Notes under the pieces: model-generated | The model's input: the letters and a program-made list of their open reading frames with translations, nothing else | Told to the model about the DNA's origin: nothing | Databases searched by the model: none | In this document: positions 1-64,000 of the stretch, in pieces | Layout of the letters: the number at the start of each line of letters is the position of its first letter | How positions within the stretch are numbered: position 1 is the first letter of the stretch | Translations under genes and position numbers: made by a program | NCBI GenBank assembly: GCA_913778085.1 | Contig: CAJYXJ010000028.1 | Span: forward strand, 1-64,000 | Length of the DNA: 64,000 bases | Direction: 5' to 3' | DNA from: an uncultured Chryseobacterium sp. | GTDB taxonomy: Bacteria; Bacteroidota; Bacteroidia; Flavobacteriales; Weeksellaceae

Positions 1-96
1 CTCCAATAATAATAGAATATCTGAAACATTTTTTTTGCATAATAAGAAAATCAGAGATTAAATCTCAAATTTAGCAAAAAATTAACGCTAAAAAAT

Positions 97-232
97 ACTA
101 ACTTAATGACATTGGGCTTTAGCCCGACGTAAAGAATGTCGTTAAAATCCGGCTTTAGCCAAATTATGATAGGTTTTGGCTAAAGCCGATTATAATGCAT
201 CGTAGGGTAAATGGGCTAAAGCCCATTCCTAT
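97..232. repeat. GGCTTTAGCC-type palindromic repeats
   Basis: Four copies of a short palindrome built on GGGCTTTAGCCC or its complement GGGCTAAAGCCC lie between about 112 and 228. A related pair is seen at 41111-41160. They are dispersed intergenic repeats of the kind common in flavobacterial genomes; no coding sequence is seen here. Confidence 0.6.
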
Positions 233-271
233 TGATAATATCCTATACCAAACCTATTAGAAATAAGTAAA

Positions 272-409
272 ATGAAACACACCACAGAAAACAAAATCCA
301 AATCCTGAAAGATGCAATTCAGAAAGGAATCGACAGTGGAATCGCGAAAGATTTTGATGCTGAAAAACATCTTCAATATTTAAAAGACAAAGTGAAAAAG
401 AGCAATTAA
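272..409 (+). pseudogene. ParD-type antitoxin C-terminal remnant
   Basis: A 45-residue reading frame (ATG to TAA) reads LKDAIQKGIDSGIAKDF followed by DAEKHLQYLK, which matches the C-terminal toxin-binding half of ParD antitoxins of type II toxin-antitoxin systems (family knowledge). The N-terminal ribbon-helix-helix DNA-binding half, normally about 35-40 residues, is absent and the upstream in-frame codons do not resemble it. No ParE toxin gene follows; the next gene is an AraC-type regulator. It is best read as a decayed antitoxin, although a short independently translated product with its own ATG cannot be excluded. Confidence 0.5.
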
Positions 410-473
410 ATATTGTCAGAAACAAAACGGGTTAAAATTAAATTTATTTATCGTTTCATAAAATCAGCCTGTT

Positions 474-1241
474 ATGATACACTCAGTGAAAAATCAACTG
501 GAATATGCCTCGCTGAAACCGGATGGCGTACTGAAAGACCTCGTGGAAAGCATCTGGATGATGAGGTATCAGGCGGATGAAAAGCAGGAAAGTATTATCG
601 TTCCGGACGGAAAATTAGATATTGCCCTTTTAGCGGTGGAAAACGGAAGTTTTGAGATGTTTATATCCGGAATATCGACCGGCCCGGTCATCAAACCGCC
701 GTTTCCGAAATCAACGATGTTTGTCATCAGTTTTTACCCGATCGCGGCGGAATATATATTCAATCAGTCTTTTACAGATTTAAAAAACGACAGGCAGAAA
801 CTTCCTGAGGGCTATTGGGGATTCTGTAAGGATGATCTTGCTGATTTCGGATCTTTTTATGAAAAAGCCTGCCAGATGATTGCCTCGAAACTGATCCATC
901 AAGTTGATTTCCGGAAAAAGCATCTTTTTGAATTGATTTATGCATCAAAAGGTGCCGTTACCGTAAAGGAATTATCCGGACAGGTAGGCTGGAGCAGCCG
1001 GCAGATCAACCGATACTTCAATCATTGGCTTGGGGTTTCCTTAAAATCATACCTCAATATAATCCGCTTTTCAAATTCCCTGAAACAGCTGAAAAAAGGT
1101 GATTTTTATCCTGAACTGAATTACGGGGACCAGTCCCATTTTATCCGGGAAGTCAGGAAATTCGCAGGCGTAAATCCCACCTTTTTAAACAAAAACAAAA
1201 ATGACCGATTTATCCAATTGAGCATGATGCCTGAAGGCTAA
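474..1241 (+). CDS. AraC-family transcriptional regulator (DUF6597-like N-terminus)
   Basis: A 255-residue protein. Residues about 1-150 resemble the small DUF6597-type domain that precedes AraC DNA-binding domains. Residues about 155-245 form an AraC/XylS helix-turn-helix region: VTVKELSGQVGWSSRQINRYF is the first HTH, and the second ends with the typical YGDQSHFIREVRKFAGVNPT stretch (family knowledge). No signal peptide or membrane segment is seen. The next gene, a glyoxalase-fold protein, starts 30 bp downstream on the same strand and is probably co-transcribed and perhaps its target. The ATG at 474 is the first in-frame start and gives the expected family N-terminus. The ligand is unknown, and nothing links it to the pentosan genes beyond proximity. 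Confidence 0.8.
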   Translation: MIHSVKNQLEYASLKPDGVLKDLVESIWMMRYQADEKQESIIVPDGKLDIALLAVENGSFEMFISGISTGPVIKPPFPKSTMFVISFYPIAAEYIFNQSFTDLKNDRQKLPEGYWGFCKDDLADFGSFYEKACQMIASKLIHQVDFRKKHLFELIYASKGAVTVKELSGQVGWSSRQINRYFNHWLGVSLKSYLNIIRFSNSLKQLKKGDFYPELNYGDQSHFIREVRKFAGVNPTFLNKNKNDRFIQLSMMPEG

Positions 1242-1271
1242 TTTTGTCTTATTAATCAAACAAAAGAAATC

Positions 1272-1658
1272 ATGAGTTTAAATCATATCAATCTGGTCGT
1301 GAAAGAGGTAGATCAGGCCGTAAGCTTGTTTGCAGATTATTTCGGGTTTAGTTTAATAACCAACCGCAACGGTAAAATGGCAGTTCTGGAAAGCAGCCAC
1401 CAATTTGTCCTCGTCATCTGGAGCCAGGAACTAAACAGGAAAGACGATATCCCGCAATACCCTGAGAATTTCCATATCGGGTTTTATCAGGAGGATGAGG
1501 ATGCAGTTCGGGAAATCTATCAAAAACTAAAAGGCCATGAAGGTTTACAGATGGAATCCGAACCTAAAAAAATCAGGAATACGTTCGGATTTTACTTCTA
1601 TTTTGAAAAGCTGATGATCGAAATCAGCGTTAATCCGTTTAAAGAAAATATCGCATAA
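1272..1658 (+). CDS. VOC (glyoxalase/bleomycin resistance fold) protein
   Basis: A 128-residue single-domain protein beginning MSLNHINLVVKEVDQAVSLF, the usual first beta-strand and helix of vicinal oxygen chelate proteins, with the potential metal ligand H5. The second half carries the expected FHIGFYQEDEDAVREIYQKL module. The length is normal for a half-dimer VOC protein. It follows the AraC-type gene by 30 bp and probably shares its transcript. The family includes glyoxalases, dioxygenases and antibiotic-binding proteins; the sequence does not show which activity applies. A weak inverted repeat with a T-rich tail (1695-1733) follows. Confidence 0.75.
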   Translation: MSLNHINLVVKEVDQAVSLFADYFGFSLITNRNGKMAVLESSHQFVLVIWSQELNRKDDIPQYPENFHIGFYQEDEDAVREIYQKLKGHEGLQMESEPKKIRNTFGFYFYFEKLMIEISVNPFKENIA

Positions 1659-1694
1659 CTGCTGCCGTAAGTGCTGTTTAAATCGGTTAAAAAT

Positions 1695-1733
1695 AACTTC
1701 CGTTAAAGCAAATTTGATGGAAGTTTCTTTTTA
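1695..1733 (+). terminator. Possible intrinsic terminator after the VOC gene
   Basis: AACTTCC at 1695-1701 pairs with GGAAGTT at 1719-1725, followed by TCTTTTT. The stem is short (7 bp) and the loop long, so this is a moderate call. Confidence 0.4.
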
Positions 1734-1791
1734 TGATTAATAATGTGAATTTCGACAGGATTGAATTTTTTAAATCGGCGGCGGAATCATT

Positions 1792-1880
1792 AAGCCCTGA
1801 AAGGGTGGTATCAATAGCCCCGGGCATCGCACAGGGTCAATGATGTATGAATATATTTGAGACCCGTAAGGGCGTAACCG
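1792..1880. repeat. Dispersed GCCCTGAAAGGG / CCCGTAAGGGC repeat element
   Basis: This stretch carries AGCCCTGAAAGGGT, then CCCCGGGCATCGC, then GACCCGTAAGGGCGTAACC. It is G+C-rich compared with the flanking A+T-rich DNA and has no open frame. It has the look of a dispersed flavobacterial intergenic repeat. No second copy is present in this window, so the repeat status rests on general knowledge of such genomes. Confidence 0.4.
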
Positions 1881-2245
1881 TCAAATACCGGTTGCTTTTC
1901 GGATTATCCGTAGATAAGATCGGTAGCAATACGCCGACAGAATAAACTTCCAGGCTCCCGCTTCCTTCTTCCAGCCTTTTGATCTGTCTTCCGCTTCGGG
2001 CTCACGTTAATCTACAGGTTATTTCACCATCCGTCCGATTTACGATGGCAGACCCCTGTTTTCGGTTAAATTTTTTTCTTCAAAACAGGGTTTTTGATGC
2101 TGAAAATGGCCTGTTTTATCGTTTTAAAATCGAAACAGATAAAATGTAAATCATTAAATTGATGATATTTATATTTTTGATTACCATATAAATATGTTCT
2201 GGTTTGTATTGGAACAATATCCGGGTTGAACGGTTTTGAAAAAAT
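1881..2245. other. Non-coding intergenic stretch before the GH30 promoter
   Basis: No open frame of credible length is seen on either strand. The first 200 bp are moderately G+C-rich and carry GAAG/CTTC-rich text around 1945-2060 that may be another decayed repeat. The remainder is very A+T-rich and leads into the operator and promoter at 2246-2289. Confidence 0.4.
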
Positions 2246-2265
2246 AAAGTGTAATTTTTACATTT
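2246..2265 (+). promoter_or_regulatory. AraR-type operator 1 (upstream of GH30)
   Basis: An imperfect 20-bp palindrome with half-sites AAAGTGTAAT and TTTTACATTT; 8 of 10 positions pair. It shares the layout AAGTGT, 8 bp, ACAyTT with four other sites in the window (7774, 12629, 27023 reversed, 37953). It ends 16 bp before a TATATTTG -7 box, so it would cover the -33 region. Confidence 0.7.
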
Positions 2266-2281
2266 ATTTAAAATAGAATGT

Positions 2282-2289
2282 TATATTTG
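2282..2289 (+). promoter_or_regulatory. Promoter -7 box for GH30 gene
   Basis: TATATTTG matches the Bacteroidota TAnnTTTG -7 consensus exactly. No clear TTG is present at -33, where the palindrome at 2246-2265 lies instead. Transcription would start near 2296, leaving a leader of about 415 nt before the ATG at 2713. Confidence 0.55.
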
Positions 2290-2712
2290 TTTTTAACGGA
2301 ATGTGAAATTTCGTTCTTAAAAGGAATATAATTTCATACTTATTGAATTTTTTTGATAAAGACTGTATTTTATTCATATATGATTTGAGATCATTATGAT
2401 TTTCTGATAATGAAGGGCTGCATTCAATAATATTTTCCGGTAATAAAATACTTAGTCAAAATAAAATATACAAATCCACCAAACAACAGAATATGACGAA
2501 TCCATGATGCTATTTTATTTTGCGTATTTAAATCCCTTCTGAACGGGTAAATCAAAATATGCAAGGAATATTTTCCATCAATTTATTTGAATATCGGGCC
2601 TGACTTTCCGACAGTCAGGAAGCATTTTTAATGGAAAAAAGAACCATTTTGAAAACAGATTTAAAAATATGATTCAGCAGCTTGCTGATACTTTAACTTA
2701 AACAATAAGACT

Positions 2713-5436
2713 ATGAAAAAACTTGCTCAGCGCATTACCCTTGCTGCCGTCTGTATACTTACAGGCATCAGCATTTCCGGGCAGCTTACCACGGTAAGAA
2801 TCAACAAAAACACCACCTACCAGAAAATTACCGGATTCGGCGGATTCGTCTGCAGTCCGCAGTTCGGGTACAATCACATGACGACTTCGGAAATCCAGAC
2901 CCTGTGGGGAGCCGGCAGCCAGGGAGGTTATAACATTATGAGGCTCTATATCCCGGAAGACAGCAACAACTGGAGTTCCGTACTGGCTACGGCACAGCTT
3001 GCCAAATCGATGGGGCTCACCATCTTTGCAAGTCCGTGGACTATGCCCGCCGCATGGAAGACCAACAACCATGTAAATGCGGTGTATACGGATGCAAACG
3101 GCGTGCAGCAGATCGGATACCTGAAAACCGCCAATTACCAGGATTATGCCCTCTATCTCAACAGTTTCGTTACTTACCTGCAGAGCAACGGGGTAACGCT
3201 GGATTATATTTCCATTCAGAACGAACCGGATGAGATGGCACAGTATCAGGGGTGTATCTGGACACCGACGCAGATTGCCACTTTTGTACGCGATTACGGC
3301 CAGCTGATCAACTGTAAAGTCATTGCCCCAGAAAGTGTGGGCCTTACCGATAATTTTGCCAGTGCTATGCTGAACCAGCCGACCATGGATAATTTTGAAG
3401 TCTACGGTGGTCACCAGTACGGCCTGATGCAGTCCACCTACAAACAGTTCCAGAATTACAACAAAGAAATCTGGCAGACGGAATACCTGATCAACTGGAA
3501 CCCTTCTACCGGGACGCCGCGCGACTTCAGCTGGAACCTGGATGCCTTTAATTTCGCGTCCAGCATCAATAATGCCATGCTCGGCAATGTGAATGCCTGG
3601 ATTCATTACGCGGCCAAGCGGTATTATGCCCTAATGGGCGACGGAACGAACGGAACGACGACCGGAGTGATGACCAAAAGAGGCTATATTCTATCCCATT
3701 ATGCCAAATATACCACCGGGAAAACGCGTATCGCAGCAACCTGGGGCGACGCAACCGGAATGCTTCAGGGGTCTTCCTATATTTCACTCGATGGAAATCA
3801 GGTCGTGCTGATGATAATTAATCCTTCGGCGAATGCCTATAACTTAAAAGTGGATCTTCCGTTCTATTCCACATCAGGAACTAAAGTGCTGACGGATGCG
3901 CAGAACAATATGGCGACCACACCGATAACGATGGCACAGACTTTCAGGCCAGGCGTGACGATCAATGCTTCCAGCGTGATGACTTTCGTATTCAATAAAA
4001 GCGGTGACCGCCCGGTTTCATCGATGACCGGCAGCGACATCCGTTACAACAAGATTGAAACCATGACCACGACCAATTCCGCTTTTGGAACAGGCTTCAA
4101 CATCAGCAATACCACGGCAACATTTTCCAATGCCAGTCCGTTGATCAGCACCAATACCACTGCGGCAAACGGCTATTTACAGCTGAACGACCGCTACAAC
4201 AAAATGGTGCTTCATGTGAACAGCTTTACCACAGCGGGACAGAGCTATTCAGACAATACCACATTGTATTACATCAACAGCCAGGGGGTGACGAAATCTT
4301 ATAATTATGGTAAGATCACTTTCCCGGCGGGCGGTAATTTCGATATTACGCTTGATATTTCAAGACAGGTTTTAACGGACGGATGCAAAGGTATTTTAGG
4401 ACTGCGGAATTCAAACTACGGCTCCGTGCTCACTCTGAATTTAGGCGACGTGTATTTCAATGTCGGCAATGAGGTGGCTTCCAAATTTGCCGGAACATAT
4501 TCCGACGGCGACAGCAACCTGATGGATGCCCTGGAAAATGGTTATTATACTTCCGTGGATTTCAGGAATACGACGGGAACAACCTCCGCCAACAACTGGC
4601 AGCCGGTAAGTGCTAATTCCAACAGCATTTATTATGTGCCGGCTTCAGTAACTTCTTCTAGCAATAACGTGATTTCCGGAACCGGTGCTGCTAATCTTGT
4701 CCTTTCAGACCAAGGGAAAGATTTTCAGGTTCCGTTTACCTTCAGTGCATCAGCTGCATCATATTCCCGTACATTCAATGGATTTGAAATGCTGCTTTTA
4801 CCTTTCACGGCAAATATTCCATCCGGCGTAAGTGTTTATCAGTTGGCACCGGGTGCTACCGGAATAAGCTGCACGGCCATTACCAACGGAACCATTCCGG
4901 CCAATACACCGGTATTGGTGAATGCCACAGGAGCCGTTACCTTCCAGGGAACCGGAAATGTTTCCACGCCGAAAGCCATCACCATCAACCAGATGAACGG
5001 GGTGTACAACACTATTAAAGTTCCGGCGAACAGCTATGTTTTACAGACCGTCAACGGAACTCCTCAATTCTCGAAAGTCGTAGCGGGAAGCGAGCCGATG
5101 ATCAATCCTTTCAGAGCGTATTTAACTGAAGAGAATACCTACACCGCATCGGTACTTCCGTTAAGCTTTACGACACTGGCTACCGAAAATCTTCTTGCCG
5201 ATAAGAACGGACCTAGCCTTTATCCAAGTCCGGCAAAGAATGAAATTTTCATCGACCTGAAAACTTCCGGTACCGCTTCCGTATTTGATGCCAAAGGCAG
5301 TCTCATTATGAAAGACCAGCCATTACGTTCCGGTAAAAACCGTATCGAGATCGGGCACCTTCCTACAGGAATGTATCTGGTGGAAATTTCCCCATCCGGA
5401 AATAAATCCATTCAGAAAAAGTTTATCAAGCAGTAA
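2713..5436 (+). CDS. GH30 glucuronoxylanase with T9SS sorting domain
   Basis: A 907-residue secreted enzyme expected to cut beta-1,4 bonds in glucuronoxylan outside the cell. Residues 1-23 are a signal peptide (MKKLAQRITLAAVCILTG...). Residues about 28-450 are a GH30 catalytic domain: the acid/base is E171 in SIQNEPDE and the nucleophile is E257 in IWQTEYL. The segment AKRYYALMGDGTNGTT followed by MTKRGYILSHYAKY resembles subfamily 8, the glucuronoxylanases (family knowledge). Residues about 455-820 are additional beta-rich modules of uncertain type. The last 80 residues (LYPSPAKNEIFIDL to KKFIKQ) are a type A T9SS C-terminal sorting domain. It is the only protein in the window with such a domain, so it is the best candidate for surface or secreted first attack. 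An operator-like palindrome and a -7 box lie about 420 bp upstream. Confidence 0.82.
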   Translation: MKKLAQRITLAAVCILTGISISGQLTTVRINKNTTYQKITGFGGFVCSPQFGYNHMTTSEIQTLWGAGSQGGYNIMRLYIPEDSNNWSSVLATAQLAKSMGLTIFASPWTMPAAWKTNNHVNAVYTDANGVQQIGYLKTANYQDYALYLNSFVTYLQSNGVTLDYISIQNEPDEMAQYQGCIWTPTQIATFVRDYGQLINCKVIAPESVGLTDNFASAMLNQPTMDNFEVYGGHQYGLMQSTYKQFQNYNKEIWQTEYLINWNPSTGTPRDFSWNLDAFNFASSINNAMLGNVNAWIHYAAKRYYALMGDGTNGTTTGVMTKRGYILSHYAKYTTGKTRIAATWGDATGMLQGSSYISLDGNQVVLMIINPSANAYNLKVDLPFYSTSGTKVLTDAQNNMATTPITMAQTFRPGVTINASSVMTFVFNKSGDRPVSSMTGSDIRYNKIETMTTTNSAFGTGFNISNTTATFSNASPLISTNTTAANGYLQLNDRYNKMVLHVNSFTTAGQSYSDNTTLYYINSQGVTKSYNYGKITFPAGGNFDITLDISRQVLTDGCKGILGLRNSNYGSVLTLNLGDVYFNVGNEVASKFAGTYSDGDSNLMDALENGYYTSVDFRNTTGTTSANNWQPVSANSNSIYYVPASVTSSSNNVISGTGAANLVLSDQGKDFQVPFTFSASAASYSRTFNGFEMLLLPFTANIPSGVSVYQLAPGATGISCTAITNGTIPANTPVLVNATGAVTFQGTGNVSTPKAITINQMNGVYNTIKVPANSYVLQTVNGTPQFSKVVAGSEPMINPFRAYLTEENTYTASVLPLSFTTLATENLLADKNGPSLYPSPAKNEIFIDLKTSGTASVFDAKGSLIMKDQPLRSGKNRIEIGHLPTGMYLVEISPSGNKSIQKKFIKQ

Positions 5437-5468
5437 ATTTTTTAAACAAAGATCACCTTTTTATACTT

Positions 5469-5500
5469 CAAAGCCACCATAACCGGTGGCTTTGTTTTTT
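5469..5500 (+). terminator. Intrinsic terminator after GH30 gene
   Basis: A perfect 10-bp stem, CAAAGCCACC with GGTGGCTTTG, with a 6-nt loop is followed by TTTTTT. It ends the GH30 transcript and may also act on the converging S41 peptidase transcript. Confidence 0.85.
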
Positions 5501-5507
5501 GAAGTTC

Positions 5508-5540
5508 AAACCTCACAGGTTTTCAAAACCTGTGAGGTTT
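5508..5540. repeat. 33-bp palindrome, copy 1
   Basis: Perfect 16-bp arms (left arm AAACCTCACAGGTTTT) separated by one base. It belongs to a family of 33-bp palindromes also found at 10561, 15446, 15522, 34545 and 34592. A short T-run follows this copy, so it might also terminate transcription. Confidence 0.75.
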
Positions 5541-5608
5541 TTTAGCGTTATCAAGCATTTTAATACATTAATAAAGTTGAATGTAAGTCCGCTTAACTAA
5601 GTGCTGAT

Positions 5609-7327
5609 TTATTTTTTCCGATCAATCACTTCCAGTGCTTTCAGAAGCAGAAGATCTTCTTTATTGCGGGTACTCTCAACGGTTGGGCGAACAATGACAT
5701 CCGGTTTTATGCCGATACGCTGGGTTTCTCCTCCGTCCGGATAATAAATACCGAGCCCTGAAAAAATGATCTTATTGCCGTCCGTCAGCTTAATGAAGGT
5801 TTTATTACCGTCGGCGCCGGAGGTCTGGCTGCCTACGAAGATTACGTGAGGGACTTTCTTGAAAACCATGGCCCACATTTCTTCTGCACTTTGGGTATGT
5901 TCATTAATAATCACGACTACCTGTCCCTTATACGGATCAGGATTATCTTTTCCTGCAAATTTATACTCTTTATTTACGATATTGTCTACAAAACAGAATT
6001 TACCCGGTTGGCTGAAGTTAGGTTGGGTTTTTATTCCGTATAGGACGGGATTGGCCAGTAAATAATCAAACACTTTAAGCAGGGAACCGTTGTCATTGTA
6101 GCCGCGCAGGTCAAAAACCATCCCTTTGGTATTTTTGTATTGTTCCATCAGGGCAGGGATTTCCGCTCCCTTCAATGAAGAAAACTCGAAATATACCTTA
6201 TCATCTATGGGAAAGCTTGGATTCAGGCGGCTTTCTTTCTCATTATAAGTTAAATAGTTATAGGTTTTTCCCTGGTACACCAAATGAAGATCCGGGATTC
6301 CGTCTTTATCCCATTCGTCATCGAAAATACGCTTTGTCCGTTCTACGGTCGTCCGGAACTTTTCCCCATTCTTATGAATTCCTTCCACGGCAAAGGTTTG
6401 CTCATCCCCGCTGAAAAGATAGCTGTACGCTTCCCGCAGTTCAACAGATTTGTTGGAAAAGGCAAAATACTTTGATCTTTTTGGTATGTTTTTAAGAATA
6501 GATTTTCCGTTAATTTTAGTAATCAGGTCGCCAACTTCAATACTGGCTTTTTTCATTTTAGCCTTATCCTTTATTCCTGTGATAAGCACCTTATTTTCAA
6601 CGATCTGAAAAGTAAAGGGAGAAGAAAGCTTCCCGACCACATCATATTGGTAGGTCTTTTCAATTCCGACATGGGTATCCTGCAGTTCAGCAGCAAGCTG
6701 CATCACTGCAGATTCGTAATCTTTTTCGTTATTGATTTTTCTGAATAGGGGAATGTATTTTTTCAGGACATCATCCCATTGATGGTCAAGCAGGTACTTA
6801 TAAGGATAAAAATACTCAATAGCATTCCAAATCCTGAATAAATCAAGCATTTTAACCTCCTTTGAAAAGCTTTCATAAACTTTCTCATTGGCACTGCTGA
6901 AATAGATACCGCTTTTAGCCGTATTGGAATAAAATGAACCGACATCCGCCGGTTGATTAGCCAATTTTGTCAGGCGGGTTTTATTTTCAGGCGAAATTTT
7001 TAGTTTATTAATCCACGAAGCGTCAAAATTACGGAGGGTGATGCTGTCGCATTCATTATTTTTTTCAGTGATCTTATCAAACTTTTGTTGGTCTGCCTTG
7101 GTCATCCAATTTTTAACAATGCCTTCAACTCCTTCTTTTGGGCCGGAACGGAAACTTTCCAGCAGAACACCGTCCCAATCTGTTTGTCCCTGCGAGACGG
7201 CAGGATGATAATATTTCATCAGTCCCCAGACTTTTCCGATCTGGTACAATTCGCGGTCGGAAAAAGTACTCAATTGCGCAGACAGGGTAGAGGTAATCAA
7301 AAATGAGATGAGAATAATGGATTTCAT
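5609..7327 (-). CDS. S41 family peptidase (tail-specific protease-like), exported
   Basis: An exported serine peptidase of the S41/C-terminal processing family. I take the start at 7327 because MKSIILISFLITSTLSAQ is a clean signal peptide; an upstream ATG at 7381 would add 18 residues rich in Lys and Pro. The product is 572 residues. The N-terminal half is a helical region often seen in Bacteroidota members, followed by a PDZ-like segment (ASIEVGDLITKINGKSI). The C-terminal half is the catalytic core, with the likely nucleophile Ser in EHTQSAEEMW and the general-base Lys in SGADGNKTF (family knowledge). It converges on the GH30 gene and has no evident link to pentosan use. The substrate is unknown. 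Confidence 0.8.
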   Translation of the reverse strand: MKSIILISFLITSTLSAQLSTFSDRELYQIGKVWGLMKYYHPAVSQGQTDWDGVLLESFRSGPKEGVEGIVKNWMTKADQQKFDKITEKNNECDSITLRNFDASWINKLKISPENKTRLTKLANQPADVGSFYSNTAKSGIYFSSANEKVYESFSKEVKMLDLFRIWNAIEYFYPYKYLLDHQWDDVLKKYIPLFRKINNEKDYESAVMQLAAELQDTHVGIEKTYQYDVVGKLSSPFTFQIVENKVLITGIKDKAKMKKASIEVGDLITKINGKSILKNIPKRSKYFAFSNKSVELREAYSYLFSGDEQTFAVEGIHKNGEKFRTTVERTKRIFDDEWDKDGIPDLHLVYQGKTYNYLTYNEKESRLNPSFPIDDKVYFEFSSLKGAEIPALMEQYKNTKGMVFDLRGYNDNGSLLKVFDYLLANPVLYGIKTQPNFSQPGKFCFVDNIVNKEYKFAGKDNPDPYKGQVVVIINEHTQSAEEMWAMVFKKVPHVIFVGSQTSGADGNKTFIKLTDGNKIIFSGLGIYYPDGGETQRIGIKPDVIVRPTVESTRNKEDLLLLKALEVIDRKK

Positions 7328-7381
7328 ATTCGGATTTGGTTTTGCTTTTGCTTTTGGTGAATAAGTAATACTAATTTTCAA

Positions 7382-7773
7382 GGCCTTAATTTACTGTATT
7401 TTGTGAAACTAGAACTATTTATTGTTGAAATAAAGATTTGGAAGCAGTACAGGTCAAAAATATCTCCCTCAGATTGCACGGATTTTCAAAGATTGATTTC
7501 GCACAACTGCTTCTTTATCCAGTTTCGCAAGTTTATTTATTCAGATTGAATAAATAGATGAATTAAACACCCGCTTCATCAGATCAGCTGGCTGATCAAA
7601 TCTTTGCTCCCTAGACTATGCGTAAGGAGAATAAGATCTTTGCATTAAAGAAATTCTCTTGACTCAACTTTACTGAATCATTTCAAGTTCTTATGTTTTA
7701 ATTTCTATATCAAAAGCTTTTATCAATGAAAACTAACGCTTGAACTTAGCCCATCGGTAATATTCTCAAAAAT
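7382..7773. other. Non-coding region with a dispersed repeat
   Basis: No credible open frame is seen. GCTTCATCAGATCAGC at 7573-7588, followed by GCTGAT and TCTTTGC, recurs at 46965-46980, with a further shared TTGCATTAAA stretch downstream in both places. The region ends at the operator at 7774. Confidence 0.45.
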
Positions 7774-7793
7774 TAAGTGTTAATTACACATTT
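7774..7793 (+). promoter_or_regulatory. AraR-type operator 2 (upstream of GH3-GH51)
   Basis: A 20-bp imperfect palindrome with half-sites TAAGTGTTAA and TTACACATTT. It lies 16 bp before TATATTTG (7810-7817), the same spacing as operator 1. Confidence 0.72.
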
Positions 7794-7809
7794 ATTTAAA
7801 AGAGAATCC

Positions 7810-7817
7810 TATATTTG
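7810..7817 (+). promoter_or_regulatory. Promoter -7 box for GH3-GH51 operon
   Basis: TATATTTG matches the TAnnTTTG consensus and leaves a leader of roughly 80 nt to the ATG at 7903. The -33 region is occupied by the palindrome at 7774-7793. Confidence 0.6.
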
Positions 7818-7902
7818 TGCTTCTCACAAAGATTACCACAAAGCCTTGATGAATTTTAAATGATGAAAAGCTTACAGAACGTTTGACCATTGATATTCAT
7901 AT

Positions 7903-10539
7903 ATGAAAAAGATCACTTTAGGCATCAGCCTCCTCATCAGCACAGCATCGGGACTATCTGCACAGACCACCGGTACAGAACCGTTCAGAAATATTAAATT
8001 ACCTGTAGAACAGCGAATTGAAAACCTCCTCGGACTGCTGACGGTAGATGAAAAAATAGGAATGATGATGGATAATTCCAAAGCCGTTCCCCGGCTGGGT
8101 ATTCCCGCATACGGCTGGTGGAACGAGGCACTGCATGGTGTGGCAAGGGCAGGAACCGCTACGGTCTTTCCGCAGGCCATCGGATTGGCGGCAAGCTGGG
8201 ATGTCCCGGAACATCTGAAAACTTTTGAAATGATTTCTGACGAAGCCAGGGCCAAATACAACCGGTCTTTTGACGAAGCAGGAAAAACCGGACGATATGA
8301 AGGACTCACGTTCTGGACACCCAACATCAACATCTTCCGCGACCCGCGATGGGGAAGAGGGCAGGAAACCTACGGAGAAGACCCGTTCCTGACGGCAAGC
8401 CTGGGCGTAGCAGCCGTAAAAGGATTGCAGGGAAATGATTCCGACTACTTCAAAACGCACGCCTGCGCCAAGCACTTCGCCGTACACAGCGGCCCGGAAT
8501 GGAACCGGCACTCCTACAACGCTGAAATTTCCCATCGCGACCTTTATGAAACCTATCTGCCTGCTTTCAAAGCTTTGGTGATCGAAGGAAATGTAAGGGA
8601 GGTGATGTGTGCTTACAATGCTTTCGACGGACAGCCTTGCTGCGCCAATGATTTCCTGGTGAGCGACATCCTCCGCGGAAAATGGAAATACGACGGCATG
8701 GTCGTGTCCGACTGTTGGGCACTCGCCGATTTCTACCAGAAAAAATACCACGGAACCCATCCGGATGAAAAATCGACCGCCGCAGATGCACTGAAACATT
8801 CCACCGACCTTGAATGCGGGGATACTTATAATAATCTTAATAAATCCCTTTCAAGCGGACTGATCACTGAGAAAGATATCGATGCTTCCATGCGCAGAAT
8901 CCTGAAAGGCTGGTTTGAATTAGGTATGCTCGACCCGAAATCTTCCGTTCACTGGAACAGCATCCCGTACACAGTAGTCGATTCCGAAGAACATAAGCAG
9001 CAGGCCCTTAAAATGGCTCAAAAATCAATCGTTCTCATGAAAAACGATAAGAATGTTTTGCCATTAAACAAAAACATCAAAAAAATCGCCGTCGTAGGAC
9101 CAAATGCCGATGACGGATTGATGCAGCTCGGGAATTACAATGGAACGCCTTCTTCGATCGTGACCATTTTGGAAGGGATCAGAACCAAATTCCCAAATGC
9201 GGAGATCATTTACGAAAAAGGAAGTGAGGTGACCGATCCATCTTCAAGAACATCACTTTATCAGAACTTTTTAAGCCAGGAAAAAGGGGAAAAAGGTATG
9301 AAGGTGGAGTTTTTCAATAACAATGAATTCAAAGGATCACCGGCCAATATTTCCGTTAATAAAACCGGAATCAGCTACAACAGTTTCGGCGGTACCCAGC
9401 TTGCCCCGAACGTCGGCAGGGAAAATACCGCTGCAAAAATTTCAGGTATTTTTAAAAGTACCTATACCGGTGAAGTAATCTTTTCCGCATCCACTTCGGA
9501 TGTTTATACACTCTTTGTAAATGGGAAAGAAGTGGCTACCCGGAAAGGTCCCGATGCAAGGCATCCTTCGGAATTCCCTGTGAAAATGGAAAAAGGAAAA
9601 GAATATAACATCGAACTTCAACATAGGCAGATCGGCAAATATGTGAGCATCACATTTGACGTGTACAGAAAAGATCCTGTGAATTTCGCTGCCGTAAAGG
9701 AAAAAGTGAAAGATGCGGAAGTCATCATTTTTGCCGGCGGACTTTCCCCAAGCCTGGAAGGAGAGGAAATGATGGTGAATGCAGAAGGTTTCAAAGGCGG
9801 TGACAAAACCAATATCGAGCTTCCGAAAGTGCAGCGCGAACTGTTGGCCGAATTAAGAAAAACCGGAAAGCCCGTTGTTTTCGTTATGTGTACAGGAAGC
9901 GCCCTCGGATTGGAGCAGGATGAAAAGAATTATGATGCCCTGTTGAACGCCTGGTACGGCGGACAGTCCGGTGGTACGGCTGTAGCAGACGTACTTTCCG
10001 GGGATTACAACCCGTCCGGAAAGCTTCCGGTTACTTTCTATAAAAATATCGCACAGCTGGATAATGCCCTGTCCAAAACCGGCAAGCATGAGGGATTTGA
10101 AAATTACGACATGCAAGGAAGGACCTACCGGTATATGAAAGAAACGCCGTTATATCCATTCGGTCACGGGTTAAGCTATTCCACCTTTTCTTATGGGAAT
10201 GCAATCCTCAGCAAAAACGGCATCGGTACGGATGAAAACGTAACCATTTCAGTTCCTGTTACCAATACTTCAGGAAGAAACGGAGAAGAGGTTGTTGAGG
10301 TGTACATCAGACGGAATAATGATCCGCTGGCCCCGGTAAAAACACTCAGGGCCTTCCAAAGGGTATCCGTTCCGTCCAAAACTTCTAAAACTGTTCAGCT
10401 GACCCTGTCTCCGGATTCGTTTAGGTTCTATGACGAAAAAGCGGATGACCTGGTATCGAAACCTGGCGATTATACGATCCTCTACGGCGGAACCTCGGCC
10501 GATTCGGGATTAAAAAGCCTTTCTTTGAAAGTAAAATAA
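7903..10539 (+). CDS. GH3 xylan 1,4-beta-xylosidase with PA14 insert
   Basis: An 878-residue exported exo-enzyme that most likely releases D-xylose from xylo-oligosaccharides. Residues 1-20 are a signal peptide ending LSA-Q, so a periplasmic location is likely. The GH3 (beta/alpha)8 domain holds the nucleophile D270 in GMVVSDCWAL, preceded by the substrate-binding KHFAVHSGPE segment. Residues about 460-600 fit a PA14 insert within the second domain, an arrangement typical of GH3 beta-xylosidases from Bacteroidota (family knowledge). A fibronectin III-like domain (about 790-870) closes the protein. It is followed 75 bp later by a GH51 arabinofuranosidase, with only a 33-bp palindrome between, so the two form an operon behind operator 2. 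Arabinofuranosidase or glucosidase side activity is possible. Confidence 0.82.
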   Translation: MKKITLGISLLISTASGLSAQTTGTEPFRNIKLPVEQRIENLLGLLTVDEKIGMMMDNSKAVPRLGIPAYGWWNEALHGVARAGTATVFPQAIGLAASWDVPEHLKTFEMISDEARAKYNRSFDEAGKTGRYEGLTFWTPNINIFRDPRWGRGQETYGEDPFLTASLGVAAVKGLQGNDSDYFKTHACAKHFAVHSGPEWNRHSYNAEISHRDLYETYLPAFKALVIEGNVREVMCAYNAFDGQPCCANDFLVSDILRGKWKYDGMVVSDCWALADFYQKKYHGTHPDEKSTAADALKHSTDLECGDTYNNLNKSLSSGLITEKDIDASMRRILKGWFELGMLDPKSSVHWNSIPYTVVDSEEHKQQALKMAQKSIVLMKNDKNVLPLNKNIKKIAVVGPNADDGLMQLGNYNGTPSSIVTILEGIRTKFPNAEIIYEKGSEVTDPSSRTSLYQNFLSQEKGEKGMKVEFFNNNEFKGSPANISVNKTGISYNSFGGTQLAPNVGRENTAAKISGIFKSTYTGEVIFSASTSDVYTLFVNGKEVATRKGPDARHPSEFPVKMEKGKEYNIELQHRQIGKYVSITFDVYRKDPVNFAAVKEKVKDAEVIIFAGGLSPSLEGEEMMVNAEGFKGGDKTNIELPKVQRELLAELRKTGKPVVFVMCTGSALGLEQDEKNYDALLNAWYGGQSGGTAVADVLSGDYNPSGKLPVTFYKNIAQLDNALSKTGKHEGFENYDMQGRTYRYMKETPLYPFGHGLSYSTFSYGNAILSKNGIGTDENVTISVPVTNTSGRNGEEVVEVYIRRNNDPLAPVKTLRAFQRVSVPSKTSKTVQLTLSPDSFRFYDEKADDLVSKPGDYTILYGGTSADSGLKSLSLKVK

Positions 10540-10560
10540 TAATTAAACTTAAACCTCACA

Positions 10561-10593
10561 AAACCTCATAGGTTTTTAAAACCTATGAGGTTT
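10561..10593. repeat. 33-bp palindrome, copy 2
   Basis: Perfect 16-bp arms (left arm AAACCTCATAGGTTTT) with a single-base centre, placed between the GH3 and GH51 genes. No T-run follows (TTTAGC), so strong termination is unlikely; it may stabilise or process the transcript. Confidence 0.75.
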
Positions 10594-10613
10594 AGCTTGA
10601 TAAAAAAACTTTA

Positions 10614-12593
10614 ATGAAAACAAAAAATATCATCTCAACCGCTGCGGTCTTCCTGTCGGTTACTTTCTTTTCCGCTCAGTCTCAGAAGTCAAGCTATGTG
10701 CTGGATCTGAACGGAGCTTCCACCGGTATTAAAATCCAGCCTACGATGTACGGGATTTTCTTTGAGGATATCAACTTTGCGGCCGACGGCGGATTGTATG
10801 CCGAACTGATCAAAAACCGCAGCTTCGAGTTCGACGAACCGCTGACAGGCTGGAAGCAGCCTAATACCAAAACGCTTTCTCCTAATCTGGATTCCGGGTT
10901 TCTGACCATCATTACCGATACATCCAAAACCAATAAAAACTATGCAAGGATCACCGTGCTGAATGATAAAAACTATTCGCTGGAAAATGAAGGTTTCCGG
11001 GGAATCGGGCTGCATCAGGGTGGGAAATATGACTTAAGTTTTAATTTGGAAAATGTTTCAGGAAACATTTCTGCCATCAACATCAGTCTTGTCGACGAAA
11101 ACGGAACGGCAGTTTCTTCAGTTTCCAACATCATAAAAGGTACTGGCTGGCAAAAATACAATGCCGTTTTCATCCCTTCTAAAACGATTGAAAAAGCAAA
11201 ACTCAAAATCACATTTACCGGAAATGGAGTCGTGAATATGGATATGATCTCCCTGTTTCCCCAGGATACCTGGAAAGGGAGAAAAGGAGGCTTACGAAAA
11301 GATTTAGTGCAGAAATTGTATGATCTGCAGCCGGGATTTTTACGTTTTCCGGGGGGATGCATCGTAGAAGGAAGAACCCTTGCTGAGCGTTATCAATGGA
11401 AAAAAACAATTGGGAAAGTAGAAGACCGTGAAAATTTAATTAATAAATGGAACAACGGATTTGCGCACCGGCTCACTCCTGATTACTGGCAATCCTTCGG
11501 ACTTGGTTTTTTTGAATATTTCCAGCTGGCAGAAGATCTGGGTGCAGAACCGCTTCCGATCCTCAGCTGTGGAATGGCGTGCCAGTTTAATACCGCTGAA
11601 CTCGTAAAAATGGAAGATTTGGATCCGTATGTTCAGGACGCTTTGGATCTGATTGAATTTGCCAATGGCAATGCCGGGACAAAATGGGGTAAAGTACGGG
11701 TTGAAATGGGACATCCGCAACCTTTTAACATGAAATTCATCGGCGTAGGAAACGAGCAGTGGGGGGAAGATTATATCGAACGCTATAAAGTTTTTGAAAA
11801 GGCCATTCATTCAAAATATCCAGATATTAAAATCATCTCCGGAAGCGGACCGTCCCCGGACGGCGAATTTTTTGATTACGGCTGGAAAGAGCTGAAAAAG
11901 CTCAACGCCCAAATTGTGGATGAGCACTACTACAACTCCCCGGAATGGTTTATGAAAAATGCAGGAAGATATGATAAATACGACCGTTCCGGACCCAAAG
12001 TTTTCGCCGGGGAATATGCCGCGCAATCGGTGGGTGTCGTAAAACCGGATAATAAAAACAACTGGCTTACCGCTCTTTCGGAAGCCGCTTTTATGACCGG
12101 ACTGGAACGTAATGCAGATGTGGTGACCATGACGTCTTATGCGCCATTGTTTGCCCATGCAGAAGGATGGCAGTGGACGCCGGACCTGATCTGGTTCAAT
12201 AACCTTAAATCTTACGCAACACCGAATTATTATGTTCAGAAACTTTTTTCCAACAACAAAGGAACGGAAGTCCTGAAAATCACTGATCAACGTAAACCCA
12301 TAGCCGGTCAGGATCAGTTATATGCTACGGCTGTAAAAGATGCTGATAATAAAGAGACCATCATCAAACTGGTAAATACAGATGCTAAAAGTAAATCCGT
12401 AACCATCAATCCTGAAAACATCAGTCTGGGCAAAAAACTCACCAAAATTACGCTGACCGCACCGGAGCTTTCTACGGAAAATAGTTTTGAAAATGAGCCC
12501 ATTCAGCCTAAAGAAGAAACGTCAACCGTCAAAAAAGGGAAAATGACGGTGGAGATTCCTGCCAAATCATTGGTTATTTTAAAGATAAAATAG
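10614..12593 (+). CDS. GH51 alpha-L-arabinofuranosidase
   Basis: A 659-residue enzyme removing L-arabinofuranose side chains from arabinoxylan or arabinan oligosaccharides. The signal peptide is about residues 1-21 (TFFSAQ). A carbohydrate-binding-like beta domain (about 75-215) is inserted before the catalytic barrel. The acid/base is E381 in FIGVGNEQWGE and the nucleophile is E467 in KVFAGEYAA, both in their usual contexts (family knowledge). The C-terminal beta-sandwich runs from about 540 to the end. It is the second gene of the operon starting with the GH3 xylosidase, and its product L-arabinose is the substrate of the araBDA genes immediately downstream. The assignment is firm; natural substrate preference is inferred. 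Confidence 0.88.
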   Translation: MKTKNIISTAAVFLSVTFFSAQSQKSSYVLDLNGASTGIKIQPTMYGIFFEDINFAADGGLYAELIKNRSFEFDEPLTGWKQPNTKTLSPNLDSGFLTIITDTSKTNKNYARITVLNDKNYSLENEGFRGIGLHQGGKYDLSFNLENVSGNISAINISLVDENGTAVSSVSNIIKGTGWQKYNAVFIPSKTIEKAKLKITFTGNGVVNMDMISLFPQDTWKGRKGGLRKDLVQKLYDLQPGFLRFPGGCIVEGRTLAERYQWKKTIGKVEDRENLINKWNNGFAHRLTPDYWQSFGLGFFEYFQLAEDLGAEPLPILSCGMACQFNTAELVKMEDLDPYVQDALDLIEFANGNAGTKWGKVRVEMGHPQPFNMKFIGVGNEQWGEDYIERYKVFEKAIHSKYPDIKIISGSGPSPDGEFFDYGWKELKKLNAQIVDEHYYNSPEWFMKNAGRYDKYDRSGPKVFAGEYAAQSVGVVKPDNKNNWLTALSEAAFMTGLERNADVVTMTSYAPLFAHAEGWQWTPDLIWFNNLKSYATPNYYVQKLFSNNKGTEVLKITDQRKPIAGQDQLYATAVKDADNKETIIKLVNTDAKSKSVTINPENISLGKKLTKITLTAPELSTENSFENEPIQPKEETSTVKKGKMTVEIPAKSLVILKIK

Positions 12594-12628
12594 TTTTAAA
12601 CAACTGATAATGAGTGTTAAATAAAAAT

Positions 12629-12648
12629 TAAGTGTATTTATTACATTT
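12629..12648 (+). promoter_or_regulatory. AraR-type operator 3 (upstream of araB)
   Basis: A 20-bp imperfect palindrome, TAAGTGTATT with TATTACATTT, 15 bp before TATATTTG (12664-12671). A further half-site-like GAGTGTTAA lies at 12612-12620. Confidence 0.72.
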
Positions 12649-12663
12649 AATTAAAAAGAATCT

Positions 12664-12671
12664 TATATTTG
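12664..12671 (+). promoter_or_regulatory. Promoter -7 box for ara operon
   Basis: TATATTTG is a perfect Bacteroidota -7 box downstream of operator 3. It implies a leader of about 210 nt before araB. Confidence 0.6.
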
Positions 12672-12886
12672 TTTGAATCTCTGAAATGAACAGATAAGAA
12701 TTGTAAAGAGTTATGATCGCTAAAAACTTGCGGGTGTAAATATAAAAATCTGTTGAGAAGGTAAATCGGTTTTTATGATATTAAATAACCCTTATACGTG
12801 TCTTAATTAATTTTTAACGATTTAATATCAGATAAAATTTCAGTCAGAATTTAAAACAGATAATCAAAAATTAAGAATTCCCATTC

Positions 12887-14587
12887 ATGAAAAAATATGT
12901 TATAGGATTAGATTACGGGACCGATTCCGTTCGGGCAGTCCTCATCGATACCGAAAACGGAGCCGAATTGGCGTCCTCCGTAAGCTATTACCAACGCTGG
13001 AAAGAAGGCCGTTTCTGCAGTCCTGAGAAAAACAGGTTCAGGCAGCATCCTTCAGACCACATTGAAGGGCTTGAAAAAACCATTACCGAAGTGGTTCGGC
13101 AAAGCGGGGTACAGCCGGAAGAGATCGTCAGCATCTGCATCGACACCACCGGATCTTCTCCGTTGCCTGTAACTCAGGAGGGAATAGCTCTTTCCTTGAC
13201 GCCGGGCTTTGAAGAAAACCCGAATGCCATGATGGTATTGTGGAAAGACCATACTTCCATTCGTGAAGCGGAAGAAATCAATACCCTTGCCAGAACATGG
13301 GGCGGCGAAGATTATACCCGTTTTGAAGGCGGCATCTATTCCTCTGAATGGTTCTGGGCTAAAATTTTGCACATCAACAGGGTAGATGAAGAAGTGAAAA
13401 ATGCAGCTTACAGCTGGATGGAACACTGCGATTACATTACCTTCCTGCTGTCGGATCATAAAGATTTAAAAACATTTAAGAGAAGCCGTTGTGCGGCCGG
13501 GCACAAAGCCATGTGGCACGAAAGCTGGGGCGGACTGCCTTCCGAAGATTTCCTCAACAGGCTCGATCCGTCGTTGGGAGAACTGAGAGACCGGTTATAT
13601 GAAAAAACCTATACTTCTGACGAAATCGCCGGCCATCTTTGTGAAGAGTGGGCGCAGCGGTTAGGCCTGACAACTTCCACCGTGATCGCCGTCGGAACGT
13701 TCGATGCCCATTCCGGTGCGGTAGGTGCCAAAGTGGAGGAGAATACCCTGATCCGCATTATGGGAACTTCTACCTGCGACATCATGGTAGCCCCGAACGA
13801 AATCATCGGTGAAAAAACGGTAAAAGGAATCTGTGGCCAGGTAGACGGATCTGTCATCCCGGGAATGGCCGGACTTGAAGCGGGACAATCTGCCTTCGGA
13901 GATGTATTAGCCTGGTTCCGTGACATTCTGATGTGGCCGGTGAACAACATGCTGCAGCATTCAGAAATCATTTCACCGGAACAAAAAGTACAGCTTAAAG
14001 AAGAATTTGAAAACAACCTGATCAAAAATTTAACCCTGGAGGCAGAAAAAATCCCTGCCGATGAAGCTTTACCGGTCGCTTTGGATTGGGTTAACGGCAG
14101 AAGGACGCCGGATGCCAACCAGGAGCTAAAGGCAGCCATCAGCCACCTTTCCCTGGGAACCAAAGCACCTCATATTTTCAAATCCCTGGTTAACGCCATC
14201 TGCTTCGGAGCCAAGAAAATCGTCGACCGTTTTGAAGAAGAAGGGGTTCCTATCCACAAAGTGATCGGAATCGGAGGTGTTGCCAGAAAATCACCGTTTA
14301 TCATGCAGACATTGGCCAATGTGCTCGATATGCCGATCATCGTTGCCGCTTCAGACCAGGCTCCGGCATTAGGGGCTGCCATCTATGCTGCCGTTGCAGC
14401 GGGAATTTACCCGACTGTTCAGGAAGCAAGTCAGAAAATGGGTTCCGATTTCGAGGCAGAATATCATCCGCAGCCGGAACACGTTCAGCAGTATGCGCAA
14501 CTGATGCAACAGTACCAACAGCTTGCCGACTTTACGGAAAGCGTTATTAAGTTAAAAAACACTGCCAAAAAATCAGTAGTAAATTAG
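12887..14587 (+). CDS. araB: Ribulokinase
   Basis: A 566-residue cytoplasmic FGGY-family kinase that phosphorylates L-ribulose with ATP to L-ribulose 5-phosphate. The N-terminal phosphate-binding motif GLDYGTDSVRAVLID (D9-R16 core) is specific for ribulokinases. The C-terminal domain shows the GIGGVARKSPFIMQTLANVL signature and the ASDQAPALGAAIYAA segment (family knowledge). The length is typical. It opens the araB-araD-araA-mutarotase-symporter operon behind operator 3. The 134-bp gap to araD holds a nested-palindrome repeat. Confidence 0.95.
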   Translation: MKKYVIGLDYGTDSVRAVLIDTENGAELASSVSYYQRWKEGRFCSPEKNRFRQHPSDHIEGLEKTITEVVRQSGVQPEEIVSICIDTTGSSPLPVTQEGIALSLTPGFEENPNAMMVLWKDHTSIREAEEINTLARTWGGEDYTRFEGGIYSSEWFWAKILHINRVDEEVKNAAYSWMEHCDYITFLLSDHKDLKTFKRSRCAAGHKAMWHESWGGLPSEDFLNRLDPSLGELRDRLYEKTYTSDEIAGHLCEEWAQRLGLTTSTVIAVGTFDAHSGAVGAKVEENTLIRIMGTSTCDIMVAPNEIIGEKTVKGICGQVDGSVIPGMAGLEAGQSAFGDVLAWFRDILMWPVNNMLQHSEIISPEQKVQLKEEFENNLIKNLTLEAEKIPADEALPVALDWVNGRRTPDANQELKAAISHLSLGTKAPHIFKSLVNAICFGAKKIVDRFEEEGVPIHKVIGIGGVARKSPFIMQTLANVLDMPIIVAASDQAPALGAAIYAAVAAGIYPTVQEASQKMGSDFEAEYHPQPEHVQQYAQLMQQYQQLADFTESVIKLKNTAKKSVVN

Positions 14588-14605
14588 AATAAGAAAATTT
14601 TTTAT

Positions 14606-14700
14606 TTGGGCAGCTTAATCCGTCTTCCACTCCCGCTTTTTTATTGGCCAGGCTATAAGTCCAACGCCAAATAAAAAGAGCTCCGTTCAAGCCGGGCTGC
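14606..14700. repeat. GGGCAGC...GGGCTGC repeat, copy A
   Basis: The element starts with GGGCAGCTTAATCCG and ends with CAAGCCGGGCTGC, with TCTTCCACTCCCGC and AGCTCCGTTCAAG inside. The core is a separate palindrome (TTTTTATTGGC with GCCAAATAAAAA). Related elements with different cores occur at 62352-62472 and, in degenerate form, at 39510-39577. It sits between araB and araD in the same transcript. Confidence 0.65.
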
Positions 14701-14721
14701 TACTAATTAAAAAAAAGTAAA

Positions 14722-15420
14722 ATGAAAAAATATAAAGAACTTCAACGGGAATGCTATGAAGCCAACATGCAGCTTGATGCATTGAAGCTTGTGGTTTATA
14801 CCTTTGGCAACGTAAGTGCCGTTGATCGCAGTGAAGGTATTTTTGCCATCAAACCGAGCGGCGTTCCGTATGCGGATCTGAAACCGAAAGACATGGTCAT
14901 CCTGGATTACGATGCCAATGTTATCGAAGGAAAACTGAGGCCGTCTTCCGATACCAAAACCCATGCCTACCTTTACAAAAACTGGGAAACCATCGGCGGA
15001 ATTTCCCATACCCATGCCATTTATTCTGTGGCCTGGGCCCAGGCGCAGATGGACATCCCTATTTTCGGGACCACCCATGCGGATCACCTGACTTCCGATA
15101 TTCCGTGTGCGCCTCCTATGCATGACCGCCTGATTGAGGGCAACTACGAATACAACACTGGTATCCAGATTCTCGACTGTTTCAGGGAGAAAAACCTCTC
15201 ACCGCAGGAAGTGGAAATGGTCCTGATCGGAAATCATGGTCCGTTTACCTGGGGAAAAAATGCAGAAAAAGCCGTTTACAACAGCAAAGTCCTGGAAACC
15301 ATTGCCGAAATGGCTTACCTCACAAAACAGATCAATCCGGACGCGCTTCGGTTAAAGGATTCTTTAATTAAAAAACACTACGAAAGAAAGCATGGCAAGG
15401 ATGCCTATTATGGGCAATAG
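14722..15420 (+). CDS. araD: L-ribulose-5-phosphate 4-epimerase
   Basis: A 232-residue cytoplasmic class II aldolase-fold epimerase converting L-ribulose 5-phosphate to D-xylulose 5-phosphate, the entry into the pentose phosphate pathway. Zinc ligands are visible as H96 and H98 (GGISHTHAIY) and H172 (IGNHGPFTWG), with D77 near the phosphate site, matching the family order. GTTHADH (116-122) and the C-terminal YYGQ ending are typical of AraD. It lies between araB and araA; two palindromes fill the 189 bp before araA. Confidence 0.94.
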   Translation: MKKYKELQRECYEANMQLDALKLVVYTFGNVSAVDRSEGIFAIKPSGVPYADLKPKDMVILDYDANVIEGKLRPSSDTKTHAYLYKNWETIGGISHTHAIYSVAWAQAQMDIPIFGTTHADHLTSDIPCAPPMHDRLIEGNYEYNTGIQILDCFREKNLSPQEVEMVLIGNHGPFTWGKNAEKAVYNSKVLETIAEMAYLTKQINPDALRLKDSLIKKHYERKHGKDAYYGQ

Positions 15421-15445
15421 GCGGCTGGCGATTGGCTTATTGCAT

Positions 15446-15478
15446 AAACCTCATAGGTTTTAAAAACCTATGAGGTTT
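15446..15478. repeat. 33-bp palindrome, copy 3
   Basis: Perfect 16-bp arms with a single-base centre, with the same left arm as copy 2 (AAACCTCATAGGTTTT), in the araD-araA gap. Confidence 0.75.
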
Positions 15479-15521
15479 GGCGAAAAACGACTCCAAAAAG
15501 TTCAACATAAAATAATCATAT

Positions 15522-15554
15522 AAGCCTAACGGGTTTCTAAAACCTGTTAGGTTT
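15522..15554. repeat. 33-bp palindrome, copy 4 (degenerate)
   Basis: Same length and plan as the other copies, with the left arm AAGCCTAACGGGTTTC and three mismatches to the right arm. It is the second palindrome of the araD-araA gap. Confidence 0.65.
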
Positions 15555-15609
15555 CATGAGAAACCGCATTAAAAATCAATCATCAATTATCAATCATCAT
15601 TTATAAACT

Positions 15610-17106
15610 ATGTTAACACCTCTCAATACGAAAGAAATCTGGTTCATTACCGGAAGCCAGCATTTATACGGGCCTGAAACCTTAGCGCAGGTCGCCGAAC
15701 ATTCAGCAAAAATCGTGGAAGCGTTCAATGCTTCATCACAGATTCCGGTGAAGGTGGTTTTAAAGCCTACCGTAAAAACAACGGAAGAAATTTTTGAAAC
15801 CTTGGTCGCTGCGAACCATACCGCCGACTGTATCGGGGTAGTGACCTGGATGCATACCTTTTCACCCGCAAAAATGTGGATCCGTGGGCTGACCGCTTTG
15901 CAGAAACCGATGCTGCACCTTCATACCCAGTTCAACCAGGATATTCCGTGGTCGACGATGGATATGGATTTCATGAACCTGAACCAGGCTGCTCACGGCG
16001 ACCGTGAATTTGGATTTATGGTGAGCCGACTTCGTAAGAACAGGAAAGTCGTGGTAGGACACTGGGCAGAAGAAAGAGTGCAGAAGCAGATCGGAGACTG
16101 GAGCCGCGTGGCTGCCGGCTGGGACGACTGGCAGGGCGCCAAATTCGCACGCTTCGGAGATAACATGCGGTATGTGGCCGTAACCGACGGTGACAAAGTG
16201 GAAGCAGAAACCAAATTCGGATTCTCCGTAAATACCTGGGGAATCGGGGATCTGGTGAGCGTGATCAACAGCATCGGGGAAGGCGAAGTGAAAACGCTGA
16301 TCGAAGAATATGAAGCTTCCTACAGAATGGCAGAATCCCTGCTTTCAGGAGGTACGAACAGAAAATCCCTGGAAACCGCTGCCAGAATTGAGCTCGGACT
16401 TGAAAAATTCCTGAAAGACGGAAACTTTAAAGGATTTTCCGATACCTTTGAAGACCTTCACGGGATGGAACAGCTCCCGGGAATCGCCGTACAGCGACTG
16501 ATGGAAAAAGGATACGGTTTTGCCGGCGAAGGCGACTGGAAAACGGCAGCCCTGGTAAGAGCCATGAAAACGATGGGACAGGGGTTGCACGGCGGAAATG
16601 CATTTATGGAAGATTATACCTACCATTTGAATCCATCCAATCCTTCGGTGTTAGGTTCTCACATGCTGGAAGTGGATCCTGTTTTGGCAGCCGATAAACC
16701 GTCTTGTGAGATTCATCCGCTTGGAATCGGTGGCAAAGCAGATCCGGTTCGTCTGGTATTCAATTCCCGGGGAAATATTGATTCCCTGAACGCTGCTTTA
16801 ATGGATTTCGGAAATCATTTCAGATTATTAATCAACAAAACCAAAGCGTTGGAGATCACTGAAGAACTACCAAAACTTCCGGTGGCAAGAGTACTCTGGA
16901 AGCCACTTCCGGATTTATACACCGCAGCAGAGGCATGGATCCTGGCCGGTGGTGCACATCATACGTGTTACAGTGAAAACATCAGCGCAGAACAGTTGGA
17001 AGACTTTGCGGAAATGGCCAATATCGAATCACTGGTCATTGATGAAGACACGAAAATCCGTGATTTTAAAAATACTCTTCGCTGGAATGAAATCTATTAC
17101 CGTTAA
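15610..17106 (+). CDS. araA: L-arabinose isomerase
   Basis: A 498-residue cytoplasmic enzyme isomerising L-arabinose to L-ribulose, close to the 500 residues usual for the family. The N-terminus [20 protein letters not shown] is the family hallmark. The metal and catalytic region is visible around EDYTYHLNP and the late GGAHHTC segment (family knowledge). It is the third gene of the operon. The gap to the mutarotase gene is only 23 bp, so co-transcription is very likely. Confidence 0.96.
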
Positions 17107-17129
17107 ATCTTCAAAAAATATCGTTTATT

Positions 17130-18290
17130 ATGAAAAAAATAGGAGGCAGTGTAATCATTTTATTGACAGTTTTATGTATTTTCGGCTGCAATAAAAAGGA
17201 AAACAACAATAAAACGAACTCAGATACCATGGAAAATGTACAGGTTTCAGATTACGGGGTTACCGCAAAAGGAGATTCCATCAAAAAATATACGTTAAGC
17301 AACAAAAACGGGATGAAGGTGGAGATCATCAATTACGGTGGGATCATCACTTCGCTTACGGCTCCCGATAAAGATCGGAAATACCAGGATGTAGTACTGG
17401 GTTTTACGAAACCTGAAGATTACTTCAACGGAAATCCTTATTATTTCGGCGCACTGATCGGGAGATACGGAAACAGGATTGCCAATGCTAAATTTACTTT
17501 GGAAGGCAAAACCTATGATATCGATAAAAACGACGGCCCAAACAGCCTCCACGGAGGAAAAGAAGGATTCCATACCAAAATATGGACGGTAGAACCCGTA
17601 AAAGATGCGAAACTTCCGACGCTGAAACTCACCTACGTAAGTGCTGACGGTGAAGAAGGATATCCTGGAAAGTTAACAACTACAGTTCTTTATACCCTTA
17701 CCGACGACAATGCGCTGGAGATTTCTTATGAAGCGGAAACTGATAAAGCCACTGTGGTAAACCTGACGCAACACTCGTACTTCAATCTTTCCGGGAACTT
17801 TTCCAATCTGATTACCGATCACGAGCTGCAGATCAATGCCGATAAATTCTTACCGGTGAACAGTACATTGATTCCTGTGGGAGAAGAACAAGGCGTAAAG
17901 GGAACTCCGTTTGATTTCACCGTGGCGAAGACGATCGGAAAAGATATTAATGCAGAAGACGAGCAGCTTAAATTAGGAGGCGGTTACGACCACAACTGGA
18001 TCCTGAACGGAAACGGAATGAGAACCATTGCTACCGTATACCATCCTGCAAGCGGAAGGGTAATGGAAGTAATGACTGATCAGCCGGGTGTACAATTCTA
18101 TTCAGGAAACTTCCTTGATGGAAAATTTGATACCAAAACCGGTGGGAAATATGAAAAAAGAAGCGGTTTCTGTCTGGAAACACAACATTATCCTGATTCT
18201 CCAAACCAGCCTTCTTTCCCATCTACGGAACTGAAGCCTGGACAGAAATATCAGACCAAAACCATTTATAAATTTTCTGTTAAAAAATAA
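17130..18290 (+). CDS. galM: Aldose 1-epimerase (mutarotase), lipoprotein
   Basis: A 386-residue mutarotase interconverting alpha and beta anomers of aldoses. The N-terminus is a lipoprotein signal with a Cys at position 20 (LLTVLCIFGC), so the enzyme is membrane-anchored outside the cytoplasm. The family signature is seen in ALIGRYGNRIANAKF, the histidine of NLTQHSYFNLSG, the GGYDHNW segment and the catalytic-Glu region CLETQHYPDSPNQ (family knowledge). The symporter gene begins 2 bp after its stop. The context suggests it supplies the transported anomer of arabinose, xylose or galactose; galK and galT are at 41-43 kb. Confidence 0.9.
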   Translation: MKKIGGSVIILLTVLCIFGCNKKENNNKTNSDTMENVQVSDYGVTAKGDSIKKYTLSNKNGMKVEIINYGGIITSLTAPDKDRKYQDVVLGFTKPEDYFNGNPYYFGALIGRYGNRIANAKFTLEGKTYDIDKNDGPNSLHGGKEGFHTKIWTVEPVKDAKLPTLKLTYVSADGEEGYPGKLTTTVLYTLTDDNALEISYEAETDKATVVNLTQHSYFNLSGNFSNLITDHELQINADKFLPVNSTLIPVGEEQGVKGTPFDFTVAKTIGKDINAEDEQLKLGGGYDHNWILNGNGMRTIATVYHPASGRVMEVMTDQPGVQFYSGNFLDGKFDTKTGGKYEKRSGFCLETQHYPDSPNQPSFPSTELKPGQKYQTKTIYKFSVKK

Positions 18291-18292
18291 GT

Positions 18293-20020
18293 ATGGGAAA
18301 ACTAGCAACCATTGATATCATCATCTTTCTTATTTATTTTGTGGTGGTAGCCTCCTACGGGATCTGGATTTACAGAAAGAAAAAATCCGAATCCACAGGA
18401 AGTAAAGATTATTTCCTTGCCGAAGGTTCACTCACCTGGTGGGCCATTGGAGCCAGCTTAATTGCTTCCAACATTTCCGCGGAACAGTTCATCGGGATGA
18501 GTGGTGAAGGTTTCTTCGTTGGGGTAGCTGTTGCCGCCTATGAGTGGATCGCAGCCGTAGCTTTAATTATCATCGCCGTATGGTTTATTCCGATCTATCT
18601 TAAAAACAAGATCTATACGATGCCTCAGTTCCTGGAAACCCGTTACAACAAATCGGTTTCCCTGATCATGGCCGTGTTCTGGCTGTTTTTATATGTCATC
18701 GTAAACCTGACTTCCATTCTGTATCTTGGGGCATTGGCCATTGATACTTTATTGGGTGGAGAACACCTTCATATTATTATGATCGTCCTTCTGCTGATGG
18801 CTTTGCTGATCGGTCTGGGAGGAATGAAAGTAATCGGGTACACCGATGTGATCCAGGTAGCTGTTTTGATTATCGGAGGTTTTGCCACCGTATATATGGC
18901 ATTGCAAATTGTTGACCAAAGGATCAACGGTGCTGCGGTAGGAAATGCTTTTGCAGGATTCAATACCCTGATGAACGAAGCGCCGGGCCATTTCAAACTG
19001 ATGCTGAATAAGCCAACAACCACCACGACTACTTTAGGAATGCCTCAGAACCTGGACGTTCAGAAATATGTGGTATTGCCGGGACTGACGATGTATTTTG
19101 CCGGACAGTGGATCGTCAACCTGAACTATTGGGGCTGTAACCAGTACATTACCCAGCGTGCTTTGGGAGCAGACCTGAAAACTGCCAGAACAGGGATCCT
19201 GTTTGCCGGATTTTTAAAGCTTTTCATGCCGATCATCGTTATGCTTCCGGGAATTGCAGCGTATGTGCTGTATACCAAAGGACAGCTTCCGGGATTCAAC
19301 GGGGTGAAGGATGGTGCGTATTCAGCGATCTTAGGATTTTTACCTGAAGGCCTGAAAGGACTTGCCGTTGCAGCTTTAACCGCAGCGATCGTAGCTTCCC
19401 TGGCTGGAAAAGTAAACAGTATTTCAACGATTTTCACGTTGGATATCTACAAAAAATACCTGAAAACAGATGCTACCGAAATCCAGATGGTAAGAACCGG
19501 AAGATGGGTGATTATTTCAGCCATGGCTATAGCTCTGCTCTTTACCTGGACCGACGTTTTAGGCATCGGAGGAGAAGGAGGGTTTACTTTCATCCAGAAA
19601 TACACCGGATTTATCAGCCCGGGCGTATTTGCGATGTTCTTGCTGGGAATGTTCTGGAAGAGAACAACAGGAACGGCTGCTTTGGTAGGAGTAATCTTAG
19701 GTTTCGTATTAGCGATCTTCTTCAACAGCTTTGCCATCGGCATCTTCGGAAAAGAAACCTGGCTGTATACGGCATTTACGTATGAAAAACTGGAAAACGG
19801 CGTGGTACATACCATTACCGAAATCCCGTTCCTTATCAATATGGGATGGTCATTCTTCATTACCATTGTTGTCATGATCCTGATCAGTCTTGCCGGTCCT
19901 AAAGTTAACCCGAAAGCATTTGCTATCGACAGCAAAATGTTCAAGGTAGACTCAAGAACCATGGTGCTTATTGTGGTTACTTTATTGTTGCTTACCGCTT
20001 TGTATGTAAGATTCTGGTAA
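18293..20020 (+). CDS. Sodium:sugar symporter (SSS/SGLT family)
   Basis: A 575-residue inner-membrane transporter with about 14 hydrophobic segments and the SSS pattern: a first helix at about 8-25, EGSLTWWAIGASLIASNISAEQFIGMSG in the second and third helices, and the GLAVAALTAAIVASLAGKVNS sodium-site region (family knowledge). It closely follows the mutarotase in the ara operon, so L-arabinose uptake is the likely job, although SGLT-like members also carry glucose, galactose or xylose. A run of six threonines (242-247), encoded by all four Thr codons, lies in a loop. A strong terminator follows the gene. Confidence 0.88.
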   Translation: MGKLATIDIIIFLIYFVVVASYGIWIYRKKKSESTGSKDYFLAEGSLTWWAIGASLIASNISAEQFIGMSGEGFFVGVAVAAYEWIAAVALIIIAVWFIPIYLKNKIYTMPQFLETRYNKSVSLIMAVFWLFLYVIVNLTSILYLGALAIDTLLGGEHLHIIMIVLLLMALLIGLGGMKVIGYTDVIQVAVLIIGGFATVYMALQIVDQRINGAAVGNAFAGFNTLMNEAPGHFKLMLNKPTTTTTTLGMPQNLDVQKYVVLPGLTMYFAGQWIVNLNYWGCNQYITQRALGADLKTARTGILFAGFLKLFMPIIVMLPGIAAYVLYTKGQLPGFNGVKDGAYSAILGFLPEGLKGLAVAALTAAIVASLAGKVNSISTIFTLDIYKKYLKTDATEIQMVRTGRWVIISAMAIALLFTWTDVLGIGGEGGFTFIQKYTGFISPGVFAMFLLGMFWKRTTGTAALVGVILGFVLAIFFNSFAIGIFGKETWLYTAFTYEKLENGVVHTITEIPFLINMGWSFFITIVVMILISLAGPKVNPKAFAIDSKMFKVDSRTMVLIVVTLLLLTALYVRFW

Positions 20021-20042
20021 TATTTAATTGCAATATCAATAT

Positions 20043-20074
20043 AAACAGGATACCGTCAGGCATCCTGTTTTTTT
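20043..20074 (+). terminator. Terminator of the ara operon
   Basis: A 9-bp stem, AAACAGGAT with ATCCTGTTT, with a 10-nt loop, followed by a run of seven T in total. Confidence 0.85.
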
Positions 20075-20116
20075 ATTAAATCCAAATTACATCTATTTAA
20101 AATCTCTTAATTTTTG

Positions 20117-20124
20117 TAAGTTTG
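20117..20124 (+). promoter_or_regulatory. Possible -7 box for the EreA/ChaN-like gene
   Basis: TAAGTTTG fits TAnnTTTG and lies 68 bp before the ATG at 20193. No clear -33 TTG is present. Confidence 0.35.
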
Positions 20125-20192
20125 CCATATAGGACTATAGATTGGTTCAGTCTTTAATGTATTGATATCATATTAACATTATAATTAACCCG

Positions 20193-21329
20193 ATGAAAAA
20201 AATAGTATTCTTTATCATACTTTTTGTTTTTAACGTAAGTTTCAGTCAGTCTAAAAAGAAAAGTACGGATGAAGAAAAGCTGATCAAATGTATTGCAGAA
20301 AACACGAATTATTTTGTTTTTAACGGACATAAACCGGAGGGAAAAGCCTGGGAAATTATTGAAAACTTATTTGCACAGAACCAGTTTGTAGCATGGGGTG
20401 AATACCATAACTCGCCACTGCTTTCGGAACTGACAATATACGCTCTGGAAAGTGCCTCAAAAAATGGCTATAAAACCTGGTGTGTCGAAGTAAGTCCATT
20501 TGTCGCATCAGAACTTACGCGTATCGGTAAAAATAAAAATCCATTAGAGACTTTTACTGACATTACACAAAAACGACCGAAGTTCACAACTTTCCCGTTC
20601 TTTGAAACAAAAGAAGACTTATCTATGGTAACAACGGCTGGTAAGTTAGGATATGCTGTGTGGGGAATTGATCAGGAATTTCAGATGTCTTTTCCTTACT
20701 GTCTCGAAAAAGCCTATGAATCTCTTACTGAAAGAAAGCAGAAAAAAATGAAAGCAGTTTATGACAGTCTTCAATCGAAATGGTGGAATCCTGATGCCGT
20801 ACTTTTAGACCGTTTAAAAAAAGAAGTGAAGCAGCCTAATTTACAGGATATGCTGGACGATATAAAAATCTCAAAAGAGATTTATTATGAGAGTGATAAT
20901 CAAAAACGTGCCGATTTGATGAAGACGAATTTTTACCGTTATTATGATGCTTTAAAAAATGAAAACGAAAAAATATTCTTCAAAATGGGCAGTAACCATT
21001 TGGCAAAAGGGATGAATCTGGAAACGAATATATATGACATCGGGAATGCTGCATACGAACTTTCTCAGAGAAATAAGACCGGATTTTCTAATATTTATTT
21101 GATGGTCAGATATACTGAAGAAAAAGGGGTAATTACAGATGACATGGAAGAAACAAATAACCAGAATCCTAAAGTATTTTCAAAATTATATGCAAAGGAC
21201 AAGTGGGTTTTGGTGGACCTGACGAGTTTAAGGCTTAAAATGAGGGATGATCATACCCTGACTCCGGACACGTATAAAATTATTGAAAAATATGATTATG
21301 TGCTCGTATCACCCGAGATTCTTAAATAA
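20193..21329 (+). CDS. Secreted EreA/ChaN-like protein of unknown function
   Basis: A 378-residue protein with a signal peptide (residues 1-19, ending VSFSQ). The segment FVAWGEYHNSPLLSELTIYAL, with its Glu-x-His arrangement, and a late FKMGSNHLAKG motif recall the EreA/ChaN-like fold of erythromycin esterase homologues and haem-binding lipoproteins (family knowledge; similarity judged by eye and weak overall). Lys- and Glu-rich helices lie between. There is no lipobox. The following Crp-type gene starts 43 bp later. I cannot assign a substrate, and 'erythromycin esterase' should not be read as activity against macrolides. Confidence 0.5.
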   Translation: MKKIVFFIILFVFNVSFSQSKKKSTDEEKLIKCIAENTNYFVFNGHKPEGKAWEIIENLFAQNQFVAWGEYHNSPLLSELTIYALESASKNGYKTWCVEVSPFVASELTRIGKNKNPLETFTDITQKRPKFTTFPFFETKEDLSMVTTAGKLGYAVWGIDQEFQMSFPYCLEKAYESLTERKQKKMKAVYDSLQSKWWNPDAVLLDRLKKEVKQPNLQDMLDDIKISKEIYYESDNQKRADLMKTNFYRYYDALKNENEKIFFKMGSNHLAKGMNLETNIYDIGNAAYELSQRNKTGFSNIYLMVRYTEEKGVITDDMEETNNQNPKVFSKLYAKDKWVLVDLTSLRLKMRDDHTLTPDTYKIIEKYDYVLVSPEILK

Positions 21330-21372
21330 AATATGTTTTTCAGACTTGCAGGTGAATGACTTAAAATGCACG

Positions 21373-21951
21373 ATGAACGAATTCAACGAACTTATACAGC
21401 AACATTTCGGGCTGCTCAGCACTGAGGATTTAAACATCATCCGAACTTATTTCCAGGAAGAAAAACTCTTGAAAAATGAATTTTTTACCAAGTCGGATCA
21501 GAGATGCAACCGTTTGAGCATGGTAAAATCCGGCATATTGCGCATCTATGCCCTTTCAGACGGAAAGGAAATTACCCAATGGCTTTCTGTTCCCGGTTCC
21601 TTTATTACAGAAGCAGTAGGCTTCTTTTTTAATCAGCCCAACCGTTGGATCATACAGGCATTTACCGAAGTGGAACTGCTTACCATTACCAAAACCGATT
21701 ATCAGAAACTCTGTAAAGAATTTCCGAAATGGAATGAAATCGAGAAACAGATTATTATTAAATGTTTTATGATGATGGAGGAGCGGATTTTTTCTCACTT
21801 GTCAATGACGGCGGAAGAACGGTACAATCAATATTTTGAGCATCATAAAGAATTATTTCATCAGGTTCCGCTGCAGTATATCGCTTCTGTTTTAGGAATG
21901 ACACCGGAAACCTTCAGCAGAATAAGGAAACGGCAGTCCCAAAAATCTTGA
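21373..21951 (+). CDS. Crp/Fnr-family transcriptional regulator
   Basis: A 192-residue protein with a cyclic-nucleotide-binding-like beta-barrel (about 20-120; KSGILRIYALSDGKEITQWLSVPGSFI) and a C-terminal helical region ending in a shortened HTH (LQYIASVLGMTPETFSRIRKR), as is common in Bacteroidota Crp homologues. I place the start at 21373 (MNEFNELIQQHFGLL); the frame stays open upstream to 21283, but that part overlaps the previous gene and does not look like family sequence. It lies 43 bp after the EreA/ChaN-like gene. Effector and targets are unknown. Confidence 0.82.
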   Translation: MNEFNELIQQHFGLLSTEDLNIIRTYFQEEKLLKNEFFTKSDQRCNRLSMVKSGILRIYALSDGKEITQWLSVPGSFITEAVGFFFNQPNRWIIQAFTEVELLTITKTDYQKLCKEFPKWNEIEKQIIIKCFMMMEERIFSHLSMTAEERYNQYFEHHKELFHQVPLQYIASVLGMTPETFSRIRKRQSQKS

Positions 21952-22019
21952 TATTTGTCAAGTAAAAGATTTTAGCATTATCAGACCTTTGTGATATTAA
22001 TTTTTAAATGATTAACACA

Positions 22020-22376
22020 ATGAAAAATCTTTTGCAGCTCGAAGAATTAGGACAGTTTTTATTTGCTATTTTTCTTTTTACCCAATTATCCTATTCCTGG
22101 TGGCTTTTTCCGGCCTGTCTTCTTTTGCCGGATCTGTTAATGGCCGGTTATTTAATCAATCCTAAGGCAGGAGCATGGTCTTACAATTTTTTCCATCACA
22201 AACTGGTGGCTATTCTTGTTTTAATGGCCGGATTTTTGTTTAACATTCCACTTGTTGAACTAATAGGAATCATCCTGTTGGGCCATTCTTCCATGGACCG
22301 GATTTTCGGGTACGGATTAAAATTCAATGATGATTTCCGGCACACACATTTAGGGTGGATCGGGAAGAAAGATTAA
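22020..22376 (+). CDS. DUF4260 family membrane protein
   Basis: About 118 residues with three to four hydrophobic segments. The pattern LLLPDLLMAGYLINPKAGAWSYNFFHH and the ending GYGLKFNDDFRHTHLGWIG are characteristic of DUF4260 small membrane proteins, whose function is unknown. An alternative start at 22008 would add four residues (MINT). It follows the Crp-type gene by 68 bp and may be its target, which is a guess from position. Confidence 0.75.
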   Translation: MKNLLQLEELGQFLFAIFLFTQLSYSWWLFPACLLLPDLLMAGYLINPKAGAWSYNFFHHKLVAILVLMAGFLFNIPLVELIGIILLGHSSMDRIFGYGLKFNDDFRHTHLGWIGKKD

Positions 22377-22473
22377 ATTCAAAAGGAATATTTAAACTTA
22401 ACAGAGAAAATGAAATCTTTACTGATTATTCAAAAATTCCAGCTTTAATCAGGGATCAAATACGATTAATACT

Positions 22474-22481
22474 TACATTTG
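22474..22481 (+). promoter_or_regulatory. -7 box for exonuclease-DUF294 operon
   Basis: TACATTTG matches TAnnTTTG and is placed 16 bp before the GTG start at 22498, implying a very short leader. Confidence 0.5.
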
Positions 22482-22497
22482 TATCAAAACCATTTCT

Positions 22498-23139
22498 GTG
22501 AATCCTTACCTCTTGTTTATCGATACGGAAACCACTGCCGTTCCCAAACGCTGGGATCTTCCGTACTCCGATAGCGGAAACTGGCCCTCTGCGGTTCAGG
22601 TATCCTGGATCATCTGTTCGGAAGACGGGACCGAGATAAAAAAACAGGACCGCTATATCTTTGAGGAGGACCTGGTGATCAGCGAAGGATCCTTCCGGGT
22701 GCACGGCATCACCGAAGAATTCCTACGATCGCGGGGAAAGAGCAGAAGGGAAGTGCTGGCTGATATTGCCCAAGATATAGCAACGCACAATCCTTTGATC
22801 GTGGGCCATTTCCTGGAATTCGACCTGCATATTCTTTCGGCAGATTTCCTGAGAGCGCAATTGCCGAATCCTTTCGGATATAGCCGGTTCTACTGTACGA
22901 TGCTGAAAAGCAGGCAATACGCCTCCGGTACTTCAAAAACAGGTTTACGTCTGCCGCAGCTCTATCGTCTCCTTTTGAATGATAAAGCAGAACCTTCCCA
23001 TAATTCGATCGTTGATGCCGGAATGACGGCTCGCTGTTTTTTTGAAATCCAGCGGCAGAACCAATTGTCTGAAAAAGACCTGGAAGAAAAACACAAACTG
23101 ATCCGTGAAAAACTACATTTTCCCGTTTTAAAACCTTAG
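22498..23139 (+). CDS. DEDDh-type 3'-5' exonuclease (DnaQ-like)
   Basis: A 213-residue protein starting with GTG. The five acidic/His ligands of a DEDDh exonuclease are all visible: D9 and E11 (FIDTETT), D109 (GHFLEFDLHI), and H168 with D173 (SHNSIVDAGM). It is a stand-alone exonuclease domain, not fused to a polymerase. Its stop is 3 bp before the start of a cNMP-CBS-DUF294 protein. This pairing is recurrent in bacteria, often with an acetate symporter (family knowledge), but no symporter gene is adjacent here. The nucleic-acid substrate is unknown. Confidence 0.82.
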   Translation: MNPYLLFIDTETTAVPKRWDLPYSDSGNWPSAVQVSWIICSEDGTEIKKQDRYIFEEDLVISEGSFRVHGITEEFLRSRGKSRREVLADIAQDIATHNPLIVGHFLEFDLHILSADFLRAQLPNPFGYSRFYCTMLKSRQYASGTSKTGLRLPQLYRLLLNDKAEPSHNSIVDAGMTARCFFEIQRQNQLSEKDLEEKHKLIREKLHFPVLKP

Positions 23140-23142
23140 TTT

Positions 23143-25050
23143 ATGGAACATCTGGTCCCGCTTTTACAAAGAACCCCGCCTTTCAGCCTTTTGCCTGAAA
23201 GCGTCCTGCAGGAAGTTTCCGAAAGCATGCAGAAAAGAATATTTCAGAAAGAAACACTGGCTTACCGACAGGAAGTCACCGAAATGCAGGGGGTGGATGT
23301 CATTATGGAAGGTGAATACCAGACTTTTTTCTTTGATGCTTCCCAGAATAAAAGATGCATCGAAGTTCACCATCCGCCGTATTGTTTCGGAGGGATTTCT
23401 GTGGTACTGAACAGGGTACGGGCTCTGAAATCGGTGATGGCGAAGAAAGGAACGGTGGTGTACACCCTTCCCAAAAAGGAATTCACCGAACTTTGTAATG
23501 CCTACGAGGATTTTTTCCATTATTTCACTTCGGATTTCGGGAAGAAAATGCTGGATGAAGAATTTGCGCACTTTGTGAAAACCCCCGCGTCTTTTGAAGA
23601 AAGTTATTTTGCGGCGGATCAGCTGTACTCCAGGAAAATAGAAAGTATTGCTTTTAAAGATATCGTTTCGTGTCCTGAAAATACACCCATTTTTGAAGCG
23701 GCCCGTGTGATGGCTAAAAATAAGGTCAGCTGCCTGTTCATAAGAGAAGAAAACAGTCGAAAGATTATTGGCTATGTTACGGACATTACTTTACGGGATA
23801 ATGTAATCGCCCAATGTGTAGATCCGCAGAAAGCCGTGAAGGAAGTCATGGATAATCCGATTGTTTCCATTTCCAGCGATGCCTATCTCTACGAAGCGGT
23901 GCTGATGATGTTTAAAACCAAAACCCGGTATTTATTGGTACAGAAAGACGGTGAAATGGCAGGGTTCCTCAGCAGAAACCGGTTACTAAGCGAACAGGCA
24001 CAGTCGCCGCTGGTTTTTATCCAGTCGGTAAAACAGGCCGCGAACACAGGGGAACTCCGTAAAAAATGGCTTCAGGTCCCGGACATGATCAACCAGCTCC
24101 TCGGCCGCGGCGTACATGGGGAAATTGCCAGTCAGATTATTACCACCATTGCCGATACCATTACCATAAAAGTAATTGAGAATATCATCCGCCAGATCGG
24201 GAAGCCGCCGGCGAAATTCGTTTTCATGGTTACCGGAAGCGAAGGGCGTAAAGAGCAGACCCTGAGCACCGATCAGGACAACGGCATTATTTACGAAGAC
24301 AAGGCCAATGAACAGCGCGAAACGGTACGCGAATATTTTCTCGATTTTGCCAAAAGGGTTTCTGATGACCTGAATACCATTGGCTTTGTGTACTGCAAAG
24401 GCGAATTCATGGCCAGCAATCCGAAGTGGACGCATTCGCTGTCGCATTGGAAACGGAATTACGAAGAATGGATCAATGAAACCGTTCCTGAAAATGCCAT
24501 GAAATTTTCTACTCTCTTTGACTGCCGTTATATTTATGGAGAAGAGGCGATCATCAATGAACTGAAAGATTTCATCCAGGACCAGCTTCGGGTTCCGAAT
24601 GAAAGGTTCTTCACATTCATAGCAAAAAATGCCCTCCAATACGAAGCCCCTTTAACCTTTTTTAAAAGGATTAAAACCCAGACCATCGGTAAAGCGGAAG
24701 TCTTTGACATTAAAACGGCTATGAGCCCGATTGTCGATCTATTGCGTGTTTATGCTTTAAGACATCACATCAACAGTGAGAATACCGGTGAACGGATGAA
24801 AAAATTGCTGGAGAAAGGCGTATTCAGTAAAGAACAGTATCAGGAACTGCATCATTCGTATTATTACCTGATGGCATTGCGTCTGAAAAACCAGGTGCAT
24901 CAGATCAACATTGAAAAGAAAATGCCGGACAACTACATCGAGATCAGCCGGCTCACTAAAATCGAACGCGTTACCCTGACCGAAATTTTTAAGACCATCA
25001 GTAATTTCCAGCAGGGTATCCGTATGAAATTTACGGGAAGCCTGTCCTGA
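23143..25050 (+). CDS. cNMP-binding, CBS and DUF294 nucleotidyltransferase protein
   Basis: A 635-residue cytoplasmic signalling-type protein. In order: a cyclic-nucleotide-binding-like barrel (about 15-140), two CBS modules (about 165-285; FEAARVMAKNKVSCLFI and YEAVLMMFKTKTRYLLV), and a DUF294 putative nucleotidyltransferase domain (about 310-440) with the core GSEGRKEQTLSTDQDNGIIY, whose DxD-like acids would bind metal. An alpha-helical DUF294 C-terminal domain (about 480-630) follows. The family is related to GlnD-type protein uridylyltransferases (family knowledge), but the target is unknown. It is tightly coupled to the exonuclease gene. Confidence 0.82.
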   Translation: MEHLVPLLQRTPPFSLLPESVLQEVSESMQKRIFQKETLAYRQEVTEMQGVDVIMEGEYQTFFFDASQNKRCIEVHHPPYCFGGISVVLNRVRALKSVMAKKGTVVYTLPKKEFTELCNAYEDFFHYFTSDFGKKMLDEEFAHFVKTPASFEESYFAADQLYSRKIESIAFKDIVSCPENTPIFEAARVMAKNKVSCLFIREENSRKIIGYVTDITLRDNVIAQCVDPQKAVKEVMDNPIVSISSDAYLYEAVLMMFKTKTRYLLVQKDGEMAGFLSRNRLLSEQAQSPLVFIQSVKQAANTGELRKKWLQVPDMINQLLGRGVHGEIASQIITTIADTITIKVIENIIRQIGKPPAKFVFMVTGSEGRKEQTLSTDQDNGIIYEDKANEQRETVREYFLDFAKRVSDDLNTIGFVYCKGEFMASNPKWTHSLSHWKRNYEEWINETVPENAMKFSTLFDCRYIYGEEAIINELKDFIQDQLRVPNERFFTFIAKNALQYEAPLTFFKRIKTQTIGKAEVFDIKTAMSPIVDLLRVYALRHHINSENTGERMKKLLEKGVFSKEQYQELHHSYYYLMALRLKNQVHQINIEKKMPDNYIEISRLTKIERVTLTEIFKTISNFQQGIRMKFTGSLS

Positions 25051-25494
25051 TTTCCATGCCGTTAAAAGTTGATTTTTCTATGATAGTATAATGAAAAATG
25101 GCTTTTACAATAACACGAAGCCTTGAAAGGGAAATTTAACAGGACAAGCCCTGAATGCGATATTATTTCCGTGGTGTTAATTCGTATAGTTAATTATTTA
25201 ATCTGTAAATAATTATGTTGATTATCATAACTGTTTTTCCTATGTGTTAAATATATTATCTTAATCTTTTGTGTTTAAAGTACGGCGTAATCCTTGAGAG
25301 AATGGCTTTATCAGCATAGGATGCAGCCTGATGATTGAAGCAGTCATAATTTAATCTCTTTAGGGGCGGCATCAGTTTTCAAGCATTAATTCCATCCTCC
25401 CAACATCATTCAGATTGCCACTAAATGAATAAAGCATGATCATGTCCCTGTAACAATTTCCCAAGTCCATTCACTAATCATTTAAAATAGACTT
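25051..25494. other. Non-coding gap
   Basis: About 440 bp, A+T-rich, with no credible open frame, operator-type palindrome or strong terminator that I can see. Confidence 0.4.
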
Positions 25495-26220
25495 ATGAAA
25501 TTATTAAAACTTCTTCCTATCCTTGTGCTATTCCATCCCGCTTTTTCAAATGCCCAGCAATCCGTTCAGACCCCTGAAAACAATCAGGTCGACCACTCAT
25601 TGGTCAGAAATGAATCATATTCGATGGTCTGGTATATGATGAAAGGTCCGGAAAAAGTTGAAATTGGAACCGTAGACACCCGTATTCTTAAATCGGAAAA
25701 CCGCATCACCGTAAATTCAACGGTCAAAATGAAGAACATGCCCGACTGGAAAGACGAGACCATTGCGGAGTTCTCGGATTTTTCACCGGTAAAACATACT
25801 TCGTCCAATACCCAACGGGATATGCTGCTGGATTTCGGAAAGAAAAATGCGGTAACAGGATATTATCTCGATAAGACGAAAAACAACAGGACCGAAATCG
25901 ATGAAACCACCGGTGGAAATTTCTTCGACAGCAATTTATACTCTCAGCTGATCCGATGGCTTCCGCTGAAAGAAGGATATACGACTGAGCTGGCGATATA
26001 CGATTATAATCCGGATTTGGGAAAAGGTATTATGAAAGCGTATGTTATCGGAACAAAGAAAGGAATGTATAAAAATAAAGCGGTGTGGATGGTTTCCGTT
26101 ACGGACGACATTTCTCAAAAGAAAGCATTGAGCACATATTACATTGATGTGAAAACCCGCGAAGTTCTGAAACAGGAAATAGATATGGGACCCAGAAAAA
26201 TGGAAATGGAAAGAATATAA
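25495..26220 (+). CDS. DUF3108-like secreted protein
   Basis: A 241-residue protein with a signal peptide (about 1-20, FSNAQ). The mature part is beta-rich and carries the pattern of DUF3108-like periplasmic proteins: paired strands, then the ISQKKALSTYYIDVKTREVLKQE region near the end. The function of that family is not known. It is a single gene bounded by a strong bidirectional terminator, convergent with the araR-like gene. No link to the sugar genes is visible. Confidence 0.6.
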   Translation: MKLLKLLPILVLFHPAFSNAQQSVQTPENNQVDHSLVRNESYSMVWYMMKGPEKVEIGTVDTRILKSENRITVNSTVKMKNMPDWKDETIAEFSDFSPVKHTSSNTQRDMLLDFGKKNAVTGYYLDKTKNNRTEIDETTGGNFFDSNLYSQLIRWLPLKEGYTTELAIYDYNPDLGKGIMKAYVIGTKKGMYKNKAVWMVSVTDDISQKKALSTYYIDVKTREVLKQEIDMGPRKMEMERI

Positions 26221-26223
26221 AAG

Positions 26224-26266
26224 ATAAAGCCTATCAGTGGATTATACTGAAAGGCTTTATTTTTTA
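26224..26266. terminator. Bidirectional terminator between DUF3108-like gene and araR
   Basis: A stem, ATAAAGCCT with AGGCTTTAT, extended by an inner TCAGT/ACTGA pairing, with a T-run on the plus strand. It sits between two converging genes. Confidence 0.8.
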
Positions 26267-26274
26267 ACGGATCG

Positions 26275-26961
26275 TTATATTTTGAACATAAACCCTTCCG
26301 CTAGCTTTTTCTGATATTTATCCTCATCAAAACGGTATAGAAAAGAACCTTTTTTGGATGAGGTCATATCTTTTTCCTCAGTTTTCACCAGAATATCCAG
26401 CGCATTAATTTTACTGATGAAATTCCGCTTGTCATATTGTTCGTTGAAGATGGCTTCGTATAAGGTCTGAAGATCTTTCATGGTGAATTTTTCCGGCAGC
26501 AGCTCAAACCCGATCGGCCTGGTGGTAGCTCTTCTCCTCAGCCGCAGAATGGCATCCTTTACCATATCATTATGATCAAAAATAAGTTCAGGCCGTTCAT
26601 TAAGGTCAAACCACTTTGCGTTGTATTTTTCATTGATCTGGATATTCTTTTCAATATTGATCAGAGCATAATATGAAATCGACATAATCCTCGCAGTCGG
26701 CTCGCGGTCGATCTGGGTATAGGAATTAAGCTGTTCCAGATAGATGTTTTCCAATCCGGTAAGCGTATTTAAAACACGGTGTGCCGCTTCATCAGAAGTC
26801 TCTTCATCACCGATAAATCCGCCCATCAGAGACCATTCTCCCATTTTAGGTTCAAAATTCCTCTGTACCAGAAGGATTTTCAGATGCTCTCCGTCAAACC
26901 CGAAAATAATGCAGTCCACTGCTACCAGATGCCTCTGAAATTGAGAATAATCTTGCGTCAT
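26275..26961 (-). CDS. araR: Nudix-fold transcriptional regulator, AraR type
   Basis: A 228-residue protein with a Nudix-like domain (about 8-150) and a C-terminal winged-helix domain (about 153-226; LPEKFTMKDLQTLYEAIF). The Nudix box is degenerate: GGFIGDEETSDEAAHRVLNT has lost the REUxEE catalytic signature, which argues for a ligand sensor rather than a hydrolase. This is the plan of NrtR and of AraR, the Nudix-family repressor of L-arabinose genes described in Bacteroides (established for that family). A 20-bp palindrome at 27023-27042, in front of the gene, is repeated before four other pentose-related transcription units, which supports an AraR role and autoregulation. Arabinose as the ligand is an inference. 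It is transcribed divergently from the GH127-GH67 operon. Confidence 0.82.
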   Translation of the reverse strand: MTQDYSQFQRHLVAVDCIIFGFDGEHLKILLVQRNFEPKMGEWSLMGGFIGDEETSDEAAHRVLNTLTGLENIYLEQLNSYTQIDREPTARIMSISYYALINIEKNIQINEKYNAKWFDLNERPELIFDHNDMVKDAILRLRRRATTRPIGFELLPEKFTMKDLQTLYEAIFNEQYDKRNFISKINALDILVKTEEKDMTSSKKGSFLYRFDEDKYQKKLAEGFMFKI

Positions 26962-26977
26962 CTTTTAAATTTTTTTA

Positions 26978-26985
26978 CAAAGGTA
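26978..26985 (-). promoter_or_regulatory. -7 box for araR-like gene
   Basis: On the minus strand this reads TACCTTTG, a good TAnnTTTG box 16 bp before the start codon. The operator at 27023-27042 lies about 37 bp further upstream. Confidence 0.5.
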
Positions 26986-27022
26986 AACCTTTAGCCTAAG
27001 ATTTTGATTAACTAAAAAATAT

Positions 27023-27042
27023 AAATGTATTTATAACACTTT
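27023..27042 (-). promoter_or_regulatory. AraR-type operator 4 (araR / GH127 divergent region)
   Basis: On the minus strand it reads AAAGTGTTAT with AAATACATTT, the same asymmetric form as operators 1-3. It lies between araR (minus) and the GH127-GH67 operon (plus), so one site could serve both, or mainly araR autoregulation. Confidence 0.7.
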
Positions 27043-27156
27043 ATTTTGTGATTTTAGAGTTTATTAACGAAAATTTTATCCTTGAGCTTTATTTTGGGAA
27101 CAATAAAAACAACAATTTCATAGAAAATTCTCATAAAACACATTAAAATCACATGA

Positions 27157-27242
27157 ACTTAATGTTAAAAATATGTTAAAATAAATACTCAGGCATTCTG
27201 ATTTTGCTTGGATTTTATTCTTTATACTTAATGTTAAAAATA
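27157..27242. repeat. 17-bp direct repeat in the araR-GH127 gap
   Basis: ACTTAATGTTAAAAATA occurs identically at 27157-27173 and 27226-27242, 69 bp apart. No open frame is seen. It may be a pair of sites for a further regulator of the GH127-GH67 operon. The rest of this 540-bp gap is A+T-rich with no other evident feature. Confidence 0.5.
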
Positions 27243-27501
27243 CGATAAGTATCGGAAATAAATATATGAGATAATGCATAAATTTCGGCTATTCTTTTTT
27301 TATACAATCAATTTCAGCACAAATATCTAGTAATCCTCTTATTCGGTAATCTTATTTTTTATGATAAGTAGGGGTGGTTGAGAAAGCATCTCAGGTTGTC
27401 ATAATCATATAATTTACAAATTTCATCCTCTGCTTTTGTAAAATTCTTTGTCATCTAGATTCTTTCTTTTACTTTTAGAAATGTTGCAAGGACATTTATT
27501 A

Positions 27502-29883
27502 ATGAACAAAAAATCGCTGATATGTATTTTGGGTTTTGGCTCACTCGCTTTCGGGCAGGTGAACAAGACTGTAAGTTATTTTCCGCTGAATCAGGTTATG
27601 CTGTCAGAAAGTGTTTTCAGCAGAGCGATGCAGACGGATAAAAATTATGTGATGTCTATGGATCCCGACCGTCTGCTTTCACCTTACCTCAAGGAAGCGG
27701 GTCTTAATCCTGAAAAGCAGAATTACCCGAACTGGGAAAATACAGGTCTGGATGGCCACATCGGCGGACATTATCTCTCTGCATTGGCATTGATGTACGC
27801 TTCTACCGGCGATGCAAAAGTAAAACAGCGCCTTGATTATATGGTCAATCAACTGGAACGCTGCCAAGACCTTTCCGGAAACGGCTATATTTCCGGGGTT
27901 CCGAACGGTAAAAAGATCTGGAAGGAAATTGCGGAAGGCAACATCCGGTCCTCATCATTTGGGCTGAACGACCGCTGGGTTCCTTTATATAATATCCATA
28001 AAACTTATTCAGGACTACGCGATGCCTATTGGTACGCTGGAAGTGAAAAGGCAAAAAAGATGCTGATCCGGTTGACAGACTGGATGGCCAATGAAGTATC
28101 CGGACTTTCCGACGAACAGATCCAGGATATGCTCAGGAGCGAGCACGGTGGGCTGAATGAAGTCTTCGCCGATGTATACGACATTACAAAAGATAAAAAA
28201 TACCTTCAGCTGGCACACCGGTTTTCCCATCAGGCGATCCTGAACCCGCTGCTGAACGGTGAAGATAAACTTACGGGAATCCACGCCAATACGCAGATCC
28301 CCAAAGTGATCGGTTTCAAACGCATTGCCGATCTGGAACATAATCAGGAGTGGAATAGTGCTGCCGATTTTTTCTGGAACAACGTTACGCACAAACGTTC
28401 TTCGATCATCGGAGGGAACAGCGTAAGTGAACATTTTAACCCGACAAATGATTTCAGCAGCATGATCAAAAGTATTGAAGGTCCCGAAACCTGTAATACT
28501 TATAATATGCTGAAACTTACAAAACAGCTTTTCGCCACTCTGCCCAAATCCTATTATATGGATTATTACGAGCGGGCACTGTACAATCATATCCTTTCCA
28601 CAGAGAATCATGAAAAAGGCGGTTTCGTCTATTTCACGCCGATGCGTCCCGGTCATTACCGGGTATATTCGCAGCCGCAGACCAGCTTCTGGTGCTGCGT
28701 AGGATCGGGAATGGAAAACCACGCCAAATACGGCGAAATGATTTACGCACATTCGGATCAGGACCTGTATGTGAATTTATTTATTCCGTCCACTTTACAA
28801 TGGTCAGAGAAAAAAGTAATGCTGCGTCAGATCAATAATTTTCCTGAAAATCCGGAAACAAAACTGGTTTTTGATCTTGCCGGAAATTCGGTACTGAATC
28901 TTAAACTCCGGTCTCCGGAATGGGCAACGCCTTCGGAAGTGAAAATCCTAATTAACGGCAAACTGCAAAGCGTACAGCCTGATGCAGACGGCTATTATAC
29001 CCTGACGAAAAAATGGAAAAAAGGAGATACGGTGGAAATGAAGCTGCCGATGCGCCTAACCGCAGAACAGCTGCCGGATCACTCGGATTATTATGCCTTT
29101 AAATATGGTCCTGTTGTTCTTGCTGCTCCTTATGGAAAGGAAAACCAGCAGGGGCTTCTGGCGGATGACAGCCGCGGCGGACATATTGCCCACGGTCCGC
29201 AGATTCCTTTAAATGAAATTCCTTTAATCGAAGGAAATGCTTCTGAAGTCCTGAACCATGTACAGCCGGTAAGCGGTAAAAACCTTTCGTTCAGCATCAG
29301 CGGGTTATATCCTTCTGAAAAATTTACCAAAGGGCTTCAGCTGGTTCCGTTTTACACCATTCAGGAAGAACGGTATATCCTGTACTGGCCGCAGGCAGAT
29401 CGCAATAAAATAGAAATCGTACAGAAGCAGAGAGCACAGGAAGAAGCCGAAACAAGAAAGCTTGACCAGATTACCATTGATAAGATCCAGTTGGGAGAAC
29501 AGCAGCCGGAATCCGATCATTTCTTTGAAAGTAAGGATTCTAATACGGGATATATGGAAGACCGCCATTTCCGGGATGCCAAAGGCTGGTTCAGCTACCG
29601 CATGAAGAACCCAGGAAAAAATGCAGCTTTCCTGTATGTTATGTATTTTGACAACAATGCCGGACGTATACTGAGTGCCGAAATCAACGGGAAAAAAGTC
29701 GTCGCTAAAAAACTCGAAGGCAAAGCCGGGAATGCACCGCAGTATATGCTTTTACCAATACCCGATTCTGAAAAAAATAAAGAAGATCTTACTGTAAAAT
29801 TCTTTGCAGAAGATCAGGCCGTGACCTCAAGAATCATTGAAGTCAGGCTTCTTACCCAAAACTATGAAAAATCCATCAGGTAA
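27502..29883 (+). CDS. GH127-type beta-L-arabinofuranosidase
   Basis: A 793-residue exported glycosidase (DUF1680 family). I choose 27502 because MNKKSLICILGFGSLAFGQ is a proper signal peptide; the frame extends to 27448 without family resemblance. The zinc/cysteine catalytic site is visible: E329 and C331 in GPETCNTYNMLKLT, and C398 and C399 in SFWCCVGSGMENH; in the family the first Cys of the CC pair is the nucleophile (family knowledge). Beta-sandwich domains follow the (alpha/alpha)6 barrel. It would release beta-linked L-arabinofuranose, although DUF1680 relatives include other activities. It opens a six-gene run to 37791; the next gene starts 20 bp on. Confidence 0.82.
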   Translation: MNKKSLICILGFGSLAFGQVNKTVSYFPLNQVMLSESVFSRAMQTDKNYVMSMDPDRLLSPYLKEAGLNPEKQNYPNWENTGLDGHIGGHYLSALALMYASTGDAKVKQRLDYMVNQLERCQDLSGNGYISGVPNGKKIWKEIAEGNIRSSSFGLNDRWVPLYNIHKTYSGLRDAYWYAGSEKAKKMLIRLTDWMANEVSGLSDEQIQDMLRSEHGGLNEVFADVYDITKDKKYLQLAHRFSHQAILNPLLNGEDKLTGIHANTQIPKVIGFKRIADLEHNQEWNSAADFFWNNVTHKRSSIIGGNSVSEHFNPTNDFSSMIKSIEGPETCNTYNMLKLTKQLFATLPKSYYMDYYERALYNHILSTENHEKGGFVYFTPMRPGHYRVYSQPQTSFWCCVGSGMENHAKYGEMIYAHSDQDLYVNLFIPSTLQWSEKKVMLRQINNFPENPETKLVFDLAGNSVLNLKLRSPEWATPSEVKILINGKLQSVQPDADGYYTLTKKWKKGDTVEMKLPMRLTAEQLPDHSDYYAFKYGPVVLAAPYGKENQQGLLADDSRGGHIAHGPQIPLNEIPLIEGNASEVLNHVQPVSGKNLSFSISGLYPSEKFTKGLQLVPFYTIQEERYILYWPQADRNKIEIVQKQRAQEEAETRKLDQITIDKIQLGEQQPESDHFFESKDSNTGYMEDRHFRDAKGWFSYRMKNPGKNAAFLYVMYFDNNAGRILSAEINGKKVVAKKLEGKAGNAPQYMLLPIPDSEKNKEDLTVKFFAEDQAVTSRIIEVRLLTQNYEKSIR

Positions 29884-29903
29884 TTTAAATAACAGTTCAC
29901 TCC

Positions 29904-31823
29904 ATGAATATCCATAAATCAAAAACCGCTTCTTTTCTTATTGTCAGCATTTTCAGCCTGTCCATGATGGAAGCCAAAGTAAAGCTTCCTGCCCTGGTTT
30001 CGGACGGGATGATCCTGCAACGGAATATGCCGCTGAAAATCTGGGGATCTGCCGATGCTGGTGAAAAGGTAAATGTTAAATTTTTAAATAAAACCTACAC
30101 GACCAGCGCCGATAAAAGCGGGAACTGGAACATCATGCTTCCCGAACTGAAAGCCGGCGGACCATACGTGATGACGATCAATGAGATCACATTGAAAGAT
30201 ATCCTGATCGGTGATGTATGGGTAGCTTCCGGACAATCCAATATGGAGCTTCCGATGCGCAGGCTGACCCCTCTCTATGGTGAAGAGATAAAGAAGGCAA
30301 ATAATAAAAACATCCGGTTCTTCACAGTACCTCAAAAATACAATTTCAAAACTCCGCAGACGGAACTCGACGGCGGTAAATGGCAATCTACCGATCCGCA
30401 GACCATTCTGGATTTTTCAGGAGTAGCATATTTTTTTGCCAAAGAAATCAATGCCGAAGATAAAGTTCCGGTGGGAATCATCCATACCAGCCTCGGAGGA
30501 TCTCCGGTACAGGCCTGGATGGACACGAATTCCCTGAAAAAATATCCCGAATATCTGGAGGAAGCCAAAAAATGGCAGAATGATGACCTGATTAAATCCA
30601 CCGAATCCGGTGAGCAGGCAGCCAGCAGAGCCTGGTATACCGAACTTGATCAGAATGATCCCGGACTGGCACAGCATTGGGAAAAAGCGGATGTCGATGA
30701 CTCCGGATGGAAAACCCTGAAGGTTCCGGGATCATGGGAAGATCAGGAAGGATCTTTTGACGGAACGGTTTGGCTGAGAAAAGAAATCAATGTACCGGCA
30801 GGATCAGCCGGGAAATCAGCTTTTTTAAATTTAGGAAGGATTAAAGATGCCGATGTTACTTACATCAATGGCGTAAAAGTCGGTAATGTAACCTATGAAT
30901 ATCCGCCACGCTGGTACGACATTCCAGCAGGTGTACTGAAGGACGGAAAGAACATCATTACCGTCCGCATCACCAACGGAAATGGAAGAGGGCAGTTCAT
31001 TGCCGACAAACCGTACTACCTGGAAGTCGGAGGTCAGAAAATAGACCTTACCGGAAACTGGAAATATAAAGTCGGGGCAAAAATGTCGAGAGTTGCTCCC
31101 GGGCAGACCTTCATTCGCTGGAAACCGACCGGACTGTACAATTCGATGATCAATCCGCTGACCAATTATAAAGTAAAAGGATTCCTCTGGTACCAGGGAG
31201 AAAGCAATACCGGAAAACCGAAAGAATACGGCAACCTGCTGACGACCATGATTACCGACTGGCGCAACAAATGGAATGAGCAAAACGCACCGTTCCTGAT
31301 TGTGCAGCTGGCCAACTTTATGGAAACCAAGAGCCAGCCGGTTGAAAGCAACTGGGCCGAGCTGAGGGATCAGCAGCGCCTGGTTTCCCAGACCGTTCCG
31401 AATACCGGACTGGCCGTAACCATCGATGTAGGAGAGTGGAATGACATCCATCCGCTGAATAAAAAAGCAGTCGGTGACCGTCTGGCTTTCCAGGCTTTGA
31501 AAATAGCCGATAAAAAGAATATTACAGCAGACGGACCGGTGTACCAGTCGATGAAGACGGAAGGAAATAAAATCATACTTTCTTTCAAAACCGGAACAGA
31601 TGATCTTGCAGGAGTAGCCGAACTGAAAGGCTTTGCCATCAAAAATTCAGATGGAAGCTGGGCCTGGGCTAAAGCAAAAGTCGAAAACAAAAAAGTTGTT
31701 GTCTGGAACGATGATGTTAAAAATCCGGTAGCCGTACGCTATGACTGGGCCGACAATCCGGACGGCAACCTCAAAAACACAGCCGGGCTTCCTGCGTCAC
31801 CTTTTACAACAGAAAAAAATTAA
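29904..31823 (+). CDS. SGNH acetylesterase (sialate O-acetylesterase/CE20-like)
   Basis: A 639-residue exported esterase, signal peptide about residues 1-24. The nucleophile is S112 in WVASGQSNMELPM, a block III motif is FLWYQGESNT, and the Asp/His pair is D514 and H516 in WNDIHPLNKK. Between the SGNH halves, residues about 235-385 form an inserted jelly-roll-like domain (GWKTLKVPGSW, then VWLRKEINVPAG), the arrangement of CE20-type hemicellulose acetylesterases (family knowledge). In this operon the most likely substrate is acetyl on xylan oligosaccharides rather than sialic acid. It lies 20 bp after GH127 and 20 bp before the GPH symporter, clearly co-transcribed. Confidence 0.8.
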   Translation: MNIHKSKTASFLIVSIFSLSMMEAKVKLPALVSDGMILQRNMPLKIWGSADAGEKVNVKFLNKTYTTSADKSGNWNIMLPELKAGGPYVMTINEITLKDILIGDVWVASGQSNMELPMRRLTPLYGEEIKKANNKNIRFFTVPQKYNFKTPQTELDGGKWQSTDPQTILDFSGVAYFFAKEINAEDKVPVGIIHTSLGGSPVQAWMDTNSLKKYPEYLEEAKKWQNDDLIKSTESGEQAASRAWYTELDQNDPGLAQHWEKADVDDSGWKTLKVPGSWEDQEGSFDGTVWLRKEINVPAGSAGKSAFLNLGRIKDADVTYINGVKVGNVTYEYPPRWYDIPAGVLKDGKNIITVRITNGNGRGQFIADKPYYLEVGGQKIDLTGNWKYKVGAKMSRVAPGQTFIRWKPTGLYNSMINPLTNYKVKGFLWYQGESNTGKPKEYGNLLTTMITDWRNKWNEQNAPFLIVQLANFMETKSQPVESNWAELRDQQRLVSQTVPNTGLAVTIDVGEWNDIHPLNKKAVGDRLAFQALKIADKKNITADGPVYQSMKTEGNKIILSFKTGTDDLAGVAELKGFAIKNSDGSWAWAKAKVENKKVVVWNDDVKNPVAVRYDWADNPDGNLKNTAGLPASPFTTEKN

Positions 31824-31843
31824 TTTAATCCTCATATTTAAAA

Positions 31844-33298
31844 ATGAATAATCATCCACAGAAAATATCAGTATCCGAAAAGATAGGCTACAGCTTAGGT
31901 GACCTTGCGGCCAACCTTGTTTTTCAGACCCTGGTTACGTACCTCGCTTATTTTTATACCGATATTTACGGACTCAAGCCGGAAGATGCTTCCATCATTA
32001 CCCTGATTGTAGGTCTCATCGCAGGATTCGGATTCAATCCGGTAATCGGCGCATTGGCAGACCGGACCAAAACCAAATGGGGAAAATTCCGTCCGTGGAT
32101 TTTATTTACAGCTGTTCCTTTGGGAATTGCTGCTCTTCTTGCCTTCAGCACACCCGGTTTTTCATATAAAGGAAAAATGATCTATGCCGCAATTACCTAT
32201 TCCTTGCTTTTATTACTGTATGCGGCCAACAACCTGCCGTATGCCGCATTGAGCGGGGTAATTACCGGAGACATGGGAGAACGTAACAGTATTTCTTCCT
32301 ACCGTTTCGTAGCGGTGATGTTTGCCCAGTTCTTCGTGCAGGTATTTATGCTTCCGATCATCCTGTCCGCAGGGCATGGCGACAAAGCAGCCGGTATTGA
32401 AACGGTAATGACCTGGCTGGCCATCATTGGCTCGGTAATGCTGCTGATTACTTTTTTCACGACGAAAGAAAGGATCATCCCGACCTCCGATCAGAAATCA
32501 AGCCTGAAAGAAGACCTGAAAGACCTTTCCAGAAATAAGCCGTGGATCATCATGCTTACCGTAACGGCCTTAATTTTTATTACATTGGCGATGAAGGGAG
32601 GTTCTTATGTGTACTATTTCAACAATTACGTGGATGAACCGGCTTTGGCCTCTTTCATTTCACCGATCACCAACTTTTTTAATTCCATCGGAATGAATTT
32701 CTTCGGGGAAGACCCGAGGTCAGCAGGATTCGGTTTGTTCAACGCAGGAGGGATCATCATGATGATTGTGGGGATTACCTTTTCTAAAAAATTTGCTGAT
32801 AAATACGGTAAAAGAGATGCATTTATTGCTTCCCTCTTTATTTCGACCTTATTTATTGTTGCTTTTATCTTCTATCCGCCCAAATCGGTAGGATTAATGT
32901 TCCTGTCACAGATTCTTCACGGATTCTTTTACGGGATCAGCACCCCGCTTCTTTGGGCCATGATTGCCGATGTAGCCGACTATTCCGAATGGAAAAACAA
33001 CCGACGCGCCACGGCGATTATTTTCTCAGCCATGATGGTCGGATTAAAAGTTGGATTGAGCATCGGAAGCTCATTGGTTTCTTCAATCATCGGGCATTAC
33101 GGCTATATTTCTTCGGAAGGAGCCGAAAACGTAATCCAGCCGGAAACCGTAGCGGCGGGAGCCAAAATGCTGGTGAGTATTTTCCCGTCTATTCCGTTCT
33201 TCCTGTCCTGTGGCCTGCTGTTTTTCTATAAAATCAATAAGAAAATGGAAGTTCAGATCGAACGTGACCTTAAAGAAAGAAGAAGAAAAGAGGATTGA
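31844..33298 (+). CDS. GPH-family glycoside:cation symporter (MFS)
   Basis: A 484-residue inner-membrane transporter with about 12 hydrophobic segments. The N-terminus EKIGYSLGDLAANLVFQT and the loop DRTKTKWGKFRPWIL are the signature of glycoside-pentoside-hexuronide symporters (MelB, XylP type). The position between an acetylesterase and a GH10 xylanase suggests import of xylo-oligosaccharides or xylosides (inference). This would explain the presence of a signal-less GH43 in the same operon, which could act on the imported sugar. A 114-bp gap with two short repeats precedes the GH10 gene. Confidence 0.87.
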   Translation: MNNHPQKISVSEKIGYSLGDLAANLVFQTLVTYLAYFYTDIYGLKPEDASIITLIVGLIAGFGFNPVIGALADRTKTKWGKFRPWILFTAVPLGIAALLAFSTPGFSYKGKMIYAAITYSLLLLLYAANNLPYAALSGVITGDMGERNSISSYRFVAVMFAQFFVQVFMLPIILSAGHGDKAAGIETVMTWLAIIGSVMLLITFFTTKERIIPTSDQKSSLKEDLKDLSRNKPWIIMLTVTALIFITLAMKGGSYVYYFNNYVDEPALASFISPITNFFNSIGMNFFGEDPRSAGFGLFNAGGIIMMIVGITFSKKFADKYGKRDAFIASLFISTLFIVAFIFYPPKSVGLMFLSQILHGFFYGISTPLLWAMIADVADYSEWKNNRRATAIIFSAMMVGLKVGLSIGSSLVSSIIGHYGYISSEGAENVIQPETVAAGAKMLVSIFPSIPFFLSCGLLFFYKINKKMEVQIERDLKERRRKED

Positions 33299-33315
33299 TA
33301 ATGAGATTATGCTTT

Positions 33316-33392
33316 AAGTTCCGTAGGAGCGACCTGTTAATAGCAAAAATAGGAAAAGTTCATCAAGCCTCGTAGAGGCGACCTGTTAATAG
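33316..33392. repeat. Tandem CGTAGAGGCGACCTGTTAATAG repeats
   Basis: Two related units, CCGTAGGAGCGACCTGTTAA and CTCGTAGAGGCGACCTGTTA, are spaced about 50 bp apart between the GPH and GH10 genes. A third unit (CTCGTAGAGGTGACCTGTTC) is at 39878-39897. They are dispersed Bacteroidota-type intergenic repeats. Confidence 0.6.
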
Positions 33393-33412
33393 ATAAATTA
33401 TAAAAAATAATT

Positions 33413-34531
33413 ATGAAGAAAGCCATTGCAGTATTAGGAATTTTAGCCCTCACGGTTTCGTGTAAAACGGCACAGACCGCATCAGGCGATTCCCTGAAAG
33501 ATGCCTTTAAAAATAAATTCTACATCGGAACGGCTATGAGCCTTCCGCAGATCGACGGGACGGATGTAAAATCCGACGATATCATCAGAAAGCAGTTCAG
33601 TTCCATTGTGGCCGAAAACTGTATGAAATCCATGTTTATCCAGCCGCAGGAAGGTCAGTTTTTCTTTGGTGACGCCGATAAATTCGTGGCTTTTGGAGAG
33701 AAAAACAAAATGTTCATCATCGGGCATACGCTGATCTGGCATTCCCAGTTGCCGAAATGGTTTTTCGTAGGCAAAGACGGCAAAGATGTTTCCCCGGAAG
33801 TCCTGAAACAGCGGATGAAGAGCCATATTTCCACTTTGGTGGGTCGGTACAAAGGCCGGGTAAAAGGCTGGGATGTCGTGAATGAAGCTATTATGGAGGA
33901 TGGAACCTACAGGAAATCTAAGTTTTACGAAATCCTGGGCGAAGAATTTATTCCGCTTGCTTTCCAGTACGCACAGGAAGCAGATCCGAATGCCGAACTT
34001 TATTACAATGATTACAATGAATGGTTTCCGGAAAAAGTAAAAACCGTTACCAGAATTGTTAAGGATTTAAGATCAAGAGGAATAAGGATCGATGGAGTAG
34101 GCATGCAGACCCACGTAGGGCTCGACAATCCGAAACTGGAAGAATATGAAAAAGCCATCACCGATTACGCGGCAGCCGGAGTAAAGGTCAATGTTACCGA
34201 AATGGAAATCAGCGCCTTGCCTTCACCTTGGGGAACTTCAGCCAATGTTTCCGACAAAGTGGAATACGAAGCGAAAATGAATCCTTACACCAAAGGGCTT
34301 CCTGAAAACGTTCAGAAAGAATGGGAAACCCGGTACCTGGATTTCTTCAGGATGTTCATCAAGCATCAGGACCAGATCAGACGTGTTACGTTGTGGGGCG
34401 TTACCGATAACCAATCCTGGAAAAACGATTTCCCGGTAAGAGGCAGAACCGATTATCCGCTTCTTTTCGACCGTAATTACCAGGCAAAACCGGTAGTGGA
34501 GAAAATCATTGAATTAACAAAAGAAAAATAA
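33413..34531 (+). CDS. GH10 endo-1,4-beta-xylanase, lipoprotein
   Basis: A 372-residue xylanase. The N-terminus has a lipobox with Cys17 (LALTVSC), so it is anchored to a membrane. The GH10 barrel shows the acid/base E158 in [12 protein letters not shown] and the nucleophile E263 in VNVTEMEIS, with [12 protein letters not shown] near residue 105. The length fits a single catalytic domain without a binding module. It would cut the xylan backbone, complementing the secreted GH30. It lies inside the GH127-GH67 operon; two 33-bp palindromes separate it from GH43. Confidence 0.93.
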
Positions 34532-34544
34532 TCATTTGTCAGCC

Positions 34545-34577
34545 AAACCTCATAGGTTTCTAAAACCTATGAGGTTT
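34545..34577. repeat. 33-bp palindrome, copy 5
   Basis: The same AAACCTCATAGGTTT arm as copies 2 and 3, located in the GH10-GH43 gap. Confidence 0.72.
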
Positions 34578-34591
34578 AGCAAACGCACAAC

Positions 34592-34624
34592 AAATCTTCA
34601 AGGTTTTCAAAACCTTAAAGATTT
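34592..34624. repeat. 33-bp palindrome, copy 6
   Basis: The same 33-bp plan with different arms (left arm AAATCTTCAAGGTTTT, one mismatch), only 14 bp after copy 5. Confidence 0.65.
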
Positions 34625-34660
34625 ATAAATAATTTATTATCAAAAAAATCCGAATAAAAA

Positions 34661-35635
34661 ATGAACAAAGCAAAATACCTTTTCCCGAAAGATTATATGG
34701 CGGATCCTTCCGTACACGTTTTTGAAGGCAAACTGTATATCTATCCTTCCCATGACCGTGAAAGCGGCATTGAAGAAAACGACAACGGCGACCATTTCGA
34801 TATGAATGATTACCATGTTTTTTCCCTTGATAATATGGAAAACGGTGAAATTACGGACCACGGCGTAGTGCTTTCGGTAGAGGATATTCCATGGTCGGGA
34901 AGACAGTTATGGGATTGCGATGTCGCCCATAAAGACGGTAAGTACTATATGTATTTTCCGCTGAAAGATAAAAACGATATTTTCAGGATCGGTGTAGCGG
35001 TAAGCGACAAGCCGTACGGGCCTTTCGTTCCGGAAAAACATCCGATGATGGGAAGCTACAGCATCGATCCCTGCCTTTTTGAGGATGGCGGAAAGCATTA
35101 TATGTACTTCGGAGGCATCTGGGGCGGACAGTTGCAGCGTTACCGAAACAACAAAGCCTTAGAATCTGCCGTGATCCCGAATGATAACGAGCCGGCGATC
35201 CCATCAAAAGTTGTGATGTTGAGCGACGATATGCTGGAATTCGGTGAAGAGCCGAAAGACGTGATGATCCTTGACGAAAACGGAAACCAACTGCTTCACG
35301 GTGATAAGCACCGCTTTTTTGAAGCTTCGTGGATGCACAAATACAATGGCAAATATTACTTCTCCTATTCCACAGGAGATACCCACCTGATCTGCTATGC
35401 AACCGGTGATAATCCATATGGACCGTTTACGTTCCAAGGGGAAATCCTGACGCCGGTTGTCGGCTGGACCACCCACCACAGCATTGTGGAATTTGAAGGG
35501 AAATGGTATCTGTTCTTCCACGATTCCGTTCCGAGCGGCGGAAGAACGTTGCTGAGAAGCATGAAAGTCGTTGAAATCGAATATGATAACGACGGCAAAA
35601 TAAAAACCATAGAAGGGATGGAAGAAAATCAGTAA
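34661..35635 (+). CDS. GH43 beta-xylosidase/arabinofuranosidase (cytoplasmic)
   Basis: A 324-residue five-bladed propeller enzyme without a signal peptide (MNKAKYLFPKDYMADPSVHV). The catalytic triad is visible: D15 (base, MADPSVHV), D136 (YSIDPCLF) and E221 (acid, FFEASWMHK). The short single-domain form with this N-terminus resembles GH43 subfamily 1, which has xylosidase and arabinofuranosidase members (family knowledge). Its lack of a signal, amid exported partners, suggests that it acts on oligosaccharides brought in by the GPH symporter encoded two genes upstream. The next gene is a GH67. Confidence 0.88.
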   Translation: MNKAKYLFPKDYMADPSVHVFEGKLYIYPSHDRESGIEENDNGDHFDMNDYHVFSLDNMENGEITDHGVVLSVEDIPWSGRQLWDCDVAHKDGKYYMYFPLKDKNDIFRIGVAVSDKPYGPFVPEKHPMMGSYSIDPCLFEDGGKHYMYFGGIWGGQLQRYRNNKALESAVIPNDNEPAIPSKVVMLSDDMLEFGEEPKDVMILDENGNQLLHGDKHRFFEASWMHKYNGKYYFSYSTGDTHLICYATGDNPYGPFTFQGEILTPVVGWTTHHSIVEFEGKWYLFFHDSVPSGGRTLLRSMKVVEIEYDNDGKIKTIEGMEENQ

Positions 35636-35648
35636 TCTTGGATCAACT

Positions 35649-35673
35649 TTGTCAGGGCTCATAGCCCTGACAA
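35649..35673. repeat. Intercistronic hairpin between GH43 and GH67
   Basis: An 11-bp perfect stem, TTGTCAGGGCT with AGCCCTGACAA, with a 3-nt loop. There is no T-run. Unlike the 33-bp family in sequence, but placed the same way. Confidence 0.6.
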
Positions 35674-35757
35674 GTTCCAACAGCCATAGGTGAAACCTCT
35701 GGAAAAATATAGCAGGCAAACCCTGTTCAATTCAATTCAAAATTAAAATAAATCCCG

Positions 35758-37791
35758 ATGCAGCATTTCCGAACTTATCTTATGCTATTCCTGATGGTTC
35801 CGATGATGATTTTCGCGGAAGATGGAAGTCAGCTCTGGCTCCGGTTTCCGGCAAAAAACGGAATATCCTCTGAAAAGATCATGGCTAAAAGCAACAGCCC
35901 AACCCTGAAAATTGCCCGGAAAGAACTGACCGGTCACTGGCAAGGGCAAACGGTAGAACTAAAGCTGGAAAAGTCCTTGAAAAACCTGAAAGACGGGTAC
36001 CGGATAATCTCTTCCTCTGAAAAAATCATTGTTTCGGCACCGAAAGAAGCCGGACTGCTGTATGGGGTGTACCACATACTCAGGCTGCAGCAGACCAACG
36101 CCAATCTCAACAATCTGAATATTACCGAAAAACCTTCTTACGATGTGCGTATCCTGAATCATTGGGATAATCTGGACGGAAGTATTGAGCGCGGATATGC
36201 GGGCCACTCTTTATGGAAATGGGAAGACCTGCCCAATACCGTTTCGCCGAGATACGAAGAATATGCAAGAGCAAATGCTTCGGTTGGAATCAACGCAACT
36301 GTATTAAATAATGTGAACGCTTCTCCGAACATGCTCCGTGAAGATTACCTGAAAAAAGTAAAGGTGCTGGCAGATATTTTCAGACCATACGGGATTAAGG
36401 TGTATTTGTCTGTCAATTTCTCCTCCCCGAAAGTATTGGGCGGAACAGAGAACTCGGATCCGCTGAACAAAGACGTTCAGAGGTGGTGGAAAGAAAAGGC
36501 TGCCCAAATTTATAAAATGATTCCCGACTTCGGCGGATTCCTGGTGAAAGCCAATTCCGAAGGGCAGCCGGGACCGCAGGATTATGGAAGGACCCATGCC
36601 GACGGCGCCAATATGATGGCCGATGTCCTGAAACCTTACGGCGGAATAGTGATGTGGAGGGCATTTGTGTACAGTCCAAGCAAAGAAGACCGTGCCAAGC
36701 AGGCCTATCTTGAATTTGTTCCGCTGGACGGGAAATTCAGGGACAATGTCATTATCCAGATCAAGAACGGGCCGGTAGATTTCCAGCCGAGGGAAGCTTT
36801 CAACCCGCTTTTCGGGGCGTTGAGGAAAACACCGGAAATGGTGGAATTTCAGATTACGCAGGAATATCTGGGACAGGCCAATCACCTGGCTTACCTGGCT
36901 CCGTTATTTAAAGAAACCCTGGAAAGCGATACCTATGCCAACGGAAAAGGATCGACCATCGCTAAAATTACCGACGGTACATTAAGACCGGGAAAACTCA
37001 CTGCCATTTCAGCGGTGGCTAATATCGGCGAAGATACCAACTGGACGGGCCATCAGTTTGCCCAATCCAACTGGTATGCCTTCGGAAGACTGGCCTGGAA
37101 TCATGAGCTGACTTCAGAACAGATCGCTGACGAATGGATCAAAATGACCTTTACCGACAAGCCGGAATTTTTAAATCCGGTAAAGCAGATGATGCTAACT
37201 TCCCGCGAAACGGTGGTGGATTACATGATGCCTTTGGGCCTTCACCACATCTTTGCCGGAAACCACCACTACGGCCCGGAACCGTGGGGCGATTACAAAG
37301 GCGGAAGACCGGATTGGTCGCCGGTGTATTATCACCAGGCGGATGCAAACGGAATCGGCTTCGACCGGACCAAAACCGGAAGCAATGCCGTTTCCCAATA
37401 TTTTCCGCCGTTGAATGAAATCTACGGAAATATCGGAACCTGCCCGGAAAATCTGATCTTGTGGTTCCATCACGTGCCCTGGGATTACAAAATGAAAGAC
37501 GGCAAAACCATGTGGGACAAGCTGTGTTACAAATACGATTCTGGGGTTCATCAGGTAAGGGAATACCAGAAGACCTGGGACCGGATGCAGCCTTATATCG
37601 ATGAGCAGCGTTTCGCTGAGGTTCAGTCCAAGCTGAAAATCCAGGCAAAAGATGCCGTTTGGTGGAAAGATGCCTGCCTGCTGTACTTCCAGACCTTCTC
37701 CAAGAGACCGATTCCGTATGACATCGAACGCCCGGTGAACGAGCTGGAAGACCTTAAGAAAATCAAGCTGAATATGGGACATCATAATTAA
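35758..37791 (+). CDS. GH67 alpha-glucuronidase
   Basis: A 677-residue enzyme that removes (4-O-methyl)glucuronic acid from the non-reducing end of xylo-oligosaccharides. The signal peptide is about residues 1-20 (MMIFAED). The catalytic acids E268 (VKANSEGQPGP), D341 (GPVDFQPREAF) and E369 (QITQEYLG) are spaced 73 and 28 residues apart, exactly the spacing in characterised GH67 enzymes (E292/D365/E393; family knowledge). It complements the GH30 glucuronoxylanase, whose products carry glucuronate. It is the last gene of the GH127 operon, with a strong hairpin downstream. Confidence 0.93.
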   Translation: MQHFRTYLMLFLMVPMMIFAEDGSQLWLRFPAKNGISSEKIMAKSNSPTLKIARKELTGHWQGQTVELKLEKSLKNLKDGYRIISSSEKIIVSAPKEAGLLYGVYHILRLQQTNANLNNLNITEKPSYDVRILNHWDNLDGSIERGYAGHSLWKWEDLPNTVSPRYEEYARANASVGINATVLNNVNASPNMLREDYLKKVKVLADIFRPYGIKVYLSVNFSSPKVLGGTENSDPLNKDVQRWWKEKAAQIYKMIPDFGGFLVKANSEGQPGPQDYGRTHADGANMMADVLKPYGGIVMWRAFVYSPSKEDRAKQAYLEFVPLDGKFRDNVIIQIKNGPVDFQPREAFNPLFGALRKTPEMVEFQITQEYLGQANHLAYLAPLFKETLESDTYANGKGSTIAKITDGTLRPGKLTAISAVANIGEDTNWTGHQFAQSNWYAFGRLAWNHELTSEQIADEWIKMTFTDKPEFLNPVKQMMLTSRETVVDYMMPLGLHHIFAGNHHYGPEPWGDYKGGRPDWSPVYYHQADANGIGFDRTKTGSNAVSQYFPPLNEIYGNIGTCPENLILWFHHVPWDYKMKDGKTMWDKLCYKYDSGVHQVREYQKTWDRMQPYIDEQRFAEVQSKLKIQAKDAVWWKDACLLYFQTFSKRPIPYDIERPVNELEDLKKIKLNMGHHN

Positions 37792-37827
37792 TCGGGATTT
37801 TTAATTCAGATTGATACAACATATACC

Positions 37828-37880
37828 ATTTCCTGCAGATGAAACAGAAATCCTTCTGCAGGAAATTTAAACTTAATTTT
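37828..37880 (+). terminator. Terminator after the GH127-GH67 operon
   Basis: A perfect 12-bp stem, ATTTCCTGCAGA with TCTGCAGGAAAT (37828-37866), with a 15-nt loop, then a T-rich tail ending TTTTTT at about 37880. Confidence 0.65.
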
Positions 37881-37934
37881 TTAGTTGCACTGATTTTTTA
37901 AATAAACAATTCATCTTTTCTTAAACGAAAGGAA

Positions 37935-37966
37935 TTTGTCTGTTTATTAAATTAAGTGTAAATTTA
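37935..37966 (+). promoter_or_regulatory. Promoter of the tal-tkt-galK-galT operon
   Basis: TTTG at 37935-37938 (-33) and TAAATTTA at 37959-37966 (-7, last base off consensus) are separated by 20 bp, the spacing of Bacteroidota promoters. The -7 box lies inside operator 5, a classical repression geometry. Confidence 0.5.
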
Positions 37967-37972
37967 ACACTT
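37953..37972 (+). promoter_or_regulatory. AraR-type operator 5 (tal-tkt-galKT operon)
   Basis: The most symmetrical copy: TAAGTGTAAA and TTTAACACTT. It ends only 22 bp before the start codon at 37995. Confidence 0.75.
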
Positions 37973-37994
37973 ATATAAAACTAACTTTTTAAAA

Positions 37995-38648
37995 ATGAAA
38001 TTTTTTATTGACACGGCCAATCTAGCCATGATTGAAGAGGCGAACGCTTTGGGAATCCTGGACGGTGTTACCACCAATCCTTCGCTGATGGCCAAAGAAG
38101 GCGTTTCTGGAAAGCATAACATTCTGAAGCACTACCTGGAAATCTGTGAAATCGTAGACGGCGACGTAAGCGCCGAAGTTTTGGGAATTACCTACGACGA
38201 GATGATCGCCGAGGGAGAGGAGCTGGCTGCACTGCATCCGCAGATTGTAGTAAAGGTTCCTATAACGAAAGACGGCATCAAAGCCATTAAGTATTTTTCC
38301 GAAAAGGGAATCCGTACCAACTGTACCCTGATTTTCTCCGCAGGACAGGCACTTCTTGCGGCAAAAGCAGGAGCTACCTATGTTTCGCCGTTCTTGGGAA
38401 GACTGGACGATGTGTCTACCGACGGGCTCCATCTGATTCAGGAGATCAGGACGATCTTCGACAATTTCGGATATGAAACAGAGATCCTTGCCGCTTCTGT
38501 ACGCCACAGCATGCACATCATCAACTGTGCAAAAATCGGTGCCGATGTGGTTACCTGCCCGCTGCCTCCGATCTTGTCGCTGTTGAAGCATCCTTTAACC
38601 GATAATGGCCTGGAGCAGTTCATTAAAGATTCACAAAAAATGCAATAA
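37995..38648 (+). CDS. tal: Transaldolase (TalC/FSA-type)
   Basis: A 217-residue cytoplasmic (beta/alpha)8 aldolase. The Schiff-base lysine is K87 in IVVKVPIT, and the N-terminus [10 protein letters not shown] plus [13 protein letters not shown] are typical of the short TalC/MipB class. Residue E61 (SAEVLG) occupies the position that is Gln in E. coli fructose-6-phosphate aldolase; Glu there is associated with true transaldolases (family knowledge). It opens the operon with both transketolase subunits, galK and galT behind operator 5, so it most likely serves the non-oxidative pentose phosphate pathway for arabinose and xylose carbon. Confidence 0.9.
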
Positions 38649-38652
38649 CGGG

Positions 38653-39498
38653 ATGCACGATATTTCAAAATTAAAAAGCATCGCTTCGCAGGTTCGGAGG
38701 GATATTGTAAGAATGGTCCATGCCTGCCAGTCGGGCCATCCGGGCGGTTCTTTGGGCTGCACCGATTTCCTGGTCGCTTTGTATTTCGATGCGATGGAAA
38801 GAAAGGAAGGCTTTGATATGACGGGAAAAGGAGAAGATGTCTTTTATCTTTCCAACGGCCACATTTCCCCGGTTTTTTACAGCGTTCTGGCACACGCCGG
38901 CTATTTCGATAAATCGGAGCTGGAAACTTTCAGAAAGCTCAATTCCAGGCTTCAGGGCCATCCGACGACGCACGAGCATCTTCCGGGAGTCCGCATTGCA
39001 TCGGGTTCGCTCGGGCAGGGGATGTCTGTAGCCATAGGTCATGCCACCGGAAAAAAACTGAACAAAGATCCGCACCTTGTTTTCAGTCTTCATGGCGACG
39101 GTGAGCTGCAGGAAGGACAGAACTGGGAAGCCATTATGTACGCTGCCCACAATAAGATGGATAACCTGATTGCTACCGTAGATTACAACGGCCAGCAGAT
39201 TGACGGCCCGACTTCCAAAGTGCTTTCTTTAGGCAATCTTAAGGAAAAATTTGAAGCCTTCGACTGGAAAGTGCTGGAAGTGGAAAACGGAAACGACATG
39301 GAAGAAATCCTGAACGCCCTGGACGAAGCGAAATCATTAGCCGGAAAAGGCCAGCCGATCTGTATTTTACTAAAAACAGGAATGGGTTACGGAGTGGATT
39401 ACATGATGGGAAGTCACGCCTGGCACGGAAAAGCCCCGAACGACGAACAACTGGCCAAAGCATTGGACCAACTGGAAGAAACTTTGGGCGATTATTAA
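38653..39498 (+). CDS. Transketolase, N-terminal subunit
   Basis: A 282-residue thiamine-diphosphate-binding half of a two-subunit transketolase. I choose 38653 (MHDISKLKSIASQVRRDIVRM) because it lies 4 bp after the transaldolase stop; an open extension to 38605 overlaps that gene. The TPP/metal motif is GDGELQEGQNWEAIMYAAHN, preceded by CQSGHPGGSLGCTDFLVALY. The C-terminal half is encoded by a separate gene after a 575-bp repeat-rich gap. Confidence 0.92.
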   Translation: MHDISKLKSIASQVRRDIVRMVHACQSGHPGGSLGCTDFLVALYFDAMERKEGFDMTGKGEDVFYLSNGHISPVFYSVLAHAGYFDKSELETFRKLNSRLQGHPTTHEHLPGVRIASGSLGQGMSVAIGHATGKKLNKDPHLVFSLHGDGELQEGQNWEAIMYAAHNKMDNLIATVDYNGQQIDGPTSKVLSLGNLKEKFEAFDWKVLEVENGNDMEEILNALDEAKSLAGKGQPICILLKTGMGYGVDYMMGSHAWHGKAPNDEQLAKALDQLEETLGDY

Positions 39499-39509
39499 AA
39501 CGAAATGAT

Positions 39510-39577
39510 TTGGTAGGTTTAATCCGTCTATAGTTTATCCTGAGCCTGTCGAAGGGTTTCGTTCAAGCCGGGCAGCG
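39510..39577. repeat. GGGCAGC-type repeat, copy C (degenerate)
   Basis: Ends resemble copies A and B: TTTAATCCGTC at the left and GTTCAAGCCGGGCAGC at the right, with a core containing CCTGAGCCTGTCGAAGGG. Confidence 0.45.
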
Positions 39578-39995
39578 AGAAATCGGGGAAGGAGATTCAT
39601 CGATTCAAATAAAAAAATAACTCAAAAGAGATAGATTGGCCGTTCCAAACAAATTAATTATAATAAAAATCATAAGATAAATATTTTTTTCGAAGGACAA
39701 GTGAATTTGCTCTGATGTTTACTTTTTACAGACCGCTCCTATTGAGCTTTATATTCTGGAATTAATTTTTCTATTAACAGTTCGCCACGCTGTGGCTTTA
39801 ATTTAATAGGCTTAGAATAATAAATGCTCCATAAGAGCAAACTGATAATAGATTTCGAGAATTCAGCATCACAAAACCTCGTAGAGGTGACCTGTTCAGA
39901 TTTTAATATTAATTATTCGAAATCTAATAGAAACAGAAAAAATATTAAATGCAATTTTCTTATTCAATTGCGTCCAAAGTCCTTTGCTGAGTTTA

Positions 39996-40056
39996 CACCT
40001 TTGCGAACTTAAAAAAAGTCAGTAGTACAAAACCCTTTGCGGGCTTTGCGTTAAAA
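39996..40056. repeat. CTTTGCGAACTT...CTTTGCGTT repeat, copy 1
   Basis: CACCTTTGCGAACTTAAAA, an AGTAG spacer and GGGCTTTGCGTTAAAA. Related copies are at 48658-48716, 62610-62682 and, partially, at 61105-61130. Each copy is upstream of an ATG. Confidence 0.6.
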
Positions 40057-40073
40057 ACCAACAAATTTAAAAA

Positions 40074-41027
40074 ATGAAAAAATATACCTATACAGAAAAA
40101 AAAGATACCCGGAGCGGTTTCGGGGCAGGTCTTGCAGAGCTGGCCGATAAAAATCAAGAAGTAGTGGCCCTTTGCGCCGACCTGATCGGCTCCCTGAAAA
40201 TGGAAAAGTTCATCGAAAAAGCACCGGAACGTTTTTTCCAGGTCGGCATTGCCGAAGCCAACATGATCGGAATGGCGGCCGGCCTGGCCATCGAAGGTAA
40301 GATTCCTTTTACCGGAACGTTTGCCAACTTTTCTACGGGACGGGTTTACGACCAGATCCGTCAGTCTGTGGCGTATTCCGGGAAAAACGTTAAAATTTGC
40401 GCTTCCCACGCCGGGCTTACCCTGGGAGAAGACGGGGCCACCCACCAGATCCTGGAAGACATCGGGCTCATGAAAATGCTGCCGGGAATGACGGTCATCA
40501 ACACCTGCGATTATAACCAGACCAAAGCGGCAACCATTGCCATTGCCGATTATGAAGGTCCCGTTTATCTGCGTTTCGGACGTCCGGTAATTCCTGTTTT
40601 TACTGATGAAAACCAAACATTTGAAATCGGTAAGGCCTGGATGGTGAACGAAGGAAAAGACGTAACGATTGTAGCGACGGGACATTTGGTATGGGAAGCC
40701 ATTAAAGCCGGTGAAATCCTCGAAGAGCAGGGGATTGATGCGGAAATCATCAACATCCACACCATCAAGCCGCTGGATACGGAAGCCATTCTTAATTCCG
40801 TTAAAAAAACAGGATGTGTCGTTACGGCCGAAGAACACAACCGTCTGGGCGGGTTGGGCGACAGTGTAGCCCAGCTGCTTATCACCGAATACCTGGCACC
40901 GCAGGAATATGTTGCCGTAAACGACAGTTTCGGAGAAAGCGGAACACCCGACCAGCTGATGGAAAAATATGGGCTGACAGCAAATGATATCGTAAAAGCT
41001 GCTAAAAAAGTAATCGGCAGAAAGTAA
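40074..41027 (+). CDS. Transketolase, C-terminal subunit
   Basis: A 317-residue pyrimidine-binding half plus C-terminal domain of transketolase. The catalytic Glu is in VGIAEANMIGMAAGLAIEG, followed by FTGTFANFSTGRVYDQIRQS and the ASHAGLTLGEDGATHQ segment that closes the active site (family knowledge). Its partner subunit is the gene at 38653. Two-subunit transketolases are normal in many bacteria, so this is not a frameshifted gene. It forms the third enzyme gene of the operon behind operator 5. Confidence 0.92.
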   Translation: MKKYTYTEKKDTRSGFGAGLAELADKNQEVVALCADLIGSLKMEKFIEKAPERFFQVGIAEANMIGMAAGLAIEGKIPFTGTFANFSTGRVYDQIRQSVAYSGKNVKICASHAGLTLGEDGATHQILEDIGLMKMLPGMTVINTCDYNQTKAATIAIADYEGPVYLRFGRPVIPVFTDENQTFEIGKAWMVNEGKDVTIVATGHLVWEAIKAGEILEEQGIDAEIINIHTIKPLDTEAILNSVKKTGCVVTAEEHNRLGGLGDSVAQLLITEYLAPQEYVAVNDSFGESGTPDQLMEKYGLTANDIVKAAKKVIGRK

Positions 41028-41110
41028 TTGCTTCATTTTTTAGTTTAATTTATTAAAATCATTGGTAAAATACTGGACCGAAGATTAAAACGCAATTCAA
41101 ATATCAACAG

Positions 41111-41160
41111 AACGGCTTTAGCCCGTTTTTTAGAATTAATAATGAAAACTGGCTTCAGCC
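41111..41160. repeat. GGCTTTAGCC-type repeat before galK
   Basis: CGGCTTTAGCCCG and, 40 bp on, TGGCTTCAGCCAAA are of the same type as the elements at 97-232. Confidence 0.5.
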
Positions 41161-41190
41161 AAAATATAAAAATCATAAATTGCAGCTGCT

Positions 41191-42378
41191 ATGCAGGAAC
41201 AACTAATCAAAGACACTTCGGAGGCATTCCGGTCGGCATTTCAATCGGAACCGGAACGTACTTTCCTCGCCCCGGGGAGGATCAACATCATCGGCGAACA
41301 CGTAGATTACAGCGATGGTTTCGTTTTACCGGCGGCTATTGACAAGCATATCTGTTTTGCTGTAAAAAAGACTGTGGATTCAGACAGCTGTACTTTTTTT
41401 GCTAAAGATTTTAATGATACCTTCAGCTTTAAAGTTTTTGAAAAACAGGTTCCGGTTTCGCAGACCTGGGTCAATTATTTGCTGGGCGTCTTCAACGCCA
41501 TCCAGGAATCCGGGAAAAGTATCGGAGGTTTGCAGATCGCTTTCAGCAGCAATATCCCGATGGGTTCGGGCTTGTCTTCATCAGCAGCACTGGAATGTGG
41601 ATTTGCCTACATTCTCAATGAACTTTTTGAGTTAAATTTAACCAAGAAAGAACTGGCATTGATCGGGCAGAAATCCGAACATACTTTCGTAGGTGTTAAA
41701 TGTGGCATCATGGACCAGTTTTCTTCTGTTTTCGGAAAAGAACATCAGGTAATTATGCTGGACTGCCATTCATTGGATCATCAGTATTTTGAAGCCAATC
41801 TGGAAGGATACAGCCTCGTTCTTTTCGACAGCTGTGTGAAACATACCCACCTTACTTCCGGCTACAACGACCGGCGGAAAGATGTGGACCGCGGGAAAAA
41901 AATATTGTGGAAAAAGTTTCCTGCCATACAGAAGTTCAGGGATTTCAGTTTTGAAATGATGGATGAAGCCAGAGCGGAAATGGGCGAAACTTCCTTTAAA
42001 AGATGTTTTTACCTTTTAAAAGAAATCAAAAGGGTAGAAGAGGCTGCAAAAGCATTATCCAACGGCAATGTAGAATATCTCGGGAAACTCCTGAATGAAA
42101 CCCATACCGGGCTTTCCACCGAGTTTGAAGTAAGCTGCGAAGAGCTTGATTTTATGGTGGAGGAAACTTTAAAGCAGAACGGCGTCTTGGGTGCAAGGAT
42201 TATGGGCGGCGGCTTCGGCGGATGCAGCATCAATCTTATCAAAGATAAATATGTAGATGAAGTGACCGAAACTATAACATCTACATACAAAGCTGATTTC
42301 GGCATTGAAATGAAAGTATACCGGGTAAAAATATCGGATGGAATTAATGAATACAAAAGAAATGAACTCGCCCTTTAA
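41191..42378 (+). CDS. galK: Galactokinase
   Basis: A 395-residue GHMP kinase phosphorylating D-galactose to galactose 1-phosphate. All family motifs are present: PGRINIIGEHVDYSDGFVLP (substrate), GSGLSSSAALECG (ATP-binding) and MGGGFGGCSINL near the C-terminus. Its 3' end overlaps galT. Its placement behind the transketolase genes, 163 bp downstream, suggests that galactose released from arabinogalactan or xylan side chains is handled by the same regulon. galE is not in the window, while a mutarotase is in the ara operon. Confidence 0.95.
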   Translation: MQEQLIKDTSEAFRSAFQSEPERTFLAPGRINIIGEHVDYSDGFVLPAAIDKHICFAVKKTVDSDSCTFFAKDFNDTFSFKVFEKQVPVSQTWVNYLLGVFNAIQESGKSIGGLQIAFSSNIPMGSGLSSSAALECGFAYILNELFELNLTKKELALIGQKSEHTFVGVKCGIMDQFSSVFGKEHQVIMLDCHSLDHQYFEANLEGYSLVLFDSCVKHTHLTSGYNDRRKDVDRGKKILWKKFPAIQKFRDFSFEMMDEARAEMGETSFKRCFYLLKEIKRVEEAAKALSNGNVEYLGKLLNETHTGLSTEFEVSCEELDFMVEETLKQNGVLGARIMGGGFGGCSINLIKDKYVDEVTETITSTYKADFGIEMKVYRVKISDGINEYKRNELAL

Positions 42379-43411
42379 CCCGAAACAGCATCCGCACAGA
42401 AGATACAATCCGCTCCTGGATGAATGGATCCTGGTGTCTCCTCAACGGGCCAACCGGCCGTGGCAGGGACAGACCGAAAAGAGAACGGAGGAAAAACTTC
42501 CGGTACACGATGAAAGCTGCTACCTATGTTCGGGGAACATCCGCGTCAACGGTGAAAGGAACCCCGAATACAAAGGCGTGTATGTCTTTAATAACGATTT
42601 CGGCTCTCTGATGAAGGATGAAGTGGAAACTTCCGTTGAAACTTCCGATTTTTTTACGCTAAAGCCGGAACGGGGAATTAACCGGGTGATCTGTTTTTCG
42701 GAAAACCACAGCCTTACGCTGCCGGAAATGGAAGTTGATGACATTAAAAATGTTGTTGATGTCTGGCAGCAGCAATATGAAGAACTGGGAAGCCTTGATT
42801 ACATTGGCCATGTCCAGATTTTTGAGAACAAAGGGCAGATGATGGGCTGCAGCAATCCGCATCCGCACGGGCAGATCTGGGCACAGTCCTCCATTCCTTC
42901 AATCATCTCAAAAACCCAGGAAAACCTGAAGAAATACTTTGAGAGAAACGGAACCTCGATGTTGGAGGATTATGTTAAAAAGGAACTTGAAATGAACGAA
43001 AGAATCATTCTGGAAAACGAAGATTTTGTAGCGCTTGTTCCTTTCTGGGCAGTCTGGCCTTATGAAACCATGATTGTAAGCAAAAAGAAGATTGAGAATC
43101 TCCTGCATTTTTCTGAAGCCGAAAAACTCTCTCTGGCTTCTGTGATTAAGGATTTAACCACCAAATACGATAATCTTTTTGAGATGTCATTTCCTTATTC
43201 AGCCGGAATCCACCAGTCGCCAACCGACGGAAAACCACATTCGGAATGGCATTTCCACATGCATTTTTATCCGCCGCTGCTGCGGAATGCCGAAGTTAAA
43301 AAATTTATGGTCGGTTACGAAATGCTGGCCGAACCACAGCGCGACATCACTCCGGAACAGAGTGCCGAAGTACTGAAGAAGCTTTCGGTTGTACATTATA
43401 AGAAGAAATAA
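42362..43411 (+). CDS. galT: Galactose-1-phosphate uridylyltransferase
   Basis: About 349 residues, exchanging UMP between UDP-glucose and galactose 1-phosphate. I prefer the ATG at 42362 (MNSPFNPKQHPHRRYNPL), which matches the family N-terminus; ATGs at 42338 and 42347 would lengthen it by up to 8 residues. The zinc motif CYLCSGN and the catalytic HPH in SNPHPHGQIWAQ are intact, and SEWHFHMHFYPPLL is the second signature. It overlaps galK by 17 bp, indicating translational coupling. A terminator follows. Confidence 0.94.
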   Translation: MNSPFNPKQHPHRRYNPLLDEWILVSPQRANRPWQGQTEKRTEEKLPVHDESCYLCSGNIRVNGERNPEYKGVYVFNNDFGSLMKDEVETSVETSDFFTLKPERGINRVICFSENHSLTLPEMEVDDIKNVVDVWQQQYEELGSLDYIGHVQIFENKGQMMGCSNPHPHGQIWAQSSIPSIISKTQENLKKYFERNGTSMLEDYVKKELEMNERIILENEDFVALVPFWAVWPYETMIVSKKKIENLLHFSEAEKLSLASVIKDLTTKYDNLFEMSFPYSAGIHQSPTDGKPHSEWHFHMHFYPPLLRNAEVKKFMVGYEMLAEPQRDITPEQSAEVLKKLSVVHYKKK

Positions 43412-43416
43412 GATAT

Positions 43417-43447
43417 AAAGGCTGCTATCCAGATAAGCAGCCTTTTT
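43417..43447 (+). terminator. Terminator of the tal-tkt-galKT operon
   Basis: A 10-bp stem, AAAGGCTGCT with AGCAGCCTTT, with a 9-nt loop, followed by TT and an A+T-rich tail. Confidence 0.82.
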
Positions 43448-43627
43448 ATGTCAGATTCAATCATGCAATGAAAATGAATGTGAGCGGAAATGCAGTTTGA
43501 ACCATTAAGAGATATGAAGGACTTAAGATTTGATTAATAAAATAAAAAATTTTTGTTTAGTATGAAGCTTAAAGCAGAGCTCATTTTCATTCTTCCAGCC
43601 TATTCATGTGGTTTCTATTTCTAAAAA

Positions 43628-44032
43628 TTACGATCTAAATTTCTCCACAGCTTCTTTTGAAACCGGCGTGAAGAAATTCACCAGATTACCATCGGGATCT
43701 CTGAAAAGAAGCGACCTGTTTCCCCAGGGCATGGTGTTAGGTTCCTGAACAAACGGAATCGATTCATCGTTCTTAAGACGTTCGAACACTTCATCAACAT
43801 CATCAACTAAAAATTCAATAATCGCTGTACGGTTTTCCGCTGGTCTCGCGATATCTCCACCGCCGAAAAACTGCAGGGTGCGTGTACTACCGATCGCAAG
43901 AGTAGCGACCGGCGTTTTGATCTCGGTAAAATCTTCGGTATAGCGTATAGCTTCAATACCGGTTACTTTTTCATAAAAATCGGTCAGGCGGTTTGCATCA
44001 GCGGTTATAATGCGTAAAGAAACTAGTTTCAT
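43628..44032 (-). CDS. VOC (glyoxalase-fold) protein
   Basis: A 134-residue protein. I start at 44032 (MKLVSLRIITADANRLTDFYEKV), the usual VOC N-terminus; the frame is open to 44104, but the extra 24 residues are atypical. The second module ends with VDDVDEVFERLKNDESIPFV and RSLLFRDPDGNLVNFF, where the final Glu ligand of metal-dependent VOC enzymes is replaced by Asn (NLVNFF), so it may not bind metal in the usual way. It is a single gene on the minus strand with unknown activity. Confidence 0.75.
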   Translation of the reverse strand: MKLVSLRIITADANRLTDFYEKVTGIEAIRYTEDFTEIKTPVATLAIGSTRTLQFFGGGDIARPAENRTAIIEFLVDDVDEVFERLKNDESIPFVQEPNTMPWGNRSLLFRDPDGNLVNFFTPVSKEAVEKFRS

Positions 44033-44217
44033 TTTCTGATTTTTAAAATTATTAAGCAAAAATAGTCTGGCTTCGTGACAAGGGCCTGTCAGCAGGACTT
44101 TCAATTTCCTGATTATTTTCAGAGTGCGGTTCCGTATTGTATTATAAGAGATTTGATAAATTAAAAAATGATTTAAAATCGACGAATCATTAAAACGTGG
44201 TATGATATTTTTATTAT

Positions 44218-44225
44218 TATCTTTG
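44218..44225 (+). promoter_or_regulatory. -7 box for the sensor kinase gene
   Basis: TATCTTTG matches TAnnTTTG and is 17 bp before the ATG at 44243. Confidence 0.45.
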
Positions 44226-44242
44226 ATTAATTTAATTAAAAT

Positions 44243-46276
44243 ATGAATTCCCCCAATCAGATTCAGGCAGAGGAACTCTTGTCCGTGCTATTTTATTCTC
44301 CGAATGCCACTGCAGTATATAAGGATGAAGATATCAGAATTTTAAATGCCAATGAGGCCATGCTGAAATTCTGGGGGAAAGATATGAAAATCATCGGAAA
44401 AGATTTCCGTTCTGCCTTGCCTGAACTGGAAGAACAGCCCTTTTTTGAGATCTTACGGAATGTATGGCTGTCCGGCGAGACCTTTACTGCAAAAGATTAT
44501 CCTGCTGTACTGCTGACCAATGGTGTTCCGGAAAAGTTTTATTTCGATTTCGAATATAAGGCCATCTTAGGTAATGATGGAAAAACCAAATACATCCTCC
44601 ATACAGCCTCTGAAGTGACAGAACGTAAGAAAGCGCTGAAGATAGTAGAAGAAAAATCCCGGTCTGAACAGAAACTGATTAATGACCTTTCGGCACTGAA
44701 TGAAGAATACCTGGCGACCAATGAAGACCTGATCTCCAAACACGAAGAACTTTTTACCGCAAACAGCGAACTTTTAAAGATAAAGAAAGAATTGCTGAAA
44801 GCCAACCATACCCTTTCGCAAAGCGAGAATAGATTTAAAATCCTGGTTGAGAAATCACCTGTTGCCATGGCTTCTCTGCTGGGCGAACATTTTGAAGTGG
44901 ACATCGTAAACGACAAGGCGCTCCAGATTTGGAACAAAGACCGTTCGGTGGTCGGCATGCCTTTGTCTGAAGCACTGCCCGAACTGAAAGATCAGCCCTT
45001 TATCGATATTCTGAAAGAAGTTTATGCCACCGGAAAGCCATATTACGGGAAGGAACTGAAAACCATGATTGAAAAAGACGGTGAACTGATCGAATGCTAT
45101 CTTAATTTTGTTTATCAGCCTATTTTTGATGAGCATCAGGCAACGGCTTCCATTCTTGTCGTAGCTACCGACGTTACCGAGCAGGTGCAGGCCAGAGAAT
45201 CCATCAGTGAAATTAAAAACCGTCTGGAAATCGCACTGGATGCAGGGCGCCTCGGTTCTACGGAAATCAATCTTTCTACGGGAACCATGGAAAGCACCAA
45301 CCAGTTTAAACACAACTACGGTTACCGTACGGAAGATGAATTTACTTATCTGGATTTGTATGAGTCCATCCTGCCGGAACACAGAAGGCGCATTAAAGAC
45401 CTGGTAAAAGAATCCATTAAAAAAAATGAAGTTTACAGGGCAGAATATCCGGTAAAATGGAAAGACGGTTCCATCCACTGGATCCAGGCCCACGGAAGGG
45501 CGAGATTCAACAAAGACGGTATAGCCGACCGGATGGTCGGGATGAATGCCGATATAACCGATAAAAAACTGGCCGAACAGCGCAAGGACGATTTTTTAAG
45601 TGTGGCAAGCCACGAACTGAAGACGCCGCTGACCGCGGTAAGAGCATCCATCCAGCTGCTGAACCGGATCAAGGAAAAACCCTATTCCCAAACTCATATC
45701 CGGCTGATTGAACAATCGGATAAAGGCATAGAGAAAATGTGCGTTTTGATTGACGACCTGCTGAACATGAGCCGGTTGGGGCAGGATCAGTTAAAACTTG
45801 AATATCAGACTTTTAATCTTCATGAAATGCTGGAAAAGAGTTGTCACCATATACGGGTGGAGGGGAAGAATAAACTCATTCTGAAAGGTGAAGAATCGCT
45901 GGAAATGTATGCGGATGAACACCGCATTGAACAGGTTGTGATCAACCTGGTAAATAATGCTGTAAAATATGCCAAAGGTTCCAATGAAATACATATTTTT
46001 ACGGAAACCGATTGTGATCACGTAAAAGTTTCGGTCCGCGATTTCGGACAGGGAATTCCTGAAGCAGTTATCCCCCATCTTTTTGACCGGTACTACAGGG
46101 CAGAGCATGGCGGAAAATCTTACTCCGGTCTTGGGTTGGGATTGTACATCTGTCTGGAAATCGTTAAAAAACATTCCGGAAAGATCGGTGTTAACAGCAA
46201 AATCGGTGAAGGAAGTACATTCTGGTTTACCATTCCAAAGAAAAAAGCAGACGAAGCTTTATTAGCTATAGGATAA
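44243..46276 (+). CDS. Soluble PAS-domain sensor histidine kinase
   Basis: A 677-residue protein with no membrane segment. PAS 1 is about 10-130, a coiled coil about 130-195, PAS 2 about 200-320, and PAS 3 with PAC about 325-445 (VKWKDGSIHWIQAHGRARFNKDG). The HisKA domain has the phospho-acceptor H457 in SVASHELKTPLTA, and the HATPase has VINLVNNAVKYAK (N box) and GLGLGLYICLEIV (G boxes). No response regulator gene is adjacent, so it is an orphan kinase. Three PAS domains suggest cytoplasmic sensing of redox, light or a small ligand. The gene is monocistronic, with its own promoter and a terminator. Confidence 0.9.
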   Translation: MNSPNQIQAEELLSVLFYSPNATAVYKDEDIRILNANEAMLKFWGKDMKIIGKDFRSALPELEEQPFFEILRNVWLSGETFTAKDYPAVLLTNGVPEKFYFDFEYKAILGNDGKTKYILHTASEVTERKKALKIVEEKSRSEQKLINDLSALNEEYLATNEDLISKHEELFTANSELLKIKKELLKANHTLSQSENRFKILVEKSPVAMASLLGEHFEVDIVNDKALQIWNKDRSVVGMPLSEALPELKDQPFIDILKEVYATGKPYYGKELKTMIEKDGELIECYLNFVYQPIFDEHQATASILVVATDVTEQVQARESISEIKNRLEIALDAGRLGSTEINLSTGTMESTNQFKHNYGYRTEDEFTYLDLYESILPEHRRRIKDLVKESIKKNEVYRAEYPVKWKDGSIHWIQAHGRARFNKDGIADRMVGMNADITDKKLAEQRKDDFLSVASHELKTPLTAVRASIQLLNRIKEKPYSQTHIRLIEQSDKGIEKMCVLIDDLLNMSRLGQDQLKLEYQTFNLHEMLEKSCHHIRVEGKNKLILKGEESLEMYADEHRIEQVVINLVNNAVKYAKGSNEIHIFTETDCDHVKVSVRDFGQGIPEAVIPHLFDRYYRAEHGGKSYSGLGLGLYICLEIVKKHSGKIGVNSKIGEGSTFWFTIPKKKADEALLAIG

Positions 46277-46299
46277 TGTAAATCTTGTTAATAAAAATA

Positions 46300-46338
46300 A
46301 AAATCTCCGCTGATACATATCAACGGAGATTTTTATTT
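46300..46338. terminator. Bidirectional terminator after the kinase gene
   Basis: The stem AAAATCTCCG with CGGAGATTTT continues through an inner TGATA/TATCA pairing; T-runs are present on both strands. It is shared with the converging small gene. Confidence 0.85.
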
Positions 46339-46346
46339 TGATTTAA

Positions 46347-46664
46347 TCAGTGATGTCTGACCCCTTTTTGGTGGTAATTGACTCCCTGGTTTCCTGCCTG
46401 GTAGTTTTTTGACAGTTTTTCATTATTCGGTTCGAAATGATTGGAAGTATTCATTTTGCCCTGTGATTCAGGTATATTGAAGTGAACTTCTTTTCCGTTT
46501 TTATACATTTTGTTATCAAACGTCCGGTAAAGCTGGTTTTCACCGTACGTATTTCCGTCTGGTGCCGTAAATGTTTTCGTTTCTCCTTTTTTCTTCTTAA
46601 ACCCGAAGTAGATCAGGGATCCGCCCGCGATTAAGCCCAGGGCAATTTTTATTTTATTATTCAT
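46347..46664 (-). CDS. Small membrane-anchored protein, function unknown
   Basis: A 105-residue protein with one N-terminal hydrophobic segment (about 6-21; IALGLIAGGSLIYFGF) followed by KKKK, so the rest probably faces the cytoplasm or lies at the membrane edge. The remainder is polar, Asn- and Lys-rich, and ends in GVNYHQKGVRHH. I recognise no domain. It is convergent with the sensor kinase and shares its terminator; a functional link is not shown. Confidence 0.6.
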   Translation of the reverse strand: MNNKIKIALGLIAGGSLIYFGFKKKKGETKTFTAPDGNTYGENQLYRTFDNKMYKNGKEVHFNIPESQGKMNTSNHFEPNNEKLSKNYQAGNQGVNYHQKGVRHH

Positions 46665-47430
46665 AACAACAATTTTCTTTGTAAAAACAAATAATCTGCC
46701 AAGGAAAGCTGTTTTTTAAGGTGTGGTATCTATTTAAACGGGATGAGGATCTGGATCTATATAATTAACGGTAAAAAGCTTAGGTACTTTAAAGTTTCCG
46801 AAGAGACCGTTCAATTCAAAATCGGATGCCAATCCGATTTTTCATCAGTAGTAATATGCTGCTTACTTATTTTAGACCCATATTAAGAAAATACAAAGTT
46901 TGAAAATCGTTTGGCTTTTTTTAAGGCAGCAAAACAGTTGCTTAAGCGCATGGATGATGCATATGCTTCATCAGATCAGCCTGCTGATTTTTTCTCTGCT
47001 TCTTTTTATTTACACAGAAATAATAAAACTTGCATTAAAAGAGTTTATACAGTAGGCCTGTAAATAAAATAAAATTTTTTAATGTTTACCGGTTTTTCAG
47101 ACCTATTAATTATTAAAGACCTAGTACGATATGAATCCGATCATAGTCAGCTCAGATTTATTTTTATACTTTTGATCACATTATTGAAAAAAGAACTTCC
47201 GGTATCTGATTTCCTCCTCCGGCTTGTTAATTTAACTTGTACTTAAGTTTTACATTAATATAAATTAAATGGGGGGAGTACTTACTTATTAATTAAATTT
47301 AAATACCACACTTTCTACATAAAGCAGAGTTTTTTTTGCCGATGGTCTCATACTTGCAGAAATACCACCGTTGTTCCTTCCACGGAGCAGAAATTTATTC
47401 TAAAAACCAATCACACCAAAATATAAAATA
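46665..47430. other. Long non-coding gap
   Basis: 766 bp, A+T-rich, with no credible open frame. GCTTCATCAGATCAGC at 46965-46980 duplicates a segment at 7573-7588. No clear -7 box is placed close to the SDR gene at 47431. Nothing else recognised. Confidence 0.4.
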
Positions 47431-48435
47431 ATGGAAAAGGAAATCACGAGAAGAAATGCCATTGGAAAAATTGCCACTACCCTTGCAGTAGCTGCCGTAG
47501 CACCGGGAGCCTTTGCACAATCCCAAAACAAAAAGACCCATCCTTCGATGGGTCCGGACCTTACAGATCCGACAACAAAGTACCCGAGACCCCCTTTTAA
47601 AAGACAGTTTCAGCCCTTTCCGGGATTAGTAGGTAAAATGGATCCTGTCCCGGATCACGGTGAAAAAACCTATGTAGGTTCAGGCAGGCTGATGGGAAGA
47701 AAAGCATTAATTACCGGAGGAGATTCCGGGATCGGACGTGCAGCCGCTATTGCTTATGCCAGGGAAGGCGCCGATGTGGCCATTAATTATCTCCCTGAAG
47801 AGGAGCCGGACGCCAAAGAAGTAATTGCCCTGATCCGTCAGGCCGGCCGTAAAGCCATAGCCATTCCCGGAGACATCCGTACGGAAGACTTTTGTAAGAA
47901 ACTGATAGCACAGGCAGTTCAGGAACTTGGAGGGCTTGATATCCTGGTAAACAACGCGGGACACCAGAAAACCCACGAATCCATTCTGGACATCAGTACC
48001 GAAGAATTCGAGAGAACAATGAAAACCAATATCTATGCGCCGTTCTGGATTACCAAAGCGGCTTTGCCGCACCTGAAGCCGGGTTCATCCATCATCGGTC
48101 TGTCTTCCGTTCAGGCTTATGATCCGTCGGAAAACCTCTATGATTATGCCCAGACCAAAGCAGCAACCACAAGCTACGTAAAATCATTAGCCAAACAGTT
48201 GGGACCGAAAGGGATCCGGGTAAATGGGGTGGCACCGGGACCGGTTTGGACTGCCCTTGAAGTAAGTGGCGGACAGACCCAGGAAAATATAGAGAAGTTC
48301 GGTGAGGAAACCCCGTTGGGAAGACCGGGACAGCCTGCCGAATTGGCTTCTATTTTCGTACAGCTTGCCGACAACAACGCCAGTTTCACCACCGGACATA
48401 TCTACGGTGCAGCGGGAGGAAGCGGCCAGCCGTAA
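47431..48435 (+). CDS. SDR-family oxidoreductase with Tat-like leader
   Basis: A 334-residue short-chain dehydrogenase. The N-terminus carries a twin-arginine-like stretch (EITRRNAIGKIATTLAVAAV) ending PGAFAQ, so export of the folded enzyme is possible. The NAD(P) motif is TGGDSGIGRAAAIAYAREG, followed by NNAGHQ, the catalytic Ser in IGLSSVQAY, and YAQTK as the Tyr/Lys pair. The C-terminus GHIYGAAGGSGQP is typical of the YhdF/GsiB-like stress SDR group (family knowledge). The substrate is unknown. A monocistronic gene, with a terminator at 48457. Confidence 0.85.
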   Translation: MEKEITRRNAIGKIATTLAVAAVAPGAFAQSQNKKTHPSMGPDLTDPTTKYPRPPFKRQFQPFPGLVGKMDPVPDHGEKTYVGSGRLMGRKALITGGDSGIGRAAAIAYAREGADVAINYLPEEEPDAKEVIALIRQAGRKAIAIPGDIRTEDFCKKLIAQAVQELGGLDILVNNAGHQKTHESILDISTEEFERTMKTNIYAPFWITKAALPHLKPGSSIIGLSSVQAYDPSENLYDYAQTKAATTSYVKSLAKQLGPKGIRVNGVAPGPVWTALEVSGGQTQENIEKFGEETPLGRPGQPAELASIFVQLADNNASFTTGHIYGAAGGSGQP

Positions 48436-48456
48436 AAATAGCATTAAACAAAATCT

Positions 48457-48488
48457 AAGCTGTTCGGTCGCCGGGCAGCTTTTTTTTA
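48457..48488 (+). terminator. Terminator after the Tat-SDR gene
   Basis: An 11-bp stem, AAGCTGTTCGG with CCGGGCAGCTT (two G-T pairs), a 3-nt loop, then eight T in a row counting the stem end. Confidence 0.85.
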
Positions 48489-48657
48489 TTGTCGGTATAA
48501 GATAATCAATGTATCAAAATCATGTAATCTTTTATCATTAAAACTGCTTTAAGGACCTTAAACAGCTAGTAGGAAAAATTATCATTATATATGTTTTAAT
48601 CAACCATCATAATTAATTTTTTAATATTAAAAGCTTTGTGAGCTTATATAAGTGAAG

Positions 48658-48716
48658 CACCTTTGCGAACTTAAAACAGCTAGTAGCTAAAGAAATCTTT
48701 GCGGACTTTGCGTTTC
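48658..48716. repeat. CTTTGCGAACTT...CTTTGCGTT repeat, copy 2
   Basis: CACCTTTGCGAACTTAAAA, then GCTAGTAGC and GACTTTGCGTTT. The preceding TAAGTGAAGC is also shared with copy 3 near 62613. Apart from this repeat and the terminator at 48457, the gap between the two SDR genes holds only A+T-rich text. Confidence 0.6.
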
Positions 48717-48742
48717 ATTAATCAGCATGAATAAATTAATAA

Positions 48743-48750
48743 TACATTTG
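48743..48750 (+). promoter_or_regulatory. -7 box for the second SDR gene
   Basis: TACATTTG matches TAnnTTTG, 24 bp before the ATG at 48775, just downstream of a CTTTGCG-type repeat. Confidence 0.45.
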
Positions 48751-48774
48751 TATCATCTATAAATACCAAAACAC

Positions 48775-49563
48775 ATGAACATCCAACTACATTCAAAAAA
48801 TGCCCTTGTTGGGGCCGCTACACAGGGCATAGGAGCGGGGATTGCGACGGAACTTGCCCGGTGTGGAGCGAACGTTACCGTAATGGCCCGCAATGAAGAA
48901 AAATTAAAGGATTTTGTCCGCTCCCTTCCGGTTGTAAGCAATGAACAGAAACACAGCTATCTCGTGGCTGACTTTTCAGATTTTGAAAGCTTCCGGAAGA
49001 TCATTACGGGATACTTTCAGGATCATCACATTGATATTCTCGTTAATAATACCAATGGCCCGAAACCGGGTTTAGCTTCAGAAAAAAATACGCAGGATTA
49101 CCAGTCGGCTTTCGACCTGCTTTTTAAAACCGTTTGCGAAACCACAAATCTTGCAGTGCCATATATGATTAAAAAAAGACGGGGGCGGATTATCAACGTA
49201 TCTTCGTTGTCAGTTAAAGAACCGATTCCCAATTTAGCCCTTTCCAATTCCATCCGTTCGGCAGTAATCGCCTGGTCTAAAACATTGTCTGTTGAACTGG
49301 CGCAACATAACATCACCATCAATAATATCCTGACGGGATCTTTTGATACGAAAAGAATCAAAGACCTTATTGACCATGAAGCCAAAGAAACCGGGGCTAC
49401 TGTTGAAGACCTCAAGAAAAGGAAAGAAGAGAAAATTCCGATGAAACGTTTGGGCAAACCGGAAGAGTATGGCCATCTGGTTGCCTTTCTGGCTTCGGAT
49501 TATGCGGCTTATCTTACCGGAACCAGTATTCCGCTGGATGGAGGTTTAAATAATACCTATTAA
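48775..49563 (+). CDS. Atypical SDR-family protein lacking the Tyr/Lys pair
   Basis: A 262-residue protein with the SDR cofactor motif GAATQGIGAGIATELARCG and NNTNGPKPG in place of NNAG. The catalytic Ser is present in INVSSLSVKEP, but the positions 13 and 17 residues later, normally Tyr and Lys, are Ser and Arg (LALSNSIRSAVIAWSKTLS). An atypical SDR group with this change is known, often annotated as 3-oxoacyl-ACP reductase-like (family knowledge). Dehydrogenase activity should not be assumed. The gene is monocistronic, with a -7 box and terminator. Confidence 0.8.
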   Translation: MNIQLHSKNALVGAATQGIGAGIATELARCGANVTVMARNEEKLKDFVRSLPVVSNEQKHSYLVADFSDFESFRKIITGYFQDHHIDILVNNTNGPKPGLASEKNTQDYQSAFDLLFKTVCETTNLAVPYMIKKRRGRIINVSSLSVKEPIPNLALSNSIRSAVIAWSKTLSVELAQHNITINNILTGSFDTKRIKDLIDHEAKETGATVEDLKKRKEEKIPMKRLGKPEEYGHLVAFLASDYAAYLTGTSIPLDGGLNNTY

Positions 49564-49580
49564 AATTTGAAACCAATGAA

Positions 49581-49612
49581 AAAGACTGTCTCAAAAAGGC
49601 AGTCTTTCGCTT
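49581..49612. terminator. Terminator between SDR gene and small minus-strand gene
   Basis: A stem, AAAGACTGTC with GGCAGTCTTT (one mismatch), with a 7-nt loop and a T-rich tail. It may work in both directions. Confidence 0.7.
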
Positions 49613-49840
49613 TTATTCATCATAGAGCAGTCTACCGTCGAACGGTTCGCTCCATTTGATCAGGATGCTGTCGTTGTGCCGGTGCAGGTCGGCCTGTACG
49701 ATTTCATATTCGCCGCCGGCAGTCTGTCTTTCGATAATCAGATTCGCACCGATACCTACGATTCCTTTGGGTACTTCAAGGATGTATATTCCGGTTTCAT
49801 CCCGTCTGAAGTCTTCTTTTCTGAAAATTTTATGGGCCAT
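49613..49840 (-). CDS. Small conserved-looking protein, function unknown
   Basis: A 75-residue protein, soluble, with alternating strands (IYILEVPKGIVGIGANLIIERQ) and no signal peptide. I do not recognise the family. The start ATG is the first in frame, and the ending GRLLYDE abuts the terminator shared with the SDR gene. The regular hydrophobic pattern, the terminator and the lack of overlap with other genes support it being real. Confidence 0.5.
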   Translation of the reverse strand: MAHKIFRKEDFRRDETGIYILEVPKGIVGIGANLIIERQTAGGEYEIVQADLHRHNDSILIKWSEPFDGRLLYDE

Positions 49841-50188
49841 GATGTAATTTTAATGTACGAAGGGTATAGAATAAACCGTGCCAAATCAAATTTTATTATT
49901 TTTTCTTAAAAACTCTTAAATAACCTTAAAATTTAAATTTCAAAAACTGAATGGCATAATATTTTAATGTAGTTAAGTAACTCATGTTTAATTTGAGTTT
50001 TCATGGTTATTAGTTTTTATCCTCAGAATCTTTCTGAGGATTTTTTATTTATAAGGATTTTGATTTTTTAGTAATAGATCTAAATGATTAATAATACAAA
50101 TCCTAGTCTTTAACGTTATAGAAATTTATATAAAAAAAGGAACAACCCATTTGGCTGCTCCTCCATTTATAACGAAAGTAGTGACTTA
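49841..50188. other. Non-coding gap with an orphan hairpin
   Basis: No gene seen. A terminator-like hairpin lies at 50019-50047. The rest is A+T-rich. Confidence 0.4.
50019..50047 (+). terminator. Orphan intrinsic terminator
   Basis: A perfect 10-bp stem, ATCCTCAGAA with TTCTGAGGAT, a 3-nt loop, then TTTTT. No plus-strand gene precedes it for 450 bp, so it may end a small untranslated RNA. Confidence 0.6.
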
Positions 50189-50407
50189 CTATATGGCATA
50201 GGCTCCCCTGTTCTGATACACATTGATGCCTTCAATTTTGTTATTTATTGTATTATAGATAACCTCCACAGAAAACTGCGAAACTTCATAAAGGATATAT
50301 TTGGTAGTATTTACCGTCCTTTCATTCATGACGCGTCCTTCGTTCATTACAAAACTGCACTGCTCTTGGTTTGGCATATTTTTAAAATCGTAATATGAAA
50401 TGTTCAT
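50189..50407 (-). CDS. Small protein, function unknown
   Basis: A 72-residue protein, MNISYYDFKNMPNQEQCSFV onward, with two short strand-like regions (TTKYILYEVSQFSVEVIY) and no signal peptide or membrane segment. I recognise no family; it resembles short orphan proteins common in flavobacteria. The neighbour upstream on the same strand is alkB, 105 bp away. Confidence rests on composition and the clean frame only. Confidence 0.45.
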   Translation of the reverse strand: MNISYYDFKNMPNQEQCSFVMNEGRVMNERTVNTTKYILYEVSQFSVEVIYNTINNKIEGINVYQNRGAYAI

Positions 50408-50512
50408 AGCTGCTGTTTTTTAATCGTTTCAAAAACATATACACAATTTCTTTGCCAAATTTTGTTAAAATTTATATTATTTTTTAATTATGATAAAAAT
50501 TAATATAAAGAT

Positions 50513-51139
50513 TTATGATGACAAAGACGTTAATTCGCGAATCAGGCGAAAGGTAAGATTGATTCTTGGCTTCATGGGTTGGGTAGATTTTGCGATCCTG
50601 TGCTCCCAATATATCTGGAGATCGCCTTTCATAATGAGCAACGAACCGTGTTTTAAGGCAAGACTATGTTTCTGATGATGGTCGTCAATATTGCGGAAGT
50701 CGAAATTTCTCACCTGTCCCAAGCTTACGGATGCAATCACCGGCCTTTCGCCCAGTTCACTGTCCTTATCCCGATGCCAGGCTACGGAATCATTGCCATC
50801 CCGATAAAGGTTCAACAGCACGGAATTAAATTTATGTCCTGAAAATTTTTCAATTTTAAGTTTCAGGTTCAGCAGCTCCGGAGACCATTGGTTGACCCCG
50901 AATTCATTTCCTCCCAAATGGTAATTTTTACTTTCATCACCATACCATGCCGTAAGGCGCGGGGTGACGATCATTTTATTATACATTTTCTGGGTATGCT
51001 GCTTCCACGGGGTCTCGTTCAGAAGCTTTTCTTCAAGCTTGTTGGCTGCCCTCTCCGAAAGGAAATCTCCTGTATATTCCAGTAATTCTTCCGGAAACCG
51101 GTAGTATTCATCCGCATCAAATAAACTTAACTGATTCAC
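50513..51139 (-). CDS. alkB: AlkB-type 2-oxoglutarate/Fe(II) dioxygenase
   Basis: A 208-residue enzyme expected to remove methyl groups from 1-methyladenine and 3-methylcytosine in DNA or RNA by oxidative demethylation. The iron ligands are H122 and D124 (AWHRDKDSELG) and H180 (YWEHRIAKS), and the 2-oxoglutarate arginines are R192 and R198 (PRINLTFR). The start MNQLSLFDADEYYRFPEELL is typical of the Bacteroidota AlkB group. The AsmA-like gene ends 12 bp upstream on the same strand, so the two may be co-transcribed. No Ada-like regulator is nearby. Confidence 0.9.
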   Translation of the reverse strand: MNQLSLFDADEYYRFPEELLEYTGDFLSERAANKLEEKLLNETPWKQHTQKMYNKMIVTPRLTAWYGDESKNYHLGGNEFGVNQWSPELLNLKLKIEKFSGHKFNSVLLNLYRDGNDSVAWHRDKDSELGERPVIASVSLGQVRNFDFRNIDDHHQKHSLALKHGSLLIMKGDLQIYWEHRIAKSTQPMKPRINLTFRLIRELTSLSS

Positions 51140-51151
51140 TGTTTGCCTGAA

Positions 51152-54043
51152 TTATTTTTCTTTAAGATCCTTATTAATTTGTTGTTCCGCTTCTTTGGCC
51201 TTCTGCTCCTGTGCTCTTTTCTCCTTTCTCTGCTGCCGTTTTGTTTTTTTCTCGGCACGGCGCTCCTGGCGGATCACTTTATTGCTTTTCCTGTTATACA
51301 AGGCATCAATGATACCCTGGCCTTTTTTACTGAAAATTTTCACCTTCGGTTTTTCGTGGGTACCGGTAACCACCACCGGAAACCCGATAATACCCCCGGG
51401 AAGAATACCCACCCTGATCCGCAGGTCTAGCAGTCCGTTAAAGCTTGTCGTACCGCTGACGGTAGGCCTCAAGATAGAAACTTTAAATGTAAATTTATCT
51501 ACATGGATTAAATTATTTTTAATGTACGTCTCGATATTGACCCCCTTCATATCCGGATCATTGAATGCTTTCGCCCCGATATTGTCTCCGACAGCTGACA
51601 GCATTTTCAGGTTTTTAACCTCCACATCGCGCAAATTTACGATTCCTCCGCCTTCCAGAGAAGGATATATCGGTTTCATGTTCTGATCCAGGTCTCCTTT
51701 CAGTTTGTAATCCAGGGAAACGATCCCCTTTACGTTTTTGGCAGCAGTAGCCATTTCCCGAACCATATCGATTTCTTTATAAGCTCGCTGTACATCGAAA
51801 TCCAGAACCTTCATCGCGATGTCATAGTTTGCTGTTAACGGAGATTCGTTTTGATACCGTGCATCAATGCTCATCCTGCTTCCTACCACATCAAAAGAGG
51901 TATTCTTAAGATATACCTGTCCCTTTTCGACAGAAGCGGCTCCTTTTACATGATTTAGTACCAGACCTTTAAATTCTGCTTTTCTGACATTTACGGCCAG
52001 TGCAACATCCAGGTTTTTCGGGATCATGACGACACCGCTGCTTTTCGGATTTTCAACTTTTGCGTATTCCAATTCGAGGGATTTGTCTTTATTGTCACCG
52101 TTTTTTAAAGCCATAAATTCGTCGATCAGAATGTAATTTGAATTTAATCCGAATTTGCCATGAAGCGTTCCGGTACGTTCAATAAAATAATTGATGGTAT
52201 TCAGAAGATAACCGTTCAGAGCAAAATCCGATTTTCCGTAGGTAGCAAAAAATTTCTCAAACCACATTTTTTCGTTCTCAAACCTGAAATTCCCTTCCTT
52301 TATATAAAATGATTTAGGAAGAAAATCCGTGGTGGCTTTTATATTTTTTAAAATTAAATTCCCCTTGTTGTCGAGTTTACTGTATTGCCCAGTTGTGGCA
52401 TAGCTCTGTCTGCCGTTCAGAGAGAGGTCCGCCATGATCAGTCCGCTTACATCCAATCCTTTTTTCGCAAATACCCGATAAATCCTTCCGACGTTCAGGA
52501 CACCCTTTGCCCTGACCTTATATAGCACATCTTCAAAATTCTGCAGATCGGCATTAATAAAGACAGGATTTCCTTCAAAATCAAACTTAAAAGGATTAAG
52601 CTTTATCCCTAGGCTTTTGAAAGTCCCGTCGGTATTGACAATATTTGCGGCAATATTGATATTCTGGATCGGGTTCGGATAATATTTGGTTTTCAGCCAT
52701 CCGTTTTTCAGATTCAGAGTTCCGTTCGTTTTTGGGAACAGCTTTTTGTCCAGGCTGAAAATTCCGTTGGCTTTAATGTTGGTATTCAACAAGCCGCGTA
52801 CATCAATATTCTTCAATCCCAGTGCCTGGTTCAAGGTATATAGGTCAACTGCTCCCTTTACATTGGCGTCAATCTGCATTTCATTTAACCCTTTTGTTTT
52901 TACTACTGCGCGGAAATTATTGTTTGGTCCCAGATCAAATCCAAGTGTTTTAAAGTTGATACCCAGCTGATCGGTATCAAGGTCCGGCAGGTCGACATCC
53001 AGGTTCATGTTGAAATTGTTCATTGGTACCGGAGCTTTGCCATTTGAAATGAAGCCGTTGCTTACCAGCAGTCTTGCCTGCAACCTGGGTTTGAGATTTC
53101 TCGGTTCGCTGAATTTCCCTTTCAGGCTGAAAAACAGATCGCTGTTTCCTTCAATTTTAGTATCTTTTGCCCAATCCAGATATTGTGGCGGCAGCACTGA
53201 GATCATATCACGGACAGTCGTTTTTTCAGAAGCTGCATTGATGTCCAGGTTATAGCCGTCTTTCAAAATACTTAAGAAGCCGTTGAATTTTAAAGGTAAA
53301 TCGTTGATCCGCAATTCATTTTTCCTTAAAACGAACGTCAGAGCATTGGTATTGATTCTTGTAATCAAATCGGCGTGAAGGGTTTTTTGCTTGGCATAAT
53401 AAATCCTGTTCAGGCTGAAATCCAATTTATTGATGTCCAGATCCGTTTCCAGATCGAAAATATCTTCACTTAAACCGCCTTTTCCCGTATAGTTCAGTCC
53501 TTTAGCATCTACCAGGACTTTTGCCGAATGGTCGCGATAGGTAATATTCCAGTTCTTTAATTTAATAAAATCCAGTTTTATGGAAGTGCCTGTACCGGTT
53601 GTATCTTTCGGCTGGGCGGAAGGTTTTGAAACATATACATTATAATTTGCCTCACCTTTGCTGTTGACGAAAATGTTTCCGTAGGCATCGGTTACATAGA
53701 TTTCGTCGATTTTTACCTGCCGGTCAAAGATCAGGTTTTTCAGATTGATACCTACCGAAACTTCTTTCGCGGCGAGCAGGGTATCGTTTTCAAAAGGTTT
53801 TGATCCTTTCAGCAAAAAATCGTCCACGGATACTGTGAGAGAAGGGAAGTGCCTGAAAAAGGTGAGGTGGGTTTTCCGGTAATCCAGCTTGCCTGCGAGA
53901 TGCCTGTTGGCAAAGATTTTTACCTGTGCCGAAATAGTCCCTGGAAATAAAATAGGAATAACAAACATTAGAAAAAGAAGGGAAACCAACGAAATTCCTG
54001 TCCATTTAAGAATTTTCAGCATTAATTTTTTAAACCGTTCCAT
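51152..54043 (-). CDS. AsmA-family protein
   Basis: A 963-residue envelope protein. I start at 54043 (MERFKKLMLKILKWTGISLV); the frame is open to 54163 without resemblance to the family. One N-terminal membrane segment (about 10-32) is followed by an AsmA N-terminal region (HLAGKLDYRKTHLTFFRHFPSLTVSVDDF) and long repetitive beta-strand text typical of AsmA/TamB-like lipid-transfer bridges (family knowledge). The C-terminal part (GLLDLRIRVGILPGGIIGFPVVVTG) is the conserved AsmA2-like end. The final about 45 residues are highly charged (Lys/Glu/Arg-rich) and probably extended. A role in outer-membrane lipid homeostasis is inferred from the family. Confidence 0.83.
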   Translation of the reverse strand: MERFKKLMLKILKWTGISLVSLLFLMFVIPILFPGTISAQVKIFANRHLAGKLDYRKTHLTFFRHFPSLTVSVDDFLLKGSKPFENDTLLAAKEVSVGINLKNLIFDRQVKIDEIYVTDAYGNIFVNSKGEANYNVYVSKPSAQPKDTTGTGTSIKLDFIKLKNWNITYRDHSAKVLVDAKGLNYTGKGGLSEDIFDLETDLDINKLDFSLNRIYYAKQKTLHADLITRINTNALTFVLRKNELRINDLPLKFNGFLSILKDGYNLDINAASEKTTVRDMISVLPPQYLDWAKDTKIEGNSDLFFSLKGKFSEPRNLKPRLQARLLVSNGFISNGKAPVPMNNFNMNLDVDLPDLDTDQLGINFKTLGFDLGPNNNFRAVVKTKGLNEMQIDANVKGAVDLYTLNQALGLKNIDVRGLLNTNIKANGIFSLDKKLFPKTNGTLNLKNGWLKTKYYPNPIQNINIAANIVNTDGTFKSLGIKLNPFKFDFEGNPVFINADLQNFEDVLYKVRAKGVLNVGRIYRVFAKKGLDVSGLIMADLSLNGRQSYATTGQYSKLDNKGNLILKNIKATTDFLPKSFYIKEGNFRFENEKMWFEKFFATYGKSDFALNGYLLNTINYFIERTGTLHGKFGLNSNYILIDEFMALKNGDNKDKSLELEYAKVENPKSSGVVMIPKNLDVALAVNVRKAEFKGLVLNHVKGAASVEKGQVYLKNTSFDVVGSRMSIDARYQNESPLTANYDIAMKVLDFDVQRAYKEIDMVREMATAAKNVKGIVSLDYKLKGDLDQNMKPIYPSLEGGGIVNLRDVEVKNLKMLSAVGDNIGAKAFNDPDMKGVNIETYIKNNLIHVDKFTFKVSILRPTVSGTTSFNGLLDLRIRVGILPGGIIGFPVVVTGTHEKPKVKIFSKKGQGIIDALYNRKSNKVIRQERRAEKKTKRQQRKEKRAQEQKAKEAEQQINKDLKEK

Positions 54044-54191
54044 GATCCTTAATTTTAGCATAAATATTCTACAATCATCTAAAATCAAGCCATGACAGTT
54101 GTACTGAAACACTAAGGATACCACAGATGATGCGAAAATAAACCGCTGGCATAATTTATTCATTACGCCTGTATTGATAAAAATTAAAATT

Positions 54192-54425
54192 ATGAACTAT
54201 CAGGAAGCCCTTCAACACAAGAAAGAGTCTGAACAGAATGCCGACGAATCCGTGGCCAAACTTTTTCACATCGTGATTACACCGTCAAATACGGATGAGA
54301 GCGCAAAATTTATCGAAGATTTTTTAAAATCCCCCGAATCCTTTAATGATGAAAGCTGCAAGCAATACAGTTCTGATGACGATTATGAAGTAGTCAGCTT
54401 CAAAAGAGAAACGGAAAATGATTAG
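54192..54425 (+). CDS. Small acidic protein, function unknown
   Basis: A 77-residue protein starting at the ATG at 54192 (MNYQEALQHKKESEQNADES); the frame extends upstream only through a TTG at 54174. It is acidic, with the pattern KLFHIVITPSNTDESAKFIEDFLK and a C-terminal DDDYEVVSFKRE. It has no signal or membrane segment, and I cannot name a family. It is divergent from the AsmA-like gene, 148 bp from its start. Confidence 0.55.
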   Translation: MNYQEALQHKKESEQNADESVAKLFHIVITPSNTDESAKFIEDFLKSPESFNDESCKQYSSDDDYEVVSFKRETEND

Positions 54426-54532
54426 GATGATCAGGCTGGATGAGATTGTAAGCCGGAAGTCTTCTTCATTAAGAATCTACCCTTCGCTTTTCAAACTGAT
54501 TTAGAATAGATGGTATATAATTCAGGTCTGAA

Positions 54533-55003
54533 TTACGGCCTTTCAGAATTCAGTATTTCTTCCAGCTGAATGATAAAATCACACTGAGCGGGGTTAATTT
54601 TCTTTTTAGCCTCCTCAGATTCAAACCATTCCCAACGGTCGACCTCCGGTATTTCCAGTGTTTTTCCGGATTTTGGCGGCCAGTCGATGCTGATGGTATT
54701 GCTGTACAGGCCGTCCGTTTCAAGATCGCTTTCCAAAGCCCACCCGTATACTGTTTTCCCTGCTTTTTGTTTTACAGGTTTCAATTCGATGAAGTTCCCG
54801 CTGATTGTCTTTCCTGTTTCCTCATAAAATTCCGTTATTGCACGTTCCATCAGGCTTTCGTCTTTCGAAGCTTCTCCTTTGGGAACCGACCAGGCACCCA
54901 GGTCTTTGTTTTTCCAGAACGGACCGCCGGGATGTACCAGAAAATAAAACAACTTTTTATTTTGCCTTTTAAACAATAAAATCCCTGCGCTTATTTTCAT
55001 CAT
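54533..55003 (-). CDS. Nudix hydrolase (catalytic)
   Basis: A 156-residue enzyme with an intact Nudix box: GEASKDESLMERAITEFYEE followed by TGKT, giving the GX5EX7REUXEEXGU pattern (I/T variants in place of R and hydrophobic positions). MKISAGILLFKRQNKKLFYFLVHPGGPFWKNKDLGAWSVP is typical of the group called NUDIX/DUF-like YjhB relatives. Its ATG directly follows the stop codon of the Nudix-fold regulator at 55004, so the two are translationally coupled. The substrate, a nucleoside diphosphate derivative, is not evident. Confidence 0.83.
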   Translation of the reverse strand: MMKISAGILLFKRQNKKLFYFLVHPGGPFWKNKDLGAWSVPKGEASKDESLMERAITEFYEETGKTISGNFIELKPVKQKAGKTVYGWALESDLETDGLYSNTISIDWPPKSGKTLEIPEVDRWEWFESEEAKKKINPAQCDFIIQLEEILNSERP

Positions 55004-55753
55004 TTACCAGCTGTTCAGTCCGTTTTCCAAAGCTTTCAGGTAATTTTTTTCGTCAAACGAATACAGGTCGGGAGCTTTATGGGCACCGCCCGTTCTCCTT
55101 TCATCCAGTTTCCTGAGGATCGCAAGATTTTTCATTTTACGGTAAAAATTTCCCCGGTTGAGTTCTTGTCCAAGAATAATCTCATACAGTTTCTGAAGTT
55201 CCGAAAGCGTAAACTTTTCGGGTAAAAGATTATATCCGATTGGTTTATGGGAAATGGTTTCCCTTAAAGTAAGCAATGCTTTATCGATGATATCACGATG
55301 GTCCATCGCAAGTTCGATCTCAGAGAGTTTGCTGAGGTAAATCCATTCGCAGGTCTCACTGAACTCGTCGGGAATAAGACTTACTTTATCCGGATTATAC
55401 AGCGCATAATATCCGATCGATACAAACCTCTGTTTATGGAAAAGCGTTTCATCGAAATCTTCAAAATACAGTTCGCTTCTGTTTTTTTTGCCGAAAACCC
55501 CAAACTCCTGCAGGTAAACTCCTGTCACTCCCACACGGTCTTTCAGAATTCTTACTATTGCTTCATCCAGATCCTCATCTTTCCGTACATAACCACCGGG
55601 CAGAAGCCACTGCTTGCGGTAATTCATTTTTAACAGCAGTACTTTAAGTTCATTCTGGTCGAAACCGAAAATAACGGCGTCTGCCGAAAGATGAGGGAGA
55701 AAGATATCTTTTGCCTCCTCCGATTTATTGATGATGTGTTGTTTGGAATCCAT
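55004..55753 (-). CDS. Second Nudix-fold transcriptional regulator (NrtR/AraR type)
   Basis: A 249-residue paralogue of the araR-like protein: Nudix-like domain (about 20-170) and winged helix (about 175-245; LLPEKFTLSELQKLYEIIL). The Nudix box is degenerate (GGYVRKDEDLDEAIVRILKD, no REUxEE), again suggesting a sensor. It is co-transcribed with a catalytic Nudix hydrolase. A 25-bp near-perfect palindrome at 55860-55884 lies in the divergent region towards the TonB-dependent receptor-like/GH3 genes at 56319-60888, so it may regulate itself and that sugar locus. The ligand is unknown; NrtR members sense ADP-ribose and others sugars (family knowledge). Confidence 0.8.
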   Translation of the reverse strand: MDSKQHIINKSEEAKDIFLPHLSADAVIFGFDQNELKVLLLKMNYRKQWLLPGGYVRKDEDLDEAIVRILKDRVGVTGVYLQEFGVFGKKNRSELYFEDFDETLFHKQRFVSIGYYALYNPDKVSLIPDEFSETCEWIYLSKLSEIELAMDHRDIIDKALLTLRETISHKPIGYNLLPEKFTLSELQKLYEIILGQELNRGNFYRKMKNLAILRKLDERRTGGAHKAPDLYSFDEKNYLKALENGLNSW

Positions 55754-55859
55754 CTAAAAGGTAAATCTTGGATGAACAAATGTACAGATAAAAAATCCGA
55801 AATACAGGTGAAAATTGTAGTTAGCCACTGTTTTTGGGGAAATTTTAAGGTGAGAAATA

Positions 55860-55884
55860 TCATTGTTTCTAAGTGAATCAATGA
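55860..55884. promoter_or_regulatory. Candidate operator of the second Nudix-fold regulator
   Basis: A palindrome with arms TCATTGTTTC and GAATCAATGA (9 of 10 pair) around TAAGT. It does not match the AraR-type site. It is 107 bp from the regulator start. Confidence 0.5.
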
Positions 55885-55962
55885 ATTTTATTTTATTGGA
55901 TTAAAAATAAATATTTGAAATTCAGTCATTTATAATGATTATTAAATTTAATTAATATTTTC

Positions 55963-55994
55963 TTTGGTAATTCGGGTGAAAGAATGTAGTATTG
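55963..55994 (+). promoter_or_regulatory. Possible promoter for the TonB-receptor-like/GH3 operon
   Basis: TTTG (55963-55966) and TAGTATTG (55987-55994) are 20 bp apart, close to the -33/-7 plan. It lies 325 bp before the start at 56319. The leader (55995-56318) has no open frame that I trust. Confidence 0.35.
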
Positions 55995-56318
55995 TAATGT
56001 TTCATATAGAAGCAATGAAATAAGACACACGGTAATTAAAAATTACTTCTGAAAAAATGCTCTTTCCAGGGGCATGCATCCGGTAGGGAACAGCAGTTTC
56101 CTAACCTTTAAGGGCATCGTATTTAGAGATCTTACGATACCGGAATAAACTGAATGTTGACGGTACACCGGTCATTGGGAAATGATCCGGCCATGTAAAT
56201 ATAGAACCATCCGGCTATTTCCGGATGCAGGAACCGCTGTGCTTTTTAACAAAGGCCAGTAACGTGATTAAATGGAAAAGATCTATTAAATATAAGAAGA
56301 AATTATACGAACTGTACG

Positions 56319-58586
56319 ATGAGAAAATCAACTTTAAAAATTTCAGCACTGGGAATGATGTTTTCCTTTGCTCTGGCTTTCGGGCAGGAAAAGACGGATA
56401 CACTGGCTGTTAAAAATGCAGTTAATGCCGTAACTAAGCAGGAAGAGGGTGTTAAAACCGTAACCACGTCTTCAAAAGAAGATAACAACAGAAACGTCAT
56501 GCTGAACGCGGCTAACAATACAAGCCCGCGGGATGTGAACATCGGTTTACCTTCAACCGTAGGGGGAATTACCATTCTGGAAAACGACCTTCCGGCCGTT
56601 TATTTCTTCTGGCCCGAGCTTCCGAATAAAACGTGGAGACAAAGTGTCGGTCTGGAGAAAACGGGATTATTGAAAATGGACCAGCTGGCCAACACCATGG
56701 GCGACCTCGGTTTTGCCGTGAATTCCTATTCGCAAACGGGTACCAAAGATTTTAAGCTAAAGGGTAAACTGACGACGAGCACTTTCGGCTGGCTGCAGGG
56801 CGACGTCAATGCCTCAGGACCGGTTTCAAAAAACGGCTGGACCTACACGGTAGGGGCTTTTGCCAATTTTGACCCGAGTACCTACAAATTAGGCTTTGCC
56901 AGAGATGCTGATGAAACAAAGATCTTCAGGGCGGGAGTTACCAAATATTTTAATAATGATAAAGGTAAAATCTCAATTTTATACAAATACGCAGATTCTT
57001 ACAGTCTTACCAATTACGCAGTGTTCCAATACGGACCGGAAGGTAAGGTAACCGAGCTGGATAATTTTAAAATCGGTAGAGATTCTTATGTGGTGCGTGA
57101 GGGAAATATGAAGTTTAAAGATGTTCTTTCCGGACAGACCTATTTTGCAAACCTTGCAGGAAATGATAACCGCTCCAGTTCTCACAACATTGACGTTGTC
57201 GGAAATTATCTGCTGAATAACGGCTGGAATTTCAAATTCTCTACAAGAGCGCATTTCTCAAAAGTAAAAATGGCAAACAGTATTCCTTTAAGTATTTTCA
57301 ACGCAGCTCCGGGAGCTGGCTACACGTTGGCTTCCAATGGTCAGTCTTATTCAGGTCCTGTCGGAACGCAGTTGGCAATGTACACGCCGGAAACACCGAT
57401 TACGAGCGTTGCAGGACGTTTTTCATTAAACAAACAGGTTGGAAATCATAATCTTACCATAGGTGTTTTAGAACAATATTATCATATCAATAAATTTACC
57501 TCAAACCGTTCTTTCTTTTACCAGACAGTTGGTGCGCAACCTCAAAGGTTAATCAGTCCAACCACAGATACAGACGGTTTCTACAATTATAACGCAGGTG
57601 CAGAATATCACAGCGGAACAGAAAATAAGCTATCTGTTTATGGAACCGACGAGTGGAAAGTTTCGGATAACTTTAGCTTGTGCTATGGTTTGCATTTGAA
57701 GAATCACATTCTGGACGGAGAATATTCTCTGACGCCAAGAACAGTCGGATTTGTTTTCTCAGATCCGAGTCAGTTCAACCAGATTAATCAGAGTTTTTAC
57801 CAGATTGGAGGAAGCTTAAATGCTACTTATAACATCAGCAAAAACTTTGGGGTTATCGCGAATGCGCTGTACACCGAAGAAAACAGAAGACTGGAAAGTT
57901 ATTCTCAGGCTTTCGAACCAAATACCAACAAAATTAAAAGTCCGCTCGGCGCAATCGGAATTTTCTGGAATACAGACTGGATTCAGCTGATTTCACAGGC
58001 GACTTATCTTAAGAAAAATAACAACCTGAACCGATACAATTTGGTAAATCCAGCCAACAGTTCTCAGGCACAGGTGACAACGGTTTATTACGATATTCAG
58101 ACTTTGGGCTGGACGACGGATTTTGTTTTAAAACCATTCAAAGGATTTAATTTGCATTATCTCGTGACATTCCAAAATCCGGTGTATAAGAAATTTAATT
58201 TCGATGCGTTCGGAACTTCATATAACTACAGCGACAATAACGTTCTAGGAGTTGCTAAAACTTTAATGGAAATCGACCCTAGTTATTCTATTGACAAATG
58301 GAGGTTCTGGGCAAGTTTCAGGTATTTCTCAAAACAATATGCGAACCTTACGAATGCCTTATACTTCGCTCCGAGATGGGAAACTTTTGGTGGTGTGAGT
58401 TATACGGTGAATAAAAATATCAACATTGGTGCAACAGTCATCAACTTCCTGAACCAGAGAGGAGCCAGCGGAACGATCAACGGTGCCGAATTGATCACTG
58501 ATGCAAGTCCGTACTACGGAAGATTGCTGACAGGAACGTACATTATGCCATTGACTGGTCAATTCTCGGTAAGCTTTAATTTCTAA
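56319..58586 (+). CDS. TonB-dependent receptor-like outer-membrane protein
   Basis: A 755-residue outer-membrane beta-barrel with a signal peptide (about 1-22, ALAFGQ). A plug-like region (about 75-180; NTMGDLGFAVNSYSQTG) precedes the repeated amphipathic strands, and the last strand ends GQFSVSFNF with a terminal Phe, as in barrels inserted by the BAM machinery. There is no carboxypeptidase-like N-terminal extension as in SusC, and no SusD gene follows. The next gene, a GH3, starts 11 bp on, so it probably takes up a glucoside-type oligosaccharide or aglycone (inference). The G+C content falls visibly within this gene, near 57.3 kb. Confidence 0.75.
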   Translation: MRKSTLKISALGMMFSFALAFGQEKTDTLAVKNAVNAVTKQEEGVKTVTTSSKEDNNRNVMLNAANNTSPRDVNIGLPSTVGGITILENDLPAVYFFWPELPNKTWRQSVGLEKTGLLKMDQLANTMGDLGFAVNSYSQTGTKDFKLKGKLTTSTFGWLQGDVNASGPVSKNGWTYTVGAFANFDPSTYKLGFARDADETKIFRAGVTKYFNNDKGKISILYKYADSYSLTNYAVFQYGPEGKVTELDNFKIGRDSYVVREGNMKFKDVLSGQTYFANLAGNDNRSSSHNIDVVGNYLLNNGWNFKFSTRAHFSKVKMANSIPLSIFNAAPGAGYTLASNGQSYSGPVGTQLAMYTPETPITSVAGRFSLNKQVGNHNLTIGVLEQYYHINKFTSNRSFFYQTVGAQPQRLISPTTDTDGFYNYNAGAEYHSGTENKLSVYGTDEWKVSDNFSLCYGLHLKNHILDGEYSLTPRTVGFVFSDPSQFNQINQSFYQIGGSLNATYNISKNFGVIANALYTEENRRLESYSQAFEPNTNKIKSPLGAIGIFWNTDWIQLISQATYLKKNNNLNRYNLVNPANSSQAQVTTVYYDIQTLGWTTDFVLKPFKGFNLHYLVTFQNPVYKKFNFDAFGTSYNYSDNNVLGVAKTLMEIDPSYSIDKWRFWASFRYFSKQYANLTNALYFAPRWETFGGVSYTVNKNINIGATVINFLNQRGASGTINGAELITDASPYYGRLLTGTYIMPLTGQFSVSFNF

Positions 58587-58596
58587 AATTCAAATA

Positions 58597-60888
58597 ATGA
58601 AAAGAACAGTTTTAAATGTTGCCGCATTATTTTTAGGAGCAACAACATTTGCACAAAATATTCAGACGGTAACCAATTCCAATGGTCCGGTTTTAGGATA
58701 TTCGGCAGATTCAGGGGTGAAAATTCTGACCATCGGCGGAAATAAATTCAAAGATTTAAACCGAAACGGAAAACTCGACAAATACGAAGACTGGAGACTT
58801 CCCGTTGACGAAAGAGCAAAAGATCTGGCTTCAAAAATGACGGTCGAGCAGATTGCAGGTTTGATGTTGTATAGTGGCCATCAATCGGTTCCTGCACCTC
58901 CGGATGGCATAAGAGCAGGAAAATATAACGGCAAATTTTATAAAGAAAGCGGCGCAAAAGCCTCTGATTTAACAGACCAGCAAAAGAAATTTTTAAAGGA
59001 AGACAACCTTCGTCACGTTTTGGTAACAACGGTTGAATCTCCTGCAATTGCAGCACAATGGAGCAACAATATTCAGGCTTATATTGAAGGTTTGGGATTG
59101 GGAATTCCTGCGAACAACAGTACAGACCCGAGACATTCCGCAACCGTAACAGCCGAATTTAATGAAGGAGCCGGCGGACAGATTTCTCTTTGGCCGGATG
59201 GTTTGGCAATGGGCGCAACATTCGACCCGGAATTGGTTAAAAAATTCGGAAATATTGCCGCTCAGGAATACAGAGCATTGGGAATTTCTACAGCCTTATC
59301 ACCTCAAATCGATTTGGGAACAGAACCTCGTTGGTACAGAATCGCTTACGTTTTCTCAGAAAGCCCGGAGCTGACGGCAGATATGGCTAGAGGTTATATC
59401 GACGGATTCCAGACTACAAACGGAAGTAAGAATGGTTGGGGAAATAAGAGTGTAAACGCAATGGTAAAGCACTGGCCGGGAGGCGGGCCTGAAGAAGGCG
59501 GTCGCGACGGTCACTGGGCGATGGGAAAATTTGCAGTTTATCCGGGAAATAATTTCCAGAATCACGTAAAACCTTTTACGGAAGGTGCTTTCAAGCTGGC
59601 TGGAGGAACTAAAGAAGCTGCTGCAGTAATGCCTTATTACACGATCAGTTTCAATCAGGATACCAAAAACGGAGAAAATGTTGGAAATGGCTACAGTAAA
59701 TATTTAATTACCGATTTACTTCGTGGAAAATACAAGTACGACGGCGTAGTTTGTACCGACTGGCTAATCACCGCAGACGAACCAAAATCTCCGGGCGGAT
59801 TTGCCGGAAAACCATGGGGTGCTGAAAAACTTTCCATTGCGGAACGTCATTATAAAGTGTTGGAAGCGGGTGTTGACCAATTCGGTGGAAATAATGATAA
59901 AGGGCCTGTTTTGGAAGCCTATCAAATGGGCGTGAAAGAACACGGCGTAAAAGCGTATCGTGCTAAATTTGAGCAGTCTGCGGTTCGTTTGCTGAGGAAT
60001 TTCTTCAGAACAGGATTGTTTGAAAATCCTTATGTCAATGTTGAAGATACTAAGAAAATTGTTGGAAATCCTGAATTTATGAAAGCCGGTTACGAAGCTC
60101 AGGTGAAATCCATCGTGATGCTGAAAAATAAAGCGAATATTCTTCCGATCAAAGAAAGAAAAACGGTTTACATTCCGAAGAGATATTCTCCCGCGACGTT
60201 CAACTGGTGGGGCGTTTATACAGCTCCGTCTTTAGAATATCCCGTTGATATTGAGAAAATAAAAAAACATTTCAACGTAACCGAAGATCCTTCAAAAGCT
60301 GATTTTGCATTGGTTTTCGTAAAAAGTCCGCACAGTGAAGAAGGCGGTTACAGCGACATCGATGCTAAAGAAGGCGGAAACGGTTACCTTCCGATTTCTC
60401 TTCAGTACAAAACGTACACAGCAACAGAAGCCCGTGAAAAAAGTATTGCAGCGGGCGACCCGGTAGTTGCACCCAATGTTCACGACAGAACATTTAAAAA
60501 TAAAACTTCGACAGCAACCAATTTCACAGATTTGTTAGCGATAGAAAATGCTTATAAAGCAATGAACGGAAAACCGGTTATTGTTTCGATTACGGCTTCA
60601 AAGCCAATGATTTTCAACGAATTTGAAAAGCACGCTGATGCGATTCTGATGAACTTCAATGTATCCAATCAGGCGGTTGTGGATATTATCACAGGAAAAT
60701 ATGAGCCTTCAGGGTTGCTTCCGTTACAGATGCCTGCGAATATGGCGACCGTTGAAAAGCAAAAAGAAGACGTGCCTTACGATATGGAAACGCACAAAGA
60801 TTCCGAAGGTCACAACTACGATTTCGGATACGGAATGAACTGGTCCGGTGTGATTAAAGATGCCAGAACAGAGAAATATCAAAAGTAA
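58597..60888 (+). CDS. GH3 glycosidase (beta-glucosidase-like) with EF-hand-like loop
   Basis: A 763-residue exported enzyme, signal peptide 1-19 (TTFAQ). Residues 53-65 (DLNRNGKLDKYED) form a DxNxNGxxDxxED loop of the EF-hand/dockerin calcium type, followed by the GH3 barrel. The nucleophile is D388 in GVVCTDWLITADE, and KHWPGGGPEEGGRDGHW is the substrate-site region. The second domain runs about 490-740 and ends GYGMNW. This GH3 type is usually annotated beta-glucosidase, but the linkage is uncertain. It follows the receptor-like gene by 10 bp and is terminated at 60895. Confidence 0.82.
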   Translation: MKRTVLNVAALFLGATTFAQNIQTVTNSNGPVLGYSADSGVKILTIGGNKFKDLNRNGKLDKYEDWRLPVDERAKDLASKMTVEQIAGLMLYSGHQSVPAPPDGIRAGKYNGKFYKESGAKASDLTDQQKKFLKEDNLRHVLVTTVESPAIAAQWSNNIQAYIEGLGLGIPANNSTDPRHSATVTAEFNEGAGGQISLWPDGLAMGATFDPELVKKFGNIAAQEYRALGISTALSPQIDLGTEPRWYRIAYVFSESPELTADMARGYIDGFQTTNGSKNGWGNKSVNAMVKHWPGGGPEEGGRDGHWAMGKFAVYPGNNFQNHVKPFTEGAFKLAGGTKEAAAVMPYYTISFNQDTKNGENVGNGYSKYLITDLLRGKYKYDGVVCTDWLITADEPKSPGGFAGKPWGAEKLSIAERHYKVLEAGVDQFGGNNDKGPVLEAYQMGVKEHGVKAYRAKFEQSAVRLLRNFFRTGLFENPYVNVEDTKKIVGNPEFMKAGYEAQVKSIVMLKNKANILPIKERKTVYIPKRYSPATFNWWGVYTAPSLEYPVDIEKIKKHFNVTEDPSKADFALVFVKSPHSEEGGYSDIDAKEGGNGYLPISLQYKTYTATEAREKSIAAGDPVVAPNVHDRTFKNKTSTATNFTDLLAIENAYKAMNGKPVIVSITASKPMIFNEFEKHADAILMNFNVSNQAVVDIITGKYEPSGLLPLQMPANMATVEKQKEDVPYDMETHKDSEGHNYDFGYGMNWSGVIKDARTEKYQK

Positions 60889-60894
60889 TTGATG

Positions 60895-60931
60895 ATTCTG
60901 AGTCTGTATTTTACGGGCTCAGAATTTTATT
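60895..60931 (+). terminator. Terminator after GH3
   Basis: An 8-bp stem, ATTCTGAG with CTCAGAAT, with a 15-nt partly paired loop, followed by TTTATTTT. Confidence 0.65.
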
Positions 60932-61104
60932 TTGAATTAAAAACGGTCTTTTAATAACCGAAAAGTCACAAAAGATTAAGAGCTATAATTAATATTTTAA
61001 AGAAGTTCACAAAACTAAAAATCAAAGATTTTTAAAACTAATGTGTTCTAATATTTTCAAAGCTTTAAACTTAAATCTAATGTGACTAATGTGTCAAAAT
61101 CAAA

Positions 61105-61130
61105 AAGCTTTGTGCCTTTTGCGGTTAAAA
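61105..61130. repeat. CTTTGCG-type repeat, partial copy
   Basis: GCTTTGTGCCTTTTGCGGTTAAAA, a diverged form of the 3' part of the CTTTGCG repeat, again just upstream of an ATG (61148). Confidence 0.35.
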
Positions 61131-61135
61131 AATAA

Positions 61136-62314
<1,179 letters not shown>

Positions 62315-62351
62315 AATAAATATTTGACTACGTCGAACCACGATGTTAGGT

Positions 62352-62472
62352 TTGGGCAGCTTAATCCGACTTCCACTCCCGCTGTCATTGCGAGGAACGA
62401 AGCAATCCAGCAGCACATTTCCACAGATTGCTTCGTTCCTCGCAATGACGAGCTCCGCTCAAGTCGGGCTGC
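62352..62472. repeat. GGGCAGC...GGGCTGC repeat, copy B
   Basis: Begins GGGCAGCTTAATCCGACTT and ends CTCAAGTCGGGCTGC, as in copy A at 14606-14700. Its core is a long, different palindrome (GTCATTGCGAGGAACGAAGC with GCTTCGTTCCTCGCAATGAC). Confidence 0.65.
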
Positions 62473-62517
62473 GTGAAATTCGCTGTTAAAATTACCAAAA
62501 TAGTTTACAGCATTTTT

Positions 62518-62583
62518 GTCATTCCGTAGGAATCTCAACGATGATTATAAAATTCTACGCTTAGATTCCTACGGAGTGACAAA
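62518..62583. repeat. GTCATTCCGTAGGAATCT inverted repeat
   Basis: GTCATTCCGTAGGAATCT and AGATTCCTACGGAGTGAC face each other across a short A+T-rich loop. A related element is at 63648-63710. Confidence 0.6.
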
Positions 62584-62609
62584 CAGTGTGATAAGGGATT
62601 GTGTCACTT

Positions 62610-62682
62610 ATTTAAGTGAAACGCCTTTGCGAACTTGAAAACGGTTTAATAATCAAAAAAACTTTGCGCTCTTTGCGTTAAA
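62610..62682. repeat. CTTTGCGAACTT...CTTTGCGTT repeat, copy 3
   Basis: TAAGTGAAACGCCTTTGCGA, a spacer, and CTTTGCGCTCTTTGCGTTAA. It ends 26 bp before the ATG at 62708. Confidence 0.6.
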
Positions 62683-62707
62683 ATTTTTACAATCAAACAA
62701 TTTAAAA

Positions 62708-63586
62708 ATGAAAAAATTAATCATAGCAAGCATCTTCCTCTTCGGTTTAAATCCCATCAATGCTCAAAAATCAATTCCATTGTATCAGGGAAAAGCACCA
62801 GGTTCAGAAAACTGGACCTATTCTGAAAAAGAAATGGATTCCGATTTATTCAAAACCCATTTGGTGTACAACGTTGCCACTCCGGCAATAGAAATCTACG
62901 AAGCACCAAAGGCAAAAGCCAACGGAACGGTTATCATAATCGCTCCCGGCGGTGGATTTCAAAGTCTTTCCATCAACAAGGAAGGCAGAGATTTAGCCAA
63001 AATTCTTCAGGAAAAAGGAATTACGGCAGTCGTTTTAAAATACCGTTTGCTGGAAACCAAAACCGGCGACCCGGCTCGTGAAATGATGGAAAACATCAAA
63101 GACAGGCCGGCTTTTGATGCGAAAACTGCACCGATAAAAGTGATGGCCGGAAACGATATCAAAGCTGCCATTTCTTACATCCGGAAAAATGCAGCAAAAC
63201 TCAATGTTAATCCGGAAAAACTAGGCGTTATCGGCTTTTCTGCGGGTGCAAGTGTGATTCTGGAAAGTGTACTTCACAGCGATGATGCTTCTACCATTCC
63301 AAATTTTGCCGCTTCAATGTATGGCGGTCCGAGCGATGAGGTTTTAGGCTACAAAATTCCTGAGCAAAAGTTGCCATTATTTATTTGCGCTGCAGACGAT
63401 GACCAGTTAAAACTGGCTCCGAAATCTATTTTATTATACACCAAATGGCACGATGCAAAACGGCCTGTAGAACTTCATATTTATGAAAAAGGCGGTCACG
63501 GTTTCGGAATGGCAAAACAGGATAGTCCGGTGGATAATTGGTCTAATGTTTATTTGGATTGGCTGAAATTTCATAAGTTTTTATAA
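62708..63586 (+). CDS. Secreted alpha/beta-hydrolase esterase (BD-FAE/acetyl esterase-like)
   Basis: A 292-residue exported enzyme, signal peptide about 1-19 (INAQ). The oxyanion region is IIAPGGGFQSLS, the nucleophile is S178 in IGFSAGASV, and the catalytic His is H264 in EKGGHGFGM, with the acidic residue in CAADDDQL. The family includes acetyl esterases and xylan esterases from Bacteroidota (family knowledge). It lies in the same orientation as the CE1 esterase and a GH3, but separated from both by repeat-filled gaps, so co-transcription is possible but not certain. Confidence 0.78.
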   Translation: MKKLIIASIFLFGLNPINAQKSIPLYQGKAPGSENWTYSEKEMDSDLFKTHLVYNVATPAIEIYEAPKAKANGTVIIIAPGGGFQSLSINKEGRDLAKILQEKGITAVVLKYRLLETKTGDPAREMMENIKDRPAFDAKTAPIKVMAGNDIKAAISYIRKNAAKLNVNPEKLGVIGFSAGASVILESVLHSDDASTIPNFAASMYGGPSDEVLGYKIPEQKLPLFICAADDDQLKLAPKSILLYTKWHDAKRPVELHIYEKGGHGFGMAKQDSPVDNWSNVYLDWLKFHKFL

Positions 63587-63647
63587 ACAGTCAAAGCAAA
63601 AAATGAATGTTCGCATTCAATATTTATTTGTTTTTAACGGTTTGTTT

Positions 63648-63710
63648 GTCATTCCGAAGGAATCTAAACTGCTTTATTTTAGTATGTTGAGATTCCTCCG
63701 GAATGACAAA
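63648..63710. repeat. GTCATTCCGAAGGAATCT inverted repeat
   Basis: GTCATTCCGAAGGAATCTAA and GAGATTCCTCCGGAATGACA face each other; it is of the same type as 62518-62583. Confidence 0.6.
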
Positions 63711-63789
63711 GTGATTGCTTATTTAGCATTAGGATTAAAAACGAACAAAGATAAAACAGAAAATTAAAATATCAAACAAAGAAATAATT

Positions 63790-64000
63790 ATGAAGAAGAA
63801 TATATCAACATTACTCAGACTTTCTCAGAAAGCAAAATATGCAGGGATGTTCGTCGCTTTATTATCGACAACAACTTTTGCAAAAGCGCAAACAAATCCA
63901 ACAGTTACCGTTGGCGGAAAAACTTTCAAAGACCTTAACAAAAATGGGAAACTGGATGTTTGGGAAGACACGAGATTGTCGGTTGACAAAAGAATTGAGG
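63790..64000 (+). CDS. GH3 glycosidase, N-terminal fragment (runs off the window)
   Basis: The first 70 codons of a gene cut by the window edge. The start ATG is at 63790. A long signal peptide (FVALLSTTTFAKAQ) is followed by a DLNKNGKLDVWEDTRLSVDK stretch, the same EF-hand-like loop and GH3 entry seen in the enzyme at 58597. The catalytic part is not in the window. It makes two GH3 genes of this type within about 5 kb. Confidence 0.7.
   Translation, partial: MKKNISTLLRLSQKAKYAGMFVALLSTTTFAKAQTNPTVTVGGKTFKDLNKNGKLDVWEDTRLSVDKRIE

Follow-up and report, generated by a model that had tools for sequence, protein, structure and literature searches.

Does the window analyzed here, a stretch of 64,000 nucleotides from an uncultured Chryseobacterium sp., hold pentose and xylan genes that answer to a single regulator and, if so, to which one? 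A sequence-only reading had claimed that five matching palindromes and an AraR-type protein form a coherent regulon. This claim is supported by the orthology of the protein to AraR, by its co-occurrence with araA and the motif, and by the recurrence of the sites at the same genes.

Identity of the regulator

The 228-aa protein encoded at the proposed regulator locus matches three Pfam families above their cut-offs, NUDIX, NrtR_WHD and AraR_C, with NrtR_WHD scoring higher than AraR_C. Its best solved relative is AraR of Bacteroides thetaiotaomicron (BtAraR; BT0354; PDB 5bs6, 5dd4, 5ddg, 5deq; PMC4666351), at 50% identity (E 1e-68). The top six PDB matches of its AF2 model (pLDDT 90) are all AraR entries, with a TM-score of 0.82–0.84 for 5bs6. 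The Nudix signature is impaired, reading RVLNTLTGL by eye, where the BtAraR paper gives REUXEEXGU as required (PMC4666351).

Residues were compared across 49 loci in all, the 45 family loci among them including the window's own araR. The arabinose-pocket residues Y5, R34, F36, G47, G48, F49, R86, F129 and H131, among them the L-arabinose contacts R34, R86 and H131, are kept in 45/45 family loci and 4/4 f3 loci, as are the DNA-contact residues K179, R180 and N181; pocket position V92 is I in the family loci and T in the f3 loci. Among the family loci, K184 is changed to S in 44/45 and to N in 1/45, R205 is K in 45/45, and K204 is K in 36/45 and R in 9/45. All six contacts are termed absolutely conserved in the published alignment (PMC4666351), whereas two of them, K184 and R205, differ here. 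Since that alignment consists of Bacteroides and Prevotella orthologs, we read these changes as a lineage difference rather than as grounds for exclusion. The protein further shows the operator layout at arabinose operons, clustering with arabinose catabolic genes and co-occurrence with araA. Thus sequence, fold and ligand-pocket residues bear out the call of an AraR-type regulator with a degenerate Nudix box and a winged helix, and by sequence and model comparison the product is a Chryseobacterium ortholog of Bacteroides AraR that is predicted to bind DNA. The Nudix and winged-helix architecture is shared with NrtR of Shewanella oneidensis (3gz5, 3gz6), a regulator of NAD metabolism. The two are 27–28% identical, however, and in place of the N, K and R that serve NrtR for ADP-ribose the window's protein carries F36, L67 and T89.

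Operators and promoters in the window

All five palindromes are present as exact matches to AAGTGT-N7-ACAYTT. The spacer is therefore 7 bp and not 8 bp as first described, AAGTGT-N8-ACAYTT having 0 exact matches in the window; of the five starts originally given, that at 27023 was right and the other four were one base low (corrected in Table 1). The BtAraR operator is likewise given as AAGTGT-N7-ACAC in Table 2 of its description, with N7 in the crystallised operator (PMC4666351). No match to the motif arose in 100 shuffles of the window. In the 4.63-Mb genome there are seven distinct exact sites, five of them inside the 64-kb window (binomial p 1e-8). The genome-wide total is by itself unremarkable (10 strand hits versus 7 for a reversed-pattern control), and the weight of the motif evidence lies in the clustering and the promoter positions rather than in this number. 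Sites with one mismatch show no excess over the control in the whole genome (58 versus 59 strand hits), and we therefore called no regulon members from them. An Rfam search of the window gave no matches at gathering scores.

The genes previously placed downstream of the sites were confirmed by HMM hits: GH30; GH3-GH51; araB-araD-araA-galM-symporter; araR, with GH127 to GH67 opposite; and TAL/FSA-transketolase halves-galK-galT (Table 1). Most of the relatives compared carry exact sites ahead of these genes as well. They were found before araB in 17/19, GH3 in 15/16 (absent in G159), tal in 14/16 and GH30 in 4/15 of the genomes bearing these genes, the last including the window along with G043, G098 and G242. 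The araR site lies 49–67 bp upstream of araR in 19/21 regions, being absent in G078 and in the second copy of G119.

Table 1 Regulator, predicted operators, putative promoter elements and target genes in the window.
Feature	Position	Strand	Basis or remark
araR, Nudix-like and winged-helix repressor (NrtR family), BtAraR ortholog, degenerate Nudix box	26275..26961	-	sequence, fold, pocket residues
Predicted AraR operator before GH30	2247..2265	+	AAGTGTAATTTTTACATTT
Putative -7 element of GH30	2282..2289	+	TATATTTG, 35 bp from operator start
Predicted AraR operator before GH3-GH51	7775..7793	+	AAGTGTTAATTACACATTT
Putative -7 element of GH3	7810..7817	+	TATATTTG, 35 bp from operator start
Predicted AraR operator before araB	12630..12648	+	AAGTGTATTTATTACATTT
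Putative -7 element of araB	12664..12671	+	TATATTTG, 34 bp from operator start
Predicted AraR operator of araR	27023..27041	-	AAGTGTTATAAATACATTT, 62 bp ahead of araR start codon; predicted autoregulation
Putative -7 element of araR	26978..26985	-	TACCTTTG, 56 bp from operator start
Degenerate second operator, candidate for GH127	27479..27497	+	AAATGTTGCAAGGACATTT, AAATGT-N7-ACATTT
Predicted AraR operator before tal	37954..37972	+	AAGTGTAAATTTAACACTT, arms symmetric, 41 bp ahead of tal ATG
GH30 glucuronoarabinoxylanase-like, T9SS sorting tail	2713..5436	+	HMM
GH3 beta-xylosidase (Xyl3A-like)	7903..10539	+	HMM, slightly below NCBIfam cut-off
GH51-type alpha-L-arabinofuranosidase	10614..12593	+	HMM
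araB ribulokinase	12887..14587	+	HMM
araD L-ribulose-5-phosphate 4-epimerase	14722..15420	+	HMM
araA L-arabinose isomerase	15610..17106	+	HMM
Mutarotase (GalM-like)	17130..18290	+	HMM
Sodium/solute symporter	18293..20020	+	HMM; arabinose the putative substrate
GH127 beta-L-arabinofuranosidase	27502..29883	+	HMM; start shifted from TTG 27448 to ATG ahead of signal-peptide-like stretch
SASA-domain carbohydrate esterase	29904..31823	+	HMM
GPH-family (pentoside) symporter	31844..33298	+	HMM
GH10 xylanase	33413..34531	+	HMM
GH43	34661..35635	+	HMM
GH67 alpha-glucuronidase	35758..37791	+	HMM
Transaldolase/fructose-6-P aldolase (tal; TalC/FSA type)	37995..38648	+	HMM
Transketolase N-terminal half	38605..39498	+	HMM; called ORF start falls within tal, real start probably further downstream
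Transketolase C-terminal half	40074..41027	+	HMM
galK	41191..42378	+	HMM
galT	42338..43411	+	HMM

The site at 27023 had been assigned to both araR and GH127-GH67. Its place at the regulator's own promoter stands, but a role for GH127 is doubtful, as the likely GH127 ATG is 479 bp away and has its own degenerate copy; the site most likely serves araR and not clearly GH127. The degenerate copy ends 4 bases ahead of this ATG and is found at the same place in 15/21 regions, with near-invariant arms and a variable spacer. Its form occurs twice in the genome, compared with one copy per strand for the reversed-pattern control.

Promoters of Bacteroidota carry a -7 element, TAnnTTTG, and a -33 element at a usual spacing from it. 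TAnnTTTG begins 34–36 bp after the site start at 39/77 sites, where ~0.1 would be expected from background density × 3 positions × 77, albeit among related genomes. At GH30, GH3 and araB the operators start at this distance before TAnnTTTG and thus overlap the -33 region, an arrangement that suggests repression and is not seen at the tal, GH127 and xylR sites. A promoter profile scan of the genome found, beyond the known ones, no promoter of the operator/-7 class below E 0.03. The GH3 and araB promoters are duplicated identically in its training set through relatives, and only that of GH30 is distinct, by 2 bases; the worth of the scan is the absence of further matches and not the recovery of the three window promoters.

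Sites outside the window

Two exact sites fall outside the window. One of them (C24:68950) lies within an ORF and was not counted towards the regulon. The motif is thus not frequent before unrelated genes, the pattern that the sequence-only reading had itself named as speaking against a regulon. The other precedes, by ~300 bp, a xylR-xylB-xylA-susCD operon on contig C5, and an exact site is found before xylR in 18/20 AraR-positive genomes (20 hand-picked of 62). This operon, although on a contig other than the window's, probably belongs to the regulon. XylR of Bacteroides (BT0791; PMC3878776) is described as an NrtR-family protein too, and the C5 paralog heads xylR-xylB-xylA much as in xylRBAE; it is likened to BT0791 by family and operon only, whereas the window regulator is an AraR ortholog. 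The second AAATGT-N7-ACATTT of the genome lies between a pair of GH115 genes on contig C21. In three relatives, the only close orthologs found among 80 genomes searched, the left arm at this position is AATTGT, and the GH115 site therefore stays a weak candidate.

Distribution across genomes

Site positions, their conservation and their co-occurrence with the regulator are direct observations. Among 297 family genomes, araA is present in 76/77 with AraR and 0/220 without. Motif counts by AraR state covered 180 of the 297 genomes, those of the three genera holding AraR. Within the genus, the 63 AraR-positive genomes have a mean of 6.9 strand hits (minimum 3) and the 87 AraR-negative genomes a mean of 1.8 (maximum 5), with 3.7 versus 3.0 for the reversed-pattern control (p 0.065). 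No exact site was found within ~2 kb of the AraR orthologs in Maribacter (7 loci) or Pedobacter (2). The genomes compared are related to one another. A 41-row xylR tree implies 7 changes in AraR presence, of which well-supported branches force only 3, and the tree-based sign test has 3 independent pairs on starred branches, too few to reach 0.05.

Alternative explanations

The genome encodes at least four NrtR-type proteins with the same winged helix, and the sites could belong to one of the others (the XylR-like protein on C5, the paralog at 55004-55753, or that on C40), with AraR binding elsewhere. The XylR-like protein co-occurs as well, in 62/62 other AraR-positive genomes of the genus. 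However, it is 33% identical to BtAraR and has I/K at BtAraR K179/R180, and a different palindrome, ATGATAA-CC-TTATCAT, precedes xylR. Moreover, ownership by XylR is not supported by the 19 AraR-negative genomes with XylR-like proteins (XylR search covering 80 of the 87 in the genus), where motif hits are few (mean 1.2) and 0/19 lie before xylR. On this evidence, which concerns the XylR-like paralog, we consider another owner very improbable. More improbable still, to the point of being hardly credible, is a palindrome that has nothing to do with AraR and serves as a conserved promoter or UP-like element: it is AT-rich and keeps a fixed distance to the -7 element, but it tracks AraR presence across genomes and the profile scan revealed no further promoter of its class.

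AraR might instead bind these sites as an activator, or act both ways. Compatible with such modes are the araR site, which begins 45–57 bp before the -7 element and upstream of the -33 region, and the xylR site, roughly 200–300 bp from the start codon. Against this, which we deem quite unlikely, stand the fixed overlap with the -33 region at GH30, GH3 and araB, the reported release of DNA by BtAraR upon L-arabinose binding, and the reported induction of its operons by arabinose or arabinose polymers (PMC4666351). Another pentose, an oligosaccharide or several effectors, rather than specifically L-arabinose, is also unlikely. Many of the targets are xylan genes and D-xylose at 0.5 mM or more is reported to partly impair BtAraR binding (PMC4666351), but the residues that hydrogen-bond L-arabinose are conserved in 45/45 family loci, and araA co-occurs almost perfectly with the regulator.

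Proposed regulation and its meaning

We conclude that the AraR ortholog very probably acts as an arabinose-relieved repressor of a pentose/xylan regulon, with repression, effector and conformational switch inferred from the account of BtAraR (PMC4666351). Without L-arabinose, an AraR dimer would occupy AAGTGT-N7-ACAYTT and, at the GH30, GH3-GH51 and araBDA promoters, would cover the -33 region and so block RNA polymerase. Its own gene and tal-tkt-gal would be repressed too, and with less certainty the xylose operon headed by xylR. L-arabinose released from glucuronoarabinoxylan would then enter the dead Nudix pocket, upon which the winged helices would rotate and the DNA would be freed. More tentatively, a single L-arabinose sensor may gate the whole glucuronoarabinoxylan programme, from hydrolysis and pentoside uptake through arabinose and xylose catabolism to the pentose-phosphate enzymes and the operon of the xylose regulator itself. 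In that case the signal for the xylan backbone would be the arabinose side chain, and AraR would stand above XylR.

AraR of Bacteroides was already recognized in the sequence-only reading as known, and indeed this AraR type and its operator layout are published for Bacteroides and Prevotella (PMC4666351). Common to BtAraR and the window's protein are the fold, the pocket residues, the degenerate Nudix box, the N7 operator and, as predicted here, the regulation of araBDA together with genes for a mutarotase, a transporter and GH51 enzymes. The predicted regulon here adds the xylan genes GH10, GH43, GH67, GH30 and GH3, as well as tal/tkt, gal and probably xylR. It has one exact operator per promoter, in contrast to the tandem pair described at the Bacteroides ara operon (PMC4666351), araR lies outside the araBDA operon, and two DNA contacts differ. 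As Bacteroides AraR is reported to reach arabinan and arabinoxylan loci too (PMC4666351), this widening is one of degree. Regulator and motif are thus known from Bacteroides; added here, with binding as a prediction, are the lineage, the xylan, xylR, tal and tkt targets and the promoter geometry. We found no AraR regulon of Flavobacteriia in the open-access literature searched, which misses most subscription papers.

With these findings, a sugar repressor of solved structure, so far described from gut Bacteroidales, is extended to Chryseobacterium and related bacteria, where its sites can be assayed individually; AraR-negative genomes that retain xylR provide natural comparisons. If the proposed regulation is true, the fixed operator/-7 module would point to a way of designing arabinose-inducible promoters for the genus, and these bacteria would read arabinose decoration as a cue for xylan.

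A cluster of putative AraR operators at pentose genes

The sequence-only reading had described five matching palindromes in the window. All five are present and exact with a 7-bp spacer (AAGTGT-N7-ACAYTT, hereafter the exact site, a putative AraR operator), but not with the 8-bp spacer originally assigned, for which there were no exact matches. The pattern was absent from 100 of 100 shuffles of the window, and the window holds five of the seven distinct exact sites in the whole genome (4.63 Mb, 82 contigs; binomial p = 1e-8). Since strand hits genome-wide were similar for the exact pattern (10) and a reversed-pattern control (7), the evidence lies in clustering and promoter position rather than in number.

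Features discussed in the text (window positions unless a contig (C) or fetched locus (L) of the same genome, G000, is given)
Feature	Position	Strand	Remark
Exact site, GH30	2247
Exact site, GH3-GH51	7775
Exact site, araBDA	12630
Exact site, araR	27023	-
Exact site, tal-tkt-gal	37954
Exact site, xylR operon	C5:20765		intergenic
Exact site	C24:68950		within an ORF
araR	26275-26961	-	NrtR family
NrtR-family regulator	55004-55753	-	Nudix + NrtR winged helix
Small Nudix protein	54533-55003		directly adjoins preceding regulator
NrtR-type paralog	L095:9722-10417 (C40)		38% to BtAraR; R at NrtR phosphate position
Palindrome ATGATAACCTTATCAT	L093:8923-8938 (C5:20922-20937)		upstream of xylR
AAATGT-N7-ACATTT	L100:6365-6383 (C21:86364-86382)		between two divergent GH115 alpha-glucuronidase genes
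ORF upstream of GH30	474-1241		weak NCBIfam regulator match, E 1e-4
GH30 -7 element to ATG	2290-2712		~420 nt, no convincing ORF

Site positions were compared across 20 fetched regions and the window. GH3 was preceded by an exact site in 15 of 16 genomes, araB in 17 of 19, tal in 14 of 16 and araR, at a distance of 49-67 bp, in 19 of 21, whereas GH30 had one in just 4 of 15; where its own site is missing, GH30 may be transcribed from an upstream xylan operon. Twelve 20-kb regions surrounding araR homologs were also fetched from other families in the order; 9 of them carried the exact site, including 8 of 9 regions from one family (f3), and three genomes (G437, G524, G413) had an additional one ahead of araBDA genes. 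Maribacter and Pedobacter loci had none within ~2 kb.

The site at 27023 had been placed in front of both araR and GH127-GH67. It most likely serves araR, and for GH127-GH67 a closer candidate exists: AAATGT-N7-ACATTT stops four bases ahead of the likely GH127 start codon (ATG 27502). It is found at about this position in 15 of 21 regions, its arms hardly changing between them while the spacer differs. With two genomic copies against one for the reversed control, rarity by itself is no proof; this motif is a better-placed candidate operator for the operon than 27023, and a weaker one than the exact sites. The GH115 intergenic copy has a changed left arm in three relatives.

The regulator

Protein sequence and domain matches confirmed a degenerate Nudix box and an NrtR/AraR winged helix. 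The best solved relative is Bacteroides thetaiotaomicron AraR (BtAraR; E 1e-68; blastp identity 49.8%), and an AlphaFold2 model from a 16-sequence alignment (pLDDT 90) had AraR entries as its top structural matches. Apart from V92I, the residues of the arabinose pocket do not vary across 45 loci of the family (counting that of the window), nor does R180, which is reported to intercalate DNA in BtAraR (PMC4666351); K184 and R205 are replaced. NrtR's nucleotide-binding positions are occupied by different residues here (F36, L67, T89). The nearest named protein, 100% identical, comes from an uncultured Chryseobacterium MAG, and those at 79-93% identity from Chryseobacterium and Epilithonimonas.

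Besides a XylR-like protein on C5 (see below), at least two other NrtR-type proteins are encoded in the genome. One, in the window, has a GH3 gene nearby; the C40 paralog has genes for Sir2, ADP-ribosylglycohydrolase and PARG no more than 9 kb away and may be an ADP-ribose/NAD regulator.

Co-occurrence of AraR, araA and sites

An AraR ortholog (at least 73% identity; next match 43%) occurs in 77 of 297 family genomes. araA (E <= 1e-100) was found in 76, all AraR+; the sole AraR+ genome lacking a match, G156, is a 73% complete assembly. Within the genus, motif strand hits averaged 6.9 (range 3-10; control 3.7) in 63 AraR+ genomes versus 1.8 (range 0-5; control 3.0) in 87 AraR- genomes. The corresponding means were 6.5 (12 genomes) versus 0.9 (11) in a second genus and 6.0 (2) versus 0.2 (5) in a third.

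The C5 site lies ~300 bp ahead of genes for an NrtR-type regulator (XylR-like), xylulokinase, xylose isomerase, SusC, SusD and UxuA. Twenty of 62 AraR+ genomes were selected for comparison; an exact site precedes xylR in 18 of these, the other two having one mismatch, versus 0 of 19 AraR- genomes possessing xylR (Fisher 3e-9, uncorrected for kinship). On the xylR tree AraR presence changes seven times, three of them firm, with gain indistinguishable from loss. The trio G216/G173/G188 is illustrative: the operator before xylR is identical in the two AraR+ members, and in AraR- G188 it has lost one base pair and carries two substitutions while the xylR-proximal palindrome is unchanged, although flanking sequence has diverged as well. 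That palindrome, ATGATAACCTTATCAT or a variant differing in the central dinucleotide, is present in 20 of 20 AraR+ regions and, at the proximal position, in 6 of 19 AraR- regions, and is a candidate XylR operator. More TTATCAT half sites surround it.

Promoter geometry

Counted from the start of the site, TAnnTTTG, taken here as the -7 element, begins 34-36 bp downstream at 39 of 77 exact sites (exactly 35 at 32), against ~0.1 expected from background density, the source genomes being related. In 29 of 29 such promoters, a set chosen with the AAGTGT arm first, the gene-proximal arm reads ACATTTA; the reversed arm order was not seen among the promoters listed. Because the proximal arm overlies the expected -33 element, the geometry suggests steric repression by operator binding as the simplest reading. 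At araR the site start is 45-57 bp from the -7 element, and tal sites lie 37-44 bp (in one case 214) before the ATG and lack a -7 element of this kind.

A profile trained on relatives' promoters ranked GH3 (E 1.9e-12), GH30 (3.1e-11) and araB (2.1e-8) highest in the genome, the next match reaching only E 0.03. Since the training set already contained identical copies of two of these three, what the scan tells is that no other promoter scores. The stretch between the GH30 -7 element and the ATG may be a long leader, or the promoter may be misplaced. The ORF upstream of GH30 weakly matches a transcriptional-regulator model that we take to be of AraC type, and a 79% counterpart adjoins the locus in a relative (G242) too.

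Relation to known regulons

AraR and its operator have been published for Bacteroides and Prevotella (PMC4666351), and XylR for Bacteroides and several other Bacteroidetes (PMC3878776). We found no AraR regulon for Flavobacteriia in the open-access literature searched. The kind of regulon is thus known, and what is added for the Chryseobacterium lineage is predicted AraR regulon membership, a target set and a promoter geometry. One genome (G119, contigs C3 and C35) has two AraR orthologs, 73% and 90% identical to the window's, and two araA genes, a possible test case for operator divergence following duplication.
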